Shown here piece after piece: positions 1 to 64,000 of a DNA stretch of 64,000 nucleotides. A model generated the notes under the pieces. That model saw only the letters and a program-made list of their open reading frames with translations. It was not told the origin of the DNA and did not search any database. Every line of letters starts with the position of its first letter. The stretch's first letter is position 1. A program made the position numbers and the translations under genes. Origin of the DNA: Thermoproteota archaeon (GTDB taxonomy: Archaea > Thermoproteota > Methanomethylicia > Methanomethylicales > Methanomethylicaceae); contig JAJHRG010000001.1 in assembly GCA_020832905.1 (NCBI GenBank), positions 296,617 through 360,616 of the forward strand. The letters run 5' to 3'.

Positions 1-1
1 T

Positions 2-376
2 CCTGATGATGTGCTTTATGCTATATACAAAATGGCATCTGTAGCAGTTTTTCCTAGTCTATATGAACCATTTGGTATTGTTGCATTAGAAGCAATGGCT
101 TTAGGAACTCCAGTAATAGTTTCTGCAGTTGGTGGCTTAAATGAAATAGTAATTAATGAATATAATGGTATAAAAGTTACACCAGGATCAGCTTATGAAT
201 TAGCAAAAGCAATAGAAAAAATAATAGATAATCCATCATTAAGTAAGAGACTTATTGAAAATGCTAAGAATTTTGTAAAGAATTTTACATGGGAAAAAGC
301 TGCAGAAGAAACTATTAAACTATATGAAGAAGTTATGATAGAGTATAATGCTGGAAATTGGAAAACGAGGGTTTAA
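2..376 (+). CDS. Glycosyltransferase family 1 / glycogen synthase-like, C-terminal part (truncated by window start)
   Basis: PSLYEPFGIVALEAMALGTPVI motif typical of GT-B C-terminal domain. Confidence 0.85.
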   Translation, partial: PDDVLYAIYKMASVAVFPSLYEPFGIVALEAMALGTPVIVSAVGGLNEIVINEYNGIKVTPGSAYELAKAIEKIIDNPSLSKRLIENAKNFVKNFTWEKAAEETIKLYEEVMIEYNAGNWKTRV

Positions 377-378
377 AA

Positions 379-1320
379 TTGAATTATGTTATAGGAGTAG
401 ATTTAGGAGGAACATGGATAAGAATTGCAATTGCAAAAAATAATTTTAAAGACATAAGAGAATCCATCATAGAAAAGTATGTTTTTCCTACTAATCTTTT
501 AAATAATAATCCTATTGAGAAATTAGAAAGTATTATACGTGAAGTTTCTAAGGATAAAATTAATAATATATCTTGTATATGTATTGCAGCAGCTGGAAAA
601 TTAGATTTAAATAAATCTAAAATTGTTTTTTCTCCACATTCTTCTATTAGAAATTTATCACTTTCTATTCTTGAAGAAAATTTAAAGATACCAATAAAAC
701 TAATAAATGATGGTGTTGCTGGTGCATTAGCTGAATGGAAATTATGTATTAAAAATAATAATATAGTGTACATTGCTATAGGAACTGGTATAGGAGGAGG
801 TATTGTTGTAGATGGGCATTTGCTTATAGGAAAGGAAGGAAATGCTCATGAATTTGGTCATATGATAATTGATATAAATGGATTAATGGAATGTAAATGT
901 GGAGGAAGAGGACACTGGGAAGCTTATACCTCAGGAAGTGGACTACCAAATTTATGTAAGTTTTTATCAAAAAATTATAATGAAGAAACACCTTTATTAA
1001 AAAAAGTAATAAATAATAATTTTAATATAAAAGATATATTCGAATATACAAGAAAAGGAGATAAATTTGGAATGTATGTAATAAATGAAGTTACAAAAAT
1101 AAATGCTATGGCAATTGCTAATTTAGTTAATTTATATGATCCTAATGTAATTTCCATAGGAGGAGGAGTCGCACTTAAAAATCCTGATCTCATAATAGAT
1201 CCACTTAATGATTATGTTTCTAAATACTCCTTTAATACACCTCCTAAAATTATATCATCTTCATTAAAAGAGGAAACTTCTTTAATTGGTGCAATATTAT
1301 TTGCAATGGAGGAGTTATAA
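379..1320 (+). CDS. ROK-family sugar kinase (glucokinase-like)
   Basis: VGVDLGGTWIRIA-type phosphate-binding motif, GTGIGGGIVVDG, CKCGGRGHWEAY zinc motif; TTG start at 379 preferred to 358. Confidence 0.88.
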   Translation: MNYVIGVDLGGTWIRIAIAKNNFKDIRESIIEKYVFPTNLLNNNPIEKLESIIREVSKDKINNISCICIAAAGKLDLNKSKIVFSPHSSIRNLSLSILEENLKIPIKLINDGVAGALAEWKLCIKNNNIVYIAIGTGIGGGIVVDGHLLIGKEGNAHEFGHMIIDINGLMECKCGGRGHWEAYTSGSGLPNLCKFLSKNYNEETPLLKKVINNNFNIKDIFEYTRKGDKFGMYVINEVTKINAMAIANLVNLYDPNVISIGGGVALKNPDLIIDPLNDYVSKYSFNTPPKIISSSLKEETSLIGAILFAMEEL

Positions 1321-2670
1321 TTGAGCTTAGGCTTTCCTGTACCTGAGGTAGTTTATCGTCCAAAAAGACCAAAGATTACTCTTGCTCTAATCTTTTCTAA
1401 TATCATTATTTATTTTATATCATCTATAGAAAATAGCTTCCTAAGTATTGGAGATTATTGGTTAAGTAATGGAGCTTTTGTTCCTTCTCTTTTATTTGAT
1501 TCTTCTCAATTATATAGGATTTTTACATCAATGTTTCTTCATGCAGATTTAGTTCATTTATTTTTCAATATGTACTTTCTCTATATATTTGGAAGAGCAG
1601 TTGAAGAAACCTTAGGAGGTAAAAGATTTTTTATTTTATATATTCTATCTGGAATAGCTGCTTCTATTTTTCATACAGCATTTTCTTTTCTTCAAGGACC
1701 AATGGGATATGTTATACCTGCTATAGGTGCCTCAGGTGCTATAAGTGGAGTATTAGGTGCATATTTAATCTTTTATCCTGGTACTTCATTATTAATGATA
1801 TTACCAATATTCTTCTTTCCCTTTATGTTTTGGATTAAAGCATCTTATTATATTCTATTTTGGTTTGCACTTCAAGTAATATATGGACTATCAAGGACTG
1901 GAGGAAGTGTTGCTTTCTTTGCACATGTAGGTGGATTTATAATGGGTATTGCATTACTTTCAATTATCACTAATAAGGAAAGAATAATGGAATTAAGGAT
2001 ATTCAAGAATTTATTTTCTTATATCAGATGGACTTATAGACCAAGAGGTTTAGGAAAAACTAGTAAAATTATTTTATCTTCTTTAATACTCCTAATTTTA
2101 TTTTCAAGTCTTTATATTTCAATATTTCCAGTAGATCAAGGTAAATTAAAAACTATTACAATTCAATATAAATGTAATTCACTTATATGTAACGATTATA
2201 TTGGTCTTATGCCAGATAATATAGAAAAGCAAATTTCAAATATTCCCTTAGATGAAACAAGAATACTGATCAATAGACTTTATGCTGCAAATTTATTATA
2301 TGGAAAAGATAAAATATCAATAAGTAATTTAACTTCAGAACTTCCTGTTAAAATTGTTATTGGTAAGTATTCTACTACAGTAAAAATTGAAACCACAATT
2401 GATTATTTTAATGGAATTTATGGAAATGATAGTTTTATATCATATGGCGAAGGAAGAATTACAACTTATAGTATAAATATATTTGTTTATGGAGATAATT
2501 ATCAAATAGAAAAAGGTGATAAATTAACTTACGATTTTGTTTTATCTGTAGAAACCTCAGATATTAGAAGTATTACACAATATACTGGATTACTATCTAC
2601 TTTGTTTACAATTGTATCTTTATTAGTTGTAAATTTAATGAATAGAAAACTAGCAATAGTAGGCGAATAA
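1321..2670 (+). CDS. Rhomboid family intramembrane serine protease with C-terminal extension
   Basis: HLFFNMYFLYIFG, GASGAISGVLGAY, HVGGFIMG motifs; TTG start. Confidence 0.88.
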   Translation: MSLGFPVPEVVYRPKRPKITLALIFSNIIIYFISSIENSFLSIGDYWLSNGAFVPSLLFDSSQLYRIFTSMFLHADLVHLFFNMYFLYIFGRAVEETLGGKRFFILYILSGIAASIFHTAFSFLQGPMGYVIPAIGASGAISGVLGAYLIFYPGTSLLMILPIFFFPFMFWIKASYYILFWFALQVIYGLSRTGGSVAFFAHVGGFIMGIALLSIITNKERIMELRIFKNLFSYIRWTYRPRGLGKTSKIILSSLILLILFSSLYISIFPVDQGKLKTITIQYKCNSLICNDYIGLMPDNIEKQISNIPLDETRILINRLYAANLLYGKDKISISNLTSELPVKIVIGKYSTTVKIETTIDYFNGIYGNDSFISYGEGRITTYSINIFVYGDNYQIEKGDKLTYDFVLSVETSDIRSITQYTGLLSTLFTIVSLLVVNLMNRKLAIVGE

Positions 2671-3800
2671 ATTTTTATAATTTATTTAATAAAATAAAGT
2701 GGGGATTAAAAATTTCAAAAATATTAAAAATAATTAACATTACAATTTTTATATTTATTCTTATATTCTTTATTTCAATTATATCGATAGTATATATAGG
2801 ATTAACATTATCTCCAAGTATAGGAAGACCATACTATAATACAAATAATAATAATTTTGAATATTACATTCCAATTTCACTAAATAATAAAGGAATTTTT
2901 CCTATTGAAATATCAACAGTAGTCTATTTTTTAAATACATCAACAATAAATAATATTTCTATACCAGCTGGTTTCTCTGGTACAATTCCATTAAAATTAA
3001 GTATTAATTTTTCAAATATTAATATCTCAAATATCAATATAAATAGAACAGAAATACCAGTAGATGTATTACTAACTATTTATTTTAAACCAATATTAAA
3101 GCTCTCATTATTAACAAATTTTTCATTTAATTTGGGCTCTCCTTATGAGAATTTTAAACTCTATGAGCCAAAATACGAATCATATAATTATACTCATATA
3201 ATGATTACTATTCCTTTTTCCTTTGATAATAGATCTCCAATTAATATAACTGGTCCTTTTTCTATCTCAGTATTTTATGAAAAGGAAAAAATTGGATTTG
3301 GCGAGACTATTTTAAATGCAAGTCCATATAGCTCATATTATGGAAATTTGAATTTGTATATTAAATCTCCTTGGTTAGAAAATCCTGAACTTTTAATGTA
3401 TTCCTTCTCAAGAAACTATACATTAATTTTTTCTCCTCCTATAATTGGCAATATAGAAAGAGTAGAAACAATCAGTTGGAACCCTCCTATAGGTAATTTA
3501 AGTATTGGTCATCCATATTTTATGAATTATAATAATACCCACTCTAAAATTCTTATTCCAATATATTTTGAAAATAAAGGAATCATAAAAATAATTGGAA
3601 ATCTTAGTGGGAAAATATTAGATGTTAACAATAATACTATTGGAATAATAGATAGGACTCATATTGATGTTATTCCTAATCAAATATTTTTTACAAATAT
3701 GACAGGATATGTAGAAAATAAACCTTTAGATGTAATAAAGTTGTTAATTAAGTTTGAAACTCCCTATGGTATATTGGAGGTTATGAAGATTGTTAAGTAA
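2646..3800 (+). CDS. Predicted membrane-anchored surface protein; the ORF track begins at 3132 but the frame is open from 2646, with an N-terminal TM segment and no canonical start
   Basis: Frame upstream of 3132 reads LKISKILKIINITIFIFILIFFISIISIVYIGLTLSPSIGRPYY... without stops. Confidence 0.55.
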   Translation, partial: KTSNSRRINFYNLFNKIKWGLKISKILKIINITIFIFILIFFISIISIVYIGLTLSPSIGRPYYNTNNNNFEYYIPISLNNKGIFPIEISTVVYFLNTSTINNISIPAGFSGTIPLKLSINFSNINISNININRTEIPVDVLLTIYFKPILKLSLLTNFSFNLGSPYENFKLYEPKYESYNYTHIMITIPFSFDNRSPINITGPFSISVFYEKEKIGFGETILNASPYSSYYGNLNLYIKSPWLENPELLMYSFSRNYTLIFSPPIIGNIERVETISWNPPIGNLSIGHPYFMNYNNTHSKILIPIYFENKGIIKIIGNLSGKILDVNNNTIGIIDRTHIDVIPNQIFFTNMTGYVENKPLDVIKLLIKFETPYGILEVMKIVK

Positions 3801-4224
3801 ACTAAACATAATAAAAGGAATTTTCGCATTCATATTTGTATTCTTTTTATTTTGTTATTTACCATTAAATATACTCAATATAATAGAAAAAATCTTACCC
3901 AATTTGGCTTATTCCGAATTGTTATCACAATTATTATCTCAAATAATACATCCAAATGTTCCTATTTTTGGTTTCTTATTTGCTATTTTTGTTTTTCTAT
4001 CTACATTATCAAAGAATACAAAATACAATGGTATTTTTATCATGTTAGAAGGCATAACATCTACAATATTGATATATTATATATTTCAAGGAGGTTATAT
4101 AACTATAACAATCCACAATTACAAACTTATACTAGATTTAACAATTATAATGCTAATTTCTATAATTCCTTCAATTCTCACCTTTATAAAAGGACTCATA
4201 ATTACTATAAAGACTAAAAAATAA
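3790..4224 (+). CDS. Small integral membrane protein, unknown function
   Basis: Hydrophobic 144-aa ORF overlapping the upstream gene by 11 bp. Confidence 0.6.
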   Translation: MLSKLNIIKGIFAFIFVFFLFCYLPLNILNIIEKILPNLAYSELLSQLLSQIIHPNVPIFGFLFAIFVFLSTLSKNTKYNGIFIMLEGITSTILIYYIFQGGYITITIHNYKLILDLTIIMLISIIPSILTFIKGLIITIKTKK

Positions 4225-4304
4225 AAATTAGAATTTAAAATTATTGAATACCCGCTTCTCTTAATGTTTCTTCAGTTGGACATACACCTATTATATATTC
4301 TCCT

Positions 4305-5180
4305 TTAGTTCTTTTTAGACTCTATGTAAGGTTCTACATGAACTGTAACATTCCATCCATATAATCTCTTTAGTTCTTCTTCTACTTTAGATGCTATTTT
4401 ATGAGCATCACTTAAACTCATGTTAGGAGGTAATCTAATGTGTAATGTTATTTCTACATGTTCTTCATATTTATGAGCATGAATATGATGTACATCCGAA
4501 ATATCTTTAGATACTGATGAAATTACATTTTTTACTTCTGTTTCTACTTCAGATGGTAGTTTATAACCCATTATATCTTTTGAAGTATCAATTAATAGTT
4601 TAATAGCTATAAAGCCTATAAATGATGAAACACAAACGCCTAATAAGCTATCTAGCCACCAATAATAATTACTAAATATAATTCCTATACCTACTATTAT
4701 TGATGCTATAGCATCAGTTCTATGATGCCATGCATCTCCTATTAGTGCTTTAGAATTATATACAGTCCCAAGATTTAAAGACCATCTAGCAAGAATTTCC
4801 TTAATTATAGCTGATATAATTAAAATTGCTACTAGTGACCAATTGAATATCATCAATTCATGATTTAAATATTTTTTAATACTTTCAACTATTAGCTCAT
4901 AAGCAGTTATCAATAATAAAATTGCAATAATTATACTTCCTATACTCTCAACTCGACCATGTCCAAATGGATGTTCTTCATCAGCTGGCTTATAAGCAAT
5001 CCAGAAGCTAATTAATACTATAATTGAAGTTAGAGAATCAGATAATGTGTGTATCGATTCAGATATCATAGCTATGGAATTAAACATAATTCCTACTAGA
5101 TATTTAATTATGAAAAGAATAGTATTGATTAATATTGATACAATTCCTTCTTTATAACCAGCTATTTTTCTACTATTCAT
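4305..5180 (-). CDS. Cation diffusion facilitator (CDF) family transporter
   Basis: SESIHTLSDSLTS, HPFGHGRVES, DAWHHRTDAIAS motifs. Confidence 0.93.
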   Translation of the reverse strand: MNSRKIAGYKEGIVSILINTILFIIKYLVGIMFNSIAMISESIHTLSDSLTSIIVLISFWIAYKPADEEHPFGHGRVESIGSIIIAILLLITAYELIVESIKKYLNHELMIFNWSLVAILIISAIIKEILARWSLNLGTVYNSKALIGDAWHHRTDAIASIIVGIGIIFSNYYWWLDSLLGVCVSSFIGFIAIKLLIDTSKDIMGYKLPSEVETEVKNVISSVSKDISDVHHIHAHKYEEHVEITLHIRLPPNMSLSDAHKIASKVEEELKRLYGWNVTVHVEPYIESKKN

Positions 5181-5240
5181 TATCTCATTTTTCTTAGATC
5201 ACTAAAAGATGTTATTAAAGATTACTTTTTCCATTTAAAA

Positions 5241-5299
5241 AGCTCAGCACTCAAGATCTATTTCATCTTTTAATCATTGGGACTTTCTCGTCATCGCTA
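5241..5299 (-). ncRNA. Candidate C/D box sRNA
   Basis: Minus strand AGC-GATGACGA...AAGATGA...CTGA-GCT: near-consensus C and C', exact D, short closing stem; intergenic. Confidence 0.4.
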
Positions 5300-5321
5300 G
5301 AAATTATATTAAAATTAAAAC

Positions 5322-5759
5322 TTATTTATCTTTCTCAATAGTTGTTTCATTACTAGGTAAAAGACCTTTTTTCCTTAATCTTGAAATTGCAGATCTTACA
5401 CTACTTGGTTTTATATTTAATATTTTTGCTATTTCAGCAATTGTTATGTTGCTATTATTTGCTAAAATTCTAAGTATTTTATCTTCTAATGTTTCTTTAG
5501 ATGGTGGTGATAAAATATTTATATATAAAATAGATCCTCCCATTATTACTGTAGCTGGAGAACTCTTTCCTTCAGAATCTATGCAATCTTCTAAGAATAG
5601 ATCCATATTCTCTTCATCTATTTGAACTAATTTCCCTTTGATTACTCGACCATCTAATAGGTAGACTTCTACTTCACTTCTTATATATTTTTTTAATAGC
5701 CTAGAAATTCTATTCTCTTGTTGCAGATAAATCCCCAAATTCAGAATTCTAATTAGCAT
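5322..5759 (-). CDS. Sm/Lsm-like domain fused to C-terminal winged helix
   Basis: LLKKYIRSEVEVYLLDGRVIKGKLVQIDEENMDLFLEDC (Sm1-like) plus ILRILANNSNITIAEIAKILNIKPSSVRSAISRLRKKGLL (wHTH). Confidence 0.75.
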   Translation of the reverse strand: MLIRILNLGIYLQQENRISRLLKKYIRSEVEVYLLDGRVIKGKLVQIDEENMDLFLEDCIDSEGKSSPATVIMGGSILYINILSPPSKETLEDKILRILANNSNITIAEIAKILNIKPSSVRSAISRLRKKGLLPSNETTIEKDK

Positions 5760-5804
5760 TATTTTAAATTTAACGCTCTATCATAATTTTAGTTATAAAA
5801 TTGG

Positions 5805-5895
5805 TGCGGCCGCCGGGATTTGAACCCGGGTCCTTAGCGTTCTGCAAATTATTTTTGGCAGGCTAATGTCCTAGACCAGGCTAGACTACGGCCGC
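5805..5895 (-). tRNA. tRNA-Gly(GCC) with 16-nt intron at 5840-5855 (position 37/38)
   Basis: Acceptor GCGGCCG...CGGCCGCA, GGGTTCAAATCCC T arm, TTAGC-CTGCCA[intron]C-GCTAA; BHB central helix CTGC/GCAG. Confidence 0.9.
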
Positions 5896-6110
5896 TCTCA
5901 TAAGAGATAAGAATTGAGGTGACTTAAAAATTTTTTATTAAAATTTTAATTAACTTTAAGTAATACGGGCTTTCACAAATGCCTTTAAATCATCCCAAAT
6001 GGTCATATTAACTCTGATCGATCATTGCCCATTATATAATAAATATAGAAGAAAAATAAAAGTTTAATTATAAAAGTTTATAAAATCGAAGTGTAAATTT
6101 AACATTTGAA

Positions 6111-6184
6111 GCCCGAGTAGCTCAGCCTGGGAGAGCGTCCGGCTGAAGACCGGAATGTCGCCGGTTCAAGTCCGGCCTCGGGCA
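6111..6184 (+). tRNA. tRNA-Phe(GAA)
   Basis: Cloverleaf GCCCGAG...CTCGGGCA, anticodon loop CTGAAGA, GGTTCAAGTCC T arm. Confidence 0.95.
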
Positions 6185-6232
6185 TCATTTTCTTTTATTT
6201 TTCAAAAAACTAAATTACTTAAAATTTATTTA

Positions 6233-6730
6233 ATGAATCTTATGAGGGAAGTTAGCTTAAATAAAGCATATACTTTACTTTATCCAAGACAAACAGTTTT
6301 AATAGTTTCTACTAGTAAAGAGGGAAAATCAAATATTATGACTTTAAATTGGTCTTCACCTGTTTCTTTTAATCCTCCAATGTTATGTATAGCAGTAGGA
6401 AAGCAAAGATATTCTGCTGAACTTATTAAGGAGACTAAAGAATTTGTTGTAGCAATACCAAGTGATGAAATGGAAAAGGAAGTTTTATTTTGTGGAACAA
6501 CTTCAGGAAGAAATATTGATAAGTTTAAGGAGACAAAACTTACACCTATAAAAGCTAAATATGTAAGACCTCCTCTAATTAAGGAATGTATAGCAAATTT
6601 AGAATGTAAAGTTGTAGAAGAAATAGAAGTAGGTGATCATATTTTATTTATAGCAAGAATATTAGCTGTTTATGAAAGAGAAGGAAAAGTTTTAATAGAT
6701 TTAGTGAGGAAGAAAGTTTATTGGTATTAA
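6233..6730 (+). CDS. Flavin reductase-like / FMN-binding family protein
   Basis: TSKEGKSNIMTLNWSSPVSFNPPMLCIAVGKQRYS; the 6155 start lies inside tRNA-Phe so 6233 is preferred. Confidence 0.85.
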   Translation: MNLMREVSLNKAYTLLYPRQTVLIVSTSKEGKSNIMTLNWSSPVSFNPPMLCIAVGKQRYSAELIKETKEFVVAIPSDEMEKEVLFCGTTSGRNIDKFKETKLTPIKAKYVRPPLIKECIANLECKVVEEIEVGDHILFIARILAVYEREGKVLIDLVRKKVYWY

Positions 6731-6821
6731 AAAATCATCATTTTAAATATACTTATACTTTTTCAATTTTTTTTATAACTTATTATAACTTAGTTATATA
6801 AAAATATTTTAAGAAGTAATA

Positions 6822-8135
6822 ATGGATCATTATTCCATGAGAAATTTTACTGAAGTTCTAGATAATACGCCATGGATCAGTGAACATTGGAAATTATTTG
6901 GTTTGGTTTCTGCAAACTATCTTTTAGATGGGATTATGTTTTCTATTGCTCCACTTATGGCATATATTGTAGCTCAAGATATTGCTTTTATTGTATTAGC
7001 TGCTAATCTTATTTCTGAAATGCTTGGTGCTTTAATATTTGGATTATTAGCTGATAAATATGGAAGAAGACCTATTTTTGCTTTTGTTCTCTTATTAGAA
7101 GTTTTATCTTTAATTATTTTATATTTCACTTATAACAATTCAATAGCATTTCTTATATTAACATCAATAATGACCTTTGGTATTGGAGGAGAATTTGGAG
7201 CAGCATATGCAGCATTAGCAGAAATTATACCTAAAAATCATAGAGGAAAAGCAATAATGATTTCTTCAAACTTTTGGAATATAGGTGCTACTTTAATAGC
7301 TGCAATGTTTTTAATATATGCTATATATTCTTCAGATCCTGAAACTCAAATAAGACTTCTACTTTTATCTTCTCTATTTACTGCTGTAATTATAGGATTA
7401 ATGAGATTTGGTTTTCCAGAAAGTATAAGATGGCTAGTAATAAAAAATAGAAAAAATGAAGCAAAAAGTATTATTAAAAAATTTATAAAAGATGAAAATA
7501 TTCAGTATTCATTTGAACTTCCTCCAGATCAATCTATTTGCTTAAAAGATGCTTTTGAGAAATATCCCATAAGATTAATAATATTAGCAATAGTAACAGT
7601 GGCTCAATATGTAACTTATGGAATGTTAGCTTATTATGTTCCTTATGCTTCTGGATTTGCTTTTGGAATTAATGAAGCACCAAAAATAATATTTATAGCA
7701 AATCTTGGAGCTTCAATTGGTGCTTTCATATTACTACCAATTATAGATAAAGCAAGAAGATTATCACTATTTTTATCATTTTTAGGAGGATTTATAACTG
7801 CAATATTAGTTCTTCTATTTCATAATTTTGAAAATATTTTAATGTTTTACTCTTTTCTATTTATTAATCTAATGTTTTCAGAATGGGCTTGGGGATCAAT
7901 AAGTGTACTTCAAAGTGAATTATTTCCAACAGGTGTAAGATCATCAATTGTAGGTCTTCTTGTAAGCTTAACAGGAATATTTGGTGCTTTTATGGTATAT
8001 ATTGAACATATGTTAACAGCAACTCAATTTATTATTTGTGCTGGATTAATATGGCTACTTGGCTTAATAGCTTCATCATATTGGTATATTAAGGGTATAG
8101 AAAGTGCAAGAAAAAGTGTAGAAGAACTAACTTAA
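6822..8135 (+). CDS. MFS transporter
   Basis: GLLADKYGRRPIF motif, about 12 TM segments. Confidence 0.9.
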   Translation: MDHYSMRNFTEVLDNTPWISEHWKLFGLVSANYLLDGIMFSIAPLMAYIVAQDIAFIVLAANLISEMLGALIFGLLADKYGRRPIFAFVLLLEVLSLIILYFTYNNSIAFLILTSIMTFGIGGEFGAAYAALAEIIPKNHRGKAIMISSNFWNIGATLIAAMFLIYAIYSSDPETQIRLLLLSSLFTAVIIGLMRFGFPESIRWLVIKNRKNEAKSIIKKFIKDENIQYSFELPPDQSICLKDAFEKYPIRLIILAIVTVAQYVTYGMLAYYVPYASGFAFGINEAPKIIFIANLGASIGAFILLPIIDKARRLSLFLSFLGGFITAILVLLFHNFENILMFYSFLFINLMFSEWAWGSISVLQSELFPTGVRSSIVGLLVSLTGIFGAFMVYIEHMLTATQFIICAGLIWLLGLIASSYWYIKGIESARKSVEELT

Positions 8136-9079
8136 AAGAATTTTTTAAAAAATTTTGAGTAAACTTCTGGGGGGACTTCAATTCCTATTTCTCCACTATA
8201 TATTTCTAAAAAAGCTCTATCTGATGGTAATCTTCTTGCTATTATTCTTACATTTAAATTAAACCATTCTACTTGATAAGGATATGAAAAAATTACCATA
8301 TTTAAAGCTCTTATTCCTAATTCCCATAATCCTTTTATTATTTTAGTAATTCCATTAGCCATTCCTCTTAATTCTTTATCATTTAGATCTATTATTGAAC
8401 TCTTATTACCAACTCCAATAACTTCATAATTTCCTATAGGTGCCCATGGAGTAATCCATGAAAATCCTTCAGTCTTTCCAATAAATCTTTCATTATCTTC
8501 TACTATTTCTTCCCAATAATTTCTTCCTTTCTTTTTCCAATAATATTTACATTTTTTAAAGATAAATCTCTCATTTTTTAATCCATTTTTTGATGATATT
8601 AATTGAAAATGAGGATGAAGAATTGAAGCTCCTGCTTCTTGTAAATGATTCCATCCAATAAAATGATATAAATATCCTAATTTTCTACTAATATTAAAAA
8701 ACTCTATTGAGCATTTTAATCCATCAAAAATTTCATCTTCATTAATCTCATTTATATTAATTTTATGTTCTTGAGTAAATACACAAACTCCATGTAGACT
8801 AGCTAATGGATACATATTTGGAAAGATGATTGCTCTTCCTATCTTTATTCTTCCTTCTTTAATAATTTCTTTTGGAAATTTTGGTGTAGCAATTTCTATA
8901 TTTTGTGGACAAAAAGGACAATAATCACTAATTCCTTTTTGTTTTGGTCTTTTTAATCTTTCCATATTAATTCTTGATATTACATTAGTAATTGGATCTT
9001 TTCTAATTTCTATTTTTTGAGAAATTTCTATTTCATTTTTTACTATTTTAGATAATTCAAGTAATTTCAAATTCTTCAT
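8132..9079 (-). CDS. galT: Galactose-1-phosphate uridylyltransferase-like (HIT superfamily)
   Basis: CPFCPQNIEIATP, HPHFQLISS motifs. Confidence 0.8.
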   Translation of the reverse strand: MKNLKLLELSKIVKNEIEISQKIEIRKDPITNVISRINMERLKRPKQKGISDYCPFCPQNIEIATPKFPKEIIKEGRIKIGRAIIFPNMYPLASLHGVCVFTQEHKININEINEDEIFDGLKCSIEFFNISRKLGYLYHFIGWNHLQEAGASILHPHFQLISSKNGLKNERFIFKKCKYYWKKKGRNYWEEIVEDNERFIGKTEGFSWITPWAPIGNYEVIGVGNKSSIIDLNDKELRGMANGITKIIKGLWELGIRALNMVIFSYPYQVEWFNLNVRIIARRLPSDRAFLEIYSGEIGIEVPPEVYSKFFKKFF

Positions 9080-10550
9080 GCTTATAAATAACTCTTTTAG
9101 CTTCATTTATTGTTTTTTCTAAAATTTTAATTAATTCTTCTCTACTTTTAGCATTTTTAACTTCTCTTGATAATTCTTTAAGTCCAAGAATATCATTAAT
9201 CCATTTACTAAAATCATTTCTTCTCATATGAAAACTTAAAACTTCATCATTTATTTCTTTTATAATGTTATAAAATTCTACTAAGTTTCTTGCTTTTATT
9301 CCTAATGGTTTTGCAAAACCAGAGTAAAAATGAAATGAATGAGTATCTGGTAGTTCTTCAAATAATATCTTATAATAAATAATTTTATCTCCCATTAAGT
9401 CATATAATTTATATTTTAAATCTGCTAATACCCATGTAAATGATATGAATGCTTCTATTGGACCATTAAAATGACTAAAGTATGAATGTACAGCTTTTGC
9501 ACCATTTTCTTTTGTACACATATAATGGAAATGATCACTTGTAGTAAGATATCTCCATGTTCTTAAGTATTCTCCACCTATGCTTTTTACTATAGGTTCT
9601 AAATATTTCAATACTTCAAAACAATATTTTTGCATTTCATTTCCGAGCCATGCTGATAAATCTCTTTCTACATCAGCCCATGATATTGTTTCTTTTACAT
9701 CAATTTCATCTAAAGGATGTAAATTAGAAATAATATCAGAAGGTATTGAAAATTTCATATTTTCTATATATCTTGGAAGTACTTTAATAAAATCATGAAT
9801 TCCACTTTCTGGCCAATAATGTTCACCAAAAGTCTCTATATCCATTGCTATAAATATAATATCTCCAGGAGTTAATGAAAGCCATTTTGCATATTTCTCT
9901 GCAGTTAATGGCCATTCATTCCAATTTCTAAGTGTAAATCTAAATCCTATATCATCTGATAGTCTATAGTTTCTCATTAATAATAATATATTTGAATCTT
10001 TTGCTTTGTATAGATAATTTGGAGATCTCCAACCTAAAATTCTATCTACTCCTTCAGTTAATATCATTTTAAATCCTAAATTTTCCATTATTTTTGCAAC
10101 CTTATTATCATATATGAATTCTGTATTTTCTACAACTATAGGCTCAACACCAAAGAGTTCTTTTATTATTCTTTTATGAAGCTTTATTTGTTCTATAAAT
10201 TCTTTTTCATTTATTAAATATGAAAGAGAATGATAATATGTTTCTGTTACAAGTTCACACGAATTTTCATCTATTAATTTTTTAATAATTTCAATAATCT
10301 TAGGTTCCCACCAGCTACATTGTTCTAAAAATATTCCAGATAATCCTAATGAGAATTTAAAATTATACTTTTTTGCATTTTCTAAAAAAATTTCAAGTAT
10401 AGGTATATAGCAATTTTTAGCTACTCTCTGAAAAATTTCTTTATTTAAATTATCATCAAAATAATCTAGTTCTTGAATATTTTCTTTTCCAAAAAACTTT
10501 TTAATTCTTCTTGGCTGATGAGCTTCAAAAAAGAATAAAATTCTTTTCAC
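9057..10550 (-). CDS. Glycoside hydrolase family 57 (alpha-amylase-like)
   Basis: ILFFFEAHQPRRIKKF N-terminus, IAMDIETFGEHYWPESGI, TSDHFHYMCTK. Confidence 0.88.
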   Translation of the reverse strand: MKRILFFFEAHQPRRIKKFFGKENIQELDYFDDNLNKEIFQRVAKNCYIPILEIFLENAKKYNFKFSLGLSGIFLEQCSWWEPKIIEIIKKLIDENSCELVTETYYHSLSYLINEKEFIEQIKLHKRIIKELFGVEPIVVENTEFIYDNKVAKIMENLGFKMILTEGVDRILGWRSPNYLYKAKDSNILLLMRNYRLSDDIGFRFTLRNWNEWPLTAEKYAKWLSLTPGDIIFIAMDIETFGEHYWPESGIHDFIKVLPRYIENMKFSIPSDIISNLHPLDEIDVKETISWADVERDLSAWLGNEMQKYCFEVLKYLEPIVKSIGGEYLRTWRYLTTSDHFHYMCTKENGAKAVHSYFSHFNGPIEAFISFTWVLADLKYKLYDLMGDKIIYYKILFEELPDTHSFHFYSGFAKPLGIKARNLVEFYNIIKEINDEVLSFHMRRNDFSKWINDILGLKELSREVKNAKSREELIKILEKTINEAKRVIYKHEEFEIT

Positions 10551-12346
10551 TATTTTCCCTCTAATAACTTTTTGTATTCCATTATTCCTTCTCTTATATC
10601 TTCTTCTCTTAAAATTCCTTGAGGTGTAGGTGTTTCTAGTATTCTCTTAGGTATTCTTAATTTTTCAAAAGAAAATCCTTCTCTTACTTTGAATTTATAT
10701 TTCTCTCTTAAAATCTCAATACCTTTTTCTTTTAATTGTGATGGAGTAATATCTATTCCAATTACTGAAAAACATCTACTAATTACTTCTGGAGTATAAA
10801 CTTTTCTTGAGAAAAAGCAAACTACAAGACTTGATAATACTTGTCTCCAAGATTCTTCCTCAAATATCATTTTTGCAATTTCTTTTGGATTTGGTTTTTT
10901 TCCTTCAGCATTTAATTTTTGATCAATATCATATCCTGCATTATCTAAGTGACTATGTCTCATTCCAACTAAAAATCCAATATGTGTAGCTAATCCGCAA
11001 TGATATCCTGGCATTTCATTTCCTCCAAAGGATAAAGCAAAATCTTTTCCTCCATATTTTGAAGATGCATATTCTACACCTTTTGATAAAGCCTCATAAA
11101 ATTCTCCCTTCATTTCTACAATTCTATTAATAGCCTCTATATATGTTTCATAATCTCCCCATTTTAATAATAATCCATCAGTTTCCTTTGTAGTAATTAT
11201 TCCTTTTTCCATACATTCTGTTGCCCATGCAAGTATAACACCTGTACTTATTGCATCTAATCCTAATTCTTCAACTCTATCCATTATTTTTAAAAAACCT
11301 TCAGCACTTCTTATATCAAGCATACAACCTAATGCATAAATTGGTTCATAATCATATGGTATCATTTTTATTCTATAGAAATATGGTTCATTTTCATAAG
11401 GTATTCTTAATGTAGCTACATGAATACAACTTACAGGACAATGAGCACATGCAATTCTTCTTCCAAGAAACTTTTCTGCTAAAGCTTCACCAGATAATTC
11501 ATTTATTCCTTCAAATTTTGTTTTTTGAAGATTTCTTACTGGTAGTGATGAAATTAAATTTAATGAAGTAACATTCATTGATGTACCAATATCATGATAT
11601 TTTTTCATTGCTCCACTTTTTATGAAAGAATTATAAAGTTCATCATATATGTTTCTATAACCTCTAGGATCTTTTACTTTTAAACTATCTCTTCCTGATA
11701 TAATAATTGCTTTAAGTTTTTTAGAACCAAAGACAGCACCTAATCCAAGTCTTCCAAAAGTTCTAAAAGTTTCTGTTATTACACAAGCATAAGGAATCAT
11801 TTTTTCTCCAGCTCTACCTATTCTCATAATACTTCTTATTCCTGGAATTCCTTCTTTTTCTCTTAAAATTCTTCCTACAGCTGTTGTACTACTCATTCCC
11901 CATAATGTAGAAGCATCTCTAAATTTTACTCCATTTTCATCTATAACTAAATAAATTGGATAATCACTACTACCTTTTATTACAATAGCTCCATATCCTG
12001 CCATTCTTATAGCTAATCCACATCTCCCTCCTGCATGACTTTCTCCAAGATTTCCTGTTAATGGTGATTTGAAAAGTGCTACAGTTTTAGATGCAAGAGG
12101 ATAAATACCATTAAAATAACCTATAGCAAATATTATAGGATTTTCTCCTGATAATGGATCAATATTTTTTGGACATTCTTCACTTAATAGTTTTATTCCT
12201 ACACCTACTCCTCCAAGCCATTCTTTAAATAGTTCTGGTCTTTCCTTTATCCAATATCTTTTATTATCTAAATCAATATAGAGAATTTTAGAAAGAGAAG
12301 ATGCCTCCATCATATTTCCTCCAATTTTATTACTCCATATGGACAA
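10550..12346 (-). CDS. Aldehyde:ferredoxin oxidoreductase (tungstopterin) family
   Basis: GGRCGLAIRMAGYGAIVIKG, CAHCPVSCIH, GCMLDIRSAEGF. Confidence 0.92.
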   Translation of the reverse strand: MSIWSNKIGGNMMEASSLSKILYIDLDNKRYWIKERPELFKEWLGGVGVGIKLLSEECPKNIDPLSGENPIIFAIGYFNGIYPLASKTVALFKSPLTGNLGESHAGGRCGLAIRMAGYGAIVIKGSSDYPIYLVIDENGVKFRDASTLWGMSSTTAVGRILREKEGIPGIRSIMRIGRAGEKMIPYACVITETFRTFGRLGLGAVFGSKKLKAIIISGRDSLKVKDPRGYRNIYDELYNSFIKSGAMKKYHDIGTSMNVTSLNLISSLPVRNLQKTKFEGINELSGEALAEKFLGRRIACAHCPVSCIHVATLRIPYENEPYFYRIKMIPYDYEPIYALGCMLDIRSAEGFLKIMDRVEELGLDAISTGVILAWATECMEKGIITTKETDGLLLKWGDYETYIEAINRIVEMKGEFYEALSKGVEYASSKYGGKDFALSFGGNEMPGYHCGLATHIGFLVGMRHSHLDNAGYDIDQKLNAEGKKPNPKEIAKMIFEEESWRQVLSSLVVCFFSRKVYTPEVISRCFSVIGIDITPSQLKEKGIEILREKYKFKVREGFSFEKLRIPKRILETPTPQGILREEDIREGIMEYKKLLEGK

Positions 12347-12717
12347 TAATTAACACAATATCCACAATATGTACAAACTATAGGTTTATTTAATGACTTA
12401 TCCCAAAATATTGCTCCAATAAGACAATTTTTCATACAATTACCACATGCTATACATTTTTTATGATCAATTCTTACACCACCACCTTCTCTTTTACTTA
12501 TAGCACCAGTTGGACATACTTTTGCACATGGAGGATCTTTACATGCTCTACATACTCTTATAATAAATCCACGTTCAATTCCTCCTACTGATTGTACAAA
12601 TATTGCAGCTCTTGAAATTCCAGCCTCAGCAAATCTTCTATTACAAGCAAACATACATAGTTGACAACCAACACATAAATCAACATCAACTACTGATATT
12701 CTTTTGACCATTTTCAA
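12310..12717 (-). CDS. 4Fe-4S ferredoxin (electron-transfer partner of AOR)
   Basis: Multiple CxxCxxCxxxC clusters; overlaps AOR start. Confidence 0.93.
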   Translation of the reverse strand: MKMVKRISVVDVDLCVGCQLCMFACNRRFAEAGISRAAIFVQSVGGIERGFIIRVCRACKDPPCAKVCPTGAISKREGGGVRIDHKKCIACGNCMKNCLIGAIFWDKSLNKPIVCTYCGYCVNYCPYGVIKLEEI

Positions 12718-12864
12718 TCTAACTATATTATTAGTTTACTAGTGATATATAAGTACAAATTATCAATGATTTTTTATTAATTATTATGAATTTTACAGCT
12801 GAAAATCTTGTTTTTCAATACGAAATAGAGAAAAAACTTATAAGCTTTGTTTTAATTGCTTTTG

Positions 12865-13011
12865 ATGATGAATAAAATTAGAGTAATGGTTGTCTCTAAG
12901 CACTTGAATGTAGAGAAACAAATACTTAAACAAAATAGATGTGAGAGCTCTGGTACTTTGAATATCTCTCAAATTACAGATGTAAATTCAAATAGATGTG
13001 AAAAACAATGA
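12865..13011 (+). CDS. Hypothetical 48-aa small ORF upstream of homoserine dehydrogenase
   Basis: ATGATG...TGA reads MMNKIRVMVVSKHLNVEKQILKQNRCESSGTLNISQITDVNSNRCEKQ. Confidence 0.25.
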   Translation: MMNKIRVMVVSKHLNVEKQILKQNRCESSGTLNISQITDVNSNRCEKQ

Positions 13012-13062
13012 TTAGTCCTAAAGAAGCTTGCTCTTTAAGATGGAAGGAGGTTAGTATATATT

Positions 13063-14097
13063 ATGCATTTTGATATAGCTTTTATAGGATTTGGAACTGT
13101 AGGAAGAGGTATGGCTGAATTATTATTAGAGAAAAAATCTATTCTAGAAAAGCTTTATAATATTACATGGCGTGTAGTTGCTATATCTGATTTACGTTAT
13201 GGTTCTATTGTTAATGATAATGGAATTAATCTTAAAGAGGCATTAAGCTTAGTAGAATCGAATAAAGATTTTAAATTTTTAAATGGAAAAAAAGGACTTT
13301 CTTCAATTGAAGTAATAAAAGAATCTAATTCCAATCTTATAGTAGAAGTTACATGGACAAATCTAATAAATGGTGAGCCAGGTTATTCTCATATAAAAAC
13401 AGCTTTAAACTTAGGAAAAAATGTAATTACTACAAATAAAGGTCCTATTGCTCTTTATTATAAAGAATTAAAAGAATTAGCAAATAGAAAAAATGTTCAA
13501 TTAAGATATAAAGGAACTGTTATGAGTGGTACTCCTAGTTTTAATATTTTTGAAGGTCCTCTTGCTGGATGTAATGTAGAATCTATTAGAGGTATACTTA
13601 ATGGTACAACTAATTTTATACTTACTGAAATGGAGAAAGGTCTAGATTATGAGCAAGCATTAAAAGAAGCTCAGAAATTAGGTTATGCAGAAGCAGATCC
13701 AACAATGGATGTTGAAGGTTTAGATGCTGCAGCAAAATTAGTTATATTAATAAATACAATATTTGATATGGATATTAAATTAAGTGATGTAAAGAGAAAG
13801 GGAATTACTTCCATAAAAATTAGTGATGTAAGAGAAGCTCTTAATACAGGAAAGAGAATTAAGCTTATAGCAAAAGCTGAAAAAATTAATAATAAAATTT
13901 TAGCAGAGGTATCACCACAACTTATTCCTTTAAGTGATCCTTTAGCAAATATAATGGGCGTAATGAATGCTATAACCTTTAAAACTGATTGTTTAGGTGA
14001 TATAACTATAGTGGGACCTGGTGCTGGAAAAAGAGCTACAGGATATGCATTAATTTCAGACATGATAGCAATTTCAACTAAACTATCTAAAGATTAA
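13063..14097 (+). CDS. hom: Homoserine dehydrogenase
   Basis: GFGTVGRGMAELL, GTVMSGTPSFNIFEGPLAGC, GILNGTTNFILTEME; SD GGAGG upstream. Confidence 0.95.
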   Translation: MHFDIAFIGFGTVGRGMAELLLEKKSILEKLYNITWRVVAISDLRYGSIVNDNGINLKEALSLVESNKDFKFLNGKKGLSSIEVIKESNSNLIVEVTWTNLINGEPGYSHIKTALNLGKNVITTNKGPIALYYKELKELANRKNVQLRYKGTVMSGTPSFNIFEGPLAGCNVESIRGILNGTTNFILTEMEKGLDYEQALKEAQKLGYAEADPTMDVEGLDAAAKLVILINTIFDMDIKLSDVKRKGITSIKISDVREALNTGKRIKLIAKAEKINNKILAEVSPQLIPLSDPLANIMGVMNAITFKTDCLGDITIVGPGAGKRATGYALISDMIAISTKLSKD

Positions 14098-14138
14098 GGA
14101 ATAAAAAATAAAAACCTCAAACTATTTAATGAAAAATA

Positions 14139-14211
14139 GGGCCGGTAGATCAGCTGGCAGATCGTCCGCCTTGCACGCGGAAGGTCGAGGGTTCAAATCC
14201 CTCCCGGTCCA
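14139..14211 (+). tRNA. tRNA-Ala(TGC)
   Basis: GGGCCGG...CCGGTCCA, anticodon loop CTTGCAC, T arm GGTTCAAATCC. Confidence 0.93.
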
Positions 14212-14456
14212 CCATTATTTTTCCTAAAGTTATTTGAATACTTCTAAGAATTAATTTATAGATTTATATCATAGTGTTTACTTTTTAGATTATTTCTCAC
14301 AACTAATTGTATTATTAAATAGAATTGGAATTAAAAGTAATTTTTCCCCTTCAAAAACTTCTAAACATATGAAAAACTTTTTCATTTTTCTAAATTAGAA
14401 CCTGAAGTTAATATCCCTTTAAATTATTATATAATTCCATATTTTAAGTTATTTTT

Positions 14457-14490
14457 CTGTTAACCTAACATTTATATGTAAGGTTAACAA
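14457..14490 (+). promoter_or_regulatory. BirA-type biotin operator overlapping bioY TATA box
   Basis: TGTTAACC-N16-GGTTAACA palindrome with TTTATATG in the spacer, ending 10 bp before the bioY ATG. Confidence 0.75.
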
Positions 14491-14500
14491 TAAAAAATTT

Positions 14501-14995
14501 ATGTTTTCTGCAAGAATATTAGTAATTTCATCTATATTTGCAACTCTTACAGCAATAGGAGCATGGATTACTATTCCAATATCTCCTGTACCATTTACTC
14601 TTCAGACTTTCTTTGTTTATCTTTCTGTTTTATTATTGGGAAAATATGCTTTTTTAAGTCAAGCAATATATATACTAATGGGTCTTATTGGATTACCTGT
14701 ATTTGCTAAAGGTTTACCAGGCTATATTGCTATTCCTGGACCTACAGGAGGATATATAATTGGCTTCTTATTAGGAGCTTTATTTTCATCTCTATTTAAG
14801 AGAGATATTCTAAAAGTTTTCATATGTATGTTAATAATATTTGGATTAGGATGGTTATGGCTTTCTTACTGGATTGGATATTATAATGCTTTATTATTTG
14901 GTATTATACCTTTTCTTCCATGGGATATTTTAAAAGCTATATTAGCAATTATAATTGCAAGAAGATTAAAAGAGTATATTACTGATATATTATAA
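14501..14995 (+). CDS. bioY: Biotin transporter BioY
   Basis: ISPVPFTLQTFFVYLSVLLLGKYAFLSQAIYILMGLIGLPVFAKG...GPTGGYIIGF signature. Confidence 0.95.
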   Translation: MFSARILVISSIFATLTAIGAWITIPISPVPFTLQTFFVYLSVLLLGKYAFLSQAIYILMGLIGLPVFAKGLPGYIAIPGPTGGYIIGFLLGALFSSLFKRDILKVFICMLIIFGLGWLWLSYWIGYYNALLFGIIPFLPWDILKAILAIIIARRLKEYITDIL

Positions 14996-15758
14996 ACTTA
15001 CAAGCTTTATCTCCTTTAGCTATACAATTTTCTTCTTTACATTTAAATTCTGTACCAAATAATTCTGTAAATGTTCCTGCTAATACTCCTCTTACAAAAT
15101 TACTATATGGTCTATCCAATTGATTTTTTGCAATTTCACATTCAAAACAATCATATATTATAATTTCACTATAATTTGGTTGAAGTTTAATAATCTCTAT
15201 TATCCCAAATCCTGCCCATTGAAAGAATTTTCTACTAATTTCTTCATATATTCTTAATGGATTTATTAAACCTATTTTTTCAGCAATTTCTTTGTGTATT
15301 TTTGCAAATCCTTTTCCACATTCAAATCCTATATAGTATAGAACTGCTTCTCCTGCAGAACCAAATCTTTCTCTAATTCCTTTAAACGTTTGTATATATG
15401 CTGCATCTCTAAATAGTATAATTCTTGAGTTATCTGCCATTAAGGGAAATGATGTAGTATCTATTAAAATTCCTTTAGATTTTATAACTTCTAAAATATT
15501 AAATTCTTTTTCTATTTCTAATATGATTCTTTCAATTGGTATTGTAGATTCAGTAATATCAAGAAAAACTAATAATTTTAATGCATTATCCTTATCATAA
15601 GTAATTATAATATTAACTACTTTTATATTATATTTTGAAGTAATTGAAGTAAGTAATGAGCATAATTCTACAATATTATCTTTTTTCTTAATTAAAAGAC
15701 AAAGAAGTTCTCTATTAGGAGCAATTACATAACGTCCTATATCAAATGGATAAGGCAT
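14979..15758 (-). CDS. V4R domain protein with N-terminal ACT-like region
   Basis: RFGSAGEAVLYYIGFECGKGFA...CFECE...VRGVLAGTFTELFGTEFKCKEENCIAKGDKACKF. Confidence 0.75.
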   Translation of the reverse strand: MPYPFDIGRYVIAPNRELLCLLIKKKDNIVELCSLLTSITSKYNIKVVNIIITYDKDNALKLLVFLDITESTIPIERIILEIEKEFNILEVIKSKGILIDTTSFPLMADNSRIILFRDAAYIQTFKGIRERFGSAGEAVLYYIGFECGKGFAKIHKEIAEKIGLINPLRIYEEISRKFFQWAGFGIIEIIKLQPNYSEIIIYDCFECEIAKNQLDRPYSNFVRGVLAGTFTELFGTEFKCKEENCIAKGDKACKFIIYQ

Positions 15759-15896
15759 ATTTTATCTAATTAAAAATTAAAATTCATACTTTTATTTTTT
15801 ATCTTAAACAGAAATACTAGTTTTATTAATAAATATAACATTTATATTGTAAATTAATTAATTAAATAATAAAATGATAATTTAATACTACTATGG

Positions 15897-15972
15897 TGGG
15901 GCCGCCGGGATTTGAACCCGGGATCACAAGCGCCCCAGGCTTGCATCCTAGACCAAGCTAGACTACGGCCCC
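15897..15972 (-). tRNA. tRNA-Pro(GGG)
   Basis: GGGGCCG...CGGCCCCA, CAAGC-CTGGGGC-GCTTG anticodon arm. Confidence 0.93.
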
Positions 15973-16054
15973 TACTAATTATTCAATAAATAATTAGGAG
16001 TTCTTTAATTTTTTACTTTTAGGAATAAATATTTCTTTTTTTATTAATTTTATC

Positions 16055-16528
16055 ATGAAAATTCTTACTGTATATTATTCTAGAACTGGAAATACAAGAG
16101 TGGTAGCTCAAAAAATTGCTGAAATAACAAAAAGTGATATTGAAGAAATTAAAGATACAAAAAATAGAAGTGGATTTTTTGGATTTTTAATTTCAGGTTA
16201 TGAAGCTGCAAGAAAGAAGACTACAAAAATAGCTGAATTAAAATATGATCCATTAAATTATGATATTGTAATAATAGGAACTCCTGTATGGGTAGGAAAA
16301 ATGTCTGTTCCCATAAGAACTTATATTCTAAATAATAAAGATAAATTTAATAAAGTTGCATTTTTTTGTACCTTTTCATTTTCTCCATCAAATATTTTCA
16401 AAGATATGGAAGAAGCATGTAATAAGAAACCAATAATTAAAGAAGCTTTTAGAGATTCTGAAATAAAATCAGGTAAATATATTGAAAAATTAAATAATTT
16501 TAAAATACTTATCTCAAATAATAGTTAA
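16055..16528 (+). CDS. Flavodoxin family protein
   Basis: VYYSRTGNTRVVAQ, GTPVWVGKMSVPIRTYI. Confidence 0.92.
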   Translation: MKILTVYYSRTGNTRVVAQKIAEITKSDIEEIKDTKNRSGFFGFLISGYEAARKKTTKIAELKYDPLNYDIVIIGTPVWVGKMSVPIRTYILNNKDKFNKVAFFCTFSFSPSNIFKDMEEACNKKPIIKEAFRDSEIKSGKYIEKLNNFKILISNNS

Positions 16529-16557
16529 ATACTAGAGTTTTTAGTAATTAGCTTAGT

Positions 16558-16647
16558 GCGGCCGTAGTCTAGCTTGGTCTAGGACGTCGGCCTTCCAAGA
16601 TAAATCGAAGAACGCCGAGGACCCGGGTTCAAATCCCGGCGGCCGCA
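16558..16647 (+). tRNA. tRNA-Gly(TCC) with 15-nt intron at 16598-16612
   Basis: TCGGC-CTTCCA[intron]C-GCCGA; BHB central helix CTTC/GAAG. Confidence 0.9.
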
Positions 16648-16658
16648 CTACATAATTT

Positions 16659-17927
16659 TTAAAATCCTTTAAATGCTTTTAATCCTAAATATCTTGCTTT
16701 TGAATCTAATAATTCTTCAATTCTTAATAACTGATTATATTTTGATATTCTTTCTCCTCTTGCAGGAGCACCAGTTTTAATTTTTCCTCCTCCAAAAGCT
16801 ACTGCTAAATCAGCAATATAATTATCTTCTGTTTCTCCTGATCTATGACTTACTATAATTCCATAATTATTTTCTAATGCAAATTTTACTACATTTATTG
16901 TTTCCGTAAGTGTACCAATTTGATTTACTTTAATAATAATAGAATTTGCAGCTTTATTTTCTATTCCTTTTTTAAGACGATTTATATTAGTTACAAAAAT
17001 ATCATCTCCAACAATTTCAATTTTTGATTTTTTTGTTATTTCAGAGAATGAGTAGAAATCTTCTTCATGAAAGGGATCCTCTATTAGTATTATGGGATAT
17101 TTTGATATTAATTCTAAGTAATAATCTAAAAGTTCTTCAGATGATAAATTCCTTCCATCTATTACATATTCTTTTCCATTGTAGAAATTAGTAGCTGCGG
17201 CATCTAATGCTAAAAAGACTTCATTTGAATAACCTAATTCTCTTATTGAATTCTCAATAGCTTCTAATGCTTCTATTGTATTTGAAATTGGAGGAACAAA
17301 ACCACCTTCATCTCCTACATTTATTGCAAATACTCCATATTTATTTTTTAAATAATTTCTTAACTCCATGTAAATTTCACAACCAGCTCTTAAAGCTTCT
17401 TTAAAGGAATTAAATCTAGCTGGAACTATCATAAATTCTTGTATTGCTAATTTACTTCCTGCATGTTTTCCTCCATTAATAATATTCATTAAAGGAACTG
17501 GAAGTATATTAGCGTCTTTATTTAAGTACATGAATAATGGTAGTCCCATAGTATTAGCTGCAGCTTTTGCTACAGCTAATGATACTGCTAATATTGAATT
17601 TGCTCCAAGTTTACTCTTATTATTAGTTCCATCGATTTTTATCATAATTTCATCAATTTCTTTTTGATTTCTAGCATCCATTCCAATAATAGAAGGTCCT
17701 ATTACTTCATTTATATTCCTACATGATTTTAAAACACCCTTTCCTTTGAATCTTTTATTTCCATCTCTTAATTCAATAGCCTCATGAGTTCCAGTTGATG
17801 CACCTGATGGTACTGATGCTCTTCCAAAACTTTTTTCTGTATATACTTCAGCTTCTACAGTAGGATTTCCTCTTGAATCAATTATTTCTCTTCCATATAC
17901 TTTTTTTATTATGAATTCTTTTTCCAT
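16659..17927 (-). CDS. eno: Enolase
   Basis: [44 protein letters not shown]. Confidence 0.98.
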
Positions 17928-17931
17928 AATT

Positions 17932-19134
17932 TCACTCTAGTGAATAATATTCAAGTTGTTTTAATACATATTCTCTTATTTCTTTTGGTTTTTTAATTTC
18001 TTCAATTATCTTTCCTTTTTCTATATATTTCTTTAGCATTGGCATCATTTCTCCTCCACATAATGGACATTTATCAATACTTTGATTAAATAATGTTACC
18101 TTCCACTTATAGCAATTTTTACATCTCCATGCTTGTTTTCTTCCACTATACTTTCCTCTTTTTGCTATTGGTTTACCTTCTACTTCTACTATATCCATTG
18201 AGAAATCAATAGTTGGTGCATTAGAAACAAAAGTACCTACTCCAAATCCATCAACAGGACCATTGGCTAATTTTGCTACAATTTCATCATCAAGTCCACC
18301 AGAAACATATATTTTCACATGTTTATAACCACGAATATCTAATTCCCATCTTACTTCTTTTATAATTTCTAATAAATCTCCTTTTCTAGATCCTGGTGTA
18401 TCAAGTCTAATTCCATATAATTTATCTTTTAAATTTTCAGCTGCCATTATTGCTTCGTATTTTTCATCCCATAATGTATCAACTAATACAATTCTAGGAA
18501 TTGATGGATCAATAACTTCATCAAAAGCTTTCCAAGCAGAAATTTGATCTCCAAATATTAATATTAATGGATGAGGCATTGTTCCAACAGGTTTCTCTCC
18601 TATAATTTTAGCACCTAATATTCCTGAAACTCCGTCAAATCCTCCAATGTATGCTGCTCTATCAAGCATTGGTGAAATTCCAGGATGCATTCTTCTAATA
18701 CCAAATGCAAAAACTTCCTTATTTCCTGCAGCTTTTCTTACTCTTGCAGCTGCTGTTGCAACTCCTGATGCTTGACATAAAAATCCTAATGTTGCAGTTT
18801 CAATACTTATAAACTTAGTATACTTTCCTATGATTTCAACTAATGGAACTCTTACTCCTTCTATATCTTTATTTGTAAAAATAGTTCCTTCAGGTACTGA
18901 ATATACATCTACAGGAATATCTTCATATAGATATAAAAGTTCTTCAAGACCACAAAATACTGCCCATTTCCAATTTTTTGGTAACTTTCCTGCAGTAATT
19001 TCTGCAGTAACTTCTTTATCCATATTTTTCTTTTCAAGTACTTCTTTTGTTCTAATATAGTATATATCAGATGTTAAACCTGACTTTATTTCTTCATCAG
19101 TTGCAATATGAAAACGTTTCATTAACTTCACCAT
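17932..19134 (-). CDS. Nicotinate phosphoribosyltransferase with C-terminal zinc ribbon
   Basis: [43 protein letters not shown]...CPLCGG. Confidence 0.9.
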
Positions 19135-19199
19135 TACTCACTTTAGTATCTTCTTGAAAATAATTACAAAAATTATTAAAAAGCTTTATAATAAAAATC

Positions 19200-21329
19200 T
19201 TATAGTTTACTTACTTGTTCTTTTATTAGCTTTACTGTTTCAGGACCAATATGAGGTATTTTCATTAATAAAGAAGGTGATGCTTTTTTCAAATCTTCTA
19301 TAGTTTTAAAACCTGCAGTATATAAAGCTCTTGCTCTTACTCTTCCTATTCCTTTTAATGTTACAAGAGGAATAAGCTCTTCTTTTACTCCATTTTCTAT
19401 TCTTATGTATAATTTCATTAATGGATCTATTACTTCATTATAATTAAATAATTTTGCAAGCTCATAAGATGAATAAATAAGCCATTTTGCATTTTCAATA
19501 AATGAATATATATCTCCTGGACCAACATCAAATTTTTCAATTATTTTATCTTCATGAACTTCTTCTATCCAATCATTAAGCATTAATGCAACTTTTATTT
19601 TTTCTAGAAATGATATATATTCAGGAGTATCTTCATATGGAATTTCAAATGGAATAGAATAACTTTGAATAAATTTTGTTAACATAGGTATATCTTTTTT
19701 CTTTACAGGAAGTCCTAACATATCTGGTGTATTGCATATTAATATTAAATAATCTAGTGCATTTGTATTAGAATTAAAATTTTTAAGATGATTTCTTATT
19801 ATTATTGCTGATAATGGATCAATATATAATTCTGAAACTCTTCTTCCAAATCTTGTAGCCATTAATTTTCCTTTTCTTTCTTCTACTAAGTTTTCTTTTA
19901 TTAACATTTTTAATACTTCTAATATTCTTCTTTTAAATGAATGTAATCCATATTGAAATGCAAAAAGTGTTCTACTAAAGAAATCAAATAATTCTTCTTC
20001 ATAATTTGCTAATTTTGTTGCTATTACTGCGAGTACATGAGATCTTAATGAAGAAGAATTTCCTAATCTTGACCAAATTCTTTCTGGCTCAGCAAGGATA
20101 TATTCTTCAAATAGAAAATCTCTTTCTCTTTCACTTTTTGCTAATAATATTGCTTCTCCCTCTTTATCATATTTTGGTCTTCCAGCTCTTCCTGCCATTT
20201 GTTTTTCTTCCATTACTGAAATATTTACACTACCTACTCCAGGCTCATATCTCTTATAATCATATATAATAACTCTTCTTGCAGGAAGATTAACACCAGC
20301 AGCAAGTGTAGGTGTTGCACATATACATTTTATTAAGGATGAACGAAAAGCTCTTTCTATTATTCTTCTATGTTCATATGTTAATCCTGCATGATGAAAT
20401 GCTACACCATATGATACTAATTTTGAAAGTATTTCAGATACTCTATTTCTTTCTCCTATTTTTAGTATTTCTGATGATAATTCTAATAATTTCTTTTCTT
20501 CATCTACCTTAAGAAATTTTCTTACTGGTTCAGAGAGCTTTTTTGCTAATGATACTGCAGAAGCTCTACTTCCAGTAAATATTAATACTTGTCCACCTGA
20601 TCTTATTGAATCAATTGTTAGAGAAATTATTGGATCGTCATAAATTTCATTGATTTTTACAATACTTCCATCTTTAAATATAATATTATCTTTAAAGAAA
20701 ACACCTTCTTTTAATGGAACAGGTCTCCAATTACTAGTAACTAAAACTGCTTTTAACCATTCTGCTATTTCATCAGCATTTCTTATTGTTGCACTTAATC
20801 CAATAATTTGACATTCTGGATTTAATATTCTTAAAGAAGTAAGAAGAGTTTCTAATGTTGGTCCTCTTGAACTATCTCCTAGTAAATGTATTTCATCTGC
20901 AATTACAAGAGATATTCTATCTATCCAACTTGGTCTATGTCTTATTATAGAATCTGCTTTTTCATTTGTTGCAATAATAATATCATAGTTTACTAAAAAT
21001 GGTTCTATATTATCAAAATCTCCAGTTGATATTGTAACTTTAATTCCTATTTTCTCAAGAATTTTAAATTCTTCATATTTTTCATTTGCTAATGCTTTTA
21101 ATGGTAATAAATATAATACTTTTCCTCTTTTTTCTAGTACATGCTTAATAGCACAAATCATAGCAATAAGTGTTTTTCCAGCAGCAGTTGGAACTGATAA
21201 TAATAAGTTTTTTCCTTCTAATACATTTGCTTTTATAGCTTCTTCTTGAGGTGGATAAAGCTCATTTATTCCCATTTCTAATAATATTTCCTTTGCTACA
21301 TTAGGTATTGGTAATTCAGTTATCTTAAT
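19200..21329 (-). CDS. hel308: Hel308 (Ski2-like) DNA helicase; extended to an AUU start at 21329
   Basis: GINELYPPQEEAI, SVPTAAGKTLIA, ADEIHLLGD, QMAGRAGRP; N-terminal extension IKITELPIPNVAKEILLE is in frame behind SD GGAGGT. Confidence 0.9.
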   Translation of the reverse strand: MKITELPIPNVAKEILLEMGINELYPPQEEAIKANVLEGKNLLLSVPTAAGKTLIAMICAIKHVLEKRGKVLYLLPLKALANEKYEEFKILEKIGIKVTISTGDFDNIEPFLVNYDIIIATNEKADSIIRHRPSWIDRISLVIADEIHLLGDSSRGPTLETLLTSLRILNPECQIIGLSATIRNADEIAEWLKAVLVTSNWRPVPLKEGVFFKDNIIFKDGSIVKINEIYDDPIISLTIDSIRSGGQVLIFTGSRASAVSLAKKLSEPVRKFLKVDEEKKLLELSSEILKIGERNRVSEILSKLVSYGVAFHHAGLTYEHRRIIERAFRSSLIKCICATPTLAAGVNLPARRVIIYDYKRYEPGVGSVNISVMEEKQMAGRAGRPKYDKEGEAILLAKSERERDFLFEEYILAEPERIWSRLGNSSSLRSHVLAVIATKLANYEEELFDFFSRTLFAFQYGLHSFKRRILEVLKMLIKENLVEERKGKLMATRFGRRVSELYIDPLSAIIIRNHLKNFNSNTNALDYLILICNTPDMLGLPVKKKDIPMLTKFIQSYSIPFEIPYEDTPEYISFLEKIKVALMLNDWIEEVHEDKIIEKFDVGPGDIYSFIENAKWLIYSSYELAKLFNYNEVIDPLMKLYIRIENGVKEELIPLVTLKGIGRVRARALYTAGFKTIEDLKKASPSLLMKIPHIGPETVKLIKEQVSKL

Positions 21330-21342
21330 GAGTTAAAACCTC

Positions 21343-23400
21343 CTATGCTTTCTTTATATAACCAGGCTTTGCTTCATATATTATTCCTTCATTTATCCAT
21401 TTAATTAAAGCATTTTCAATAAAATTCCTTGAAAAACCTTCATTTTCAGCTCTAGATATAAATGCTTCTTTCTTTACTGGAGCCATATTATTCTCTTTCT
21501 CCATTGTTATTAATAAATCAAATAAAGCAGCTAATTTATCACTTATTGATTTTGGTCTTCCAACCATTATTGTATCTATATCAAGTTTTCCAGTAGTTCT
21601 ATCAATTCCTACTTGGAATAAGAATGATTTCATTAATTTTATTACAGGTTCTACATCTTCTTCTGTTACTTCTTTTTTTAATGCAAGTTTTGCTCTTGCT
21701 TCTGAAAGTCTAATTAATGATTCAAGTTGTCTTACAGTAATAGGAACTGGAGAATCGCTACCTTCTCCTTTCTTTCTCATTTCTAAAAAGAATTCCTGAA
21801 TTTTCTTAATTGCACCTTCAGTTAATACTGGTCTTATATTTTTTCTCACATAGTAAAAATACTTCTTTAAAAGATCTGGACTTATTGGTGGAGATTTTAC
21901 ACTTGAAGCTCCTTGATGAAGAGTTAGAATATGTTCACTCATTGCTCTATCTCTTGCTTCATCAGGTCTATCCATTAATGTAAATATTAAATCAAATCTT
22001 GAAATTATTGTAACTGGTAATTCTGAAAGATTTTCAGCTATAGAACGTTGTGGAACATATCTTCCAAATGTTGGATTTGCTGCTGCTAATATACTAGTTC
22101 TAGCATTTAGCTGAACAACAATTCCTGCTTTTGCTATACTTATTGTTTGTTGCTCCATAGCTTCATGTAATGCTACTCTATCTTCAGAACGCATTTTATC
22201 AATTTCATCTATACAAGCAAATCCCTTATCTGCTAATACCAATGCTCCTGCTTCAAGGAAAAATTCATGTGTTGTTTTATCTCTTACTACAGTAGCAGTT
22301 AATCCTGCAGCTGTAGAACCTTTTCCTGAAGTATAGATACCTCTTGGTGCAATTTTAGCTACATATTGAAGTAATTGTGATTTTGCAGTACCAGGATCTC
22401 CAACAAGTAATATATGAATATCTCCTCTAACTTTTACACCATCTGGCATTACTTTTGGTACTCCACCAGCTAATTGATATGCTATAGCTTCTTTAATTTC
22501 TTCATATCCATATATTGATGGTGCTATAGAAGCAAATATTTTTTGATATAGTAAAGGATCTTTAGAGAGTTCAATAATTGCTTTTTCATCTTCAGGTGTT
22601 ATTTCGATTTCTTCTAATCCTTTTTCAGAAATTTCTATATAATTAACATCAATATATGAAGAAAATGTTGCTATTTTACTTGCATCTTGTTTTGCTTTAA
22701 GTATTCCAATAACATATACTCTATCACCAGGTCTAATAGTATCAACAAGATCTTCTTGTAAAATACAATCTATAGATCTTGGAAGTCTACCAGGAGGTAG
22801 TTCTTCAGGTCTTTCTTGAAGTTGTATCATTTGCCAATCAACAAATGTAGACTCATCAGCTAATAACCTAAAGTTACCTCTTTTTTTACAATCTGGATTT
22901 GGACATTGAACTGGAGGTGTTAATACTATTCCAGTTTGTTCAACTTCAAATTTTTCTTTACATACTGGACATTGATATTTTGCAATTTTTACTAATTGCT
23001 TAGCAAATGAAGTTCTTGTTACTATACCTTCTACCATTACAAGTTTATTAATTAAAGAAGCTCTTAATGATCTTAATGGTGTAACTTCATCAAGTTTTCT
23101 AAATCTAGCTCTAAATTCTTTTACTTTTGCTGCATAATTCATATTAATTGTACGCATTACATCAGTTATAGCAAGATTAGCTTTTTGAATAACAACATTT
23201 GGATTTTCTTTTAATTCTTTTGCTAAATTAGCATCATAAGACATTAAATCTTCAAAATCTATTACTAATGATATTTTTCCTAGAGATGCCATTTGTGCTA
23301 TAGCATCTCTATATTTAAAATTTCCATTTCTATCTTGAAATGACTTAAAGAATTCTACAAATCTTTCTCTATAATCAATAGCTTCTTGAATTAACTCCAT
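21343..23400 (-). CDS. mcm: Replicative helicase MCM
   Basis: LVGDPGTAKSQLLQYVAKIAPRGIYTSGKGSTAAGLTA, ACIDEIDKM, SRFDLIFTL. Confidence 0.98.
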   Translation of the reverse strand: MELIQEAIDYRERFVEFFKSFQDRNGNFKYRDAIAQMASLGKISLVIDFEDLMSYDANLAKELKENPNVVIQKANLAITDVMRTINMNYAAKVKEFRARFRKLDEVTPLRSLRASLINKLVMVEGIVTRTSFAKQLVKIAKYQCPVCKEKFEVEQTGIVLTPPVQCPNPDCKKRGNFRLLADESTFVDWQMIQLQERPEELPPGRLPRSIDCILQEDLVDTIRPGDRVYVIGILKAKQDASKIATFSSYIDVNYIEISEKGLEEIEITPEDEKAIIELSKDPLLYQKIFASIAPSIYGYEEIKEAIAYQLAGGVPKVMPDGVKVRGDIHILLVGDPGTAKSQLLQYVAKIAPRGIYTSGKGSTAAGLTATVVRDKTTHEFFLEAGALVLADKGFACIDEIDKMRSEDRVALHEAMEQQTISIAKAGIVVQLNARTSILAAANPTFGRYVPQRSIAENLSELPVTIISRFDLIFTLMDRPDEARDRAMSEHILTLHQGASSVKSPPISPDLLKKYFYYVRKNIRPVLTEGAIKKIQEFFLEMRKKGEGSDSPVPITVRQLESLIRLSEARAKLALKKEVTEEDVEPVIKLMKSFLFQVGIDRTTGKLDIDTIMVGRPKSISDKLAALFDLLITMEKENNMAPVKKEAFISRAENEGFSRNFIENALIKWINEGIIYEAKPGYIKKA

Positions 23401-24002
23401 TATTCTACACCTTCTGTTAAAATTTTATTCCTCCATTCCTCAATTTCTGAATGTAATAATTGAAATAAAGCATTCTCTTCAGGTTCAAGCATATCAATTA
23501 TTGATTTTGATGGATATTTTTCAAAACATAAACGTAATATTTTTTGAAGTCTACAGTTTATTAAATCTAACGCTTTCATAAGAACTTGCTTTTGTTCATT
23601 TATTATTGTAGCTGTTGGATTTTTTCTTACACTTTCATTTAATCTTTTAATAAGTTCTCTTAATTTTGGATAAAACTTTTCAGGAAGTTTACAAAGTGTT
23701 TCTACTCTTTCTTCATTCCATGCTAATTTTATTATATCACTTGACTTTAATAAATCTTCATTTTTTATCTTTACATATCCTTCTTCTTCAAGTATTTTTG
23801 CTGCCCATCTTGGTATTTTTATTTCTTTTTCTTTAACTATTGAACCATAATCTTCTCCTTCTATAATAAGCTTTGGAATAGGTTTTTGGAATACAACTTC
23901 TATAAGATCCTCTTCATAAAGAAATTGATTATCTTTTATCTCTTCATAAGCTTTTTTAATCATTTTTCTCACATTACTTTTAACAAAACAGAAATATAAC
24001 AA
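23400..24002 (-). CDS. GINS complex subunit
   Basis: Adjacent to mcm (1-bp overlap); IPRWAAKILEEEGYVKI and helical domain typical of archaeal GINS. Confidence 0.75.
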   Translation of the reverse strand: MLYFCFVKSNVRKMIKKAYEEIKDNQFLYEEDLIEVVFQKPIPKLIIEGEDYGSIVKEKEIKIPRWAAKILEEEGYVKIKNEDLLKSSDIIKLAWNEERVETLCKLPEKFYPKLRELIKRLNESVRKNPTATIINEQKQVLMKALDLINCRLQKILRLCFEKYPSKSIIDMLEPEENALFQLLHSEIEEWRNKILTEGVE

Positions 24003-24057
24003 TTTAGATTGAAGATAGTTAAATACTTGTTTTATTTTATAGTATTAGGGGTATAAA

Positions 24058-25035
24058 ATGTCCTCAGCTAGATCAATTAAAGAAATAATGTGGACTGAAA
24101 AGTATAGACCAAAAACTCTTGATGAAATAGTAAATCAGGAAGAAGTTGTAGAAAGATTAAAGAGATTTGTTAAGGAAAGATCAATGCCTCACTGTCTTTT
24201 TGCAGGTCCACCTGGTACTGGAAAAACAACAGCAGCTATGGCATTAGCTATGGATTTATTTGGAAAGGATTTTCATAAGAATTATTTAGAGTTAAATGCA
24301 AGTGATGAAAGAGGAATTGATGTTATAAGAACTACAGTAAAAGAATTTGCAAGAACTATTAGTATGGGTGATGTACCTTTTAAGATATTAGTACTAGATG
24401 AAGCTGATAATATGACAGCAGATGCTCAACAAGCTTTAAGAAGAACAATGGAGATGTATACTTCAACATGTAGATTTATTCTTGCATGTAACTATTATAC
24501 AAAAATAATTGAGCCTATTCAATCAAGATGTGCACTCTTTAGATTTATGCCATTAAAACCTGAGGATATTAAGGCTAGAGTTAAGTACATATGTGATATG
24601 GAAGGTGTAGAAATAACACAAGATGGTATGGAAGCATTAATTTATATTGGAAATGGAGATTTAAGAAAAGTAATAAATACATTACAAGCTGCTGCAGCTT
24701 TAGGAAAAAAAGTTGATGAGCAAGCTGTATATAAAGTTTCAGGAAGAGTAAATCCTAAAGAATTAAGAGTTGTTTTAGAAAAAGCTTTAGCAGGAGATTT
24801 TAGAACTGCACAAAATGAATTAATTAAGCTTTTAATTGAATATGGACTTTCTGGTCTTGATATTATAAAACAACTACATAGAGAAGTAATAATGTTAGAT
24901 GTTGATGAAAAAACAAAATTAAAATTAGTAGAAATATTAGGAGAGACTGAATATAGAATTCTTGAAGGAGGAACTGATGATATACAATTAAATGCAATGA
25001 TTGCAAAAATTGCTTTAATAGGTGGAGGAAAGTAA
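24058..25035 (+). CDS. rfcS: Replication factor C small subunit
   Basis: WTEKYRPKTLDEIVNQEEVVERLK, FAGPPGTGKTTAA, LDEADNMTADAQQALRRTME. Confidence 0.98.
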   Translation: MSSARSIKEIMWTEKYRPKTLDEIVNQEEVVERLKRFVKERSMPHCLFAGPPGTGKTTAAMALAMDLFGKDFHKNYLELNASDERGIDVIRTTVKEFARTISMGDVPFKILVLDEADNMTADAQQALRRTMEMYTSTCRFILACNYYTKIIEPIQSRCALFRFMPLKPEDIKARVKYICDMEGVEITQDGMEALIYIGNGDLRKVINTLQAAAALGKKVDEQAVYKVSGRVNPKELRVVLEKALAGDFRTAQNELIKLLIEYGLSGLDIIKQLHREVIMLDVDEKTKLKLVEILGETEYRILEGGTDDIQLNAMIAKIALIGGGK

Positions 25036-25039
25036 GCTA

Positions 25040-26188
25040 ATGGTACCTTGGACTGAAAGATTTAAACCAAATTCTTTACAAGAAATAGTAGGAAATTATA
25101 ATGCTGCATTAGAATTACTAGAGTGGATTAAGTCTTATTTATCTGGAAAAACTGATAAAAAAGCAGTATTACTTTATGGTCCACCTGGTACTGGAAAAAC
25201 ATTATCTGTTCACTTAATTGCTAAAACTCTTAATTTAGAGTTATTAGAAATGAATGCAAGTGATTTTAGAACTGAAGAAATAATAGAATCAATTGCTGGT
25301 GGAGCATCACTTCAGTCTTCTTTATTTGGAAAAAAAGGAAAAATTATTCTTTTTGATGAAGTTGATGGTATATCAGGAAGAGAAGATAAAGGTGGAATTG
25401 CTGCAATTAAAAAAATAATTGAAATTTCAAGATTTCCTGTTGTATTAATAGCAAATGATCCTTGGGATCCAAAACTTAAAGAACTAAGAGAATTATGTCA
25501 TATGATAAAATTCAATAGAATAAAAACACCAAGTATTGTTGCAAGACTTAAAAGAATAGCTCAATTAGCTGGTATAAATGCTGAAGAAGGAGCTTTGAGA
25601 AGAATAGCAGAAATAGCTAATGGAGATATGAGAGCTGCAATTAATGATTTTCAAATGCTTTCTGAAGGTAAAAAATATTTAAGAGAAAGTGATGTTGTAA
25701 AACTATATCCTAGAGCTCAGGAATTAGAAATTTTTGAAGTTTTAAAGGGAATTTTCTCAGCTAATACTATATTAAAAGCTAAAATTGCTGCTGAAAATTC
25801 AGCTGTAGATTTAGATCTACTAATGCAATGGTTAAATGAAAATATTCCTAATCAATATACAACACCTGAAGAAAGAGCAGAAGCATATGATTGGTTTTCT
25901 AAAGCTGATGTCTTTTTAAATAGAGCAAAAAGAAAACAAATGTGGGACTTAATGAGTTATGCAATAGAACTTGCAGTAGGAGGTGCTGCACTAGCAAAAA
26001 GAACTCCTTATAGATTTACAAAGTATTCATTTCCTAGAATAATTTCCTTATTAAGTCAAAATAAAGAAGAAAGAGAAAAGAAAAAAGCAGAATTAAAAGC
26101 ATTAGCAAAAGAACTTCATGTATCTACAAGAAAATTATTATCAGAATATCTTCCATATATTAAAATTATTTGTAATAAGGAGCTCTAA
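25040..26188 (+). CDS. rfcL: Replication factor C large subunit
   Basis: VPWTERFKPNSLQEIVGN, LLYGPPGTGKTLSVHLIA, FDEVDGI; ATG at 25040 preferred over GTG 25022. Confidence 0.97.
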   Translation: MVPWTERFKPNSLQEIVGNYNAALELLEWIKSYLSGKTDKKAVLLYGPPGTGKTLSVHLIAKTLNLELLEMNASDFRTEEIIESIAGGASLQSSLFGKKGKIILFDEVDGISGREDKGGIAAIKKIIEISRFPVVLIANDPWDPKLKELRELCHMIKFNRIKTPSIVARLKRIAQLAGINAEEGALRRIAEIANGDMRAAINDFQMLSEGKKYLRESDVVKLYPRAQELEIFEVLKGIFSANTILKAKIAAENSAVDLDLLMQWLNENIPNQYTTPEERAEAYDWFSKADVFLNRAKRKQMWDLMSYAIELAVGGAALAKRTPYRFTKYSFPRIISLLSQNKEEREKKKAELKALAKELHVSTRKLLSEYLPYIKIICNKEL

Positions 26189-27065
26189 GCATTACTGCTT
26201 TTATAAATAGCTTTTCTATTTCTTCATCAGAAGCTCCATTTCTCATTGGAGTAAGAATATCTACTAAATTATCATTTCTCATTAAACATGGTTTTATCTT
26301 TCCATCACTTGTTATTCTTATTCTAGAACATTTTTTACAAAAATTAGGATATGTAGGTCTTACAACTTCAATAGGAATTCCATTTACCACATATACTTTT
26401 CTATCATTCATATCCTCTCTTACTATTACTTCTTCAGCTAAATTTTCAAGTATTTTTTCAATAAATGATAAATCAATATAATGTTTTTCAAAGAAATCAT
26501 CATTTATATTTAATTTTTCTAATTCTATTAGCTGTAAACTACATCTTAGAGAAGAAGCAAAATTAATAAATTCATAAATTTCATTATCATTTATTCCTTT
26601 CATTATAACAGTATTTATTTTTACATTCATACCTTTTCTTATAGCACTATGAACTCCAGATATTACATCTAATAAATTTCCACCAGTTATATAAGAATAA
26701 ACATGAGGATTTAAACTTGGAATTGAAATATTTAATCTTCTTAAACCTGCTCTAAATAATTCATCTATTTTATTATTCAGTAAAGAACCATTGGTTGTAA
26801 TAGCAACATCTTCTAATCCTATATCAATAGTTTTCTTAATGATTTCTCCTATATCATCTCTTATAAGAGGTTCTCCTCCAGTAAATTTTACTCTTCTAAT
26901 ACCCATATTTTTAGCAATTTTTATTATTCTTATAATTTCTTCACATTTCATTTCTCTTGATGATTTTTCTTCACCTTCATGATGACAATACTTACAATTA
27001 AGATTACATCTTTGAGTAATACTAATTCGTAATCCAGTAATTTTCCTATTATAAGGATCTATCAT
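26166..27065 (-). CDS. moaA: GTP 3',8-cyclase MoaA
   Basis: RISITQRCNLNCKYCHHEG radical SAM motif, FTGGEPL, CxxC...CL C-terminal cluster. Confidence 0.93.
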   Translation of the reverse strand: MIDPYNRKITGLRISITQRCNLNCKYCHHEGEEKSSREMKCEEIIRIIKIAKNMGIRRVKFTGGEPLIRDDIGEIIKKTIDIGLEDVAITTNGSLLNNKIDELFRAGLRRLNISIPSLNPHVYSYITGGNLLDVISGVHSAIRKGMNVKINTVIMKGINDNEIYEFINFASSLRCSLQLIELEKLNINDDFFEKHYIDLSFIEKILENLAEEVIVREDMNDRKVYVVNGIPIEVVRPTYPNFCKKCSRIRITSDGKIKPCLMRNDNLVDILTPMRNGASDEEIEKLFIKAVMLRAPYYK

Positions 27066-27549
27066 TCTTTATCCTCTCTATATATGAAATTATAAATTCT
27101 GAAATTATTTTTGGATCATTTTTAAGTATTGGAATATTAAGATTTTTTATTTCAATATCTGATATTATTCCAATTACATTTGGAATTTTTTCAATTTCTT
27201 TTATTTCATTTTGATTCTTTATTATCATAAGCTTAGGATATTTAGAATTTTTAAATCCTTCACATATTATTAAATCAGGTTTTATTTTATATAAAATCTT
27301 TATTACATCTTTTTTATTTGAAAAATACATTATTGCATTATTTTCAACTTTTGAAATAATAGCAGAAATAAAAGCTCCAGCTTTTCTATATCTCCAAGTA
27401 TCTTTTTCATAATCATTTACTACTTTATGAGAAGAATGTTTTATTACACATATTTTTAAGTTTTTAAGATTTTCTAAAATACCTTCTATTATTGTTGTTT
27501 TTCCATAATTTCTTTTAGGTGAAGAAATACATATTATTGGAATTTTCAT
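27049..27549 (-). CDS. mobB: Molybdopterin-guanine dinucleotide biosynthesis protein MobB
   Basis: SSPKRNYGKTTIIEGIL, VIKHSSHKV, DLIICEGFKNSKYPKL. Confidence 0.88.
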   Translation of the reverse strand: MKIPIICISSPKRNYGKTTIIEGILENLKNLKICVIKHSSHKVVNDYEKDTWRYRKAGAFISAIISKVENNAIMYFSNKKDVIKILYKIKPDLIICEGFKNSKYPKLMIIKNQNEIKEIEKIPNVIGIISDIEIKNLNIPILKNDPKIISEFIISYIERIKNDRSL

Positions 27550-28076
27550 TAATATTCACGCATCATTTTTATTAAATGTGGTGCTTCAGGTATTATTATC
27601 TTCTCTAATGCAAGTTTTATTGCTTTTGGTGATCCTGGTAAGATAAATATAAGCTTATTATTCTTAGTACCAGCAATTGCTCTTGATGCTATAGCTGAAG
27701 TTCCAATTTCACTATATGAAAGAAATCTAAATAATTCTCCAAATCCTGGTAATATTTTTTCAAATATTGGTAAAATTGCTTCTACACTTACATCTTTTTT
27801 ACTTATTCCTGTCCCCCCACTTACTATAATAACATCTATTTCTGGATTATTAATTAGAGATTCTACTTTTTCTCTTATTGTTTTTAAATCATTTGGAAGA
27901 TAAATCTTATCAATAACTTTATTTCCATTGCTAACTATTATATCTTCAGCAATTTTTCCACTTATATCTTCAAATTTTTCATTTCTTATAATTTTTGAAT
28001 AAATATTATCACTTGTTATTATTATTAAATAATTTAATTTCTTTGGTAAATTAACGTGATGATTCAAATTTACCAC
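27549..28076 (-). CDS. moaB: MoaB/MogA molybdopterin adenylyltransferase
   Basis: VIIVSGGTGISKKDVSVEAI, FILPGSPKAIKLAL. Confidence 0.92.
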   Translation of the reverse strand: MVNLNHHVNLPKKLNYLIIITSDNIYSKIIRNEKFEDISGKIAEDIIVSNGNKVIDKIYLPNDLKTIREKVESLINNPEIDVIIVSGGTGISKKDVSVEAILPIFEKILPGFGELFRFLSYSEIGTSAIASRAIAGTKNNKLIFILPGSPKAIKLALEKIIIPEAPHLIKMMREY

Positions 28077-28501
28077 TTACTTTTTTCAATTACTTTAATT
28101 TCTTTTATTAATGTATTAGGATATTGACCTTTTTCATCTTTTTCATATTTTTTTACCATATCCCATATTGTTAATAATGCAACAGAGACTCCTGTTAATG
28201 CTTCCATTTCTACACCTGTTTTTGCATTAGTTCTTACTACTGATAATACTTCTATTTCACTTTCTTTAATATTAAATTCTATTGATATGTACTCTATGGG
28301 AATTGGATGACATAATGGTATTATTTCTGATGTACGCTTAATAGCTTGAATTGCTGCTATTTTTGCTATTGTAATAACATCACCTTTTTCTATAGCATTT
28401 CTTTTTATTAATTCAATTGTTTCTTTTTTTAAAATAATTTTACCAATTGCTTTTGCTTCTCTCATTACTACTTCTTTATGACTAATATCTACCATACTCA
28501 T
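28070..28501 (-). CDS. moaC: Cyclic pyranopterin monophosphate synthase MoaC
   Basis: MVDISHKEVVMREAKAIG, IPLCHPIPIEYI, GVEMEALTGVSVALLTIWDMVK. Confidence 0.96.
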   Translation of the reverse strand: MSMVDISHKEVVMREAKAIGKIILKKETIELIKRNAIEKGDVITIAKIAAIQAIKRTSEIIPLCHPIPIEYISIEFNIKESEIEVLSVVRTNAKTGVEMEALTGVSVALLTIWDMVKKYEKDEKGQYPNTLIKEIKVIEKSKW

Positions 28502-28506
28502 TTTTA

Positions 28507-28767
28507 TTACCTCTTAAAAGAATTAAATAAATTCTTAATAGCTTGAGCTTTTGCATGATCTTTTCTTAATCTAAATATTCTTATTCTACCAAATCTTTTT
28601 TCTTCTACAATTCCCATTTCACAAAGTTTCTTCAAATGTGCACAAGTTGTAGCATGATTTAATCCAGTCTTCTTCGTTATAGCTGAAATATTTAATTCTT
28701 CTTTTTCAGCAAGAACTTTAAGTATTTTTACTCTTCCTTTTGATGAAAAAATTTCTTCTACTGACAT
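28507..28767 (-). CDS. ArsR-like winged-helix protein
   Basis: SSKGRVKILKVLAEKEELNISAITKKTGLNHATTCAHLKKLCEMGIVEEKRF. Confidence 0.85.
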   Translation of the reverse strand: MSVEEIFSSKGRVKILKVLAEKEELNISAITKKTGLNHATTCAHLKKLCEMGIVEEKRFGRIRIFRLRKDHAKAQAIKNLFNSFKR

Positions 28768-29939
28768 TATTTTTCACTACTTAATATTGATTCTAATTTT
28801 TCAGCTGGTATTCCTGTAAGACTTATTATTGTAGTTCTCCCTTTAGTATTTACCACTTTAGCTTGAATAATACCAATATTTTTTAAATTTTGAACATATT
28901 CCCATAATTGAGTATGTTTTCTTGGTTCTATTTTCTTATTTTCACATATCATATTATAAACAGATTCAACTTCTCCCATACTTGTATATGTATTTTTACT
29001 TTTCTTTAGAATACTTGCTATTGAAAGTAATAATAATTTTTCATGTAATGATAATTCTAATATTATATTTATTGGGAAAGGAAAAACATCTGATTGTGCT
29101 TTCCTTACATGCTCAGGTAATATTTTATTAGATCCATCAGCATCTGCATATTTTCCTGCTCTCCAAAGTAATTCAAGTGCATATCTTGCATCACCTCTTG
29201 AAGCAGCTATTTCAGCAATCATATTTAAAACATCATCATCAATAACACCTTCCTTTAATGCTTCTTTACTTCTTAGTTTTATAATATCAAATAATTGATT
29301 TGAAGTATATGGATCAAATTTTACTATATTATGAAGTAATGTACTTTGAATTGATCTATCTATTTCATATAGTAAATTTAAATTTCTAGTAATTAGCATT
29401 ATACTTATTCTTTGCTTTCTATTAATATATTCATCAGCAATACGTGATAAAAAATAAAGTAGTGTTTCATTTTCTATTATAAAATCAATTTCATCTAAAG
29501 TTAATAAAATATATGAATTATTTTCTTCTAGATAATCCCATATTAAGTTAAAAAGTTCTTGAGCTGAAAGTCCTCTATTTGGAATACTTGGTATTAAGCT
29601 TTGAGCAATTTTTCTTATTATAAGAAAGAAAGTTCTATCTTTATAACAATTTATATGAACATATCTTAAGTTAATTTTTCTTTCTTTTGCAATATTCTCC
29701 ATAGTAATACCAAATCTTTTTGCTACAGCAGTTTTTCCAACTCCTATATCACCTACTAATATAGCTCTTTGTAAAGTAGATCCAGGAGAATCAATCATTA
29801 CTCTAAATAATCTAGTTAAAGCTCTTATTTGTTCTTCACGATGAACTAAATTTAATGGTACATAATCTGGAAAAAGAACAGCTTCATTTTTAAATACAGT
29901 TGGTTTTTCTAATTCTTTTATTATAATATCATATGTCAT
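28767..29939 (-). CDS. cdc6: Orc1/Cdc6 origin recognition protein
   Basis: PLNLVHREEQIRALTRLF, LVGDIGVGKTAVAKRFG, LTLDEIDFII, GDARYALELLWRAG. Confidence 0.95.
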   Translation of the reverse strand: MTYDIIIKELEKPTVFKNEAVLFPDYVPLNLVHREEQIRALTRLFRVMIDSPGSTLQRAILVGDIGVGKTAVAKRFGITMENIAKERKINLRYVHINCYKDRTFFLIIRKIAQSLIPSIPNRGLSAQELFNLIWDYLEENNSYILLTLDEIDFIIENETLLYFLSRIADEYINRKQRISIMLITRNLNLLYEIDRSIQSTLLHNIVKFDPYTSNQLFDIIKLRSKEALKEGVIDDDVLNMIAEIAASRGDARYALELLWRAGKYADADGSNKILPEHVRKAQSDVFPFPINIILELSLHEKLLLLSIASILKKSKNTYTSMGEVESVYNMICENKKIEPRKHTQLWEYVQNLKNIGIIQAKVVNTKGRTTIISLTGIPAEKLESILSSEK

Positions 29940-29967
29940 ATCAATTATTAATTAGCTTTTAGAAAAT

Positions 29968-30498
29968 TTATGACTTTTGTATTTCAATATTACTTAGTGA
30001 GTTAGGCGAAAGTTTTTTTATTACTCTATTTGGTGAACCAAAAGTTATAGCAGTTTTATCTCCTATTATGTTTATAAATAATAAAAGTTCTGGATTTTTA
30101 TAATCAATTTTATAACCAAGTTCCTTTAGTTTTTCTCCTATCATTAATTTTAGTTCATAAGAAGATTCTATTGCTTTTCCTCTTTTACAACATTCAATTT
30201 TTATTCTTCCAGTTTTTCCTTTTACTAAATCAATTATAGCTTTTAATATTGATGAAATATTTGACTCAACTATAATATCTACTGGAATTACCTTATAAAC
30301 ATAAGCTGTAGGACATTCTTTAAGTATATTTACAATTTCATCTGAATTAATTTTAGATTTAAGTATTAATACTCCTTGAAATCCACTTTCTAAAACTTCA
30401 GCTTCATAATCTCTAGGAAGAATACAATCTAGAATTTCAATTTTTGCAGAAGCTTCTTTTTTATGAGGTACTGTAATTATTGCTAATCCCATAATCAC
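29968..30498 (-). CDS. THUMP domain protein (Tan1-like)
   Basis: KGKTGRIKIECCKRGKAIESSYELKLMIGEKLKELGYKIDYKNPELLLFINIIGDKTAI. Confidence 0.75.
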   Translation of the reverse strand: MIMGLAIITVPHKKEASAKIEILDCILPRDYEAEVLESGFQGVLILKSKINSDEIVNILKECPTAYVYKVIPVDIIVESNISSILKAIIDLVKGKTGRIKIECCKRGKAIESSYELKLMIGEKLKELGYKIDYKNPELLLFINIIGDKTAITFGSPNRVIKKLSPNSLSNIEIQKS

Positions 30499-30628
30499 TT
30501 TAAAATCATAATTATTTTTAAGTATTTTGTATAATAATAAAAGCTTTTTAATATTTTAACTAATAGTGAAAGTTTTTTGGAATGAGGAAAAAATTAGTTT
30601 TTAAAGTGAAAAAGAGTTAGAAATAATT

Positions 30629-31702
30629 ATGGAATCTAGTGTATATTTTCTTGATTTTAATAGAATAAGTAATACAATTAAAGCAATGGATAAATTATTA
30701 GAAAAATCTATTTCATATATAGAACCAGGTTCTAGTATTGCTATAAAAGTACATATTGGAGAAAGAGGAAATTTCACTTATATAAGACCTTTTTTTATAA
30801 GAAAAATTGTTGATTATTTAAAACAACAAAAAGCAAAGCCTTTTGTTACTGAAACTACAGTTCTTTATCCTACAGGATATAGAAGAAATGAAGAAGAAAT
30901 AATTGAAACTGCTAGGTATAATGGATTTACAGAAGAAGGTTTAGGATGTCCTATAGTTGTAGCTGATGGAAATGATGGAGAAGATGGTATTGAAGTTATT
31001 TCTGATTTTCCTAATTCTCCAATAAAAAGTATAAAAGTAGCAAGAAAAATAGCAGAAGCTAATGGAGTCATTATTGTAAGTCATGTAAAAGGACATGTAT
31101 TTTCTGGATTTGGTGGAGCAATTAAGAATCTTGCAATGGGATGTACAACAAGAAGTAGTAAAAAAATTCAACATGCAGCACATGGAATTGTATTTAATTA
31201 TGAAAAATGTAATAGTTGTGGAAAATGTATAGAAGCATGTGTATTTTCTGCAATAGAAATGATAGATAATAGACCAGTTAGAAATGAGAATAAGTGTATG
31301 TATTGTGGAAATTGTATTTTTTCATGTGAAAATAATGCAATAGATATATTTAAAGATGGAAAAGAAAGATTTCAAATTGCTTTAGCTTATGTTGCTGCAT
31401 GTGTATTAAAGATAATAAAACCATTAGTTTTTATAAACTTTTTAATGGATATAACTACTTTATGTGATTGTTGTGCACCTGCTGGTAATATTATTACTCA
31501 TCATATTGGAATATTAGCATCAAAAGATCCAGTAGCAATAGATGAAGCCTCTTTAGATTTAATAGATAATAGTCCTTTGCTTCCCGGTATTCCATATCCT
31601 GATCCATTAGGTAAATTAAATGGTACTGATAGTAGAATTCAAATAAAATATCTTGAAAAATTGGGAATGGGAACTAGAAAATACAGATTGATTTATATTT
31701 GA
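30629..31702 (+). CDS. DUF362 family protein with 2x[4Fe-4S] ferredoxin domain
   Basis: IAIKVHIGERGNFTYIRP, HVKGHVFSGFGGAIKNLAMGCTTRSSK, CNSCGKCIEAC...CMYCGNCIFSC. Confidence 0.9.
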   Translation: MESSVYFLDFNRISNTIKAMDKLLEKSISYIEPGSSIAIKVHIGERGNFTYIRPFFIRKIVDYLKQQKAKPFVTETTVLYPTGYRRNEEEIIETARYNGFTEEGLGCPIVVADGNDGEDGIEVISDFPNSPIKSIKVARKIAEANGVIIVSHVKGHVFSGFGGAIKNLAMGCTTRSSKKIQHAAHGIVFNYEKCNSCGKCIEACVFSAIEMIDNRPVRNENKCMYCGNCIFSCENNAIDIFKDGKERFQIALAYVAACVLKIIKPLVFINFLMDITTLCDCCAPAGNIITHHIGILASKDPVAIDEASLDLIDNSPLLPGIPYPDPLGKLNGTDSRIQIKYLEKLGMGTRKYRLIYI

Positions 31703-31709
31703 GCTGGAG

Positions 31710-31799
31710 GGCCCGGAGCGGGAATCGAACCCGCGATCTGGGGCTCCACAGGCCCCCGGGATAACCACTACCCCTCGGGGGTATTACCTTACCCGGGCC
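31710..31799 (-). tRNA. tRNA-His(GTG) with probable 16-nt non-canonical intron 31774-31789 (position 9/10)
   Basis: G(-1)GCCCGGG...TCCGGGCC, GGGGC-CTGTGGA-GCCCC, T arm GGGTTCGATTCCC; removing AGGTAATACCCCCGAG restores a normal D arm TAGGGTAGTGGTTATCCCG. Confidence 0.88.
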
Positions 31800-31866
31800 A
31801 CCCCTCCAGCATGATGAAAATATAACTAATTGATTATATAAGCTTATTTCTCATGAATAGCTTTAT

Positions 31867-32465
31867 ATGAAAAAGAGTATTCTTTATTTAGGAATTATGG
31901 AATATCAAAGATTTTTAACTAAGAATTTTAAACCTTTTGATCCACTAGAATTAGCAAAAGAAACAGAAAAAATTGTAACAAGATGGAGTGATGAAGCTAA
32001 AGAGAGAAATATAGAGGTAATCAAAGTAGATCCTAAAAGTACATCTTCAAAATGTCCTATATGTGGTGATAAGCTAGTTGAGGACAGATACAGATTGCTG
32101 AGATGCAAGAAATGCAACTTCATAGGTGATAGAGATGTTATTGCAACAATAAATCTCTATTTTAAATACTCAAGATGTGGGGTCTATGGGGTGGTCCTGA
32201 ATGCCCCTAAGCCCGATGAAAACCGAGTGGAATGCAGGGGAATAAGAATGAGGCAATGACATCAAGTTATATGAATCCATGTAAGAGCTGAACCCCAAAA
32301 GAGGAAAGAGAAAATTTAATTCAAATGTTAGATGAAATTGATCCAGAAGCAAATTATTATAAAACTTTAGAAGAAGTAATAGATCCTTATTATACTACAA
32401 TAAAAAGATTAAGAGCATTTGAAGATGAAAAATTTGCAAAAATTCTCCTAAAGAAATTCTCATAA
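31867..32465 (+). pseudogene. Small host gene interrupted by a tnpB/right-end remnant (insert about 31980-32297)
   Basis: N-part MKKSILYLGIMEYQRFLTKNFKPFDPLELAKETEKIV, C-part KEERENLIQMLDEIDPEANYYKTLEEVIDPYYTTIKRLRAFEDEKFAKILLKKFS in another frame, TnpB C-terminus between. Confidence 0.65.
31980..32297 (+). mobile_element. IS200/IS605-type TnpB C-terminal fragment plus right-end/omegaRNA-like segment
   Basis: DEAKERNIEVIKVDPKSTSSKCPICGDKL...LRCKKCNFIGDRDVIATINL (Zn ribbon + RuvC-III); 3' 92 nt recur at 51435-51526. Confidence 0.8.
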
Positions 32466-32507
32466 ACTTCATAGTTTTATTATATCTTATTATTTTTGAA
32501 AAATTGA

Positions 32508-32582
32508 TGCTCCGGCCGGGATTTGAACCCGGGTCACTGGCTCGAGAGGCCAGTATACTTGACCGGACTATACTACCGGAGC
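32508..32582 (-). tRNA. tRNA-Glu(CTC)
   Basis: GCTCCGG...CCGGAGCA, CTGGC-CTCTCGA-GCCAG. Confidence 0.94.
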
Positions 32583-32640
32583 TAATATTATATAATCAGA
32601 TTCTCCTAAAATATTTTATATCTGAATTAAAAATAACATA

Positions 32641-34134
32641 TTGATGACAGAAGCAATTAGAGTTGAAGAAAGTAGAGTAAAAGTATTATATCCAATAGAA
32701 GAACCTTATGTATATGTAGTTATAAGTGAAGATCCAAATTCAGGTGAAATTATTTACAAAGTTATAGAACCAACATTAACTTCTGAAGATAAGATAATTT
32801 TAGAAAAGATAAAGAAAATATTTTTAGATGAATTAGATGTAGATTTAATGGAATTAAGTAAAGAAGAAGCTCATAAATTTTTAGAAAAAAGAATAAGAAA
32901 AATAGTAAAGGATTATAAAATTAAGATAGATGAAGGTCAATTAAATAAAATTTTATATTATTTGAAAAGAGATTTTTTAGGTTATGGTAAAATAGATGCA
33001 CTAATGAAGGATCATTATGTAGAAGATATTTCATGTGATGGTGTAAATGTACCTATTTACATTTGGCATAGAGAATATGAATCAATAAAAACAAATATTA
33101 TTTATGATAATGAAGAAGAGTTAAATAATTTTGTTGTAAGACTTGCATATCTTTGTGGAAAGCATATATCTGTTGCACAACCAATACTTGATGCATCTCT
33201 TCCAGATGGAAGTAGAGTAAATGCTACTTTTAGTACAGAAATTTCAAGAAGAGGTACAACTTTTACTATAAGAAAATTTAGATCAGATCCTATTACAATA
33301 ATTGATTTAATACAATTTGGTACAATTTCTGTAGAATTAGCAGCATATTTTTGGTTTGCTGTAGAGAATAAAGCATCAATATTAGTTGCAGGTGAAACAG
33401 CAGCTGGAAAAACTACTATGTTAAACTGTTTATCTATGTTCATAAGACCTGAATTAAAAATAATTACAATAGAGGAAACTCCTGAATTAAATCTTCCACA
33501 TGCTAACTGGATTCCCATGGTTACTAGAACAGGTTTTGGTATAAGTGCTTCTGAAATGAGATTATTTGATTTATTAAAAAATGCTATGAGACAAAGACCT
33601 GATTATATTATTGTTGGAGAAATAAGAGGAGCTGAAGCATATACATTATTTCAAGCATTAGCTACAGGTCATGGTGTACAAAGTACTATTCATGCTGAAT
33701 CTCCAGAAAAAGTTATTTCTAGACTTGAATCTCATCCAATGAATGTTCCAAAGTCAATGATTGAACTTCTTGATATTATTGTCGTTCAGGGAAGAGTAAA
33801 AATTGGTAATAGACCAGCAAGAAGAACATTATATGTTACAGAAATAAAAGGTTATAATCGTGAAAAAGATGAAATAGAATTACACTATTTTTCAAAATGG
33901 GATCCTACTACTGATAAACATGTTGTAGAAAAAGAAAGTATAGTATTAAAGAAAATAGCAGAAAGAAAAGGAATGACAATTGAAGATATAAGTACTAATC
34001 TAAGAAAAAAGACTATTATTCTTAATTGGATGTTAAAAAAAGGTATTAGACGCTATTCTGATATTGGAAGAATTCTAAGAGATTATTATGTTGATAGTGA
34101 AAGAGTTTTTGGACAAGCATTGGTGGAAAGCTAA
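32641..34134 (+). CDS. Type II/IV secretion system ATPase (archaeal type IV pilus/archaellum motor)
   Basis: VAGETAAGKTTMLNCLSMFI, TIEETPELNLPH, RPDYIIVGEIRGAEAYTLFQALATGHGVQSTIHAE. Confidence 0.93.
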   Translation: MMTEAIRVEESRVKVLYPIEEPYVYVVISEDPNSGEIIYKVIEPTLTSEDKIILEKIKKIFLDELDVDLMELSKEEAHKFLEKRIRKIVKDYKIKIDEGQLNKILYYLKRDFLGYGKIDALMKDHYVEDISCDGVNVPIYIWHREYESIKTNIIYDNEEELNNFVVRLAYLCGKHISVAQPILDASLPDGSRVNATFSTEISRRGTTFTIRKFRSDPITIIDLIQFGTISVELAAYFWFAVENKASILVAGETAAGKTTMLNCLSMFIRPELKIITIEETPELNLPHANWIPMVTRTGFGISASEMRLFDLLKNAMRQRPDYIIVGEIRGAEAYTLFQALATGHGVQSTIHAESPEKVISRLESHPMNVPKSMIELLDIIVVQGRVKIGNRPARRTLYVTEIKGYNREKDEIELHYFSKWDPTTDKHVVEKESIVLKKIAERKGMTIEDISTNLRKKTIILNWMLKKGIRRYSDIGRILRDYYVDSERVFGQALVES

Positions 34135-35012
34135 TGAAATTTTTTAAATTACCTAATTTATCATTTATTGCTTATAGAATTTTTGGAAGATTTGCTGATT
34201 TAATTATAGTTTATTTTGAGGATTTAGAAAGAGATATAAAAAGAGCTGGAATGAAAATTTCTCTTTATAGATATGTAAGCTTAATGTTTTTTCTTTGCTT
34301 AATTTCATTTTTTACTACTTTTATTATTTCACTACTAATACTTATTTCAAGAATGTATTTGTTTTATAGTATTATTGGATCAATAGGATTAGGAGTATTA
34401 GTTTCTGGAATAACATTTTGGATAATGTATTTACTACCAGGTATAATTGCTAATGAAAGAAAAAGAAAAATTGATGATACATTAGGTTTTGTAACTAATT
34501 ACATGGCAATTCTATCAACATCAGGTATTACTCCTGAAGCTATCTTTAAGAGTTTAGCTACAACTAATATAAACAAAGTAATAAAAGAAGAAATTAGTGA
34601 TATTGTAAGAAGAATGGAAATAGCAGGTGAAAGTTTTTATTCTGCAGTTAAAAGAAAAGCAGAAGAAACACCATCTAAATATTTTTCAGATTTATTAAAA
34701 GGAATACTAATGGTAAGTAGAACTGGAGGAAATTTAGAAAGATTCTTAAGATCTCAAGCAAGATATTTCATGAGAATTAAAAGAGCAATATTAAGAAAGG
34801 GATTAGATCAATTAGGTATTATTGCAGAAGTATATGTAACTGCAGGTATAGTGTTACCAATAGTAATGCTAATAATACTATCAGTAATGGCAATTCTTGG
34901 ATGGGCTGGAAATGTAGTAATTTGGTTATATCTTATCTCATTTGTATTAGTACCAATTATTTCAATAATAATAATAATTTTAATAGATACTATGATACCT
35001 AAAGGTGAATAA
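34134..35012 (+). CDS. Type II secretion F-domain membrane protein (FlaJ/TadC-like half)
   Basis: GFVTNYMAILSTSGITPEAIFKSL...SKYFSDLLKGILMVSRTGGNLERFL, C-terminal TMs. Confidence 0.85.
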   Translation: MKFFKLPNLSFIAYRIFGRFADLIIVYFEDLERDIKRAGMKISLYRYVSLMFFLCLISFFTTFIISLLILISRMYLFYSIIGSIGLGVLVSGITFWIMYLLPGIIANERKRKIDDTLGFVTNYMAILSTSGITPEAIFKSLATTNINKVIKEEISDIVRRMEIAGESFYSAVKRKAEETPSKYFSDLLKGILMVSRTGGNLERFLRSQARYFMRIKRAILRKGLDQLGIIAEVYVTAGIVLPIVMLIILSVMAILGWAGNVVIWLYLISFVLVPIISIIIIILIDTMIPKGE

Positions 35013-35844
35013 AATGCCATATGTAAAGAAAACTGAAAAATTAATTCTATATATTGTATCCATAGTGACTGGAATAATAATTGCAATAATAAGCTACTTT
35101 GTGTATTCAAGAGATGTAAGAATGGCTGATTACCTTATAGCTATTGCAATAATGATTACTTTATTTCCAGCTGGAACATTACATTATTTTGAATTTAGAT
35201 GGAAAAAAGCAATTGAGAGTAAAATACCAGATCTATTATATGATATTACTGAAGCTCAACTATCAGGTATGAGTTTTATTAGAGCTTTACAAACAGCAAC
35301 ATCTCATGATTATGGAATTGTATCAAAGGAATTAAGAAAAGTAGTAGCTCAAATAAGATTAGGATTAAGTTTAGAAGATGCTTTAAATAAATTTGCAGAA
35401 AGAACAGATTCAGAATTAGTAAGAAAAGTAAGTATAATAATTAGTGGAGTTAGTAAATATGGTGGTGATGTAACAAAAACAATAAGATCTTTAGCAGATT
35501 ACATAAAGTTATTATTAACATTAGATGAAGAGAGAAAAGCTTCAATGCGTATGTATCTTGGAATTGTTTATATTTCCTTCATAGTATTACTAGTAATCAT
35601 TGTTATTTTATTAAATCAATTCTTCTTTAATATTCTTAAGTTAGCAATAGGTACTACTTTGATTTTACCACAAATAGGTTATGAAGGATTTAGGAGAATA
35701 TTTTTCTATGCTACTATTGTTCAAGCAATTTGTTCTGGTTTAGTAACTGGAAAACTTGGAGAAGGTTCTATATTTGCAGGTTTAAAACATATAGTAATAA
35801 TGATGTTTCTTTCACTTATTGTATTTTCATTAATAGTATATTAA
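35005..35844 (+). CDS. Second type II secretion F-domain membrane protein
   Basis: IPDLLYDITEAQLSGMSFIRALQTA...ELVRKVSIIISGVSKYGGDVTKTIRSLA. Confidence 0.85.
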   Translation: MNKMPYVKKTEKLILYIVSIVTGIIIAIISYFVYSRDVRMADYLIAIAIMITLFPAGTLHYFEFRWKKAIESKIPDLLYDITEAQLSGMSFIRALQTATSHDYGIVSKELRKVVAQIRLGLSLEDALNKFAERTDSELVRKVSIIISGVSKYGGDVTKTIRSLADYIKLLLTLDEERKASMRMYLGIVYISFIVLLVIIVILLNQFFFNILKLAIGTTLILPQIGYEGFRRIFFYATIVQAICSGLVTGKLGEGSIFAGLKHIVIMMFLSLIVFSLIVY

Positions 35845-35851
35845 CAATTTT

Positions 35852-36817
35852 TTATGTTATAATAGATCTTAATGAAGTAATTATTTCTGATATTGTTTTT
35901 CCTTCTAAAACATTTATACCATATGATTCTGCAATTTTTCTTGCACTATCAGTTAATGCTGGTATAGCAATTATGATTAACTTTTTTACATTAACATCTA
36001 ATGCCTTAACAAAACTACTAAGTATAACAGTCTCACCTATTATCTCATTACCTATTACTATATCTATAGCAATTATTTCTCCCTTCTCATTAATTCCTAA
36101 TATATCAAATTTATGAGTAGCTCCAGATTTTCCAATTAATGTTCCTGGATAATTTACTGAAAATTTCTTTTCTTTTAATTCTTCAATAATTGGTTTAATT
36201 ATTAAATGTTGTCTAAAAAATTCTTCAAGAGCTAATTTATTTATAATAATTTTTGATATAGAAGAAATTACTAAGCCATGAGCTGTAACTTCTTTTTTAC
36301 AAATTCTACATCGATACATAATTTTTGGTAAATCAGTTTGTCTATAACAAACAAGACATCTATACCATACTCCTACTATTCTATAATCTTTTCCTTCAGT
36401 TATTAACTTACTACCACAACTTGGACATACTAATGTACCATTTTGAGATTTAAACTTAGAAATTGGTCCTATTACTCCATCTCTTATATGTTCTATTAAT
36501 AATTCTTTATAAATTTGAGTAGAATTACAAAATGGACAATAGAAGTAAACTCTTATATGTTCACTATTACAATAAGGACATCTTAATATTTGATCATAAT
36601 ATTCAGCTTTTCCTAATCCTAATGAAATTAATTTACTTATTAATTCAAAAACATGATCACGTGAAATTCCAATATCTATTATATCACTATATATATGTCC
36701 ATAATTAGGATCATATTCTGGTATAAGAACATCTTTTTTTGTTTTTATTAAATACTCAAATAATTTTACAAGTCTTTCATCACTTAATATAGAAGCATAA
36801 TAAGACAATAATTTCAC
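35852..36817 (-). CDS. Multi-zinc-ribbon protein with C-terminal REase-fold-like domain
   Basis: CPYCNSEHIRVYFYCPFC, CPSCG...CLVC, CRIC; THKFDILGINEKGEIIAIDIVIG. Confidence 0.6.
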   Translation of the reverse strand: MKLLSYYASILSDERLVKLFEYLIKTKKDVLIPEYDPNYGHIYSDIIDIGISRDHVFELISKLISLGLGKAEYYDQILRCPYCNSEHIRVYFYCPFCNSTQIYKELLIEHIRDGVIGPISKFKSQNGTLVCPSCGSKLITEGKDYRIVGVWYRCLVCYRQTDLPKIMYRCRICKKEVTAHGLVISSISKIIINKLALEEFFRQHLIIKPIIEELKEKKFSVNYPGTLIGKSGATHKFDILGINEKGEIIAIDIVIGNEIIGETVILSSFVKALDVNVKKLIIIAIPALTDSARKIAESYGINVLEGKTISEIITSLRSIIT

Positions 36818-38376
36818 CTCATATAATGTGTAAGTCTCATTTGTCCTTTCTTCATAATATTAATTTCTTTTAATTCTTGTGTAAATCCATAAATTTTTTC
36901 AACTTTCTTCATTACTCCTAATAATTTTCTTTTTTCATGTGTTCTCTTACTTATAATTACATATGTTTTTGCAATTTCCTTTTTATTAGATTTTCTTAAA
37001 ACTCTTCCAAATCTTTGTATCCATTTTTTTGGATTACTTGGTGGATCAAGCCAAATTTCTAAATCAGCTGATGGAATATCTAAACCTTCTTCTCCAATAC
37101 TTGTTGTAACTAATATTTTTGCATATTCTTTAAAATGAAGTAAAGCAGATGCTTGTTGTTCTAAATTCATTCCCTCTTTTCCTATGAGTATTGCTACATT
37201 TTCAATACCATATTCTTTTTGTAACATAACTCCTAATTGTTTTGCTGCTTCTACAGATTCTACAAAAATTATTGCTTTTTCAAATTTTTCCATATTTAAA
37301 ATTTCTTTAGCTACTGAAAATTTATGATTAAATGATTTTTTTATTAATTCTTTATATTTTTCATAAATTTCTTTCAATTCTCTTATTTTCCATATGCTAT
37401 AATTAATAACACTACTAGCACCATTCTCTACTATTCTCATTTTCATCATTTTTAATGCTAAAAAAGCAATACATAATGGATGTTCTTTACAATGCTCTTT
37501 TAAATGCTCACTACCATATTCTTCTTTTATTTTATTACGATATTCTTTAATTATATCTTCTAATTGCTTATATATTAAAAGAAGATCTTCTGGAATATCT
37601 ACACTTACTAGTATAAGTGATCTTTTTGGAATAAATGATTTAATTTCTGGATCATCTATGGATAGAACTTCTATACTTTCAAATATTCTCTTTAATTCTT
37701 CTAATCTTTTTTGTGAATGAAGTTGTGGTGTTGCACTTAATGCAAGTATCTTACATCCATATGCTTTTCCTACAAATAGTATAGAATATCCATCAGTTTC
37801 TCCTATATAGCTATGACATTCATCAGCTATAATTATATCAAATGGAAATTTAAAAAAATCAAGAATTTCTTTTAAGTTTAAGTTATTAGATTTTGCAAAA
37901 TCTATTTCTTCTTCATATTCAGATAGAAAATCATTATAAAATGTTTGAGGAGTTGTAACTACACAACCTGCATTCCATACTTTTAATTTTTTTCTTTTTT
38001 CAGGTGATATATTTCCAGATATAAAGAATGCATTTTCAATATTCAACATTTTTCTTAAAAATAATGTTTGTTGAACACCAAGAGGAACAGAAGGTGTAAG
38101 AAATAATATTCTTTTAGGCTCATTAAAAGTTTCTCTTAAAAGAAAAGCTCCAGCAATATATGTTTTACCAAGACCTGTTGGTAATCCTATAATAAGAGCA
38201 GTATCCCTTATTCTATCTAGAATTCTTTTTTGAAATGGATATAAATCATAATTTAACTTTTTAACACTTATTTTTTGTTCTTCATATATAACTCTTTTTG
38301 GAATTAAACTTAATGCTAAATTTCTAATTGAATATGAACTTTTACTAATAAATTCTAAATAATCTTGCCAACTCAC
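36814..38376 (-). CDS. Hef/FANCM-like superfamily 2 helicase (no ERCC4 nuclease domain)
   Basis: IGLPTGLGKTYIAGAFLL, IIADECHSYIG, LALSATPQ, TSIGEEGLDIPSADLEIWLDPPSNPKKWIQRFGRVLR. Confidence 0.85.
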   Translation of the reverse strand: MSWQDYLEFISKSSYSIRNLALSLIPKRVIYEEQKISVKKLNYDLYPFQKRILDRIRDTALIIGLPTGLGKTYIAGAFLLRETFNEPKRILFLTPSVPLGVQQTLFLRKMLNIENAFFISGNISPEKRKKLKVWNAGCVVTTPQTFYNDFLSEYEEEIDFAKSNNLNLKEILDFFKFPFDIIIADECHSYIGETDGYSILFVGKAYGCKILALSATPQLHSQKRLEELKRIFESIEVLSIDDPEIKSFIPKRSLILVSVDIPEDLLLIYKQLEDIIKEYRNKIKEEYGSEHLKEHCKEHPLCIAFLALKMMKMRIVENGASSVINYSIWKIRELKEIYEKYKELIKKSFNHKFSVAKEILNMEKFEKAIIFVESVEAAKQLGVMLQKEYGIENVAILIGKEGMNLEQQASALLHFKEYAKILVTTSIGEEGLDIPSADLEIWLDPPSNPKKWIQRFGRVLRKSNKKEIAKTYVIISKRTHEKRKLLGVMKKVEKIYGFTQELKEINIMKKGQMRLTHYMR

Positions 38377-38419
38377 AAATCTATAGTCTATAAATATATA
38401 ATATATATTTATTCTTTCT

Positions 38420-39154
38420 TTATTTTATTAAGCCTAATAATTTTAAAATTTCATTATAATTAGATTTTGTTTTTTTATATTCTCTTACTAATTCTCTTAA
38501 TTTTAAACTATCCCACTTCATGATTTTTTCTAATAATTCTGAATTACTAAAGAATAAGTAACCAATAATTGATGATAAATTACTACCTTTACTTTCAAGA
38601 CTTACTGTTTCAAAATCAATTATTACTGGTTTTTCTTCATTTTTTATTATTATATGCGTTTTTGGATTTGATAATTCCTTATGAAATATTCCTAATATAT
38701 CTAATTTATAACATTGTTCTAATAAGTCTTTTATGATCATACATACTTTTATAGGATTTTGTTCTTTTTTTAACCAATCAATTAAATATTCTCCTTCTAT
38801 ATATTCCATTACAATTACTTTATTTCTATAATCTATTAATCTAGGTCCTATTCCTTCTTTATTTACAATACTTAAAATTCTTCCTTCTCTTAATACTGAT
38901 TCTCTATTTGAATCTACTCTTAAAATTTTTAAAGCAACAATATTATTATCTTTTAATCCCTTTATAACTATACTAGTACAACCTTTTCCAATAACATTGA
39001 TTTTTCCTATATTTACCTTACCATTAGAAATTAATTCATTAATTCCCATTTCTCTTAATTCTTTTAGAACTTCATTATAGAACTCTTCCTTAAATACTGG
39101 ATATGATAATATTGTTTTTAATCTTTCATCATCTATTTTAATTATTTCAACCAT
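38420..39154 (-). CDS. RIO/Bud32-like serine/threonine protein kinase
   Basis: IGKGCTSIVIKGLKDNNIVALKILR, VMEYIEGEYLIDWL, IIDFETVSL. Confidence 0.75.
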   Translation of the reverse strand: MVEIIKIDDERLKTILSYPVFKEEFYNEVLKELREMGINELISNGKVNIGKINVIGKGCTSIVIKGLKDNNIVALKILRVDSNRESVLREGRILSIVNKEGIGPRLIDYRNKVIVMEYIEGEYLIDWLKKEQNPIKVCMIIKDLLEQCYKLDILGIFHKELSNPKTHIIIKNEEKPVIIDFETVSLESKGSNLSSIIGYLFFSNSELLEKIMKWDSLKLRELVREYKKTKSNYNEILKLLGLIK

Positions 39155-40518
39155 AAAGGTCTCTTCCTTATAAAACTAAAAACTTCATCTTCTATATCTT
39201 TACATTCTTTTAATATTTCTTCATCAATATAGACTTCAAATCCCTTATTTATTTCATTCATAATATCTTTACTTAATTTTAATTTCTTAATTTCATTTAT
39301 TAATAGATCTTTTATATCATCATATTTTCTTAATATTTCAACATAAATTCTATCATTTTTTATAAATGGTCCAGCTAATACTCTTTCATTATTAATATAT
39401 TTATCTAAGAATTTCTTTAAATCTTCATTATACCAAATTTTTGGTCCTTGATGAATTTTTCCTCTTCTTAATTTTCTTCTTTCTACTTCTATTAAAAATA
39501 TTATTTTATTCTCCTCATTACTCCATGCTTTATAATCTATTACTTCAAAATCATAATTTTCTATTAATTTTACAAATTTATTTAAGGTTTTTTTTATTTC
39601 ACCCCATAATATATCTGATGGAACTTTTGGACAACTTGTTTTTATCATTACTAATGATATTTCTCTTTTCTTCATTTCTTTTATAATATCATTTAAATTA
39701 ACATTTAATTTACTAGGAAAGAAAAATTCTATACTTGGTTTTTCTAAGAAGATTTTTGAAGCTATTATAAATGTAGAATATGATTGAAGAGAAACAGCAG
39801 CAGCTACATTCCTTCTCATATCAATAGGATCAATTACTATTAGTGGTGTATCAAAAATTTCTTCACATGAAATATCTTTATAGTAATTCATATAATCTAT
39901 TACTGTTTTTGGTTTCCATTTACTTGCATTTTCTATTACTCCTTTAAAATTTTTATAATATAATACAAGTAATTCACATAAATAACCAGAAAAACCTTCT
40001 ACTTTTAATTCAGCACCATAAACACCAATACCCTTCATAAATTGTTTTAATAATCTAACTTCATCTTTCATTTCTTCACTCATTTTACTTTTTATAAATT
40101 TTGTATGTAAAGGTGTTCTATCTACTGCAGTAAGTGGTCTTTCACCTTCTTTAATTTCAATTCCTGGAACTATATCTACTTCATATTCATCTATTTTCTT
40201 CTTTACATATGGATGTTCTGCATAAGCAATTTTCCAATTTTCTCCAGCACCATATTTTGCAATTTCAAGACCAATTTCTTTTGCTTTATTCTTATCAGTT
40301 CCATGAGGAAATAAAATAAATATATCAATATCTTTATCTGTAGAAATCCATGTATCTTTTGCAATAGATCCTTCTAATTCTACCTTAACATTAATTCCAA
40401 GAGATTTTGCTTTTTCTTCTATTCTACTTTTTATTTCTTCAAATATCTTCATTACTTTATTTTTTTCTTCATCTTTTGGTTTTATTCTTGATAATACTTC
40501 TTTTAATATTTCTTCCAT
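39142..40518 (-). CDS. cca: CCA-adding tRNA nucleotidyltransferase (archaeal class I)
   Basis: VELEGSIAKDTWISTDKDIDIFILFP, GFSGYLCELLVLYY. Confidence 0.95.
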   Translation of the reverse strand: MEEILKEVLSRIKPKDEEKNKVMKIFEEIKSRIEEKAKSLGINVKVELEGSIAKDTWISTDKDIDIFILFPHGTDKNKAKEIGLEIAKYGAGENWKIAYAEHPYVKKKIDEYEVDIVPGIEIKEGERPLTAVDRTPLHTKFIKSKMSEEMKDEVRLLKQFMKGIGVYGAELKVEGFSGYLCELLVLYYKNFKGVIENASKWKPKTVIDYMNYYKDISCEEIFDTPLIVIDPIDMRRNVAAAVSLQSYSTFIIASKIFLEKPSIEFFFPSKLNVNLNDIIKEMKKREISLVMIKTSCPKVPSDILWGEIKKTLNKFVKLIENYDFEVIDYKAWSNEENKIIFLIEVERRKLRRGKIHQGPKIWYNEDLKKFLDKYINNERVLAGPFIKNDRIYVEILRKYDDIKDLLINEIKKLKLSKDIMNEINKGFEVYIDEEILKECKDIEDEVFSFIRKRPLWLK

Positions 40519-41075
40519 TAATCAAAGAACACCTCTTTTAAATTATGATAAATAGGACCATGAGGTGTTAAAATGCTCTTTTTTAATACTATTTTATCTA
40601 TTATACACTTTCCAAAGAAATATCCTCTATACTCTTCAAAAATTTTCATTAATTTTTCTTTATTTCTAAAAGATTTTATTCTACCAATTGTTATATGTGG
40701 AACAAAATCTTCTTCTTTCTTAAATCCTAATGGTAAAAGCTTATTATCTAATTCCCTTTGTATTCTTATTATATTTTCTCTACCTTCTTTTACTCCTACC
40801 CATAAAACTCTTATATTCTTTTCATTTGGAAAAGCACCAATATCTTCTACACTTATTTCAAATTTTCTTTCTTTAATATTATCAAGTATATTAAAGATTT
40901 TTTCTAATAATCTTTTTTCAATATTTCCTAGAAATTTTAAAGTAATATGAAGATTTTCTCTTTCAACAAGCTTTATATCTATTTCATTTTTCTTAATTTC
41001 TTCTTCAATTTTCATAATTTCATCTTTTACATTTTCCCCTATTTCAAAAGCAATAAATGCTCTTATTACTTCCAT
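40518..41075 (-). CDS. thpR: RNA 2',3'-cyclic phosphodiesterase (2'-5' RNA ligase family)
   Basis: IRAFIAFEI, ENLHITLKFLG, FVPHITIGRIK. Confidence 0.93.
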   Translation of the reverse strand: MEVIRAFIAFEIGENVKDEIMKIEEEIKKNEIDIKLVERENLHITLKFLGNIEKRLLEKIFNILDNIKERKFEISVEDIGAFPNEKNIRVLWVGVKEGRENIIRIQRELDNKLLPLGFKKEEDFVPHITIGRIKSFRNKEKLMKIFEEYRGYFFGKCIIDKIVLKKSILTPHGPIYHNLKEVFFD

Positions 41076-41116
41076 ATAATCACCACATATATATTAGTGA
41101 AAATATTTTACTTTTC

Positions 41117-41674
41117 CATATGATTAAGTTTTTCTGTATTACTGGAATGCCAGGTGCAGGAAAATCAGTAGTAGCAGAAGCTGCAAAATCATTAGGCTTA
41201 AAGGTTATTGTTATGGGAGATATAATTAGAGAAGAAGCAAAAGCAAGAAATATAAAACAAACTCCAGAATCCTTAAGAGAACTTATGATCAAACTTCGTA
41301 ATGAAGAAGGACTAGATGTAATAGCTAAAAGATGCTTAAAGAAAATTTCAAATGAGAAAATTATTGTTATAGAAGGTGTGAGAAGTTTAGAAGAATTAGA
41401 ATATTTTAAGAAATTTGGATCTGTATGTTTAATAGCAGTTCACGCATCACCTAAAACTAGATTCAATAGACTTATTAAAAGAAATAGAGAAGATGATCCA
41501 AAGGATTTTAAAACTTTTGTAGAAAGAGATATGACAGAATTACGTATAGGTATAGGATCTGTTATTGCTTTAGCAGATAAAGTATTTGTAAATGAGGGTA
41601 CTATAGAAGAATTAATAGAAGCTGCAAAAGAATTTTTTAAGAGGGAAATAAATGAATGTAAAAGTAGTTGTTAA
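41117..41674 (+). CDS. Archaeal nucleoside kinase-like P-loop protein (UPF0200 type)
   Basis: MIKFFCITGMPGAGKSVVAEAAKSLGLKVIVMGDIIREEAK. Confidence 0.85.
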   Translation, partial: HMIKFFCITGMPGAGKSVVAEAAKSLGLKVIVMGDIIREEAKARNIKQTPESLRELMIKLRNEEGLDVIAKRCLKKISNEKIIVIEGVRSLEELEYFKKFGSVCLIAVHASPKTRFNRLIKRNREDDPKDFKTFVERDMTELRIGIGSVIALADKVFVNEGTIEELIEAAKEFFKREINECKSSC

Positions 41675-42122
41675 GGCAAAAATTAATCCAACTGAAGATG
41701 AATCTAAGGTATTAAAAGCAGTTATGAATTTAACTAATTCAGACAAATATACTAAAGAAAAAGAAGGTATATTTGAGTATATAGTTCAAGAAGGAGATAT
41801 TTCATTACTTACTAAATTAAGAGAAATTCTAAGAAGAGATAGAATTCTTGATGCTTCAAGAAAAATAATTATGAGTGGATTAGAAGGTTCTAGTATTACT
41901 TTTCATGTAAATAAACAAGTTGCTTATATGGGAAGAGTAAGCTTCTGTAAGCCTGAAAGAGAATCTCCATTAGGTCCAATAAGTTTTTATATATGGACTG
42001 ATGATCCAAAATCATTAATAGATTGGCTTGCTACAAAAACCATAGGTGGAATACCTGTTGATGAGTTATGCCCTTTGGAATCTCAACATTATGTACAATC
42101 GGCAAAACCTTCGAAAAAATAA
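41652..42122 (+). CDS. UPF0201 family RNA-binding protein
   Basis: VVVKAKINPTEDESKVLKAVMNL...SFYIWTDDPKSLIDWLATKT. Confidence 0.8.
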   Translation: MNVKVVVKAKINPTEDESKVLKAVMNLTNSDKYTKEKEGIFEYIVQEGDISLLTKLREILRRDRILDASRKIIMSGLEGSSITFHVNKQVAYMGRVSFCKPERESPLGPISFYIWTDDPKSLIDWLATKTIGGIPVDELCPLESQHYVQSAKPSKK

Positions 42123-42838
42123 ATGAATTAATAACTACTGGAATTGATGTATTAGAAATAATGGATGATTGGAGAGATAGACTGACAAAGAAAAGAATTA
42201 ATTTACTTAACGATATAAGTAATTCTTTTGAAATAGAGTATACAGTACATTCTCCAATTCTTGATATTAATATTGCATCTTCTAATGATAGAATAAGAAA
42301 ATTAGCAATAAAAATTATTAAGAATTCAATGGAAAAAGCAGTAAATATTAATGCTAAGGTATATGTAATTCATCCTGGTTTAAAAACACCATTAGAAAAT
42401 TTTGTACCAAATATAAATAAAAATCTTAATATTTTATCATTAAAAGAAATATTAAATTATGGTGAAGAATTAGGAATTAAAGTAGCTATAGAGAATATGC
42501 CAGCAAGAACTCGTTGTTTTCTTCAAAATGTTAATGAATTTTTTGAATTAGAAGAAGAAGGAATTTCTCCATATATAGTATTAGATGTTGGACATGCAAA
42601 TACTGCATCACAACTTGAAATGTTCTTATCAAAACTTAATAATAAAATAATTCATGTACATCTTCATGATAATTATGGCATAGAAGATGAACATAGAGTA
42701 ATTGGTAATGGAAATATTAATTGGCAATTAGTAAAATCACATATTTCTTTTAATAAAATTTGTGGTATAGTTGAGAATAATACAATAGAAGAAGCAAAAA
42801 TTTCCTTTAAAAAAGCTCTTCAAATTTTTAAATCATAA
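42068..42838 (+). CDS. Sugar phosphate isomerase/epimerase (AP endonuclease 2-like TIM barrel)
   Basis: FGISTLCTIGKTFEKINEL, YVIHPG, IAIENMPAR, LDVGHANTA, HVHLHDNYG. Confidence 0.85.
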   Translation: MPFGISTLCTIGKTFEKINELITTGIDVLEIMDDWRDRLTKKRINLLNDISNSFEIEYTVHSPILDINIASSNDRIRKLAIKIIKNSMEKAVNINAKVYVIHPGLKTPLENFVPNINKNLNILSLKEILNYGEELGIKVAIENMPARTRCFLQNVNEFFELEEEGISPYIVLDVGHANTASQLEMFLSKLNNKIIHVHLHDNYGIEDEHRVIGNGNINWQLVKSHISFNKICGIVENNTIEEAKISFKKALQIFKS

Positions 42839-43725
42839 CTTTTAAAATCTTCAGCAATTTCTACATTTTCAAAAATTCTTTTTGCTTCCTCTTCAAGAAT
42901 TTTTACATCTCTATATCTACTACTTATATGAGTTAATACTAATTTTTTAACATTAGCTAATTTTGCAATTCTTGCAGCATCTTCTGCTGTAGAATGTTTT
43001 TCTTCATAAGCTCTATTAGAAAGATCTGAAGCAAATGTTGCCTCATGTATTAGTAAATCAGCTCCTTTTGCTATTTCTACTATTTTTTCACAATATCTTG
43101 TATCACCACTATATACTATCTTAATTCCTGGTTTTGGTTCTCCTAGAACTTCTTCAGGTTTTATTATTCTACCATTTTCTAGTTTTATACTATGACCTGA
43201 TTTTAATAAACCCCATAATGGTCCTTCTGGTATTCCTAATTCTCTTGCTTTTTCTGGTAAGAATTTTCCAAGACTTGCTCCTATGGTTATGCTATATGCA
43301 ATATTTTCTATAGAATGATCAGCTAAAACTCCTATTACTTTAATTTTTTTATCAGAGAAAATTTCTCCTTCTGTAATTTCATTTACTATTATGTCAAAAC
43401 TTGGCTTACAAATATCAAAATTTTTATAAATAAATTCCTTTATTCCTTTAGGTCCATAGATTTCAAGTGGATGTACTCTATTAAGTAAATTCATACTTTG
43501 AAGCATTCCAGGTATTCCTAATATATGATCTCCATGTAAGTGTGTAATAAATATCTTCATTTTCTTACATAAACTATATCCTGCTATCATCATTTGTCTT
43601 TGTGTTCCTTCTCCACAATCTAATAATATTATCTCACCATCAACACTTATTAATATTGATGGAAGATTTCTTTCAGGTGTTGGTATTCCACCAGCTGAAC
43701 CTAGTATAACTACCTTAATATTCAT
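42820..43725 (-). CDS. rnz: Ribonuclease Z
   Basis: LGSAGGIPTPERNLPS, LLDCGEGTQRQ, THLHGDHILGIPG. Confidence 0.96.
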   Translation of the reverse strand: MNIKVVILGSAGGIPTPERNLPSILISVDGEIILLDCGEGTQRQMMIAGYSLCKKMKIFITHLHGDHILGIPGMLQSMNLLNRVHPLEIYGPKGIKEFIYKNFDICKPSFDIIVNEITEGEIFSDKKIKVIGVLADHSIENIAYSITIGASLGKFLPEKARELGIPEGPLWGLLKSGHSIKLENGRIIKPEEVLGEPKPGIKIVYSGDTRYCEKIVEIAKGADLLIHEATFASDLSNRAYEEKHSTAEDAARIAKLANVKKLVLTHISSRYRDVKILEEEAKRIFENVEIAEDFKSYDLKI

Positions 43726-44741
43726 AAATTCTCCACAACTATTATTGATCTTGTAAGAGATTTATGTACTTTCATTATGTGTACTTCATGAACTTTATAA
43801 CCTTTTTTTATAGCTTCTTCTTCAATCTTAACTTCTTGAGGAGAAGCAATACACATAAATCTATTTTTTCTTAAAACTTCTTTTACTTCTTCTAAGAAAT
43901 TTGAAATTATTTCTTTAACACTTCTTCCTTTTGTTGATGTTCCTCTACCATAAGGAGGATCTGTTGATATTCCATCAACTTTATTTATTGGTAATTTCCT
44001 TGCATCTGCTAATATTAAATTTGCTTCTAATCCATAATATTTTAAGTTTTTATAGGCTCCTTTTACCATTTCTAAATCAATATCTAATCCATATGCATCT
44101 AATCCCATTAGTTCTGCTTCTATTAAAAATCCACCTGTACCACAGAAAGGATCAAGAAATTTTTCACCTCTTTTTATTCTACATAAGTTTACAAATACTC
44201 TAGAAAGTTTAGCATCTAAAGCTCCTGGATGGAAAAATACTCTTTTTCTTGGTCTTCTTTCTATAAATTCCTTTTTACTAATTCTAAAATTACATTCATA
44301 TATGAAAATTCCTCCATTAGTTATTATTCCCCTTATCCAAATTTCTGGATTTTCTAAATTTACCTTAGAATTAGTATGTCTTTTTATTATTCCACCTAAT
44401 TTCTTCTCTATTTCTACTGATGAAAATTCCTTCCAATAATTCTTAACTCTTTTTACTCTTACACCAAAACTTTTTCCTTCTATAAAACTCCAATCTATCT
44501 TATCACATTGATTAATTAAATCACTAATATTAGGAATATGAGTTATTAATCTTCCTCCTTCTACTATATATGCTCCTCTTCTCTTTAGTACATCAAATAC
44601 TTCTTTTCCTCCATCTATTATCATTAATTGATCAAATCTATTTACTTCACTAAATGATATTTCTTCACCTTTTAAAATAGCATTTACTTCTGAGTAAGGA
44701 AGAGAAGGATGTTCTCCTGAAAGTAATATAGCTATTAACAT
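43722..44741 (-). CDS. tRNA (guanine10-N2)-methyltransferase (THUMP + MTase)
   Basis: FFHPGALDAKLSRVFVNL, FLDPFCGTGGFLIEAELMG, STDPPYGRGTS. Confidence 0.9.
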   Translation of the reverse strand: MLIAILLSGEHPSLPYSEVNAILKGEEISFSEVNRFDQLMIIDGGKEVFDVLKRRGAYIVEGGRLITHIPNISDLINQCDKIDWSFIEGKSFGVRVKRVKNYWKEFSSVEIEKKLGGIIKRHTNSKVNLENPEIWIRGIITNGGIFIYECNFRISKKEFIERRPRKRVFFHPGALDAKLSRVFVNLCRIKRGEKFLDPFCGTGGFLIEAELMGLDAYGLDIDLEMVKGAYKNLKYYGLEANLILADARKLPINKVDGISTDPPYGRGTSTKGRSVKEIISNFLEEVKEVLRKNRFMCIASPQEVKIEEEAIKKGYKVHEVHIMKVHKSLTRSIIVVENL

Positions 44742-45601
44742 AATTCTCTTGCTATAAGAGGAGCAACTGTTATTTTACTAAATTCATTTTCTACAGTATC
44801 TGTAGCAATAATTTCATCAACACCTGCACTTTTAATTTTTTCTAAAGCATCTTTAACTAAAAGTGCATGAGTACATGTTGCAATTACTCTTCTTGCTCCT
44901 TTTTCCTTTACAATTTTTGCAGTAATTGCTATAGTCCCACCTGTACTTATTACATCATCTACTATAATTACATCTCTATTTTTGAAATCAATATCTACTT
45001 CTTCTATCTTTATAGCACCACTAATTCTATCTCTATATTTTTCAAAATATCCATATTCACATTTCATAATTTCTCCTAGTTTTTTTGCTCTTTCTAATGC
45101 ACCTTTATCTGGAGCTAGTACATATGGATTATTAAAATTAATATTCTTTAAATAATCTGCTATTACTTCTATAGCATTTAAATTTCTTGTTTTTATCTTA
45201 ATTGTATTTAAAGAATATTCTTTATGAATATCAACAGTAATAAATTCATCAGCTCCAATTTTTTCTATTAACTTAAGTATTGTATTTATACTTATAGCTT
45301 CTCCTTCTCTAAATCTTCTATCTTGTCTAGCATAAGCAATGTATGGAACTACAACCTTAATTTTCTTTGCACCAAGATCTTTTAAATTATCAATAAGTAA
45401 AAATAATTCAATAATTCTTTTATCTTGATTTGGATATGTTGTATTAACAATTACAACATCATCTTCTATATTATCTACAATTCGCACATAAGATTCACCA
45501 TCTGGAAATATCTTATACTCTACATTAGCAATTTTTGCATTAATAATTTGTGCTAATCTTTTACTTAAATTAATTGAAGCAACACCTGGTACTATAATCA
45601 T
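44735..45601 (-). CDS. prs: Ribose-phosphate pyrophosphokinase
   Basis: FPDGESYVRI, YIAYARQDRRFREGEAIS, DVIIVDDVISTGGTI. Confidence 0.97.
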   Translation of the reverse strand: MIIVPGVASINLSKRLAQIINAKIANVEYKIFPDGESYVRIVDNIEDDVVIVNTTYPNQDKRIIELFLLIDNLKDLGAKKIKVVVPYIAYARQDRRFREGEAISINTILKLIEKIGADEFITVDIHKEYSLNTIKIKTRNLNAIEVIADYLKNINFNNPYVLAPDKGALERAKKLGEIMKCEYGYFEKYRDRISGAIKIEEVDIDFKNRDVIIVDDVISTGGTIAITAKIVKEKGARRVIATCTHALLVKDALEKIKSAGVDEIIATDTVENEFSKITVAPLIARELC

Positions 45602-45658
45602 AAGATCACCATTTTAAAAATAAATACTTAATTGAGAAATAAATTTTAGGGATTAAAT

Positions 45659-46660
45659 TTGGAGGCAATGTTGTATAGTAAATTGAATTCTAATAAAGTA
45701 AAGTGTAATCTTTGTAATTTTAGATGTGTTATAGCTGATGGAAAAAGAGGTATTTGTGGTTTAAGAGAAAATAGAAATGGTATTTTGTATACTCTTGTAT
45801 ATGGAAAAGTAATTTCCTATGCTATAGATCCAATAGAAAAGAAACCTTTATTTCATTTCTATCCTGGTAGTACTACATTTTCTATTGCTACTATTGGTTG
45901 TAATTTTAGATGTATATTTTGTGATAATTGGACTATAAGTCAGGATAGAGAAGTAAAAGGTGAAGAATTGTTACCAGAAGAAATAGTATACATGGCAAAA
46001 AGATATGGATGTAAATGTATTAGTTATACATATACTGAACCAACAATATTTTTTGAATATGCTTATGATATAGCAAGACTTGCTCATAAAGAAGGAATAT
46101 TTAATACATTTGTAACTAATGGCTACATGACACCTGAAGCAATAGATTTAATTAATGGATATTTAGATGCTGCAACAGTAGATTTTAAAGGAAGTGGTGA
46201 TCCTGATTTTTATAAAAAATTCTGTAAAGTACCTGATGTGGAGCCTATTTTTCAATCTTTATTAGAAATGAAGAAAAAAGGAATTTTTATTGAAATAACT
46301 GATTTAATTGTAACCGGTGGAGGAGATTCAAAAGAAGCTTTTAAGAAATTTATTAAGAAAATAGTTGATATTCTTGGAGATTCTGTACCACTACATATAC
46401 TTAGATTCTTTCCAAGTTATATGTATTTAGATGTCACATCAACACCTATTAAATTATTGGAAGAACTTTACAATATAGCAAAGGATTATGGATTAAAATA
46501 TGTTTATTTAGGTAATGTTCCTGGTCATAAGTATGAGCATACTTACTGTCCTAATTGTAATAATATAGTAATAAAGAGAATTGGATTTGAGGTTATTGAT
46601 ATTAAGCTTAAGGGTAAGAATTGTATATATTGTAATAATGAGATAAACATAAGAATATAA
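45659..46660 (+). CDS. Radical SAM protein, AmmeMemoRadiSam-type (AmrS-like)
   Basis: GICGLRENRNG...DPIEKKPLFHFYPGSTTFSIATIGCNFRCIFCDNWTISQ. Confidence 0.9.
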   Translation: MEAMLYSKLNSNKVKCNLCNFRCVIADGKRGICGLRENRNGILYTLVYGKVISYAIDPIEKKPLFHFYPGSTTFSIATIGCNFRCIFCDNWTISQDREVKGEELLPEEIVYMAKRYGCKCISYTYTEPTIFFEYAYDIARLAHKEGIFNTFVTNGYMTPEAIDLINGYLDAATVDFKGSGDPDFYKKFCKVPDVEPIFQSLLEMKKKGIFIEITDLIVTGGGDSKEAFKKFIKKIVDILGDSVPLHILRFFPSYMYLDVTSTPIKLLEELYNIAKDYGLKYVYLGNVPGHKYEHTYCPNCNNIVIKRIGFEVIDIKLKGKNCIYCNNEINIRI

Positions 46661-46671
46661 AGGTGATTATT

Positions 46672-47777
46672 ATGTGGTACTTCATTCGTCCAGATGCTGT
46701 ATCTGCATTAGAAGATCCAAAAGTAATAGAAGCTCTTCCTAGATATGTAGATGTTGTTAAAAATAAGAAATTAGCAAAATTTAGAATATGTAGATTAATT
46801 CCAGTAGAAATTTCAGGAGATGAATCAACAGAAGAACTTTGGAATATTCATAAAAAACTTATTAATGAATACATTAAACTTGAAAAAGAATTAGATGAAG
46901 GAAAACCTATACCTTTAGAAACTCCTAAATTTTCTCTTCTTCATCTTAAAGCTACTATAGCACAGAGAATAATGAGATCATGTATATTATGTGAACGTAG
47001 ATGTATGAAAAATAGGGAAAAAGGAGAACTTGGATATTGTAAAGTAGGAAAGGAAATGTTAGTATCATCGTATTTCGATCATATGGGGGAGGAACCTGAA
47101 ATTGTTCCCAGCTTTACGGTATACGACTTTTAGTCGGCCGAATTAGCCTGGGATGCAATTTCAGGTGCCTCCACTGTCAAAATTGGACTATAAGTCAACA
47201 ATTTGAAAAAGGAGAATACTATACAGAAAAGGAATTAGCATTACTGATAGATGATGCACGTAGAAGAGGATGTAGAAATCAGAATTGGGTTGGTGGAGAT
47301 CCTATACCTCATATACCATTTTGGCTAAGAGTTTTACTTTATGAAAAGGAAAATATGCCTGTTTTCTTTAATACTAATGGATATTTAACTATTGAAGCTA
47401 TGGAACTATTAAGAGGTGTTGTAGATATTTTCAAAATAGATTTTAAATATGGTAATAATAAATGTGCAGAAAGAATTTCTGATGTAAAAAATTATATGGA
47501 AGTAATTACAAGAAATTTAAAACTTGCAAAAGAATATGGAGAACTATTAATAAGAATTCTTGTTTTACCAAATCATTTAGATTGTTGCTTATCTAAGATA
47601 TTAGAATTTATATCAAAAGAACTTGGGAAAAATACAAGAGTTAATTTAATGGATCAGTATACTCCACATTGGAGAGCAAAAGAAGTACCAGAAATTACAA
47701 GACGATTAAATGCACATGAATGGAGAAGAGCTATTGAAATGGTAAAAACTTATGGTCTTACCAATGTTATATCATAA
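46672..47777 (+). pseudogene. Radical SAM protein (PflA/PflX-like), frameshifted near 47110-47140
   Basis: Frame A CILCERRCMKN...HMGEEPEIVPSFTVYDF* then frame B LGCNFRCLHCQNWTISQQFEKGEYYTEKELALLIDDARRRGCRNQNWVGGDPIPHIPFWLRV...; both halves coding-like. Confidence 0.8.
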
Positions 47778-47876
47778 AATGAAGGAATATGGAATTAGAA
47801 TTTCAATATATTCGCTTTCTTTATTAGCTCAAAGGTTTACAGGAAGCTTAGGAGAAAAAGCAATAATTTTATGAAC

Positions 47877-48028
47877 CTAGTAGAAAGTATGACCACAATC
47901 CCTACAAATATATCTTCTCTTTTTCCCTTTCATCGTCGGTACAAATCCAAATCTATTCACTCTAGTAGAGCCACAATATTTGCATACTTTTTTCTCTTCT
48001 TTTACTTTCTTTATATAACTGAAAACCT
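47877..48028 (-). pseudogene. Zinc-ribbon N-terminal fragment of an insertion-sequence transposase
   Basis: KKVCKYCGSTRVNRFGFVPTMKGKKRRYICRDCGHTFY*, no downstream catalytic domain. Confidence 0.5.
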
Positions 48029-49333
48029 CGCCTTTTAAGGCGGGGATGGCAAAAAGGGTTTTTAAGTCTCCTCTCTCCCAAGAGTCTCGGGACGTTCCCT
48101 TGCAGAAGGACGTTCGGGTATGCGTGATCGGAAAGGTTTTCAAGCCTAACAAACGGAAGGTCTTAGCTCTGAACAAGACCCTCGACGAATACTTCAGGCT
48201 TGTGAAGTGGTACTTGAGCTTTAACTTCACATCGAAGACCTTCCTCCACAAGAACTGCTACGAAAAAGCCAAGGAGCTCTTCAACCTTAACACTGCCTTA
48301 ATCCAGACAGCGAGGGACAGGGCTGTCGAGATATTGAAGAGCTTCGAAAAGACCAAGAAAGAAGATAGCGTTCTAAGGCTTAAAAGGATATCCATACGCT
48401 TCGACAAGAGATGTTACAAGTTCTCCAAGACGATGAACGTCCTCACGCCGTACTGGCTGACGCTGAGCTTGAACAGGAAAGAGAGAGTAAGCCTACCGAT
48501 AGTCTTCGGGGAAAGGCAGAGGCAGAGGATCGAGGAGGCCCTCAGAGGGGAATGGCAGTTCACGATGGTCGAAATGGTCAAACGTGATGGACAGTGGTAC
48601 GCCCACTTCATCCTAGAGAAGACCGTTGAAGTCCCCGACGAGCCCGAGACCGTGATAGCGATAGACAGGGGCGAGCACAACCTAGCCGATGCAGTAGCGA
48701 TATCGAAGAGCAACCCCAATAAGCCCATGAAGGGGCAGTTCTGGAGGGGGCAGAGATCAAGAGGATAAGGGGGCTGTACAACCACATCAGGAGGAGGCTT
48801 CAGGAGAAGAAGCTACTGAAGAAGGTCAAGGAGCTCAAAGGAAAGGAGAGACGCAAGGTAAACCAGCAGTTGCACATCATAGCCAACCAGATAGTCGCCT
48901 ACGCTAAACAGTTCCCAAAGCCAGTAATAGTCATGGAGGATTTAATGGACATCAGAGGCAATTTCCACAAGTCCAAGGAATTGAACAGAAGGTTTCACTC
49001 TCTGCCGTTCAGAAAGCTTCAAACCTACATTGAATACAAGGCACTCCTCGAGGGAATAGATGTGGTGTACCTCGAAAAGAAGCTTGTCAAGAACACTTCG
49101 AGGACTTGCCACAGGTGCGGGCACGTTGCCCAAGTCAAAGGAAGAGAGTTCAGATGCCCAAGATGTGGGCTAATCTACAATAGGGATTTGAACGTATGTG
49201 TGAATATAGCCCATGCCTTAACGAGAGGCATGGGATGGGGGGCCGTGAGCCCCCCGAACCAGCAGATGAGGCTGGAGGCGCGAAGCCCCAGCTGAACGCT
49301 GGAAGCCTCGCCCTTTAGGGCGGGGCAGCTCAC
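48015..49333 (+). mobile_element. IS200/IS605-type element carrying tnpB only
   Basis: Abrupt GC-rich island; hairpins CCTCGCCTTTTAAGGCGGGG (left) and CCTCGCCCTTTAGGGCGGGG (right). Confidence 0.75.
48046..49295 (+). pseudogene. tnpB: TnpB RNA-guided nuclease, single frameshift at the G5 run 48746-48750
   Basis: RuvC-I AIDRGEHNLADAVAIS, RuvC-II VIVMEDLMDIRG, Zn ribbon CHRCG...CPRCG, RuvC-III YNRDLNVCVNIAHAL; +1 G restores AEIKRIRGLYNHIRRRLQEKKLLKKVKELKG between ORFs. Confidence 0.88.
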
Positions 49334-50385
49334 TTTCTAAAGAAAATTGGTCTTATAGAAAATATTATTACTAAAAATCCACAAACTAAAACTCCAAGTC
49401 CAGATACAAAAAGAAGAGGTATTAAACTTGCTTTTGGATTTATTATAATTGTACTTATCTCAATTACTATTTGTCTTATAAATAATAAAGCAACTAATAT
49501 TACAATTTCATGCCATATTTTTTGTGATTCCTCTAAGTACTTTACTATAAGTCTTCCTGTAAAGTATATTGCAATTCCTATAATAAATAAATCAATAATA
49601 TTTGATAATGCTAATCCTACAAATGATTGTAGATTTTCTAATGATGTTTCCATTAATGCTATATTTATTCCCCTATATATTGCAATTGATGAAATTATAA
49701 TGCCTATTATTGAAGTAATAAGTCTTATTGGTGATTCCTTCCATGCGTCTCTTATTATTTTATCAATATTAAATCCCTTTACTATTAAGATTATACTAAC
49801 TATAGTTCCTAAAGATATTGCTAAATAGTTTATTAAATTAAGAAAATATAATATTGTTATTGTAAAGAGAATTAATCCAGGTATTCCTAAGAAGGTTTTT
49901 GAATATTCAGGTTCAGTAAGTTTTTTTAAATATCTATAAAATAATACATAAGTTTCTTCTACACTTTTTTCTTGTTGAACAAAAACTCTCTTTACTGATA
50001 TAATTGGAACTTTAGATTGTATTATTGGTAGTGCTTGTTCATCAGTAACTCCATCACTTATAAATATTACTCCATCTGCTTTAAAATTTTTAAGAACTTC
50101 TTCTAATTCTGACAATATTTTTATATCAGATTTATATCCTCCCTCAGGTAAACCTGTTATAATTGCAACTTCACATTTATAATTTTCCTTAATTAATTCA
50201 TCATATACTTTTATTGCTTCAAATATAGAATTTACATCAGAATCTTCTGGATTTTTAAGAGCAAATGAAATTGCAACAGATAGAACTTTTTCTCTACCTA
50301 TGATTGGTGTAGAAAGTCCTAGTATTCTACCTATATCATTATCCTTATCTACATTTAGTACTAGTATATTTTTTTCCATTTTCAA
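49330..50385 (-). CDS. DUF373 family membrane protein
   Basis: NILVLNVDKDNDIGRILGLSTPIIGREK, GYKSDIKILSELEEVL, multiple TMs; stop codon abuts the mobile element. Confidence 0.8.
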   Translation of the reverse strand: MKMEKNILVLNVDKDNDIGRILGLSTPIIGREKVLSVAISFALKNPEDSDVNSIFEAIKVYDELIKENYKCEVAIITGLPEGGYKSDIKILSELEEVLKNFKADGVIFISDGVTDEQALPIIQSKVPIISVKRVFVQQEKSVEETYVLFYRYLKKLTEPEYSKTFLGIPGLILFTITILYFLNLINYLAISLGTIVSIILIVKGFNIDKIIRDAWKESPIRLITSIIGIIISSIAIYRGINIALMETSLENLQSFVGLALSNIIDLFIIGIAIYFTGRLIVKYLEESQKIWHEIVILVALLFIRQIVIEISTIIINPKASLIPLLFVSGLGVLVCGFLVIIFSIRPIFFRK

Positions 50386-50433
50386 TAGTAAATATGTTTA
50401 TAAACTTAAAACTATTGTGGAAAAATTTAAATA

Positions 50434-51294
50434 TTACTTTTCTATAGAGAGTAAAGCCATAAATTCATCAAATGTTAATTTTTCTCCATTTTTAATTTTC
50501 TCTTCAGCTATTTTTGCTAATTCCATTCTTTTTCTTAATATTTTCTTTGTTTCTTCTGCTATTACTTCAACTCTTTTTTCTAATATTTCTTCTTTAATTT
50601 TATTATACTTAAGATTATTTTCATGATATTCTTTCTTAAGATTACTTATTTCTGTTTTTAATAAAGATATTTTCTCCTTGATTTTTACTAATTCTGCTTT
50701 AATTGATTTTAAACTTTCAATAGACTTTATCATGGATTCATGATATTTTCTAGATTCTTGTGCTAAAGATAAAATTTCATTATGAATGTTATTTGCTTTT
50801 TCTTTTAATTCATTAAGAGATAATTCATATGAATTTATTTTTTCATTTATTTCTCTAATTTGTTTGTATATTAATAATTTTCTTTCTATTTCACTTCTTC
50901 TTTGAAGTAATCTTTTTTCTTCTTCAAGAGAAAGTGGATTTGTTTGTTGTTTCCAATCTATATATTTAATTTGATTTATTAGGTCCTCTTCTTCTTCTTT
51001 AACTAAAGAAGATAACTTCCTCTTTTCTAATCTTAATTCCTTTATTTTTCCTAATATCTCTTTACACTTATCATTAAGTTCTTTTCTTATTTTCTTCTTT
51101 TCAGCTATTTTTGTATTTATATCATTTCTTAAATTCTTGAAGTTTTCTATTTCCTTCTTTATTTCATTTACTTTTTCTTGTATTTCCTTCTTTTTTTCTT
51201 TAAGCTGATTTAATTCTGAATTTTTTTCTTTTATTTCTTCACTTAATGATTTTATTTTCTTAATTAGTAACGATATTTCTTCCATTAATATCAC
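50434..51294 (-). CDS. Archaeal coiled-coil protein
   Basis: Long Lys/Glu heptad-rich helices. Confidence 0.7.
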   Translation of the reverse strand: MILMEEISLLIKKIKSLSEEIKEKNSELNQLKEKKKEIQEKVNEIKKEIENFKNLRNDINTKIAEKKKIRKELNDKCKEILGKIKELRLEKRKLSSLVKEEEEDLINQIKYIDWKQQTNPLSLEEEKRLLQRRSEIERKLLIYKQIREINEKINSYELSLNELKEKANNIHNEILSLAQESRKYHESMIKSIESLKSIKAELVKIKEKISLLKTEISNLKKEYHENNLKYNKIKEEILEKRVEVIAEETKKILRKRMELAKIAEEKIKNGEKLTFDEFMALLSIEK

Positions 51295-51434
51295 TCTTGG
51301 TTGGAATTTTTGTCTTCAGGACAGAGAGCTGTTTTAATAAAAAGCTTAAAAGCTTATAAACATCTTGGTACAACTTACACATGAAGTTGAGTAGTATGAG
51401 CTTAGTAAGTAATGAGAACTTGTCTCCTTGATAC

Positions 51435-51526
51435 TGGGGTTCAGCTTTTATATAGGTTTGTATAACTTGATGTCATTGCCTCATTCTTATTCCCCTGTAT
51501 TCCACTCGGTTTTCATCGGGCTTAGG
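51435..51526 (-). repeat. Solo right-end/omegaRNA-like remnant, second copy of 32206-32297
   Basis: Minus strand CCTAAGCCCGATGAAAACCGAGTGGAATACAGGGGAATAAGAATGAGGCAATGACATCAAG...AGCTGAACCCCA; 92 nt, 7 mismatches, no gaps. Confidence 0.9.
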
Positions 51527-51727
51527 TAATAGAATATCAAGACGAGGTAAAACCACTACATGGTAAAAGAGTTCATGTAATAATTATAGCAAAAAATTAA
51601 CATTAAGTTATAAACTTAATATAAAATATATAAAATTAAAAACAGTAACCAAAGGCGATAGAGTCTAATCAATGATGGAAGACCATAGTAAGTACAGAAC
51701 TTTTGCCATTCATGGCAAGGTTGTTAG

Positions 51728-52537
51728 CTAAATGTCTATTCCACCAGTATGAATACGTTGAAGTTCTGCAAATAGTTCAGTCATACCTTGTCCTGTATAT
51801 GATGAGATTAATAGAAATTCTCCTAGTGTTCCAATCTCTAATAATATATCAAAAATTCTTTCAGAAAATTCTCCTTTTATATCTGCAATTTCTGATAAGA
51901 AACTTTCTTTAAGTGTTATTGGCTCTGTTATCCACTGTATTGCTCTCTTCATTACATCTTCAGATAAAAGATCTACTTTTGATATGCAATTTATTTGTGG
52001 TGCTTTAAATCTTGTTTGAACAGAATAAGCTAAAAGCATAACTGAAACAAAATCAGAAGGCCTATTTAAAAAAATTGAATCTGCAAGAAATATAATTGAA
52101 AAATTATTTTTCGAAAGAGTTGATGTAATAATCTTTCCAGAATCTCTATAAGCAAATAGCTCAAGTTGTCCTGGAGTATCAACTATGACATAATCTGGTT
52201 CAAATTTTTCAATTTCTTCTTTCATTTCTTCAATATAATTTACAGCAGTATCAACACATGCTATAAGAGCACCATTAGGACCAAGTTGATATTCCTCAAC
52301 AATTTTATCATAATCAATATAATCTCTTATATCAACTTCAGGATAGTAAGGAAGCCATTTTACTCCTGGATCTAAATTTACTGATATAGCATTAAGTTCA
52401 GCAGCTCTTAATGTATCTAAAAGAGATGAAGTAAGTGCAGACTTACCAGAACCAGCAGTTCCCAATATATACACAAAATTCATAATAAAAACATAAAAAT
52501 GAAAAAGTAAAAATTTTACTTCTTTGCTGTCCACCAC
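51728..52537 (-). CDS. GPN-loop GTPase
   Basis: ILGTAGSGKSALTSSL, NLDPG, GPNGALIA, VDTPGQLELFAYRDSG. Confidence 0.95.
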   Translation of the reverse strand: MVDSKEVKFLLFHFYVFIMNFVYILGTAGSGKSALTSSLLDTLRAAELNAISVNLDPGVKWLPYYPEVDIRDYIDYDKIVEEYQLGPNGALIACVDTAVNYIEEMKEEIEKFEPDYVIVDTPGQLELFAYRDSGKIITSTLSKNNFSIIFLADSIFLNRPSDFVSVMLLAYSVQTRFKAPQINCISKVDLLSEDVMKRAIQWITEPITLKESFLSEIADIKGEFSERIFDILLEIGTLGEFLLISSYTGQGMTELFAELQRIHTGGIDI

Positions 52538-52719
52538 TTTATATATTCTTTTCTTATTTTTTCTTTCTCATTCTCATTTTCTACTTTATATTTAGCTTTT
52601 ATTTCATCTATTTCATCTCTTGTTAGAGATATACCACAACTTTTACAAACATATCTTCTAATAGATCGCTGATAAAACATTTCTCCACCGCATTCAGGAC
52701 ATACTAGCATTTTTATCAC
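52516..52719 (-). CDS. Small zinc-ribbon protein
   Basis: CPECGGEMFYQRSIRRYVCKSCGISLTRDEIDE. Confidence 0.75.
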   Translation of the reverse strand: MIKMLVCPECGGEMFYQRSIRRYVCKSCGISLTRDEIDEIKAKYKVENENEKEKIRKEYIKWWTAKK

Positions 52720-52769
52720 AATTAAAAATTAATTTTTAGGTTAATAAATTATTCCTAAAAAGTATATGC

Positions 52770-53591
52770 TTATCTACCAAATCTTCTATGTCTTTTTTGA
52801 TATGTTCTAATTGCTCTTAAAAGATCTATTTTTCTTATTTCAGGCCAATAAACATCCATAAAGTATAATTCAGAATAAGCACTTTGCCAAAGTAAAAAAC
52901 CACTTAATCTTTCCTCACCGGAAGTTCTTATTATAAGATCAGGATCTTTATCTCCTTGTGTATATAAATACTTAGAAAAAATTTCTTCATTAATATCATT
53001 AATACTTAATTCTCCCTTTATTACAGCTTCAACAATTTTCTTAGTAGCATCTACAATCTCAGCTCTTCCTCCATAAGCTATTGCAATATAAAGTTTATTT
53101 TTTGAATAATCTTTTGTTTTTTCTTCAACTTTTTTAATTAAATCAATTAATTCTTTATCTAATACTTCTAATCTTCCTATTGCCTTTATTCTTACTTCAT
53201 ACTTACTTATTTCTGGACTTTCTAAAATTTCTTTAAAGCCTTTTTTTGCTAATTTAAATAAATGATCTAGTTCTTCTTTACTTCTATATAAGTTCTCAGT
53301 AGAAAGTACATAAATTGTTACAATGTTTATTCCTAATTCCCAACACCATTTTAATACTTCTTTTAATTTTTCATATCCATATTCATGACCTTTTTCTGGA
53401 GAGAATCCCATCTCTATTGCCCATCTTCTATTACCATCAAGTATTAGTCCTACATGTTCAGGCATTTTACCTTTTTTTACTTCATTTAATAATCTTTTTT
53501 CATAGTAATTATATATGTATTTTAGTATGAATGATTTTATCCAATTTATCATAATTCTCCTCTCTTTATAGTACGATTGGCATTTTTTCAA
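52770..53591 (-). CDS. uppS: Cis-polyprenyl diphosphate synthase (UppS-like)
   Basis: HVGLILDGNRRWAIEMG, DLIIRTSGEERLSGFLLWQSAYSELYF. Confidence 0.96.
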   Translation of the reverse strand: MKKCQSYYKERRIMINWIKSFILKYIYNYYEKRLLNEVKKGKMPEHVGLILDGNRRWAIEMGFSPEKGHEYGYEKLKEVLKWCWELGINIVTIYVLSTENLYRSKEELDHLFKLAKKGFKEILESPEISKYEVRIKAIGRLEVLDKELIDLIKKVEEKTKDYSKNKLYIAIAYGGRAEIVDATKKIVEAVIKGELSINDINEEIFSKYLYTQGDKDPDLIIRTSGEERLSGFLLWQSAYSELYFMDVYWPEIRKIDLLRAIRTYQKRHRRFGR

Positions 53592-54618
53592 AATTAGTTA
53601 AATTTTTGTTACCATTTTCTGTTATTAATATCATATCTTCTATTCTTATACCTATAACTTTTGGTATGTAAACTCCTGGTTCTATGGTTATAACATTTCC
53701 ACATTTTAATTTCTTTTCTTGTTTTTTATTTATAAAGGGCTCCTCATGAACATTTATTCCAATTCCATGACCAAGTCCATGATTAAAATACTTTTCTAAT
53801 TTATACTCTTTTAAAACATTAATAGCAATTTCATTAAGTTCCTTTCCAGTAATTCCTGGTTTTGCATTTTTTATAGCTTCTTCTTGAGCATATTTAACAG
53901 CATAATAAATATCAATAACATTTTTACTAGGTTCTCCTATGAATACTGTTCTAGTCATATCTGAACAATAACCATTGTATCTTACTCCTATATCTATTAT
54001 TATTCCTTCATTTTTTTCAATAATTTTTCTTGTAGGTCTTCCATGTGGATAAATACATCTTATACCAGATAGTACTATACTATCAAAAGCATAAGATTCT
54101 GCACCATAAATTCTCATAAAGTATTCTATTTTTGCTACAATTTCTAATTCACTCATTCCTATTTTTATTTCCTTTAAACTTTCTTCAAGTGATTTTTCTG
54201 TAATTCTTTGAGATTCTTTAATTAATTTTATTTCATCTTCATCTTTTATTTCTCTCATTTCTTCAATGTAATTTCCTATAGGAATAAGTTCTAGATCTTT
54301 TTTTAACTCTTCATAAGTATAATATGAAATCTTCTTATTTTCAAATCCTACTTTTTTACCTAATTTCTTTATTTCTTCTATAAAATTTTCTGTTTTTATT
54401 ACATTTACATCTTCTACACTATCTATAATTTCTTGATAATTCATTTCATTTGTTATTATATACAAATTACCATCACGACTTAAGTAAAGAAATTTATTAC
54501 AATTTAATGGAGCACCTGTAAGATAGAATATATTTTCATTAGAAATAATTACTATTCCATCTATTTCTTTCTCTTCTATTAATTTCAATATTTTTTTCTG
54601 TCTATTTTTGTAATTCAT
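53566..54618 (-). CDS. pepQ: M24 family Xaa-Pro dipeptidase/aminopeptidase
   Basis: IDIGVRYNGYCSDMTRT, NHGLGHGIGINVHEEP, ITIEPGVYIP. Confidence 0.95.
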   Translation of the reverse strand: MNYKNRQKKILKLIEEKEIDGIVIISNENIFYLTGAPLNCNKFLYLSRDGNLYIITNEMNYQEIIDSVEDVNVIKTENFIEEIKKLGKKVGFENKKISYYTYEELKKDLELIPIGNYIEEMREIKDEDEIKLIKESQRITEKSLEESLKEIKIGMSELEIVAKIEYFMRIYGAESYAFDSIVLSGIRCIYPHGRPTRKIIEKNEGIIIDIGVRYNGYCSDMTRTVFIGEPSKNVIDIYYAVKYAQEEAIKNAKPGITGKELNEIAINVLKEYKLEKYFNHGLGHGIGINVHEEPFINKKQEKKLKCGNVITIEPGVYIPKVIGIRIEDMILITENGNKNLTNFEKMPIVL

Positions 54619-54671
54619 AAGTAAGAATTAAGAATATTGCTCTAAATAATATTACTATATTTGGTGATAAA

Positions 54672-55211
54672 ATGATTATTGTTGTTGGTACTTCAAATCC
54701 TGTTAAAGTAAAAGCAGTTGAGAATGTTTTTTCAAAATTGTTTAAAGTAACTGTTATAATGAGACCAGTTTCTATTAATATTCCATCTCAACCAATAGGA
54801 CTAGATACTGTAATAAGAGGAGCAATTGAAAGAGCAAAAAAAGCATTAGAATTAGAAGAAAAAGCAGATTTTGGTGTTGGTATAGAAGCTGGAATAATTC
54901 CAATACCTTATACCATAACTGGATATATGGATCAACAATTTGCTGCAATAGCTGATAGATCTGGAAAAGTTACTATTGGTGGAGGTCCTGCTTTTGAATA
55001 TCCTCCTTTTGTTATAAGAAGAGTAATAAATGAGAAATTAGAAATTAATACAATAATGGAGGAAATTACTAAAATACCTAAAATTGGACATAAGGAAGGA
55101 GCAATTGGTTTTCTATCTAAAGGTATTACAAATAGAACTCAAATTACTGAAATGGCTGTTCTAATGGCTCTTATACCTCGTCTTAATGAAGATTTATTTA
55201 ACAAATTCTAG
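54672..55211 (+). CDS. Inosine/xanthosine triphosphatase
   Basis: VGTSNPVKVKAVENVF, SQPIGLDTVIRGAIERAKKA, FGVGIEAGI. Confidence 0.92.
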   Translation: MIIVVGTSNPVKVKAVENVFSKLFKVTVIMRPVSINIPSQPIGLDTVIRGAIERAKKALELEEKADFGVGIEAGIIPIPYTITGYMDQQFAAIADRSGKVTIGGGPAFEYPPFVIRRVINEKLEINTIMEEITKIPKIGHKEGAIGFLSKGITNRTQITEMAVLMALIPRLNEDLFNKF

Positions 55212-56214
55212 GAATAGGTTCTCCTAATGGAGGATTAATAATTCTTTTTCCTCCTATTATTGTCTTCATAATTACATATCCAGGCATATCTTTTTTTACA
55301 TATCCAATAATTCTTGCATCTTTTCCTTCTTCAGTTGATTTAATTGCTTTAAGTACATTTTCAGCATCTTCAGCTTTTACACCCATTACAATTCTTCCTT
55401 CACATGCAAGTTCTAAATAATCTATACCTAACATTTCACAAACTCCCTTTACTTCATCTCTTACTGGAATTTCCTCTTCTTCAATCCATATACTTACATT
55501 AGATTTCATTGCCATCTCATTTAAAGCCATAGCTAAACCTCCTCTTGTTGGATCTTTTGCAGCTGTAATTTCTCCTGCATCCATAGCTTTTTTCATTAAA
55601 TTCCATAATGGTGCAACATCAGATACTATATTTGTTTTAAAAGAAATTCCTTCTCTTAAAGAAATTACAACTATTCCATGATCTCCAATTGGACCAGTTA
55701 CAATTATTTTATCACCTTCTCTTAATCCAGAATCTAGTATTGGTCTTTTCTTATAAAGCATACCTATACCCATAGTTGATATAATAATTCCATCAAGTTT
55801 TCCTTTTGGCATTACTTTAAAATCTCCATGAATAAGAGAAATATCAAATTTTTCCATTATTTCATTCATAGAAATAAAAATCTTTTTTAAGTCTTCTATT
55901 TCAAATCCTTCTTCTACTACAACTGTATCCATTATAGCAATTGGTCTTGCTCCCATTACAGCTAAATCATTTATAGTTCCACAAATTGCAAGCTTTCCTA
56001 TATCTCCTCCAGGAAAGAATATTGGTGTAATAGTATATGCATCTCCAGTTACTACAATTTCCTCAGAATTTATAGGTATAGTAGCACCATCATCAAGTTC
56101 ATCTAATCCAACTCCTTTTCCTACTTTCTTATTCTTTATATTTTTTAGAATAACCTCTTTAATTAAATCATTCATTATTGTTCCGCCAGCACCATGACTA
56201 AGTTGTATCTTCAT
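55198..56214 (-). CDS. hypE: Hydrogenase maturation protein HypE
   Basis: [37 protein letters not shown]-terminal PRIC. Confidence 0.95.
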
Positions 56215-56274
56215 GTTTTTCTCAATAAAAATTTTAAGAAAAAACTTATATTTCTATTCCTTTTTTCTTCAAGT

Positions 56275-56661
56275 ATGAGTTATTATCAAGGTAGAGATAC
56301 AAAGAAGCCTAGTGGTGGAAAATTACCATATAGTAGAAAAAAGAGAAAATATGAGCTTGGATCTCCTCCTACAGAAACATCCTTAGGAAAAGAAAGTGAA
56401 GTAAGAGAAAATGTTAGAACTTATGGTGGAAATAGAAAAGTAAGATTAAAGATTGCACTTTTTGCTAATGTAACTGATCCATCAACTAATACTACAAAAA
56501 AGTGTAAAATATTAAAAGTTAAAGATAATCCATGTAATGTAGATTATGCAAGAAGAGGTATAATAACTAAAGGAGCAATTATTGAAACAGAAATTGGAAC
56601 TGCTAGAATAACATCAAGACCAGGACAAGATGGAATTATTAATGCAATTCTTATTAAGTAA
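56275..56661 (+). CDS. rps8e: 30S ribosomal protein S8e
   Basis: [42 protein letters not shown]. Confidence 0.97.
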
Positions 56662-56665
56662 TTTA

Positions 56666-57022
56666 TTATCTTATTCCCTTAATCTTTTTAACTAATAATT
56701 CCTTTCCTTCTTCTAATTCAATATCTCCTTTACAGTATGGACATTTCATTTGAAGTTCCATAATTTCTTTAATATCTTTTTTAATTTTTCTCTTACAATT
56801 TTTACACAAAAAAGTAGGCTTAATCTTTCTTATATATAGTCTACTGTTTTCTAATATTGTTCCTTTACTTAAAATTTTAAAGCAAAATCTAAATTGTAAA
56901 GGATTAATATGTGTAAACTCTCCTATTTCAATATGTATAGAAGTTATTTTCTTTAATTTCATTTTCTTACTTACTTCTTCTATATAATTGATTACAGATA
57001 ATGCAAGAGAAAATTCATGCAT
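56666..57022 (-). CDS. hypA: Hydrogenase maturation nickel chaperone HypA
   Basis: MHEFSLALSVINYIEE; CKNCKRK...CPYCKG. The longer ORF-track version is antisense to SRP19. Confidence 0.93.
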   Translation of the reverse strand: MHEFSLALSVINYIEEVSKKMKLKKITSIHIEIGEFTHINPLQFRFCFKILSKGTILENSRLYIRKIKPTFLCKNCKRKIKKDIKEIMELQMKCPYCKGDIELEEGKELLVKKIKGIR

Positions 57023-57038
57023 AATAAAATAATTAAAT

Positions 57039-57347
57039 ATGTACGTGTATATAAATAGTATGGACAAAGATACAATTGTAATATGGCCTGTATATTTTGA
57101 TGCAAATAAATCTCGTAGAGAAGGAAGAAGAGTTCCAAAAAGACTTGCTATTAAGTCTCCTTCAGTTAATGATATATTTAATGCTTGTAATAAACTTGGC
57201 TTAGAAGCTAAAATAGAATATGATAAAGCTTTTCCAAGAATACCTTGGGAAAAATGTGGAAGAGTTATTATTAAAAAAACAACAAAGAAAAAGTCTAAAA
57301 TTATTTTAGAGATTAGTGAGATATTAAATAAATTACGTAGTAAATAG
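57039..57347 (+). CDS. srp19: Signal recognition particle 19 kDa protein
   Basis: VIWPVYFDANKSRREGRRVPKRLAIKSPSVNDI. Confidence 0.95.
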   Translation: MYVYINSMDKDTIVIWPVYFDANKSRREGRRVPKRLAIKSPSVNDIFNACNKLGLEAKIEYDKAFPRIPWEKCGRVIIKKTTKKKSKIILEISEILNKLRSK

Positions 57348-57387
57348 TAGCAAAGAATATATTTTTGAGAAGTTAACATATTTACTA

Positions 57388-57660
57388 ATGGTGAGTTCTA
57401 AGAAAAATCAACTTCAAAAAATAGGAAAAATTATTAATATATCAAAAAGTAATTTAGTAACAATAAAATCAAATTCTCCTGTAAAACTTGGCTCTCGTAT
57501 ATTATTAAAAAATGGAAATTGTTTAGGAATAGTTGTAGATGTATTTGGTCCTATACATTCTCCTTATATTTCAGTTAAGCCAGAAAATATTAAGGATATT
57601 GTTATTGGTTCTGAAGTTTATATAATGAAAAAGAGAGGAAGAGAAGATGCAAAAACATAG
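57388..57660 (+). CDS. H/ACA RNP protein Gar1-like
   Basis: GIVVDVFGPIHSPYISVKPENIKDIVIGSEVYIMKK. Confidence 0.9.
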   Translation: MVSSKKNQLQKIGKIINISKSNLVTIKSNSPVKLGSRILLKNGNCLGIVVDVFGPIHSPYISVKPENIKDIVIGSEVYIMKKRGREDAKT

Positions 57661-58573
57661 TAATTTAGATGAAATTGTTTGTCCTGAATGTAAATGTAAT
57701 ACATTAATAAAAGATGAAGCTAGAGCTGAAATTATATGTACTTCATGTGGTCTTGTAATAAATGAACGAATGCTTGATCTTGGTCCTGAGTGGCGTAATT
57801 TTAGTAATAATCAAGAAAATAAGCGATCAAGAGTTGGTGCACCATTAACATTAACAATTCATGATAAGGGTTTATCTACAATTATAGATTGGAGAAATAA
57901 GGATGGTCATGGAAATTCTTTAACATTAAAAAAGAAAATTCAAATTTATAGACTTAGAAAATGGCAACAAAGAACTAGGATTTCTTCTGCAAATGAAAGA
58001 AATCTCATTTTTGCATTATCAGAAATAGAAAGAATGATATCACAATTAGCTCTTCCAAGAAGTGTACAAGAAGCTTCTGCTCTTATTTATAGAAAAGCTG
58101 TAGAAAATCAATTAATACGTGGAAGATCCATAGAGAGTATAACTGGAGCAGTTTTATATATTGCATGTAGACAATGCAATATACCAGTAACATTAGATGA
58201 TATTTCAAAAGTTTGTAAGGCAAATAAAAAAGAAATTGCAAGAAATTATCGTTTTCTTTTGAATGAATTAATGCTTAAAGTTTCACCTATGGATCCTGTG
58301 AACTATATACCTCGTATAATAACAAAACTTAATTTAGATGGTCTTGTTCAGAAGATATCTATAGATATTGTTAAAGCAATGGAAAAAGCTAGACTTATAT
58401 CAGGTAAAGGTCCAATGGGAATTGCAGCTGCTGCAGTCTATATAACAAGTGTAATAATGGATAGAAAAAGAACACAAAGAGATATAGCAAATGTTGCAAA
58501 AGTAACAGAAGTTACTTTAAGACATAGGTATAAAGAAATTTTAGAAAAAATTGATTTAGAGATATTTTTATAG
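57647..58573 (+). CDS. tfb: Transcription initiation factor TFB
   Basis: CPECKCNTLIKDEARAEIICTSCGLVINERMLDLGPEWR; cyclin repeats. Confidence 0.97.
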   Translation: MQKHSNLDEIVCPECKCNTLIKDEARAEIICTSCGLVINERMLDLGPEWRNFSNNQENKRSRVGAPLTLTIHDKGLSTIIDWRNKDGHGNSLTLKKKIQIYRLRKWQQRTRISSANERNLIFALSEIERMISQLALPRSVQEASALIYRKAVENQLIRGRSIESITGAVLYIACRQCNIPVTLDDISKVCKANKKEIARNYRFLLNELMLKVSPMDPVNYIPRIITKLNLDGLVQKISIDIVKAMEKARLISGKGPMGIAAAAVYITSVIMDRKRTQRDIANVAKVTEVTLRHRYKEILEKIDLEIFL

Positions 58574-58613
58574 ATCTTTATATATTTCTTATTCTTGAGA
58601 GTGCTAATTGTTA

Positions 58614-58985
58614 ATGGAGAATTTAAAAGAAAAATTACTATCAATATTGAAGAATTCAAATGGAGTAGAGCAAAGTAGCTTACCAAAGATACTTGGAGTA
58701 GATAGAAAAGCAATTTATAAGGTTTTACAAGAATTAGAAAGAGAAGGAATAATAAGAAGAGAACCTTTTAGTAGTGGAAATAAAAAAACCTACAAAATTT
58801 TTATCACAAAAAAAGAAGAATTAAAAATTGATATAAGTGATATAAGTTGGTCTCCTTGTGCAATATGTCCAGATATTGAGCGATGTGGAAGAGGTCAACC
58901 TATTTCTCCTGAAACTTGTATTAAACTTACTAATGCACTTAAAGCTGAATATATGAATTTAATTGGAGTGAAAACTAATGATTAA
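58614..58985 (+). CDS. TFE-beta/RPC34-like winged-helix Fe-S protein
   Basis: N-terminal wHTH; C-terminal CAICPDIERCGRGQPISPETC cluster motif. Confidence 0.65.
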   Translation: MENLKEKLLSILKNSNGVEQSSLPKILGVDRKAIYKVLQELEREGIIRREPFSSGNKKTYKIFITKKEELKIDISDISWSPCAICPDIERCGRGQPISPETCIKLTNALKAEYMNLIGVKTND

Positions 58986-59577
58986 ATGTATTAGAGATAG
59001 TTATTATAAGGAAGCAAAAAGAAGAGGTTTAAGATCAAGAGCTGCATTTAAATTATTAGAAATATCAAGGAAATTTTCTATTATAAAGAAAGGTGATATT
59101 GTTTTAGATTTAGGAGCAGCACCAGGAGGATGGCTTCAAATAGCAAGAATGCTTACAGGAGAAAATGGAAAAGTAATAGGTGTGGATATTTCTCCAATAA
59201 AACCTCTTCCATATAGTAATGTTTTTATTATAAGAAAAGATGTAAGAGATCCTTCCTTAATAGATGATATAAGAAAAATATCTGGAGGAGAAGTAGATGT
59301 AATTCTTTCTGATTTAGCACCAAAGTTTTCTGGTTTTCATCATTTAGATCATTTTAGACAAATTTCACTTGTAAAATATACTATATCTATTGCAAATTCT
59401 CTTTTAAAAAAACATGGAAATATGGTAATTAAAATCATTATGGGATCAGAAGTTAATAAGCTAATTAAAGAAATAAGTAATAATTTTAATTATGTTAAAC
59501 TATATAAGCCAAAAGCATCAAGAAAACATAGTAGTGAAATTTATTTGATATGTAAGGAATGGAAAGAAAAATCATAA
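58978..59577 (+). CDS. rlmE: RlmE/FtsJ-like 2'-O-ribose methyltransferase
   Basis: YKEAKRRGLRSRAAFKLLEI, VLDLGAAPGGWLQIA, SDLAPKFSGFHHLDH. Confidence 0.95.
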   Translation: MIKCIRDSYYKEAKRRGLRSRAAFKLLEISRKFSIIKKGDIVLDLGAAPGGWLQIARMLTGENGKVIGVDISPIKPLPYSNVFIIRKDVRDPSLIDDIRKISGGEVDVILSDLAPKFSGFHHLDHFRQISLVKYTISIANSLLKKHGNMVIKIIMGSEVNKLIKEISNNFNYVKLYKPKASRKHSSEIYLICKEWKEKS

Positions 59578-59608
59578 TAGTAGAAATTTTTATGAAAATT
59601 AAATAGGT

Positions 59609-60781
59609 GTGAAAAATTTGAAATGCTACATTGTAGATTCATTTTCTGGATTTTTAGCATATAATGAAGATTTAAAAATATTGTTAGCAAAGCAATTTAA
59701 AGATGTTAGTGATGCAATTTCTCAATTATTAGAATTGGAAAGAACAGGGACATGTCCTCTACTTGAAGAACTTATAAATGAATTAATAAGTATGGGATGT
59801 AACTCTATTATACTTGAAGATGAAAAAGAAGCAAATGCTTTAAGATCAAAATTTAATATTCAAATAAGTGTAGTTTTTCCAAGTGCTGCTGGTAGATTTT
59901 TTAGATCTTCAATAGCTTATGAATTACAAAAAATTGGTATTGATCCTAATTTCATAAGTTCTATGCAAAAAGAAGTAAGTGAAGGTTTAGTAAGAGCAAA
60001 AATTCATTTAGCATTTGAAAAAAGAGATAAACTTGTAATTCAAGCAATATCAGCACTTGATGAAATTGATAAAATTACAAATATTCTTTCTTTAAGAATA
60101 AGAGAATGGTATGGACTTCATTTTCCAGAACTTAATGATTTAATTCAAGATCATAAAACATATTTAAAAATTGTAAGTGAAATTGGAGAAAGACATAATT
60201 TTAATATTGATAATATCAATAAAATAATTCATAGTGAAAGTAAATCAAAGAATATTTGTGATCTTGCAAATAAGTCAATTGGAGCTGAAATAGAAGATGT
60301 TGATTTAGAGGAAATTCAAAAATTAGCAAGAATTTGTCTTTCTCTTTATTCATACAGAGAGTATTTAGAAAAATATATAGATGAAACAATGAAGGAAATT
60401 GCACCTAATATAAGAGAATTAGTAGGTTCTAATCTTGGAGCACGTTTAATTGCTCAAGCAGGAGGATTAGAGGCACTAGCTAAGAAACCAGCTAGTACTA
60501 TTCAAGTACTTGGAGCAGAAAAAGCATTATTTAGAGCCTTAAGAACAGGATCAAAACCTCCAAAACATGGTGTAATATTTCAAAGTCCTTATATTCATTC
60601 TGCTCCAAAGTGGCAAAGAGGAAAAATTGCAAGAGCATTAGCAGCAAAACTATCTATTGCAGCAAGAGTTGATGCTTTTGGAGGTGCATTTATAGGTACT
60701 GAATTAAAGAAGAGCTTAGAAGAAAGAATAAATGAAATAAAAATTAAATATCCAAAACCACCTAAAAAGAAGCGAAAGTGA
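59609..60781 (+). CDS. nop5: C/D box RNP protein Nop5 (Nop56/58)
   Basis: GARLIAQAGGLEALAKKPASTIQVLGAEKALFRAL, KHGVIFQSPYIHSAP. Confidence 0.97.
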   Translation: MKNLKCYIVDSFSGFLAYNEDLKILLAKQFKDVSDAISQLLELERTGTCPLLEELINELISMGCNSIILEDEKEANALRSKFNIQISVVFPSAAGRFFRSSIAYELQKIGIDPNFISSMQKEVSEGLVRAKIHLAFEKRDKLVIQAISALDEIDKITNILSLRIREWYGLHFPELNDLIQDHKTYLKIVSEIGERHNFNIDNINKIIHSESKSKNICDLANKSIGAEIEDVDLEEIQKLARICLSLYSYREYLEKYIDETMKEIAPNIRELVGSNLGARLIAQAGGLEALAKKPASTIQVLGAEKALFRALRTGSKPPKHGVIFQSPYIHSAPKWQRGKIARALAAKLSIAARVDAFGGAFIGTELKKSLEERINEIKIKYPKPPKKKRK

Positions 60782-60787
60782 GTAAAT

Positions 60788-61474
60788 ATGGTTGTAGTAA
60801 GACCTCATCCTAAATTTTCTGGTGTCTATATAGTAGAAGATATTGAAGGGGAAAAATTAGCAACAAAAAATCTTGTTCCTGGATTTAGAGTTTATGGTGA
60901 GACTTTATATAGAGTTAATAGTGAAGAATATAGAGCTTGGGATTTATTTAGAAGTAAACTTGCAGCATCTATAGAGAAAGGTATAGTAGATGTACCAATT
61001 AGAGAAGGAAGTTATGTATTATATCTTGGAGCAGCAAGTGGAACAACTGCAAGTCATGTTTCTGATATTATTGGAGAAAAAGGAAAAGTTTTTTGTGTTG
61101 AATTTGCTCCAAGAGTAATAAAAGAATTAATTGAAGTTTCATCACGTCGTAAAAATATGATTCCTATACTTGGAGATGCAAGATTTCCTATGTCATATAG
61201 ATATCTTGTAGAAAATGTAGATGTAATATACTGTGATATAGCTCAACCAGATCAAGCTGAAATACTTTTAGAAAATGCTAAAATTTATTTAAATAAAAAA
61301 GGAAAAATAATGATTGCAATAAAAGCAAGAAGTATTGATGTAACAAAAGAACCTACTGAAATTTTCAAAAGAGAAATAGATGTTTTAGAAAAAGGAGGAA
61401 TAAAGATATTAGACATAAAAAGACTTGATCCTTTTGATAAAGATCATGCAATGATACTAGGAGAGTATACTTAA
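60788..61474 (+). CDS. flpA: Fibrillarin-like rRNA 2'-O-methyltransferase
   Basis: VLYLGAASGTTASHVSDIIG, VFCVEFAPRVIKEL. Confidence 0.98.
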   Translation: MVVVRPHPKFSGVYIVEDIEGEKLATKNLVPGFRVYGETLYRVNSEEYRAWDLFRSKLAASIEKGIVDVPIREGSYVLYLGAASGTTASHVSDIIGEKGKVFCVEFAPRVIKELIEVSSRRKNMIPILGDARFPMSYRYLVENVDVIYCDIAQPDQAEILLENAKIYLNKKGKIMIAIKARSIDVTKEPTEIFKREIDVLEKGGIKILDIKRLDPFDKDHAMILGEYT

Positions 61475-61890
61475 TGGAGGAAAATGAAGAACGTTTAACA
61501 AAACTTTTTTGGGAATTAGAAATTAAAAAGCTAAATGAGAGTTTACCTAAGTTTAGAAAGCCTATTTCTTTATTATTAAGTGAAGAAGATCCACATTATA
61601 TAACTATAACTAATGAAAAAATTTCATTTAATAAGAAAGAAATTGAAGAATTTTCTTCTTTTGCTTCTAAAGATGAACTTAAATCAATATTTCTACCTAT
61701 AGTTATAGTAAAAGAATGGGAAAGTAAAAAAGGTACATATAAGATTTTAGGAAATAAATTAGAAATAAAATTAATTAATAAAATTCTTGAAAGACCTGAA
61801 GATGCTGAGTATATTTACTTACCAGAAATTATTGAACTTTTTAAAAGATTTCCTTCTCTATTTGTCTTAGGTTATAGATTTTCATTATAA
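61474..61890 (+). CDS. UPF0216 family protein
   Basis: LPKFRKPISLLLSEEDPHYIT...FLPIVIVKEWE...LPEIIELFKRFPSLFVLGYR. Confidence 0.6.
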   Translation: MEENEERLTKLFWELEIKKLNESLPKFRKPISLLLSEEDPHYITITNEKISFNKKEIEEFSSFASKDELKSIFLPIVIVKEWESKKGTYKILGNKLEIKLINKILERPEDAEYIYLPEIIELFKRFPSLFVLGYRFSL

Positions 61891-61933
61891 GAATGAAAAT
61901 ATTTATTTATACTTCCTGCTTTTCTTTTTATAA

Positions 61934-62866
61934 TTGACGAAGATGTATCAAAAATTAGCCTCAGAAACAATTAATATACTAAATAAAGCAGGATTTAAAT
62001 CATATAAGGTAAAATCAAATTATTGTGTAGATATAGTAGCAATTAGAGATGATAAAAAACTAATGTTAAGATTAACTATAAATATAGATAATGAAAAAAG
62101 AGAAATAGCTGAAGAGTTAAAAACATTAGCATATACATTTTCAGCAGTACCAATTATAATTGGAGTTAAGTATCAAGGTGGAATGATTGAGAATGAAACT
62201 CTTCATGAAAGATTTAATGTTAATGCTATAAATCTAAGTACATTCAAAAATATTCTACTTCATGGAAAATATCCAGTAGCATATGCTAAAAGAGGTGGAT
62301 TATACTTTAAAGTAGATGGTCAAAAATTAAGAAAATTAAGAACAGAAAGAAAAATGTCTCTTGGAAATCTTGCAAGTAAATTAGGTGTAAGTAGAAAAGC
62401 TGTATACGAATATGAAAACTACAATATGGGTGCAACACTTAGAACTATACTAAAGATGATGGAGATTTTCAATGAAGATGTAACAATGAAAATTGATATA
62501 TTCAAATGTGATTATTATAAAGAAATGAAAGAAATACCTGATAAAAGTCCAACTGGTTATATAGCTAAACGTCTTCATAATAAGCTTAAAAAAATAGGAT
62601 GTAAAGCTATTGGTTTTAAATATGCTCCAATGGAAGTTCATGCAAAGGATTTAGAAATAAGTTTTCTTACAGATGAGGGACTAAATAAAGATGATTTAAG
62701 AATTAGAATTGAAGATGTTACTAATATTGGAAAGCTACTAAATATAACTCCAGTACTTGTTACAGAGTCTATAAGTGGTAAAGATCTTGATATTTATACT
62801 ATTCCTATAGATGTGATTGATAAAATTAAGAGTCTAGAAGACTTAAAGGAGTATATTGGTTCATAG
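61934..62866 (+). CDS. Archaeal HTH (XRE-like) transcriptional regulator
   Basis: KLRKLRTERKMSLGNLASKLGVSRKAVYEYENYNMGATL. Confidence 0.88.
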   Translation: MTKMYQKLASETINILNKAGFKSYKVKSNYCVDIVAIRDDKKLMLRLTINIDNEKREIAEELKTLAYTFSAVPIIIGVKYQGGMIENETLHERFNVNAINLSTFKNILLHGKYPVAYAKRGGLYFKVDGQKLRKLRTERKMSLGNLASKLGVSRKAVYEYENYNMGATLRTILKMMEIFNEDVTMKIDIFKCDYYKEMKEIPDKSPTGYIAKRLHNKLKKIGCKAIGFKYAPMEVHAKDLEISFLTDEGLNKDDLRIRIEDVTNIGKLLNITPVLVTESISGKDLDIYTIPIDVIDKIKSLEDLKEYIGS

Positions 62867-63490
62867 TTATTGATCATAATGAGATAACAAATTACTAAAT
62901 GTCTTCCAACTCTTTCTTATAATATTAGGAATTTGTTTCTTTTTAATAGATTTAATTATGAAGTTTATAGTTTTTTTATCAGAAGGATAACCTGATCCAA
63001 AATCTCCATAATTCTTCTTTAATTCCTCTATGATTCTATCTCTTGTTACTTTTGCTAATATAGAAGCTGCTGCAACTGTAGGGAAAATATCTTCAGCATG
63101 ATAAACTGAAATTATTTTTATGTTCTTTATCTTTTTATTAATTTTTTCAATAAAGCTTTTAGCATTATTTTGTGGACTTCCTATTTGTACAATATTTGGT
63201 CTTAATTTCTTTATAATATTGATTATTGCTTCTACTTCTATATCATTTAAAGTTTCATATTCCCTTTTTTTATCAATAACTTCAGCATTAATTACTTCAA
63301 TATGATATCCTTTTACAACTTTTATTATTTTCTCAAATAGTATTTCTCTTTTTCTTGGAGTTAATTTCTTTGAATCTTTTACTCCTATAGCTAATATATC
63401 TTTTACATCTTCAACTATAATACCTGCTACTACCATTGGACCTATAATAGAACCTCTTCCTGCTTCATCAATACCTGCTATAATACTCAT
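62867..63490 (-). CDS. rnhB: Ribonuclease HII
   Basis: AGIDEAGRGSIIGPMVVAG, DSKKLTPRKRE, HAEDIFPTVAAASILAKVTRD. Confidence 0.97.
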   Translation of the reverse strand: MSIIAGIDEAGRGSIIGPMVVAGIIVEDVKDILAIGVKDSKKLTPRKREILFEKIIKVVKGYHIEVINAEVIDKKREYETLNDIEVEAIINIIKKLRPNIVQIGSPQNNAKSFIEKINKKIKNIKIISVYHAEDIFPTVAAASILAKVTRDRIIEELKKNYGDFGSGYPSDKKTINFIIKSIKKKQIPNIIRKSWKTFSNLLSHYDQ

Positions 63491-63541
63491 AACAAGATAA
63501 ATTATTAAATAAAAATAATTTATATATTTCTAAGAAAATCT

Positions 63542-64000
63542 ATGAAAAAAGCATTCATTACAGGTCGTCCTGGAGTAGGAAAATCTACTGTTTTAAGAGA
63601 AGTTATTACTATACTTAAGAATAAAGGATGGAAGATAGGTGGGATATTTTGTCCTGAAATACGTAAAGATGGAAGAAGAATAGGTTTTAATATTGTAGAT
63701 ATTTTTTCTAATACAAGTGGAATATTAGCATCTATTAATTTACATAATGGACCAAGAATTGGACGTTATTATGTTAATATTAATGATATTGAAAGAATTG
63801 CTATTCCTGCTATTAAGAAATCATTAGAAGAAGCAGATCTTACAGTAATTGATGAAATTGGTCCAATGGAATTATTATCTCATAAATTTCATGATTTAGT
63901 AATGGAAATTTTATTAGCTAATAAGTCTTTATTATGTGTAGTTCATAAATCATTAATAAAAGAATTTTCCTTAAAATTTCCAACTATTCCTATTTTTGAA
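63542..64000 (+). CDS. THEP1-type NTPase, truncated by window end
   Basis: MKKAFITGRPGVGKSTVLREV...TVIDEIGPMELL. Confidence 0.92.
   Translation, partial: MKKAFITGRPGVGKSTVLREVITILKNKGWKIGGIFCPEIRKDGRRIGFNIVDIFSNTSGILASINLHNGPRIGRYYVNINDIERIAIPAIKKSLEEADLTVIDEIGPMELLSHKFHDLVMEILLANKSLLCVVHKSLIKEFSLKFPTIPIFE

Follow-up and report, generated by a model that had tools for sequence, protein, structure and literature searches.

Two dispersed copies of a 92-nt repeat in the genome of a Thermoproteota archaeon raise the question of whether this locus carries omegaRNA scaffolds that still serve a TnpB nuclease, or what is left of the transposon to which such scaffolds belong. The window (the whole analyzed stretch of 64,000 nt, positions 296,617 to 360,616 of contig JAJHRG010000001.1, assembly GCA_020832905.1, hereafter G000) holds one copy on each strand, which we call A and B, and a sequence-only reading had taken both for omegaRNA scaffolds, each followed by its own guide. 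In the ISDra2 system the corresponding reRNA is about 150 nt long and uses about 16 nt of flanking sequence as guide, and its TAM coincides with the target motif (PMC8612924). At a probability of about 0.9, we conclude that A and B are relics of one IS1341-type (tnpB-only) IS200/IS605 family, with A breaking a host gene and B nested in another element, X. This conclusion is drawn from homology to elements in relatives, element boundaries, empty sites, a frameshift shared by the two copies, and a search of the assembly in which no cognate TnpB was detected.

The repeat and its boundaries

Between 32206-32297 (+) and 51435-51526 (-) the alignment is gapless for 92 nt, and its seven differences (85/92 identical) are transitions only, just as had been described. 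The pair matches by BLAST with an E-value of 3.9e-33 at 92% identity, and no other matches that strong occur in the assembly. A covariance model search of the genome brought the number of right ends to three in total, the third belonging to a decayed copy on contig C20 whose junction of left and right ends is similar to that of copy B. In a tree of right ends A and B are sisters (support 86/87).

The proposed right-end boundary is sharp, but it lies one base earlier than had been placed: the family right end stops exactly at GAACCCC, and thus after the CCCC at 32296 in copy A and 51436 in copy B. The base following CCCC may be A, T, C or G among copies, and the terminal A common to both window copies is therefore assigned to the flanks; in copy A it is part of a host codon. 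The left limit of the 92-nt match is not an element boundary but the junction of an internal deletion in copy B. The core had been described as the last tnpB codons, a stop and about 50 nt of non-coding sequence. It does unite a tnpB 3' end with a right end, but the stop (32257-32259) is a frameshift product, arising from a 1-nt deletion common to A and B (AAAACC-GAGT), and in some intact relatives (e.g. G001 C65, ending in NPSGMQGNKNEAMRNIKLYEPM and a stop codon) the frame continues to about 15 nt before the right-end terminus, so that most of the supposedly non-coding part is coding there.

The transposon family in relatives

A lack of further copies or of full-length elements in relatives would have spoken against the sequence-only reading; many copies were found there, and full-length elements with them. 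The right end is present in 7 of the 101 genomes searched (the archaeon's own and relatives), with eight copies in the sister genome G001, and full-length tnpB genes with a matching right end occur at L071 and L141-L145. The copies found in relatives, some intact and some decayed, allowed the family to be reconstructed. Its intact elements reside in a Nezhaarchaeota MAG (L071/L140), which over tnpB is identical to a G026 contig, and in other archaeal MAGs (L141-L145), with TnpBs 60-78% identical. They share one plan: GCC, then a palindrome-bearing left end, a divergent ORF of 47 aa, a tnpB gene of about 413-427 codons, a right-end palindrome, and GAGCTGAACCCC, directly after which the element ends. 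GCC stands at the left boundary of 17/17 left ends, a count made up of 16 left ends plus the G001_C1 copy with its boundary placed 3 nt further left. Family elements insert 3' of GCC and leave no target duplication.

The assignment to the IS1341 type follows from three features. A TnpB with TNB/zinc-ribbon domain is encoded by intact relatives and, in part, by copy A (Cas12f1-like_TNB, E = 2.3e-15; NCBIfam guided_TnpB, E = 2.6e-11), the gene being lost in copy B. Subterminal palindromes occur without terminal inverted repeats, at the right end of nearly all copies and also at left ends. The fixed GCC motif is combined with an absence of target duplication, seen in the precise junctions of copy B in element X and of the right end of copy A in its host gene.

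The divergent 47-aa ORF lies upstream of tnpB in every intact element inspected (L071, L141-L145), with the consensus MARxE..CSVIKYRRGDYVLYPLG..KEKIKHLHGKEVYxLIIAEE. It has no match in Pfam or NCBIfam, and its product may be an accessory protein of the family TnpB.

Copy A interrupts a radical-SAM gene

Copy A (31983-32296, +) consists of a tnpB remnant that has lost its 5' part, together with the right end of the element. By nucleotide homology to intact relatives it corresponds to about -314 to 0 relative to the right-end terminus; its left breakpoint lies at about 31983-31995. On either side is part of a disrupted radical-SAM-family gene. The N-terminal remnant (31897-31986, +) retains about 30 codons (MEYQRFLTKNFKPFDPLELAKETEKIVTR) and shares 73-76% identity across 37 aa with the N-termini of two intact homologs, L026 and L027, the former matching PF04055 Radical_SAM with an E-value of 4.5e-10. 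The C-terminal remnant (32297-32465, +) retains 55 codons beginning with KEERENLIQMLDEIDPE (KEERENLIQM...LLKKFS and a stop) and is 68% identical to L026 residues 229-284. Intact homologs are about 284 aa long, and host residues of about 31-227, roughly 200 in all, are missing at the copy A locus.

The junction position reads ATGCCx/AAG GAG GAG (MP/KEER) in the host homologs, and the insertion point of copy A, ATGCC/A, therefore fits the GCC target of the family. Comparison with this junction also identifies the 3' flank of the right end (32297-32316, +), nominally the guide AAAAGAGGAAAGAGAAAATT, as host gene sequence. The N-part of the host gene is fused in frame to the C-part of tnpB, yielding a chimeric ORF at 31867-32259 (+) that ends at the frameshift stop. 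Copy A would have inserted at ATGCC/A of the radical-SAM gene, after which the 5' part of the element and some 200 host codons would have been lost, an order of insertion and deletion that we infer from one genome.

Copy B is a nested miniature

Copy B had been described as nearly a solo right end; it proved to retain a left end that carries the last part of the small ORF, to have lost its core, and to be nested in element X. This 218-bp miniature of left and right ends (51436-51653, -) is defined by left-end repeats in the sister genome, by the 92-nt core as its right end, and by a precise empty site in element X. Its left end (51544-51653) recurs at G001 C6 and C48 and borders immediately on the right end, of which the final 91 nt remain (51436-51526, -), too few to include the 5' arm of the stem predicted for the scaffold. 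Of tnpB only the last 30 or so codons survived the deletion, which also took half of the small ORF and the promoter region that separated the two genes. About 22 last codons of the divergent ORF, ending in EYQDEVKPLHGKRVHVIIIAKN and a stop, remain in the left end (51535-51600, +) and match the ORFs of 47 aa in L144 and in elements of the L143 type. Directly left of the left end stands the insertion target and presumed TAM, GCC (51654-51656, -). The copy entered element X without target duplication; the inner site, TATCGCC/AGTATC, compares with GTCGTC/AGCATC at L044, with 18/25 bases equal and differences that are all transitions. The genes on both sides of the locus lie on copy B's own strand.

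Element X flanks copy B in two parts. The first (51295-51435, +) contains a promoter-like AAAAGCTTATAAAC at 51348-51361, is 82% alike to G001:C64:297-443 and is related to L054 and L055; the second, beyond the inner miniature (51654-51727, +), is homologous to about positions 190-250 of L044. The outer parts together match one contiguous sequence of the sister genome (C64, L044), which has related copies at C46 and C57. The composite of X and B (51295-51727, 433 bp) is absent from the sister genome, where the flanking genes adjoin at G001:C19:10595-10762, and the whole 433 bp is therefore an insertion relative to that genome. In its own genome X lacks about 31 bp between CATCA direct repeats beside the insertion point of copy B. 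That the guide should be sought 3' of the right end is sound as a general idea, but what had been read as the guide of copy B is sequence of the first part of X.

Copies of X in the sister genome (L044, L054, L055) are GC-rich and have subterminal hairpins and a promoter resembling a TATA box, and X may represent a second family of TnpB-derived miniatures, with TCAC as target; a search for its full-length parent found none. We considered X as a known structured RNA gene and rejected this, as neither L044 nor the B locus has an Rfam match above the gathering threshold and folding is no better than that of shuffles; a mobile element fits better because copies lie at different sites and resemble insertion sequence ends. 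In the history that we propose, X itself was inserted between two co-directional genes, and copy B lost its core, leaving its left and right ends precisely inside the miniature X.

Whether the copies are live

No intact gene for the cognate TnpB was found in the archaeon's own assembly, where only residues 313-402 are left, in copy A. With 21 contigs and 92% completeness, the assembly could lack an intact cognate gene through this incompleteness and because repeats often lie at contig ends. In the sister genome the cognate tnpB copies do lie there (an N-terminal half on C1; C-terminal ends on C17, C62 and C65), and as contigs end inside these copies, full-length elements are probably retained in G001. 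G000 holds other TnpBs and one Y1 TnpA. The latter, the only Y1 TnpA of the genome, adjoins a 429-aa TnpB of a different family (G000:C15:14489-16785) and is the likely source of transposase in trans; mobilization of family elements would then depend on such a TnpA.

A separate TnpB element lies in the window at 48018-49329 (+). Its left hairpin is AACCTCGCCTTTTAAGGCGGGG and its right end GGAAGCCTCGCCCTTTAGGGCGGGGCAGC; roughly one frameshift splits its tnpB into ORFs of 240 aa and 141 aa, and the element bears a weak match to Rfam sot0042, a haloarchaeal IS1341 RNA, at 49204-49326.

Stand-alone omegaRNA loci are known in other OMEGA systems, and with this precedent A and B could be live omegaRNA genes, each with its own guide and used in trans by a TnpB. 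Copy A retains both arms of the predicted closing stem described below, and read-through transcription of copy B is possible given the same-strand genes on either side. Against this, copy B lacks the first 40 or so nt of the scaffold along with the promoter region, the folding energies of A and B alone are no better than those of shuffled sequence (z about +1), and there is the missing cognate TnpB, because of which both copies are most likely dead relics; live genes are thus very improbable. Still less credible is a protein-level function for copy A, in which the chimeric ORF would encode a domesticated fusion protein. Its junction is in frame and the TNB zinc-ribbon motif is intact, yet an in-frame junction arises by chance one time in three, the frame terminates at the very frameshift that copy B shares, and the host domain is down to about 30 of 284 residues with the radical-SAM core gone. 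We judge the ORF to be a pseudogene product.

The sequence-only reading saw in a compensatory change between A and B a hint of RNA structure. The change falls in the right-end palindrome ATATG-AATC-CATGT (32269-32282, +), and over 25 copies there is indeed covariation against a tree-based null, although a modest one (P = 0.006 for the score, 0.05 for pairing). Subterminal palindromes of IS200/IS605 elements are the single-stranded substrate of TnpA, and a similar palindrome stands at the left end, ahead of the genes and beyond the reach of any omegaRNA, so that DNA recognition by TnpA would explain the palindrome without RNA. The left- and right-end regions further match as inverted copies (28 bp, 89%). 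A reading of the compensatory changes as DNA-level only therefore deserves weight, though we consider it somewhat the less probable one, since a longer-range pairing is also preserved. The consensus fold of the last 130 nt or so is closed by AUGUGGG/YYYAYRU, with 97% of cells paired in 21 copies versus 15-67% in slid versions. In copy A the arms are AUGUGGG (32175-32181, +) and UCCAUGU (32276-32282, +), the second being also the 3' half of the palindrome. In this 3' arm 17 of 18 inferred changes, two palindrome-loop positions included, preserve pairing in a G-U-compatible manner, and transitions are over-represented (Fisher P = 0.018). All changes are one-sided, a consequence of coding for the RCG motif in the 5' arm; with one-sided changes shuffles are uninformative, and sliding and counts of substitution types served as controls. 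Together these patterns suggest a closing stem of a scaffold, as modeled from the family alignment; in single-sequence folding of copy A it is not predicted as the optimum.

The reading of A and B as omegaRNA scaffolds is partly supported. The pairing signal is present in the family, and copy A keeps the whole candidate region of about 130 nt, its segment 32169-32296 (+) aligning with a unit kept in miniatures of relatives (below), but copy B lacks the 5' third, including the 5' stem arm, and for neither was an intact partner found in the assembly. In an intact member the end of the transcript would, by analogy with ISDra2, form the omegaRNA and the next 16-20 nt or so the guide, a role that the window copies would have lost.

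Miniatures in relatives

Miniatures of another form occur in G001 (C7, C11, C47), G026 (C11), an Ignisphaera MAG (L143) and a Thermoproteota MAG (L142). In these the first 25-30 or so tnpB codons are joined to a right-end segment starting at -133 to -135 in the coordinates of intact copies, and the left-end region is kept as well. The nuclease-less loci L111, L112, L109, L105, L143 and L142 have each kept a hairpin in the first codons of tnpB and about 134 nt of right end, and several are fused in frame. The 5' hairpin (such as AAGAGCC...GGCTCTT) persists where the frame is broken, and the 3' part starts just outside the predicted closing stem. Nearest kin are mostly full-length copies from the same genome. 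A single clade of miniatures was rejected (p-AU = 0.0004, for a group defined after the tree was seen), and as they are not monophyletic the form arose more than once.

Such retained segments would fit selection for an omegaRNA-only element. It is conceivable, if on balance unlikely, that the miniatures are omegaRNA-only parasites depending in trans on the TnpB (and TnpA) encoded by full-length copies, in which case copy B would be such a lineage's dead end, shortened further still. Alternatively, the junctions may stem from deletion hot spots at very short homologies. One relic right end of the family, at L111 (G001:C47:20184-20312, minus strand), lies in the apparent intron of a split tRNA gene, after TTGCC and within a self-complementary intron stem.

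Comparison with known systems

In haloarchaea, sot RNAs (sense overlapping transcripts; Rfam RF02656 and related) overlap the 3' ends of tnpB genes in IS1341 elements. The candidate scaffold would, like them, be an RNA from an archaeal tnpB 3' end, and an Rfam search with A and B gave no match at E ≤ 1. For the window the outcome is mostly deflating, in that A and B are unremarkable remnants of a decaying tnpB-only transposon, one of them clearly nested, with precedents in PATEs (palindrome-associated transposable elements; PMC3119063) and ISDra2 (PMC8612924). As in ISDra2 TnpB, the tnpB 3' end overlaps the right end, palindromes are subterminal, and a short fixed motif stands 5' of the insertion with no target duplication (PMC8612924). 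Unlike ISDra2, the family targets GCC rather than TTGAT, has no internal tnpA, and carries the conserved divergent 47-aa ORF, and its window copies are broken; its candidate scaffold measures about 130 nt versus the roughly 150 nt of the ISDra2 reRNA, which includes the guide of about 16 nt (PMC8612924). What is gained is a defined archaeal IS1341-type family, with its GCC target, exact right end, divergent ORF and candidate scaffold.

PATEs of Haloquadratum derive from IS605-type elements by loss of the core; their ends are fused, and insertions of one element within another occur (PMC3119063). Copy B resembles them in its deleted core, fused ends, near-terminal palindromes and nesting of one mobile element in another; it has no complete ORF, a decayed relative on C20, and ends that are both fully homologous to intact elements. 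It differs in its archaeal lineage and in junction repeats that are very short at most, versus 19-22 bp in PATEs (PMC3119063). Whereas PATEs consist of ends only (PMC3119063), several of the relatives' miniatures retain the left-end region and the whole scaffold. This repeated keeping of a segment of about 134 nt, outside the window, is the sole novel lead of the analysis, and it offers a testable case of non-coding elements that possibly borrow a TnpB nuclease in trans.
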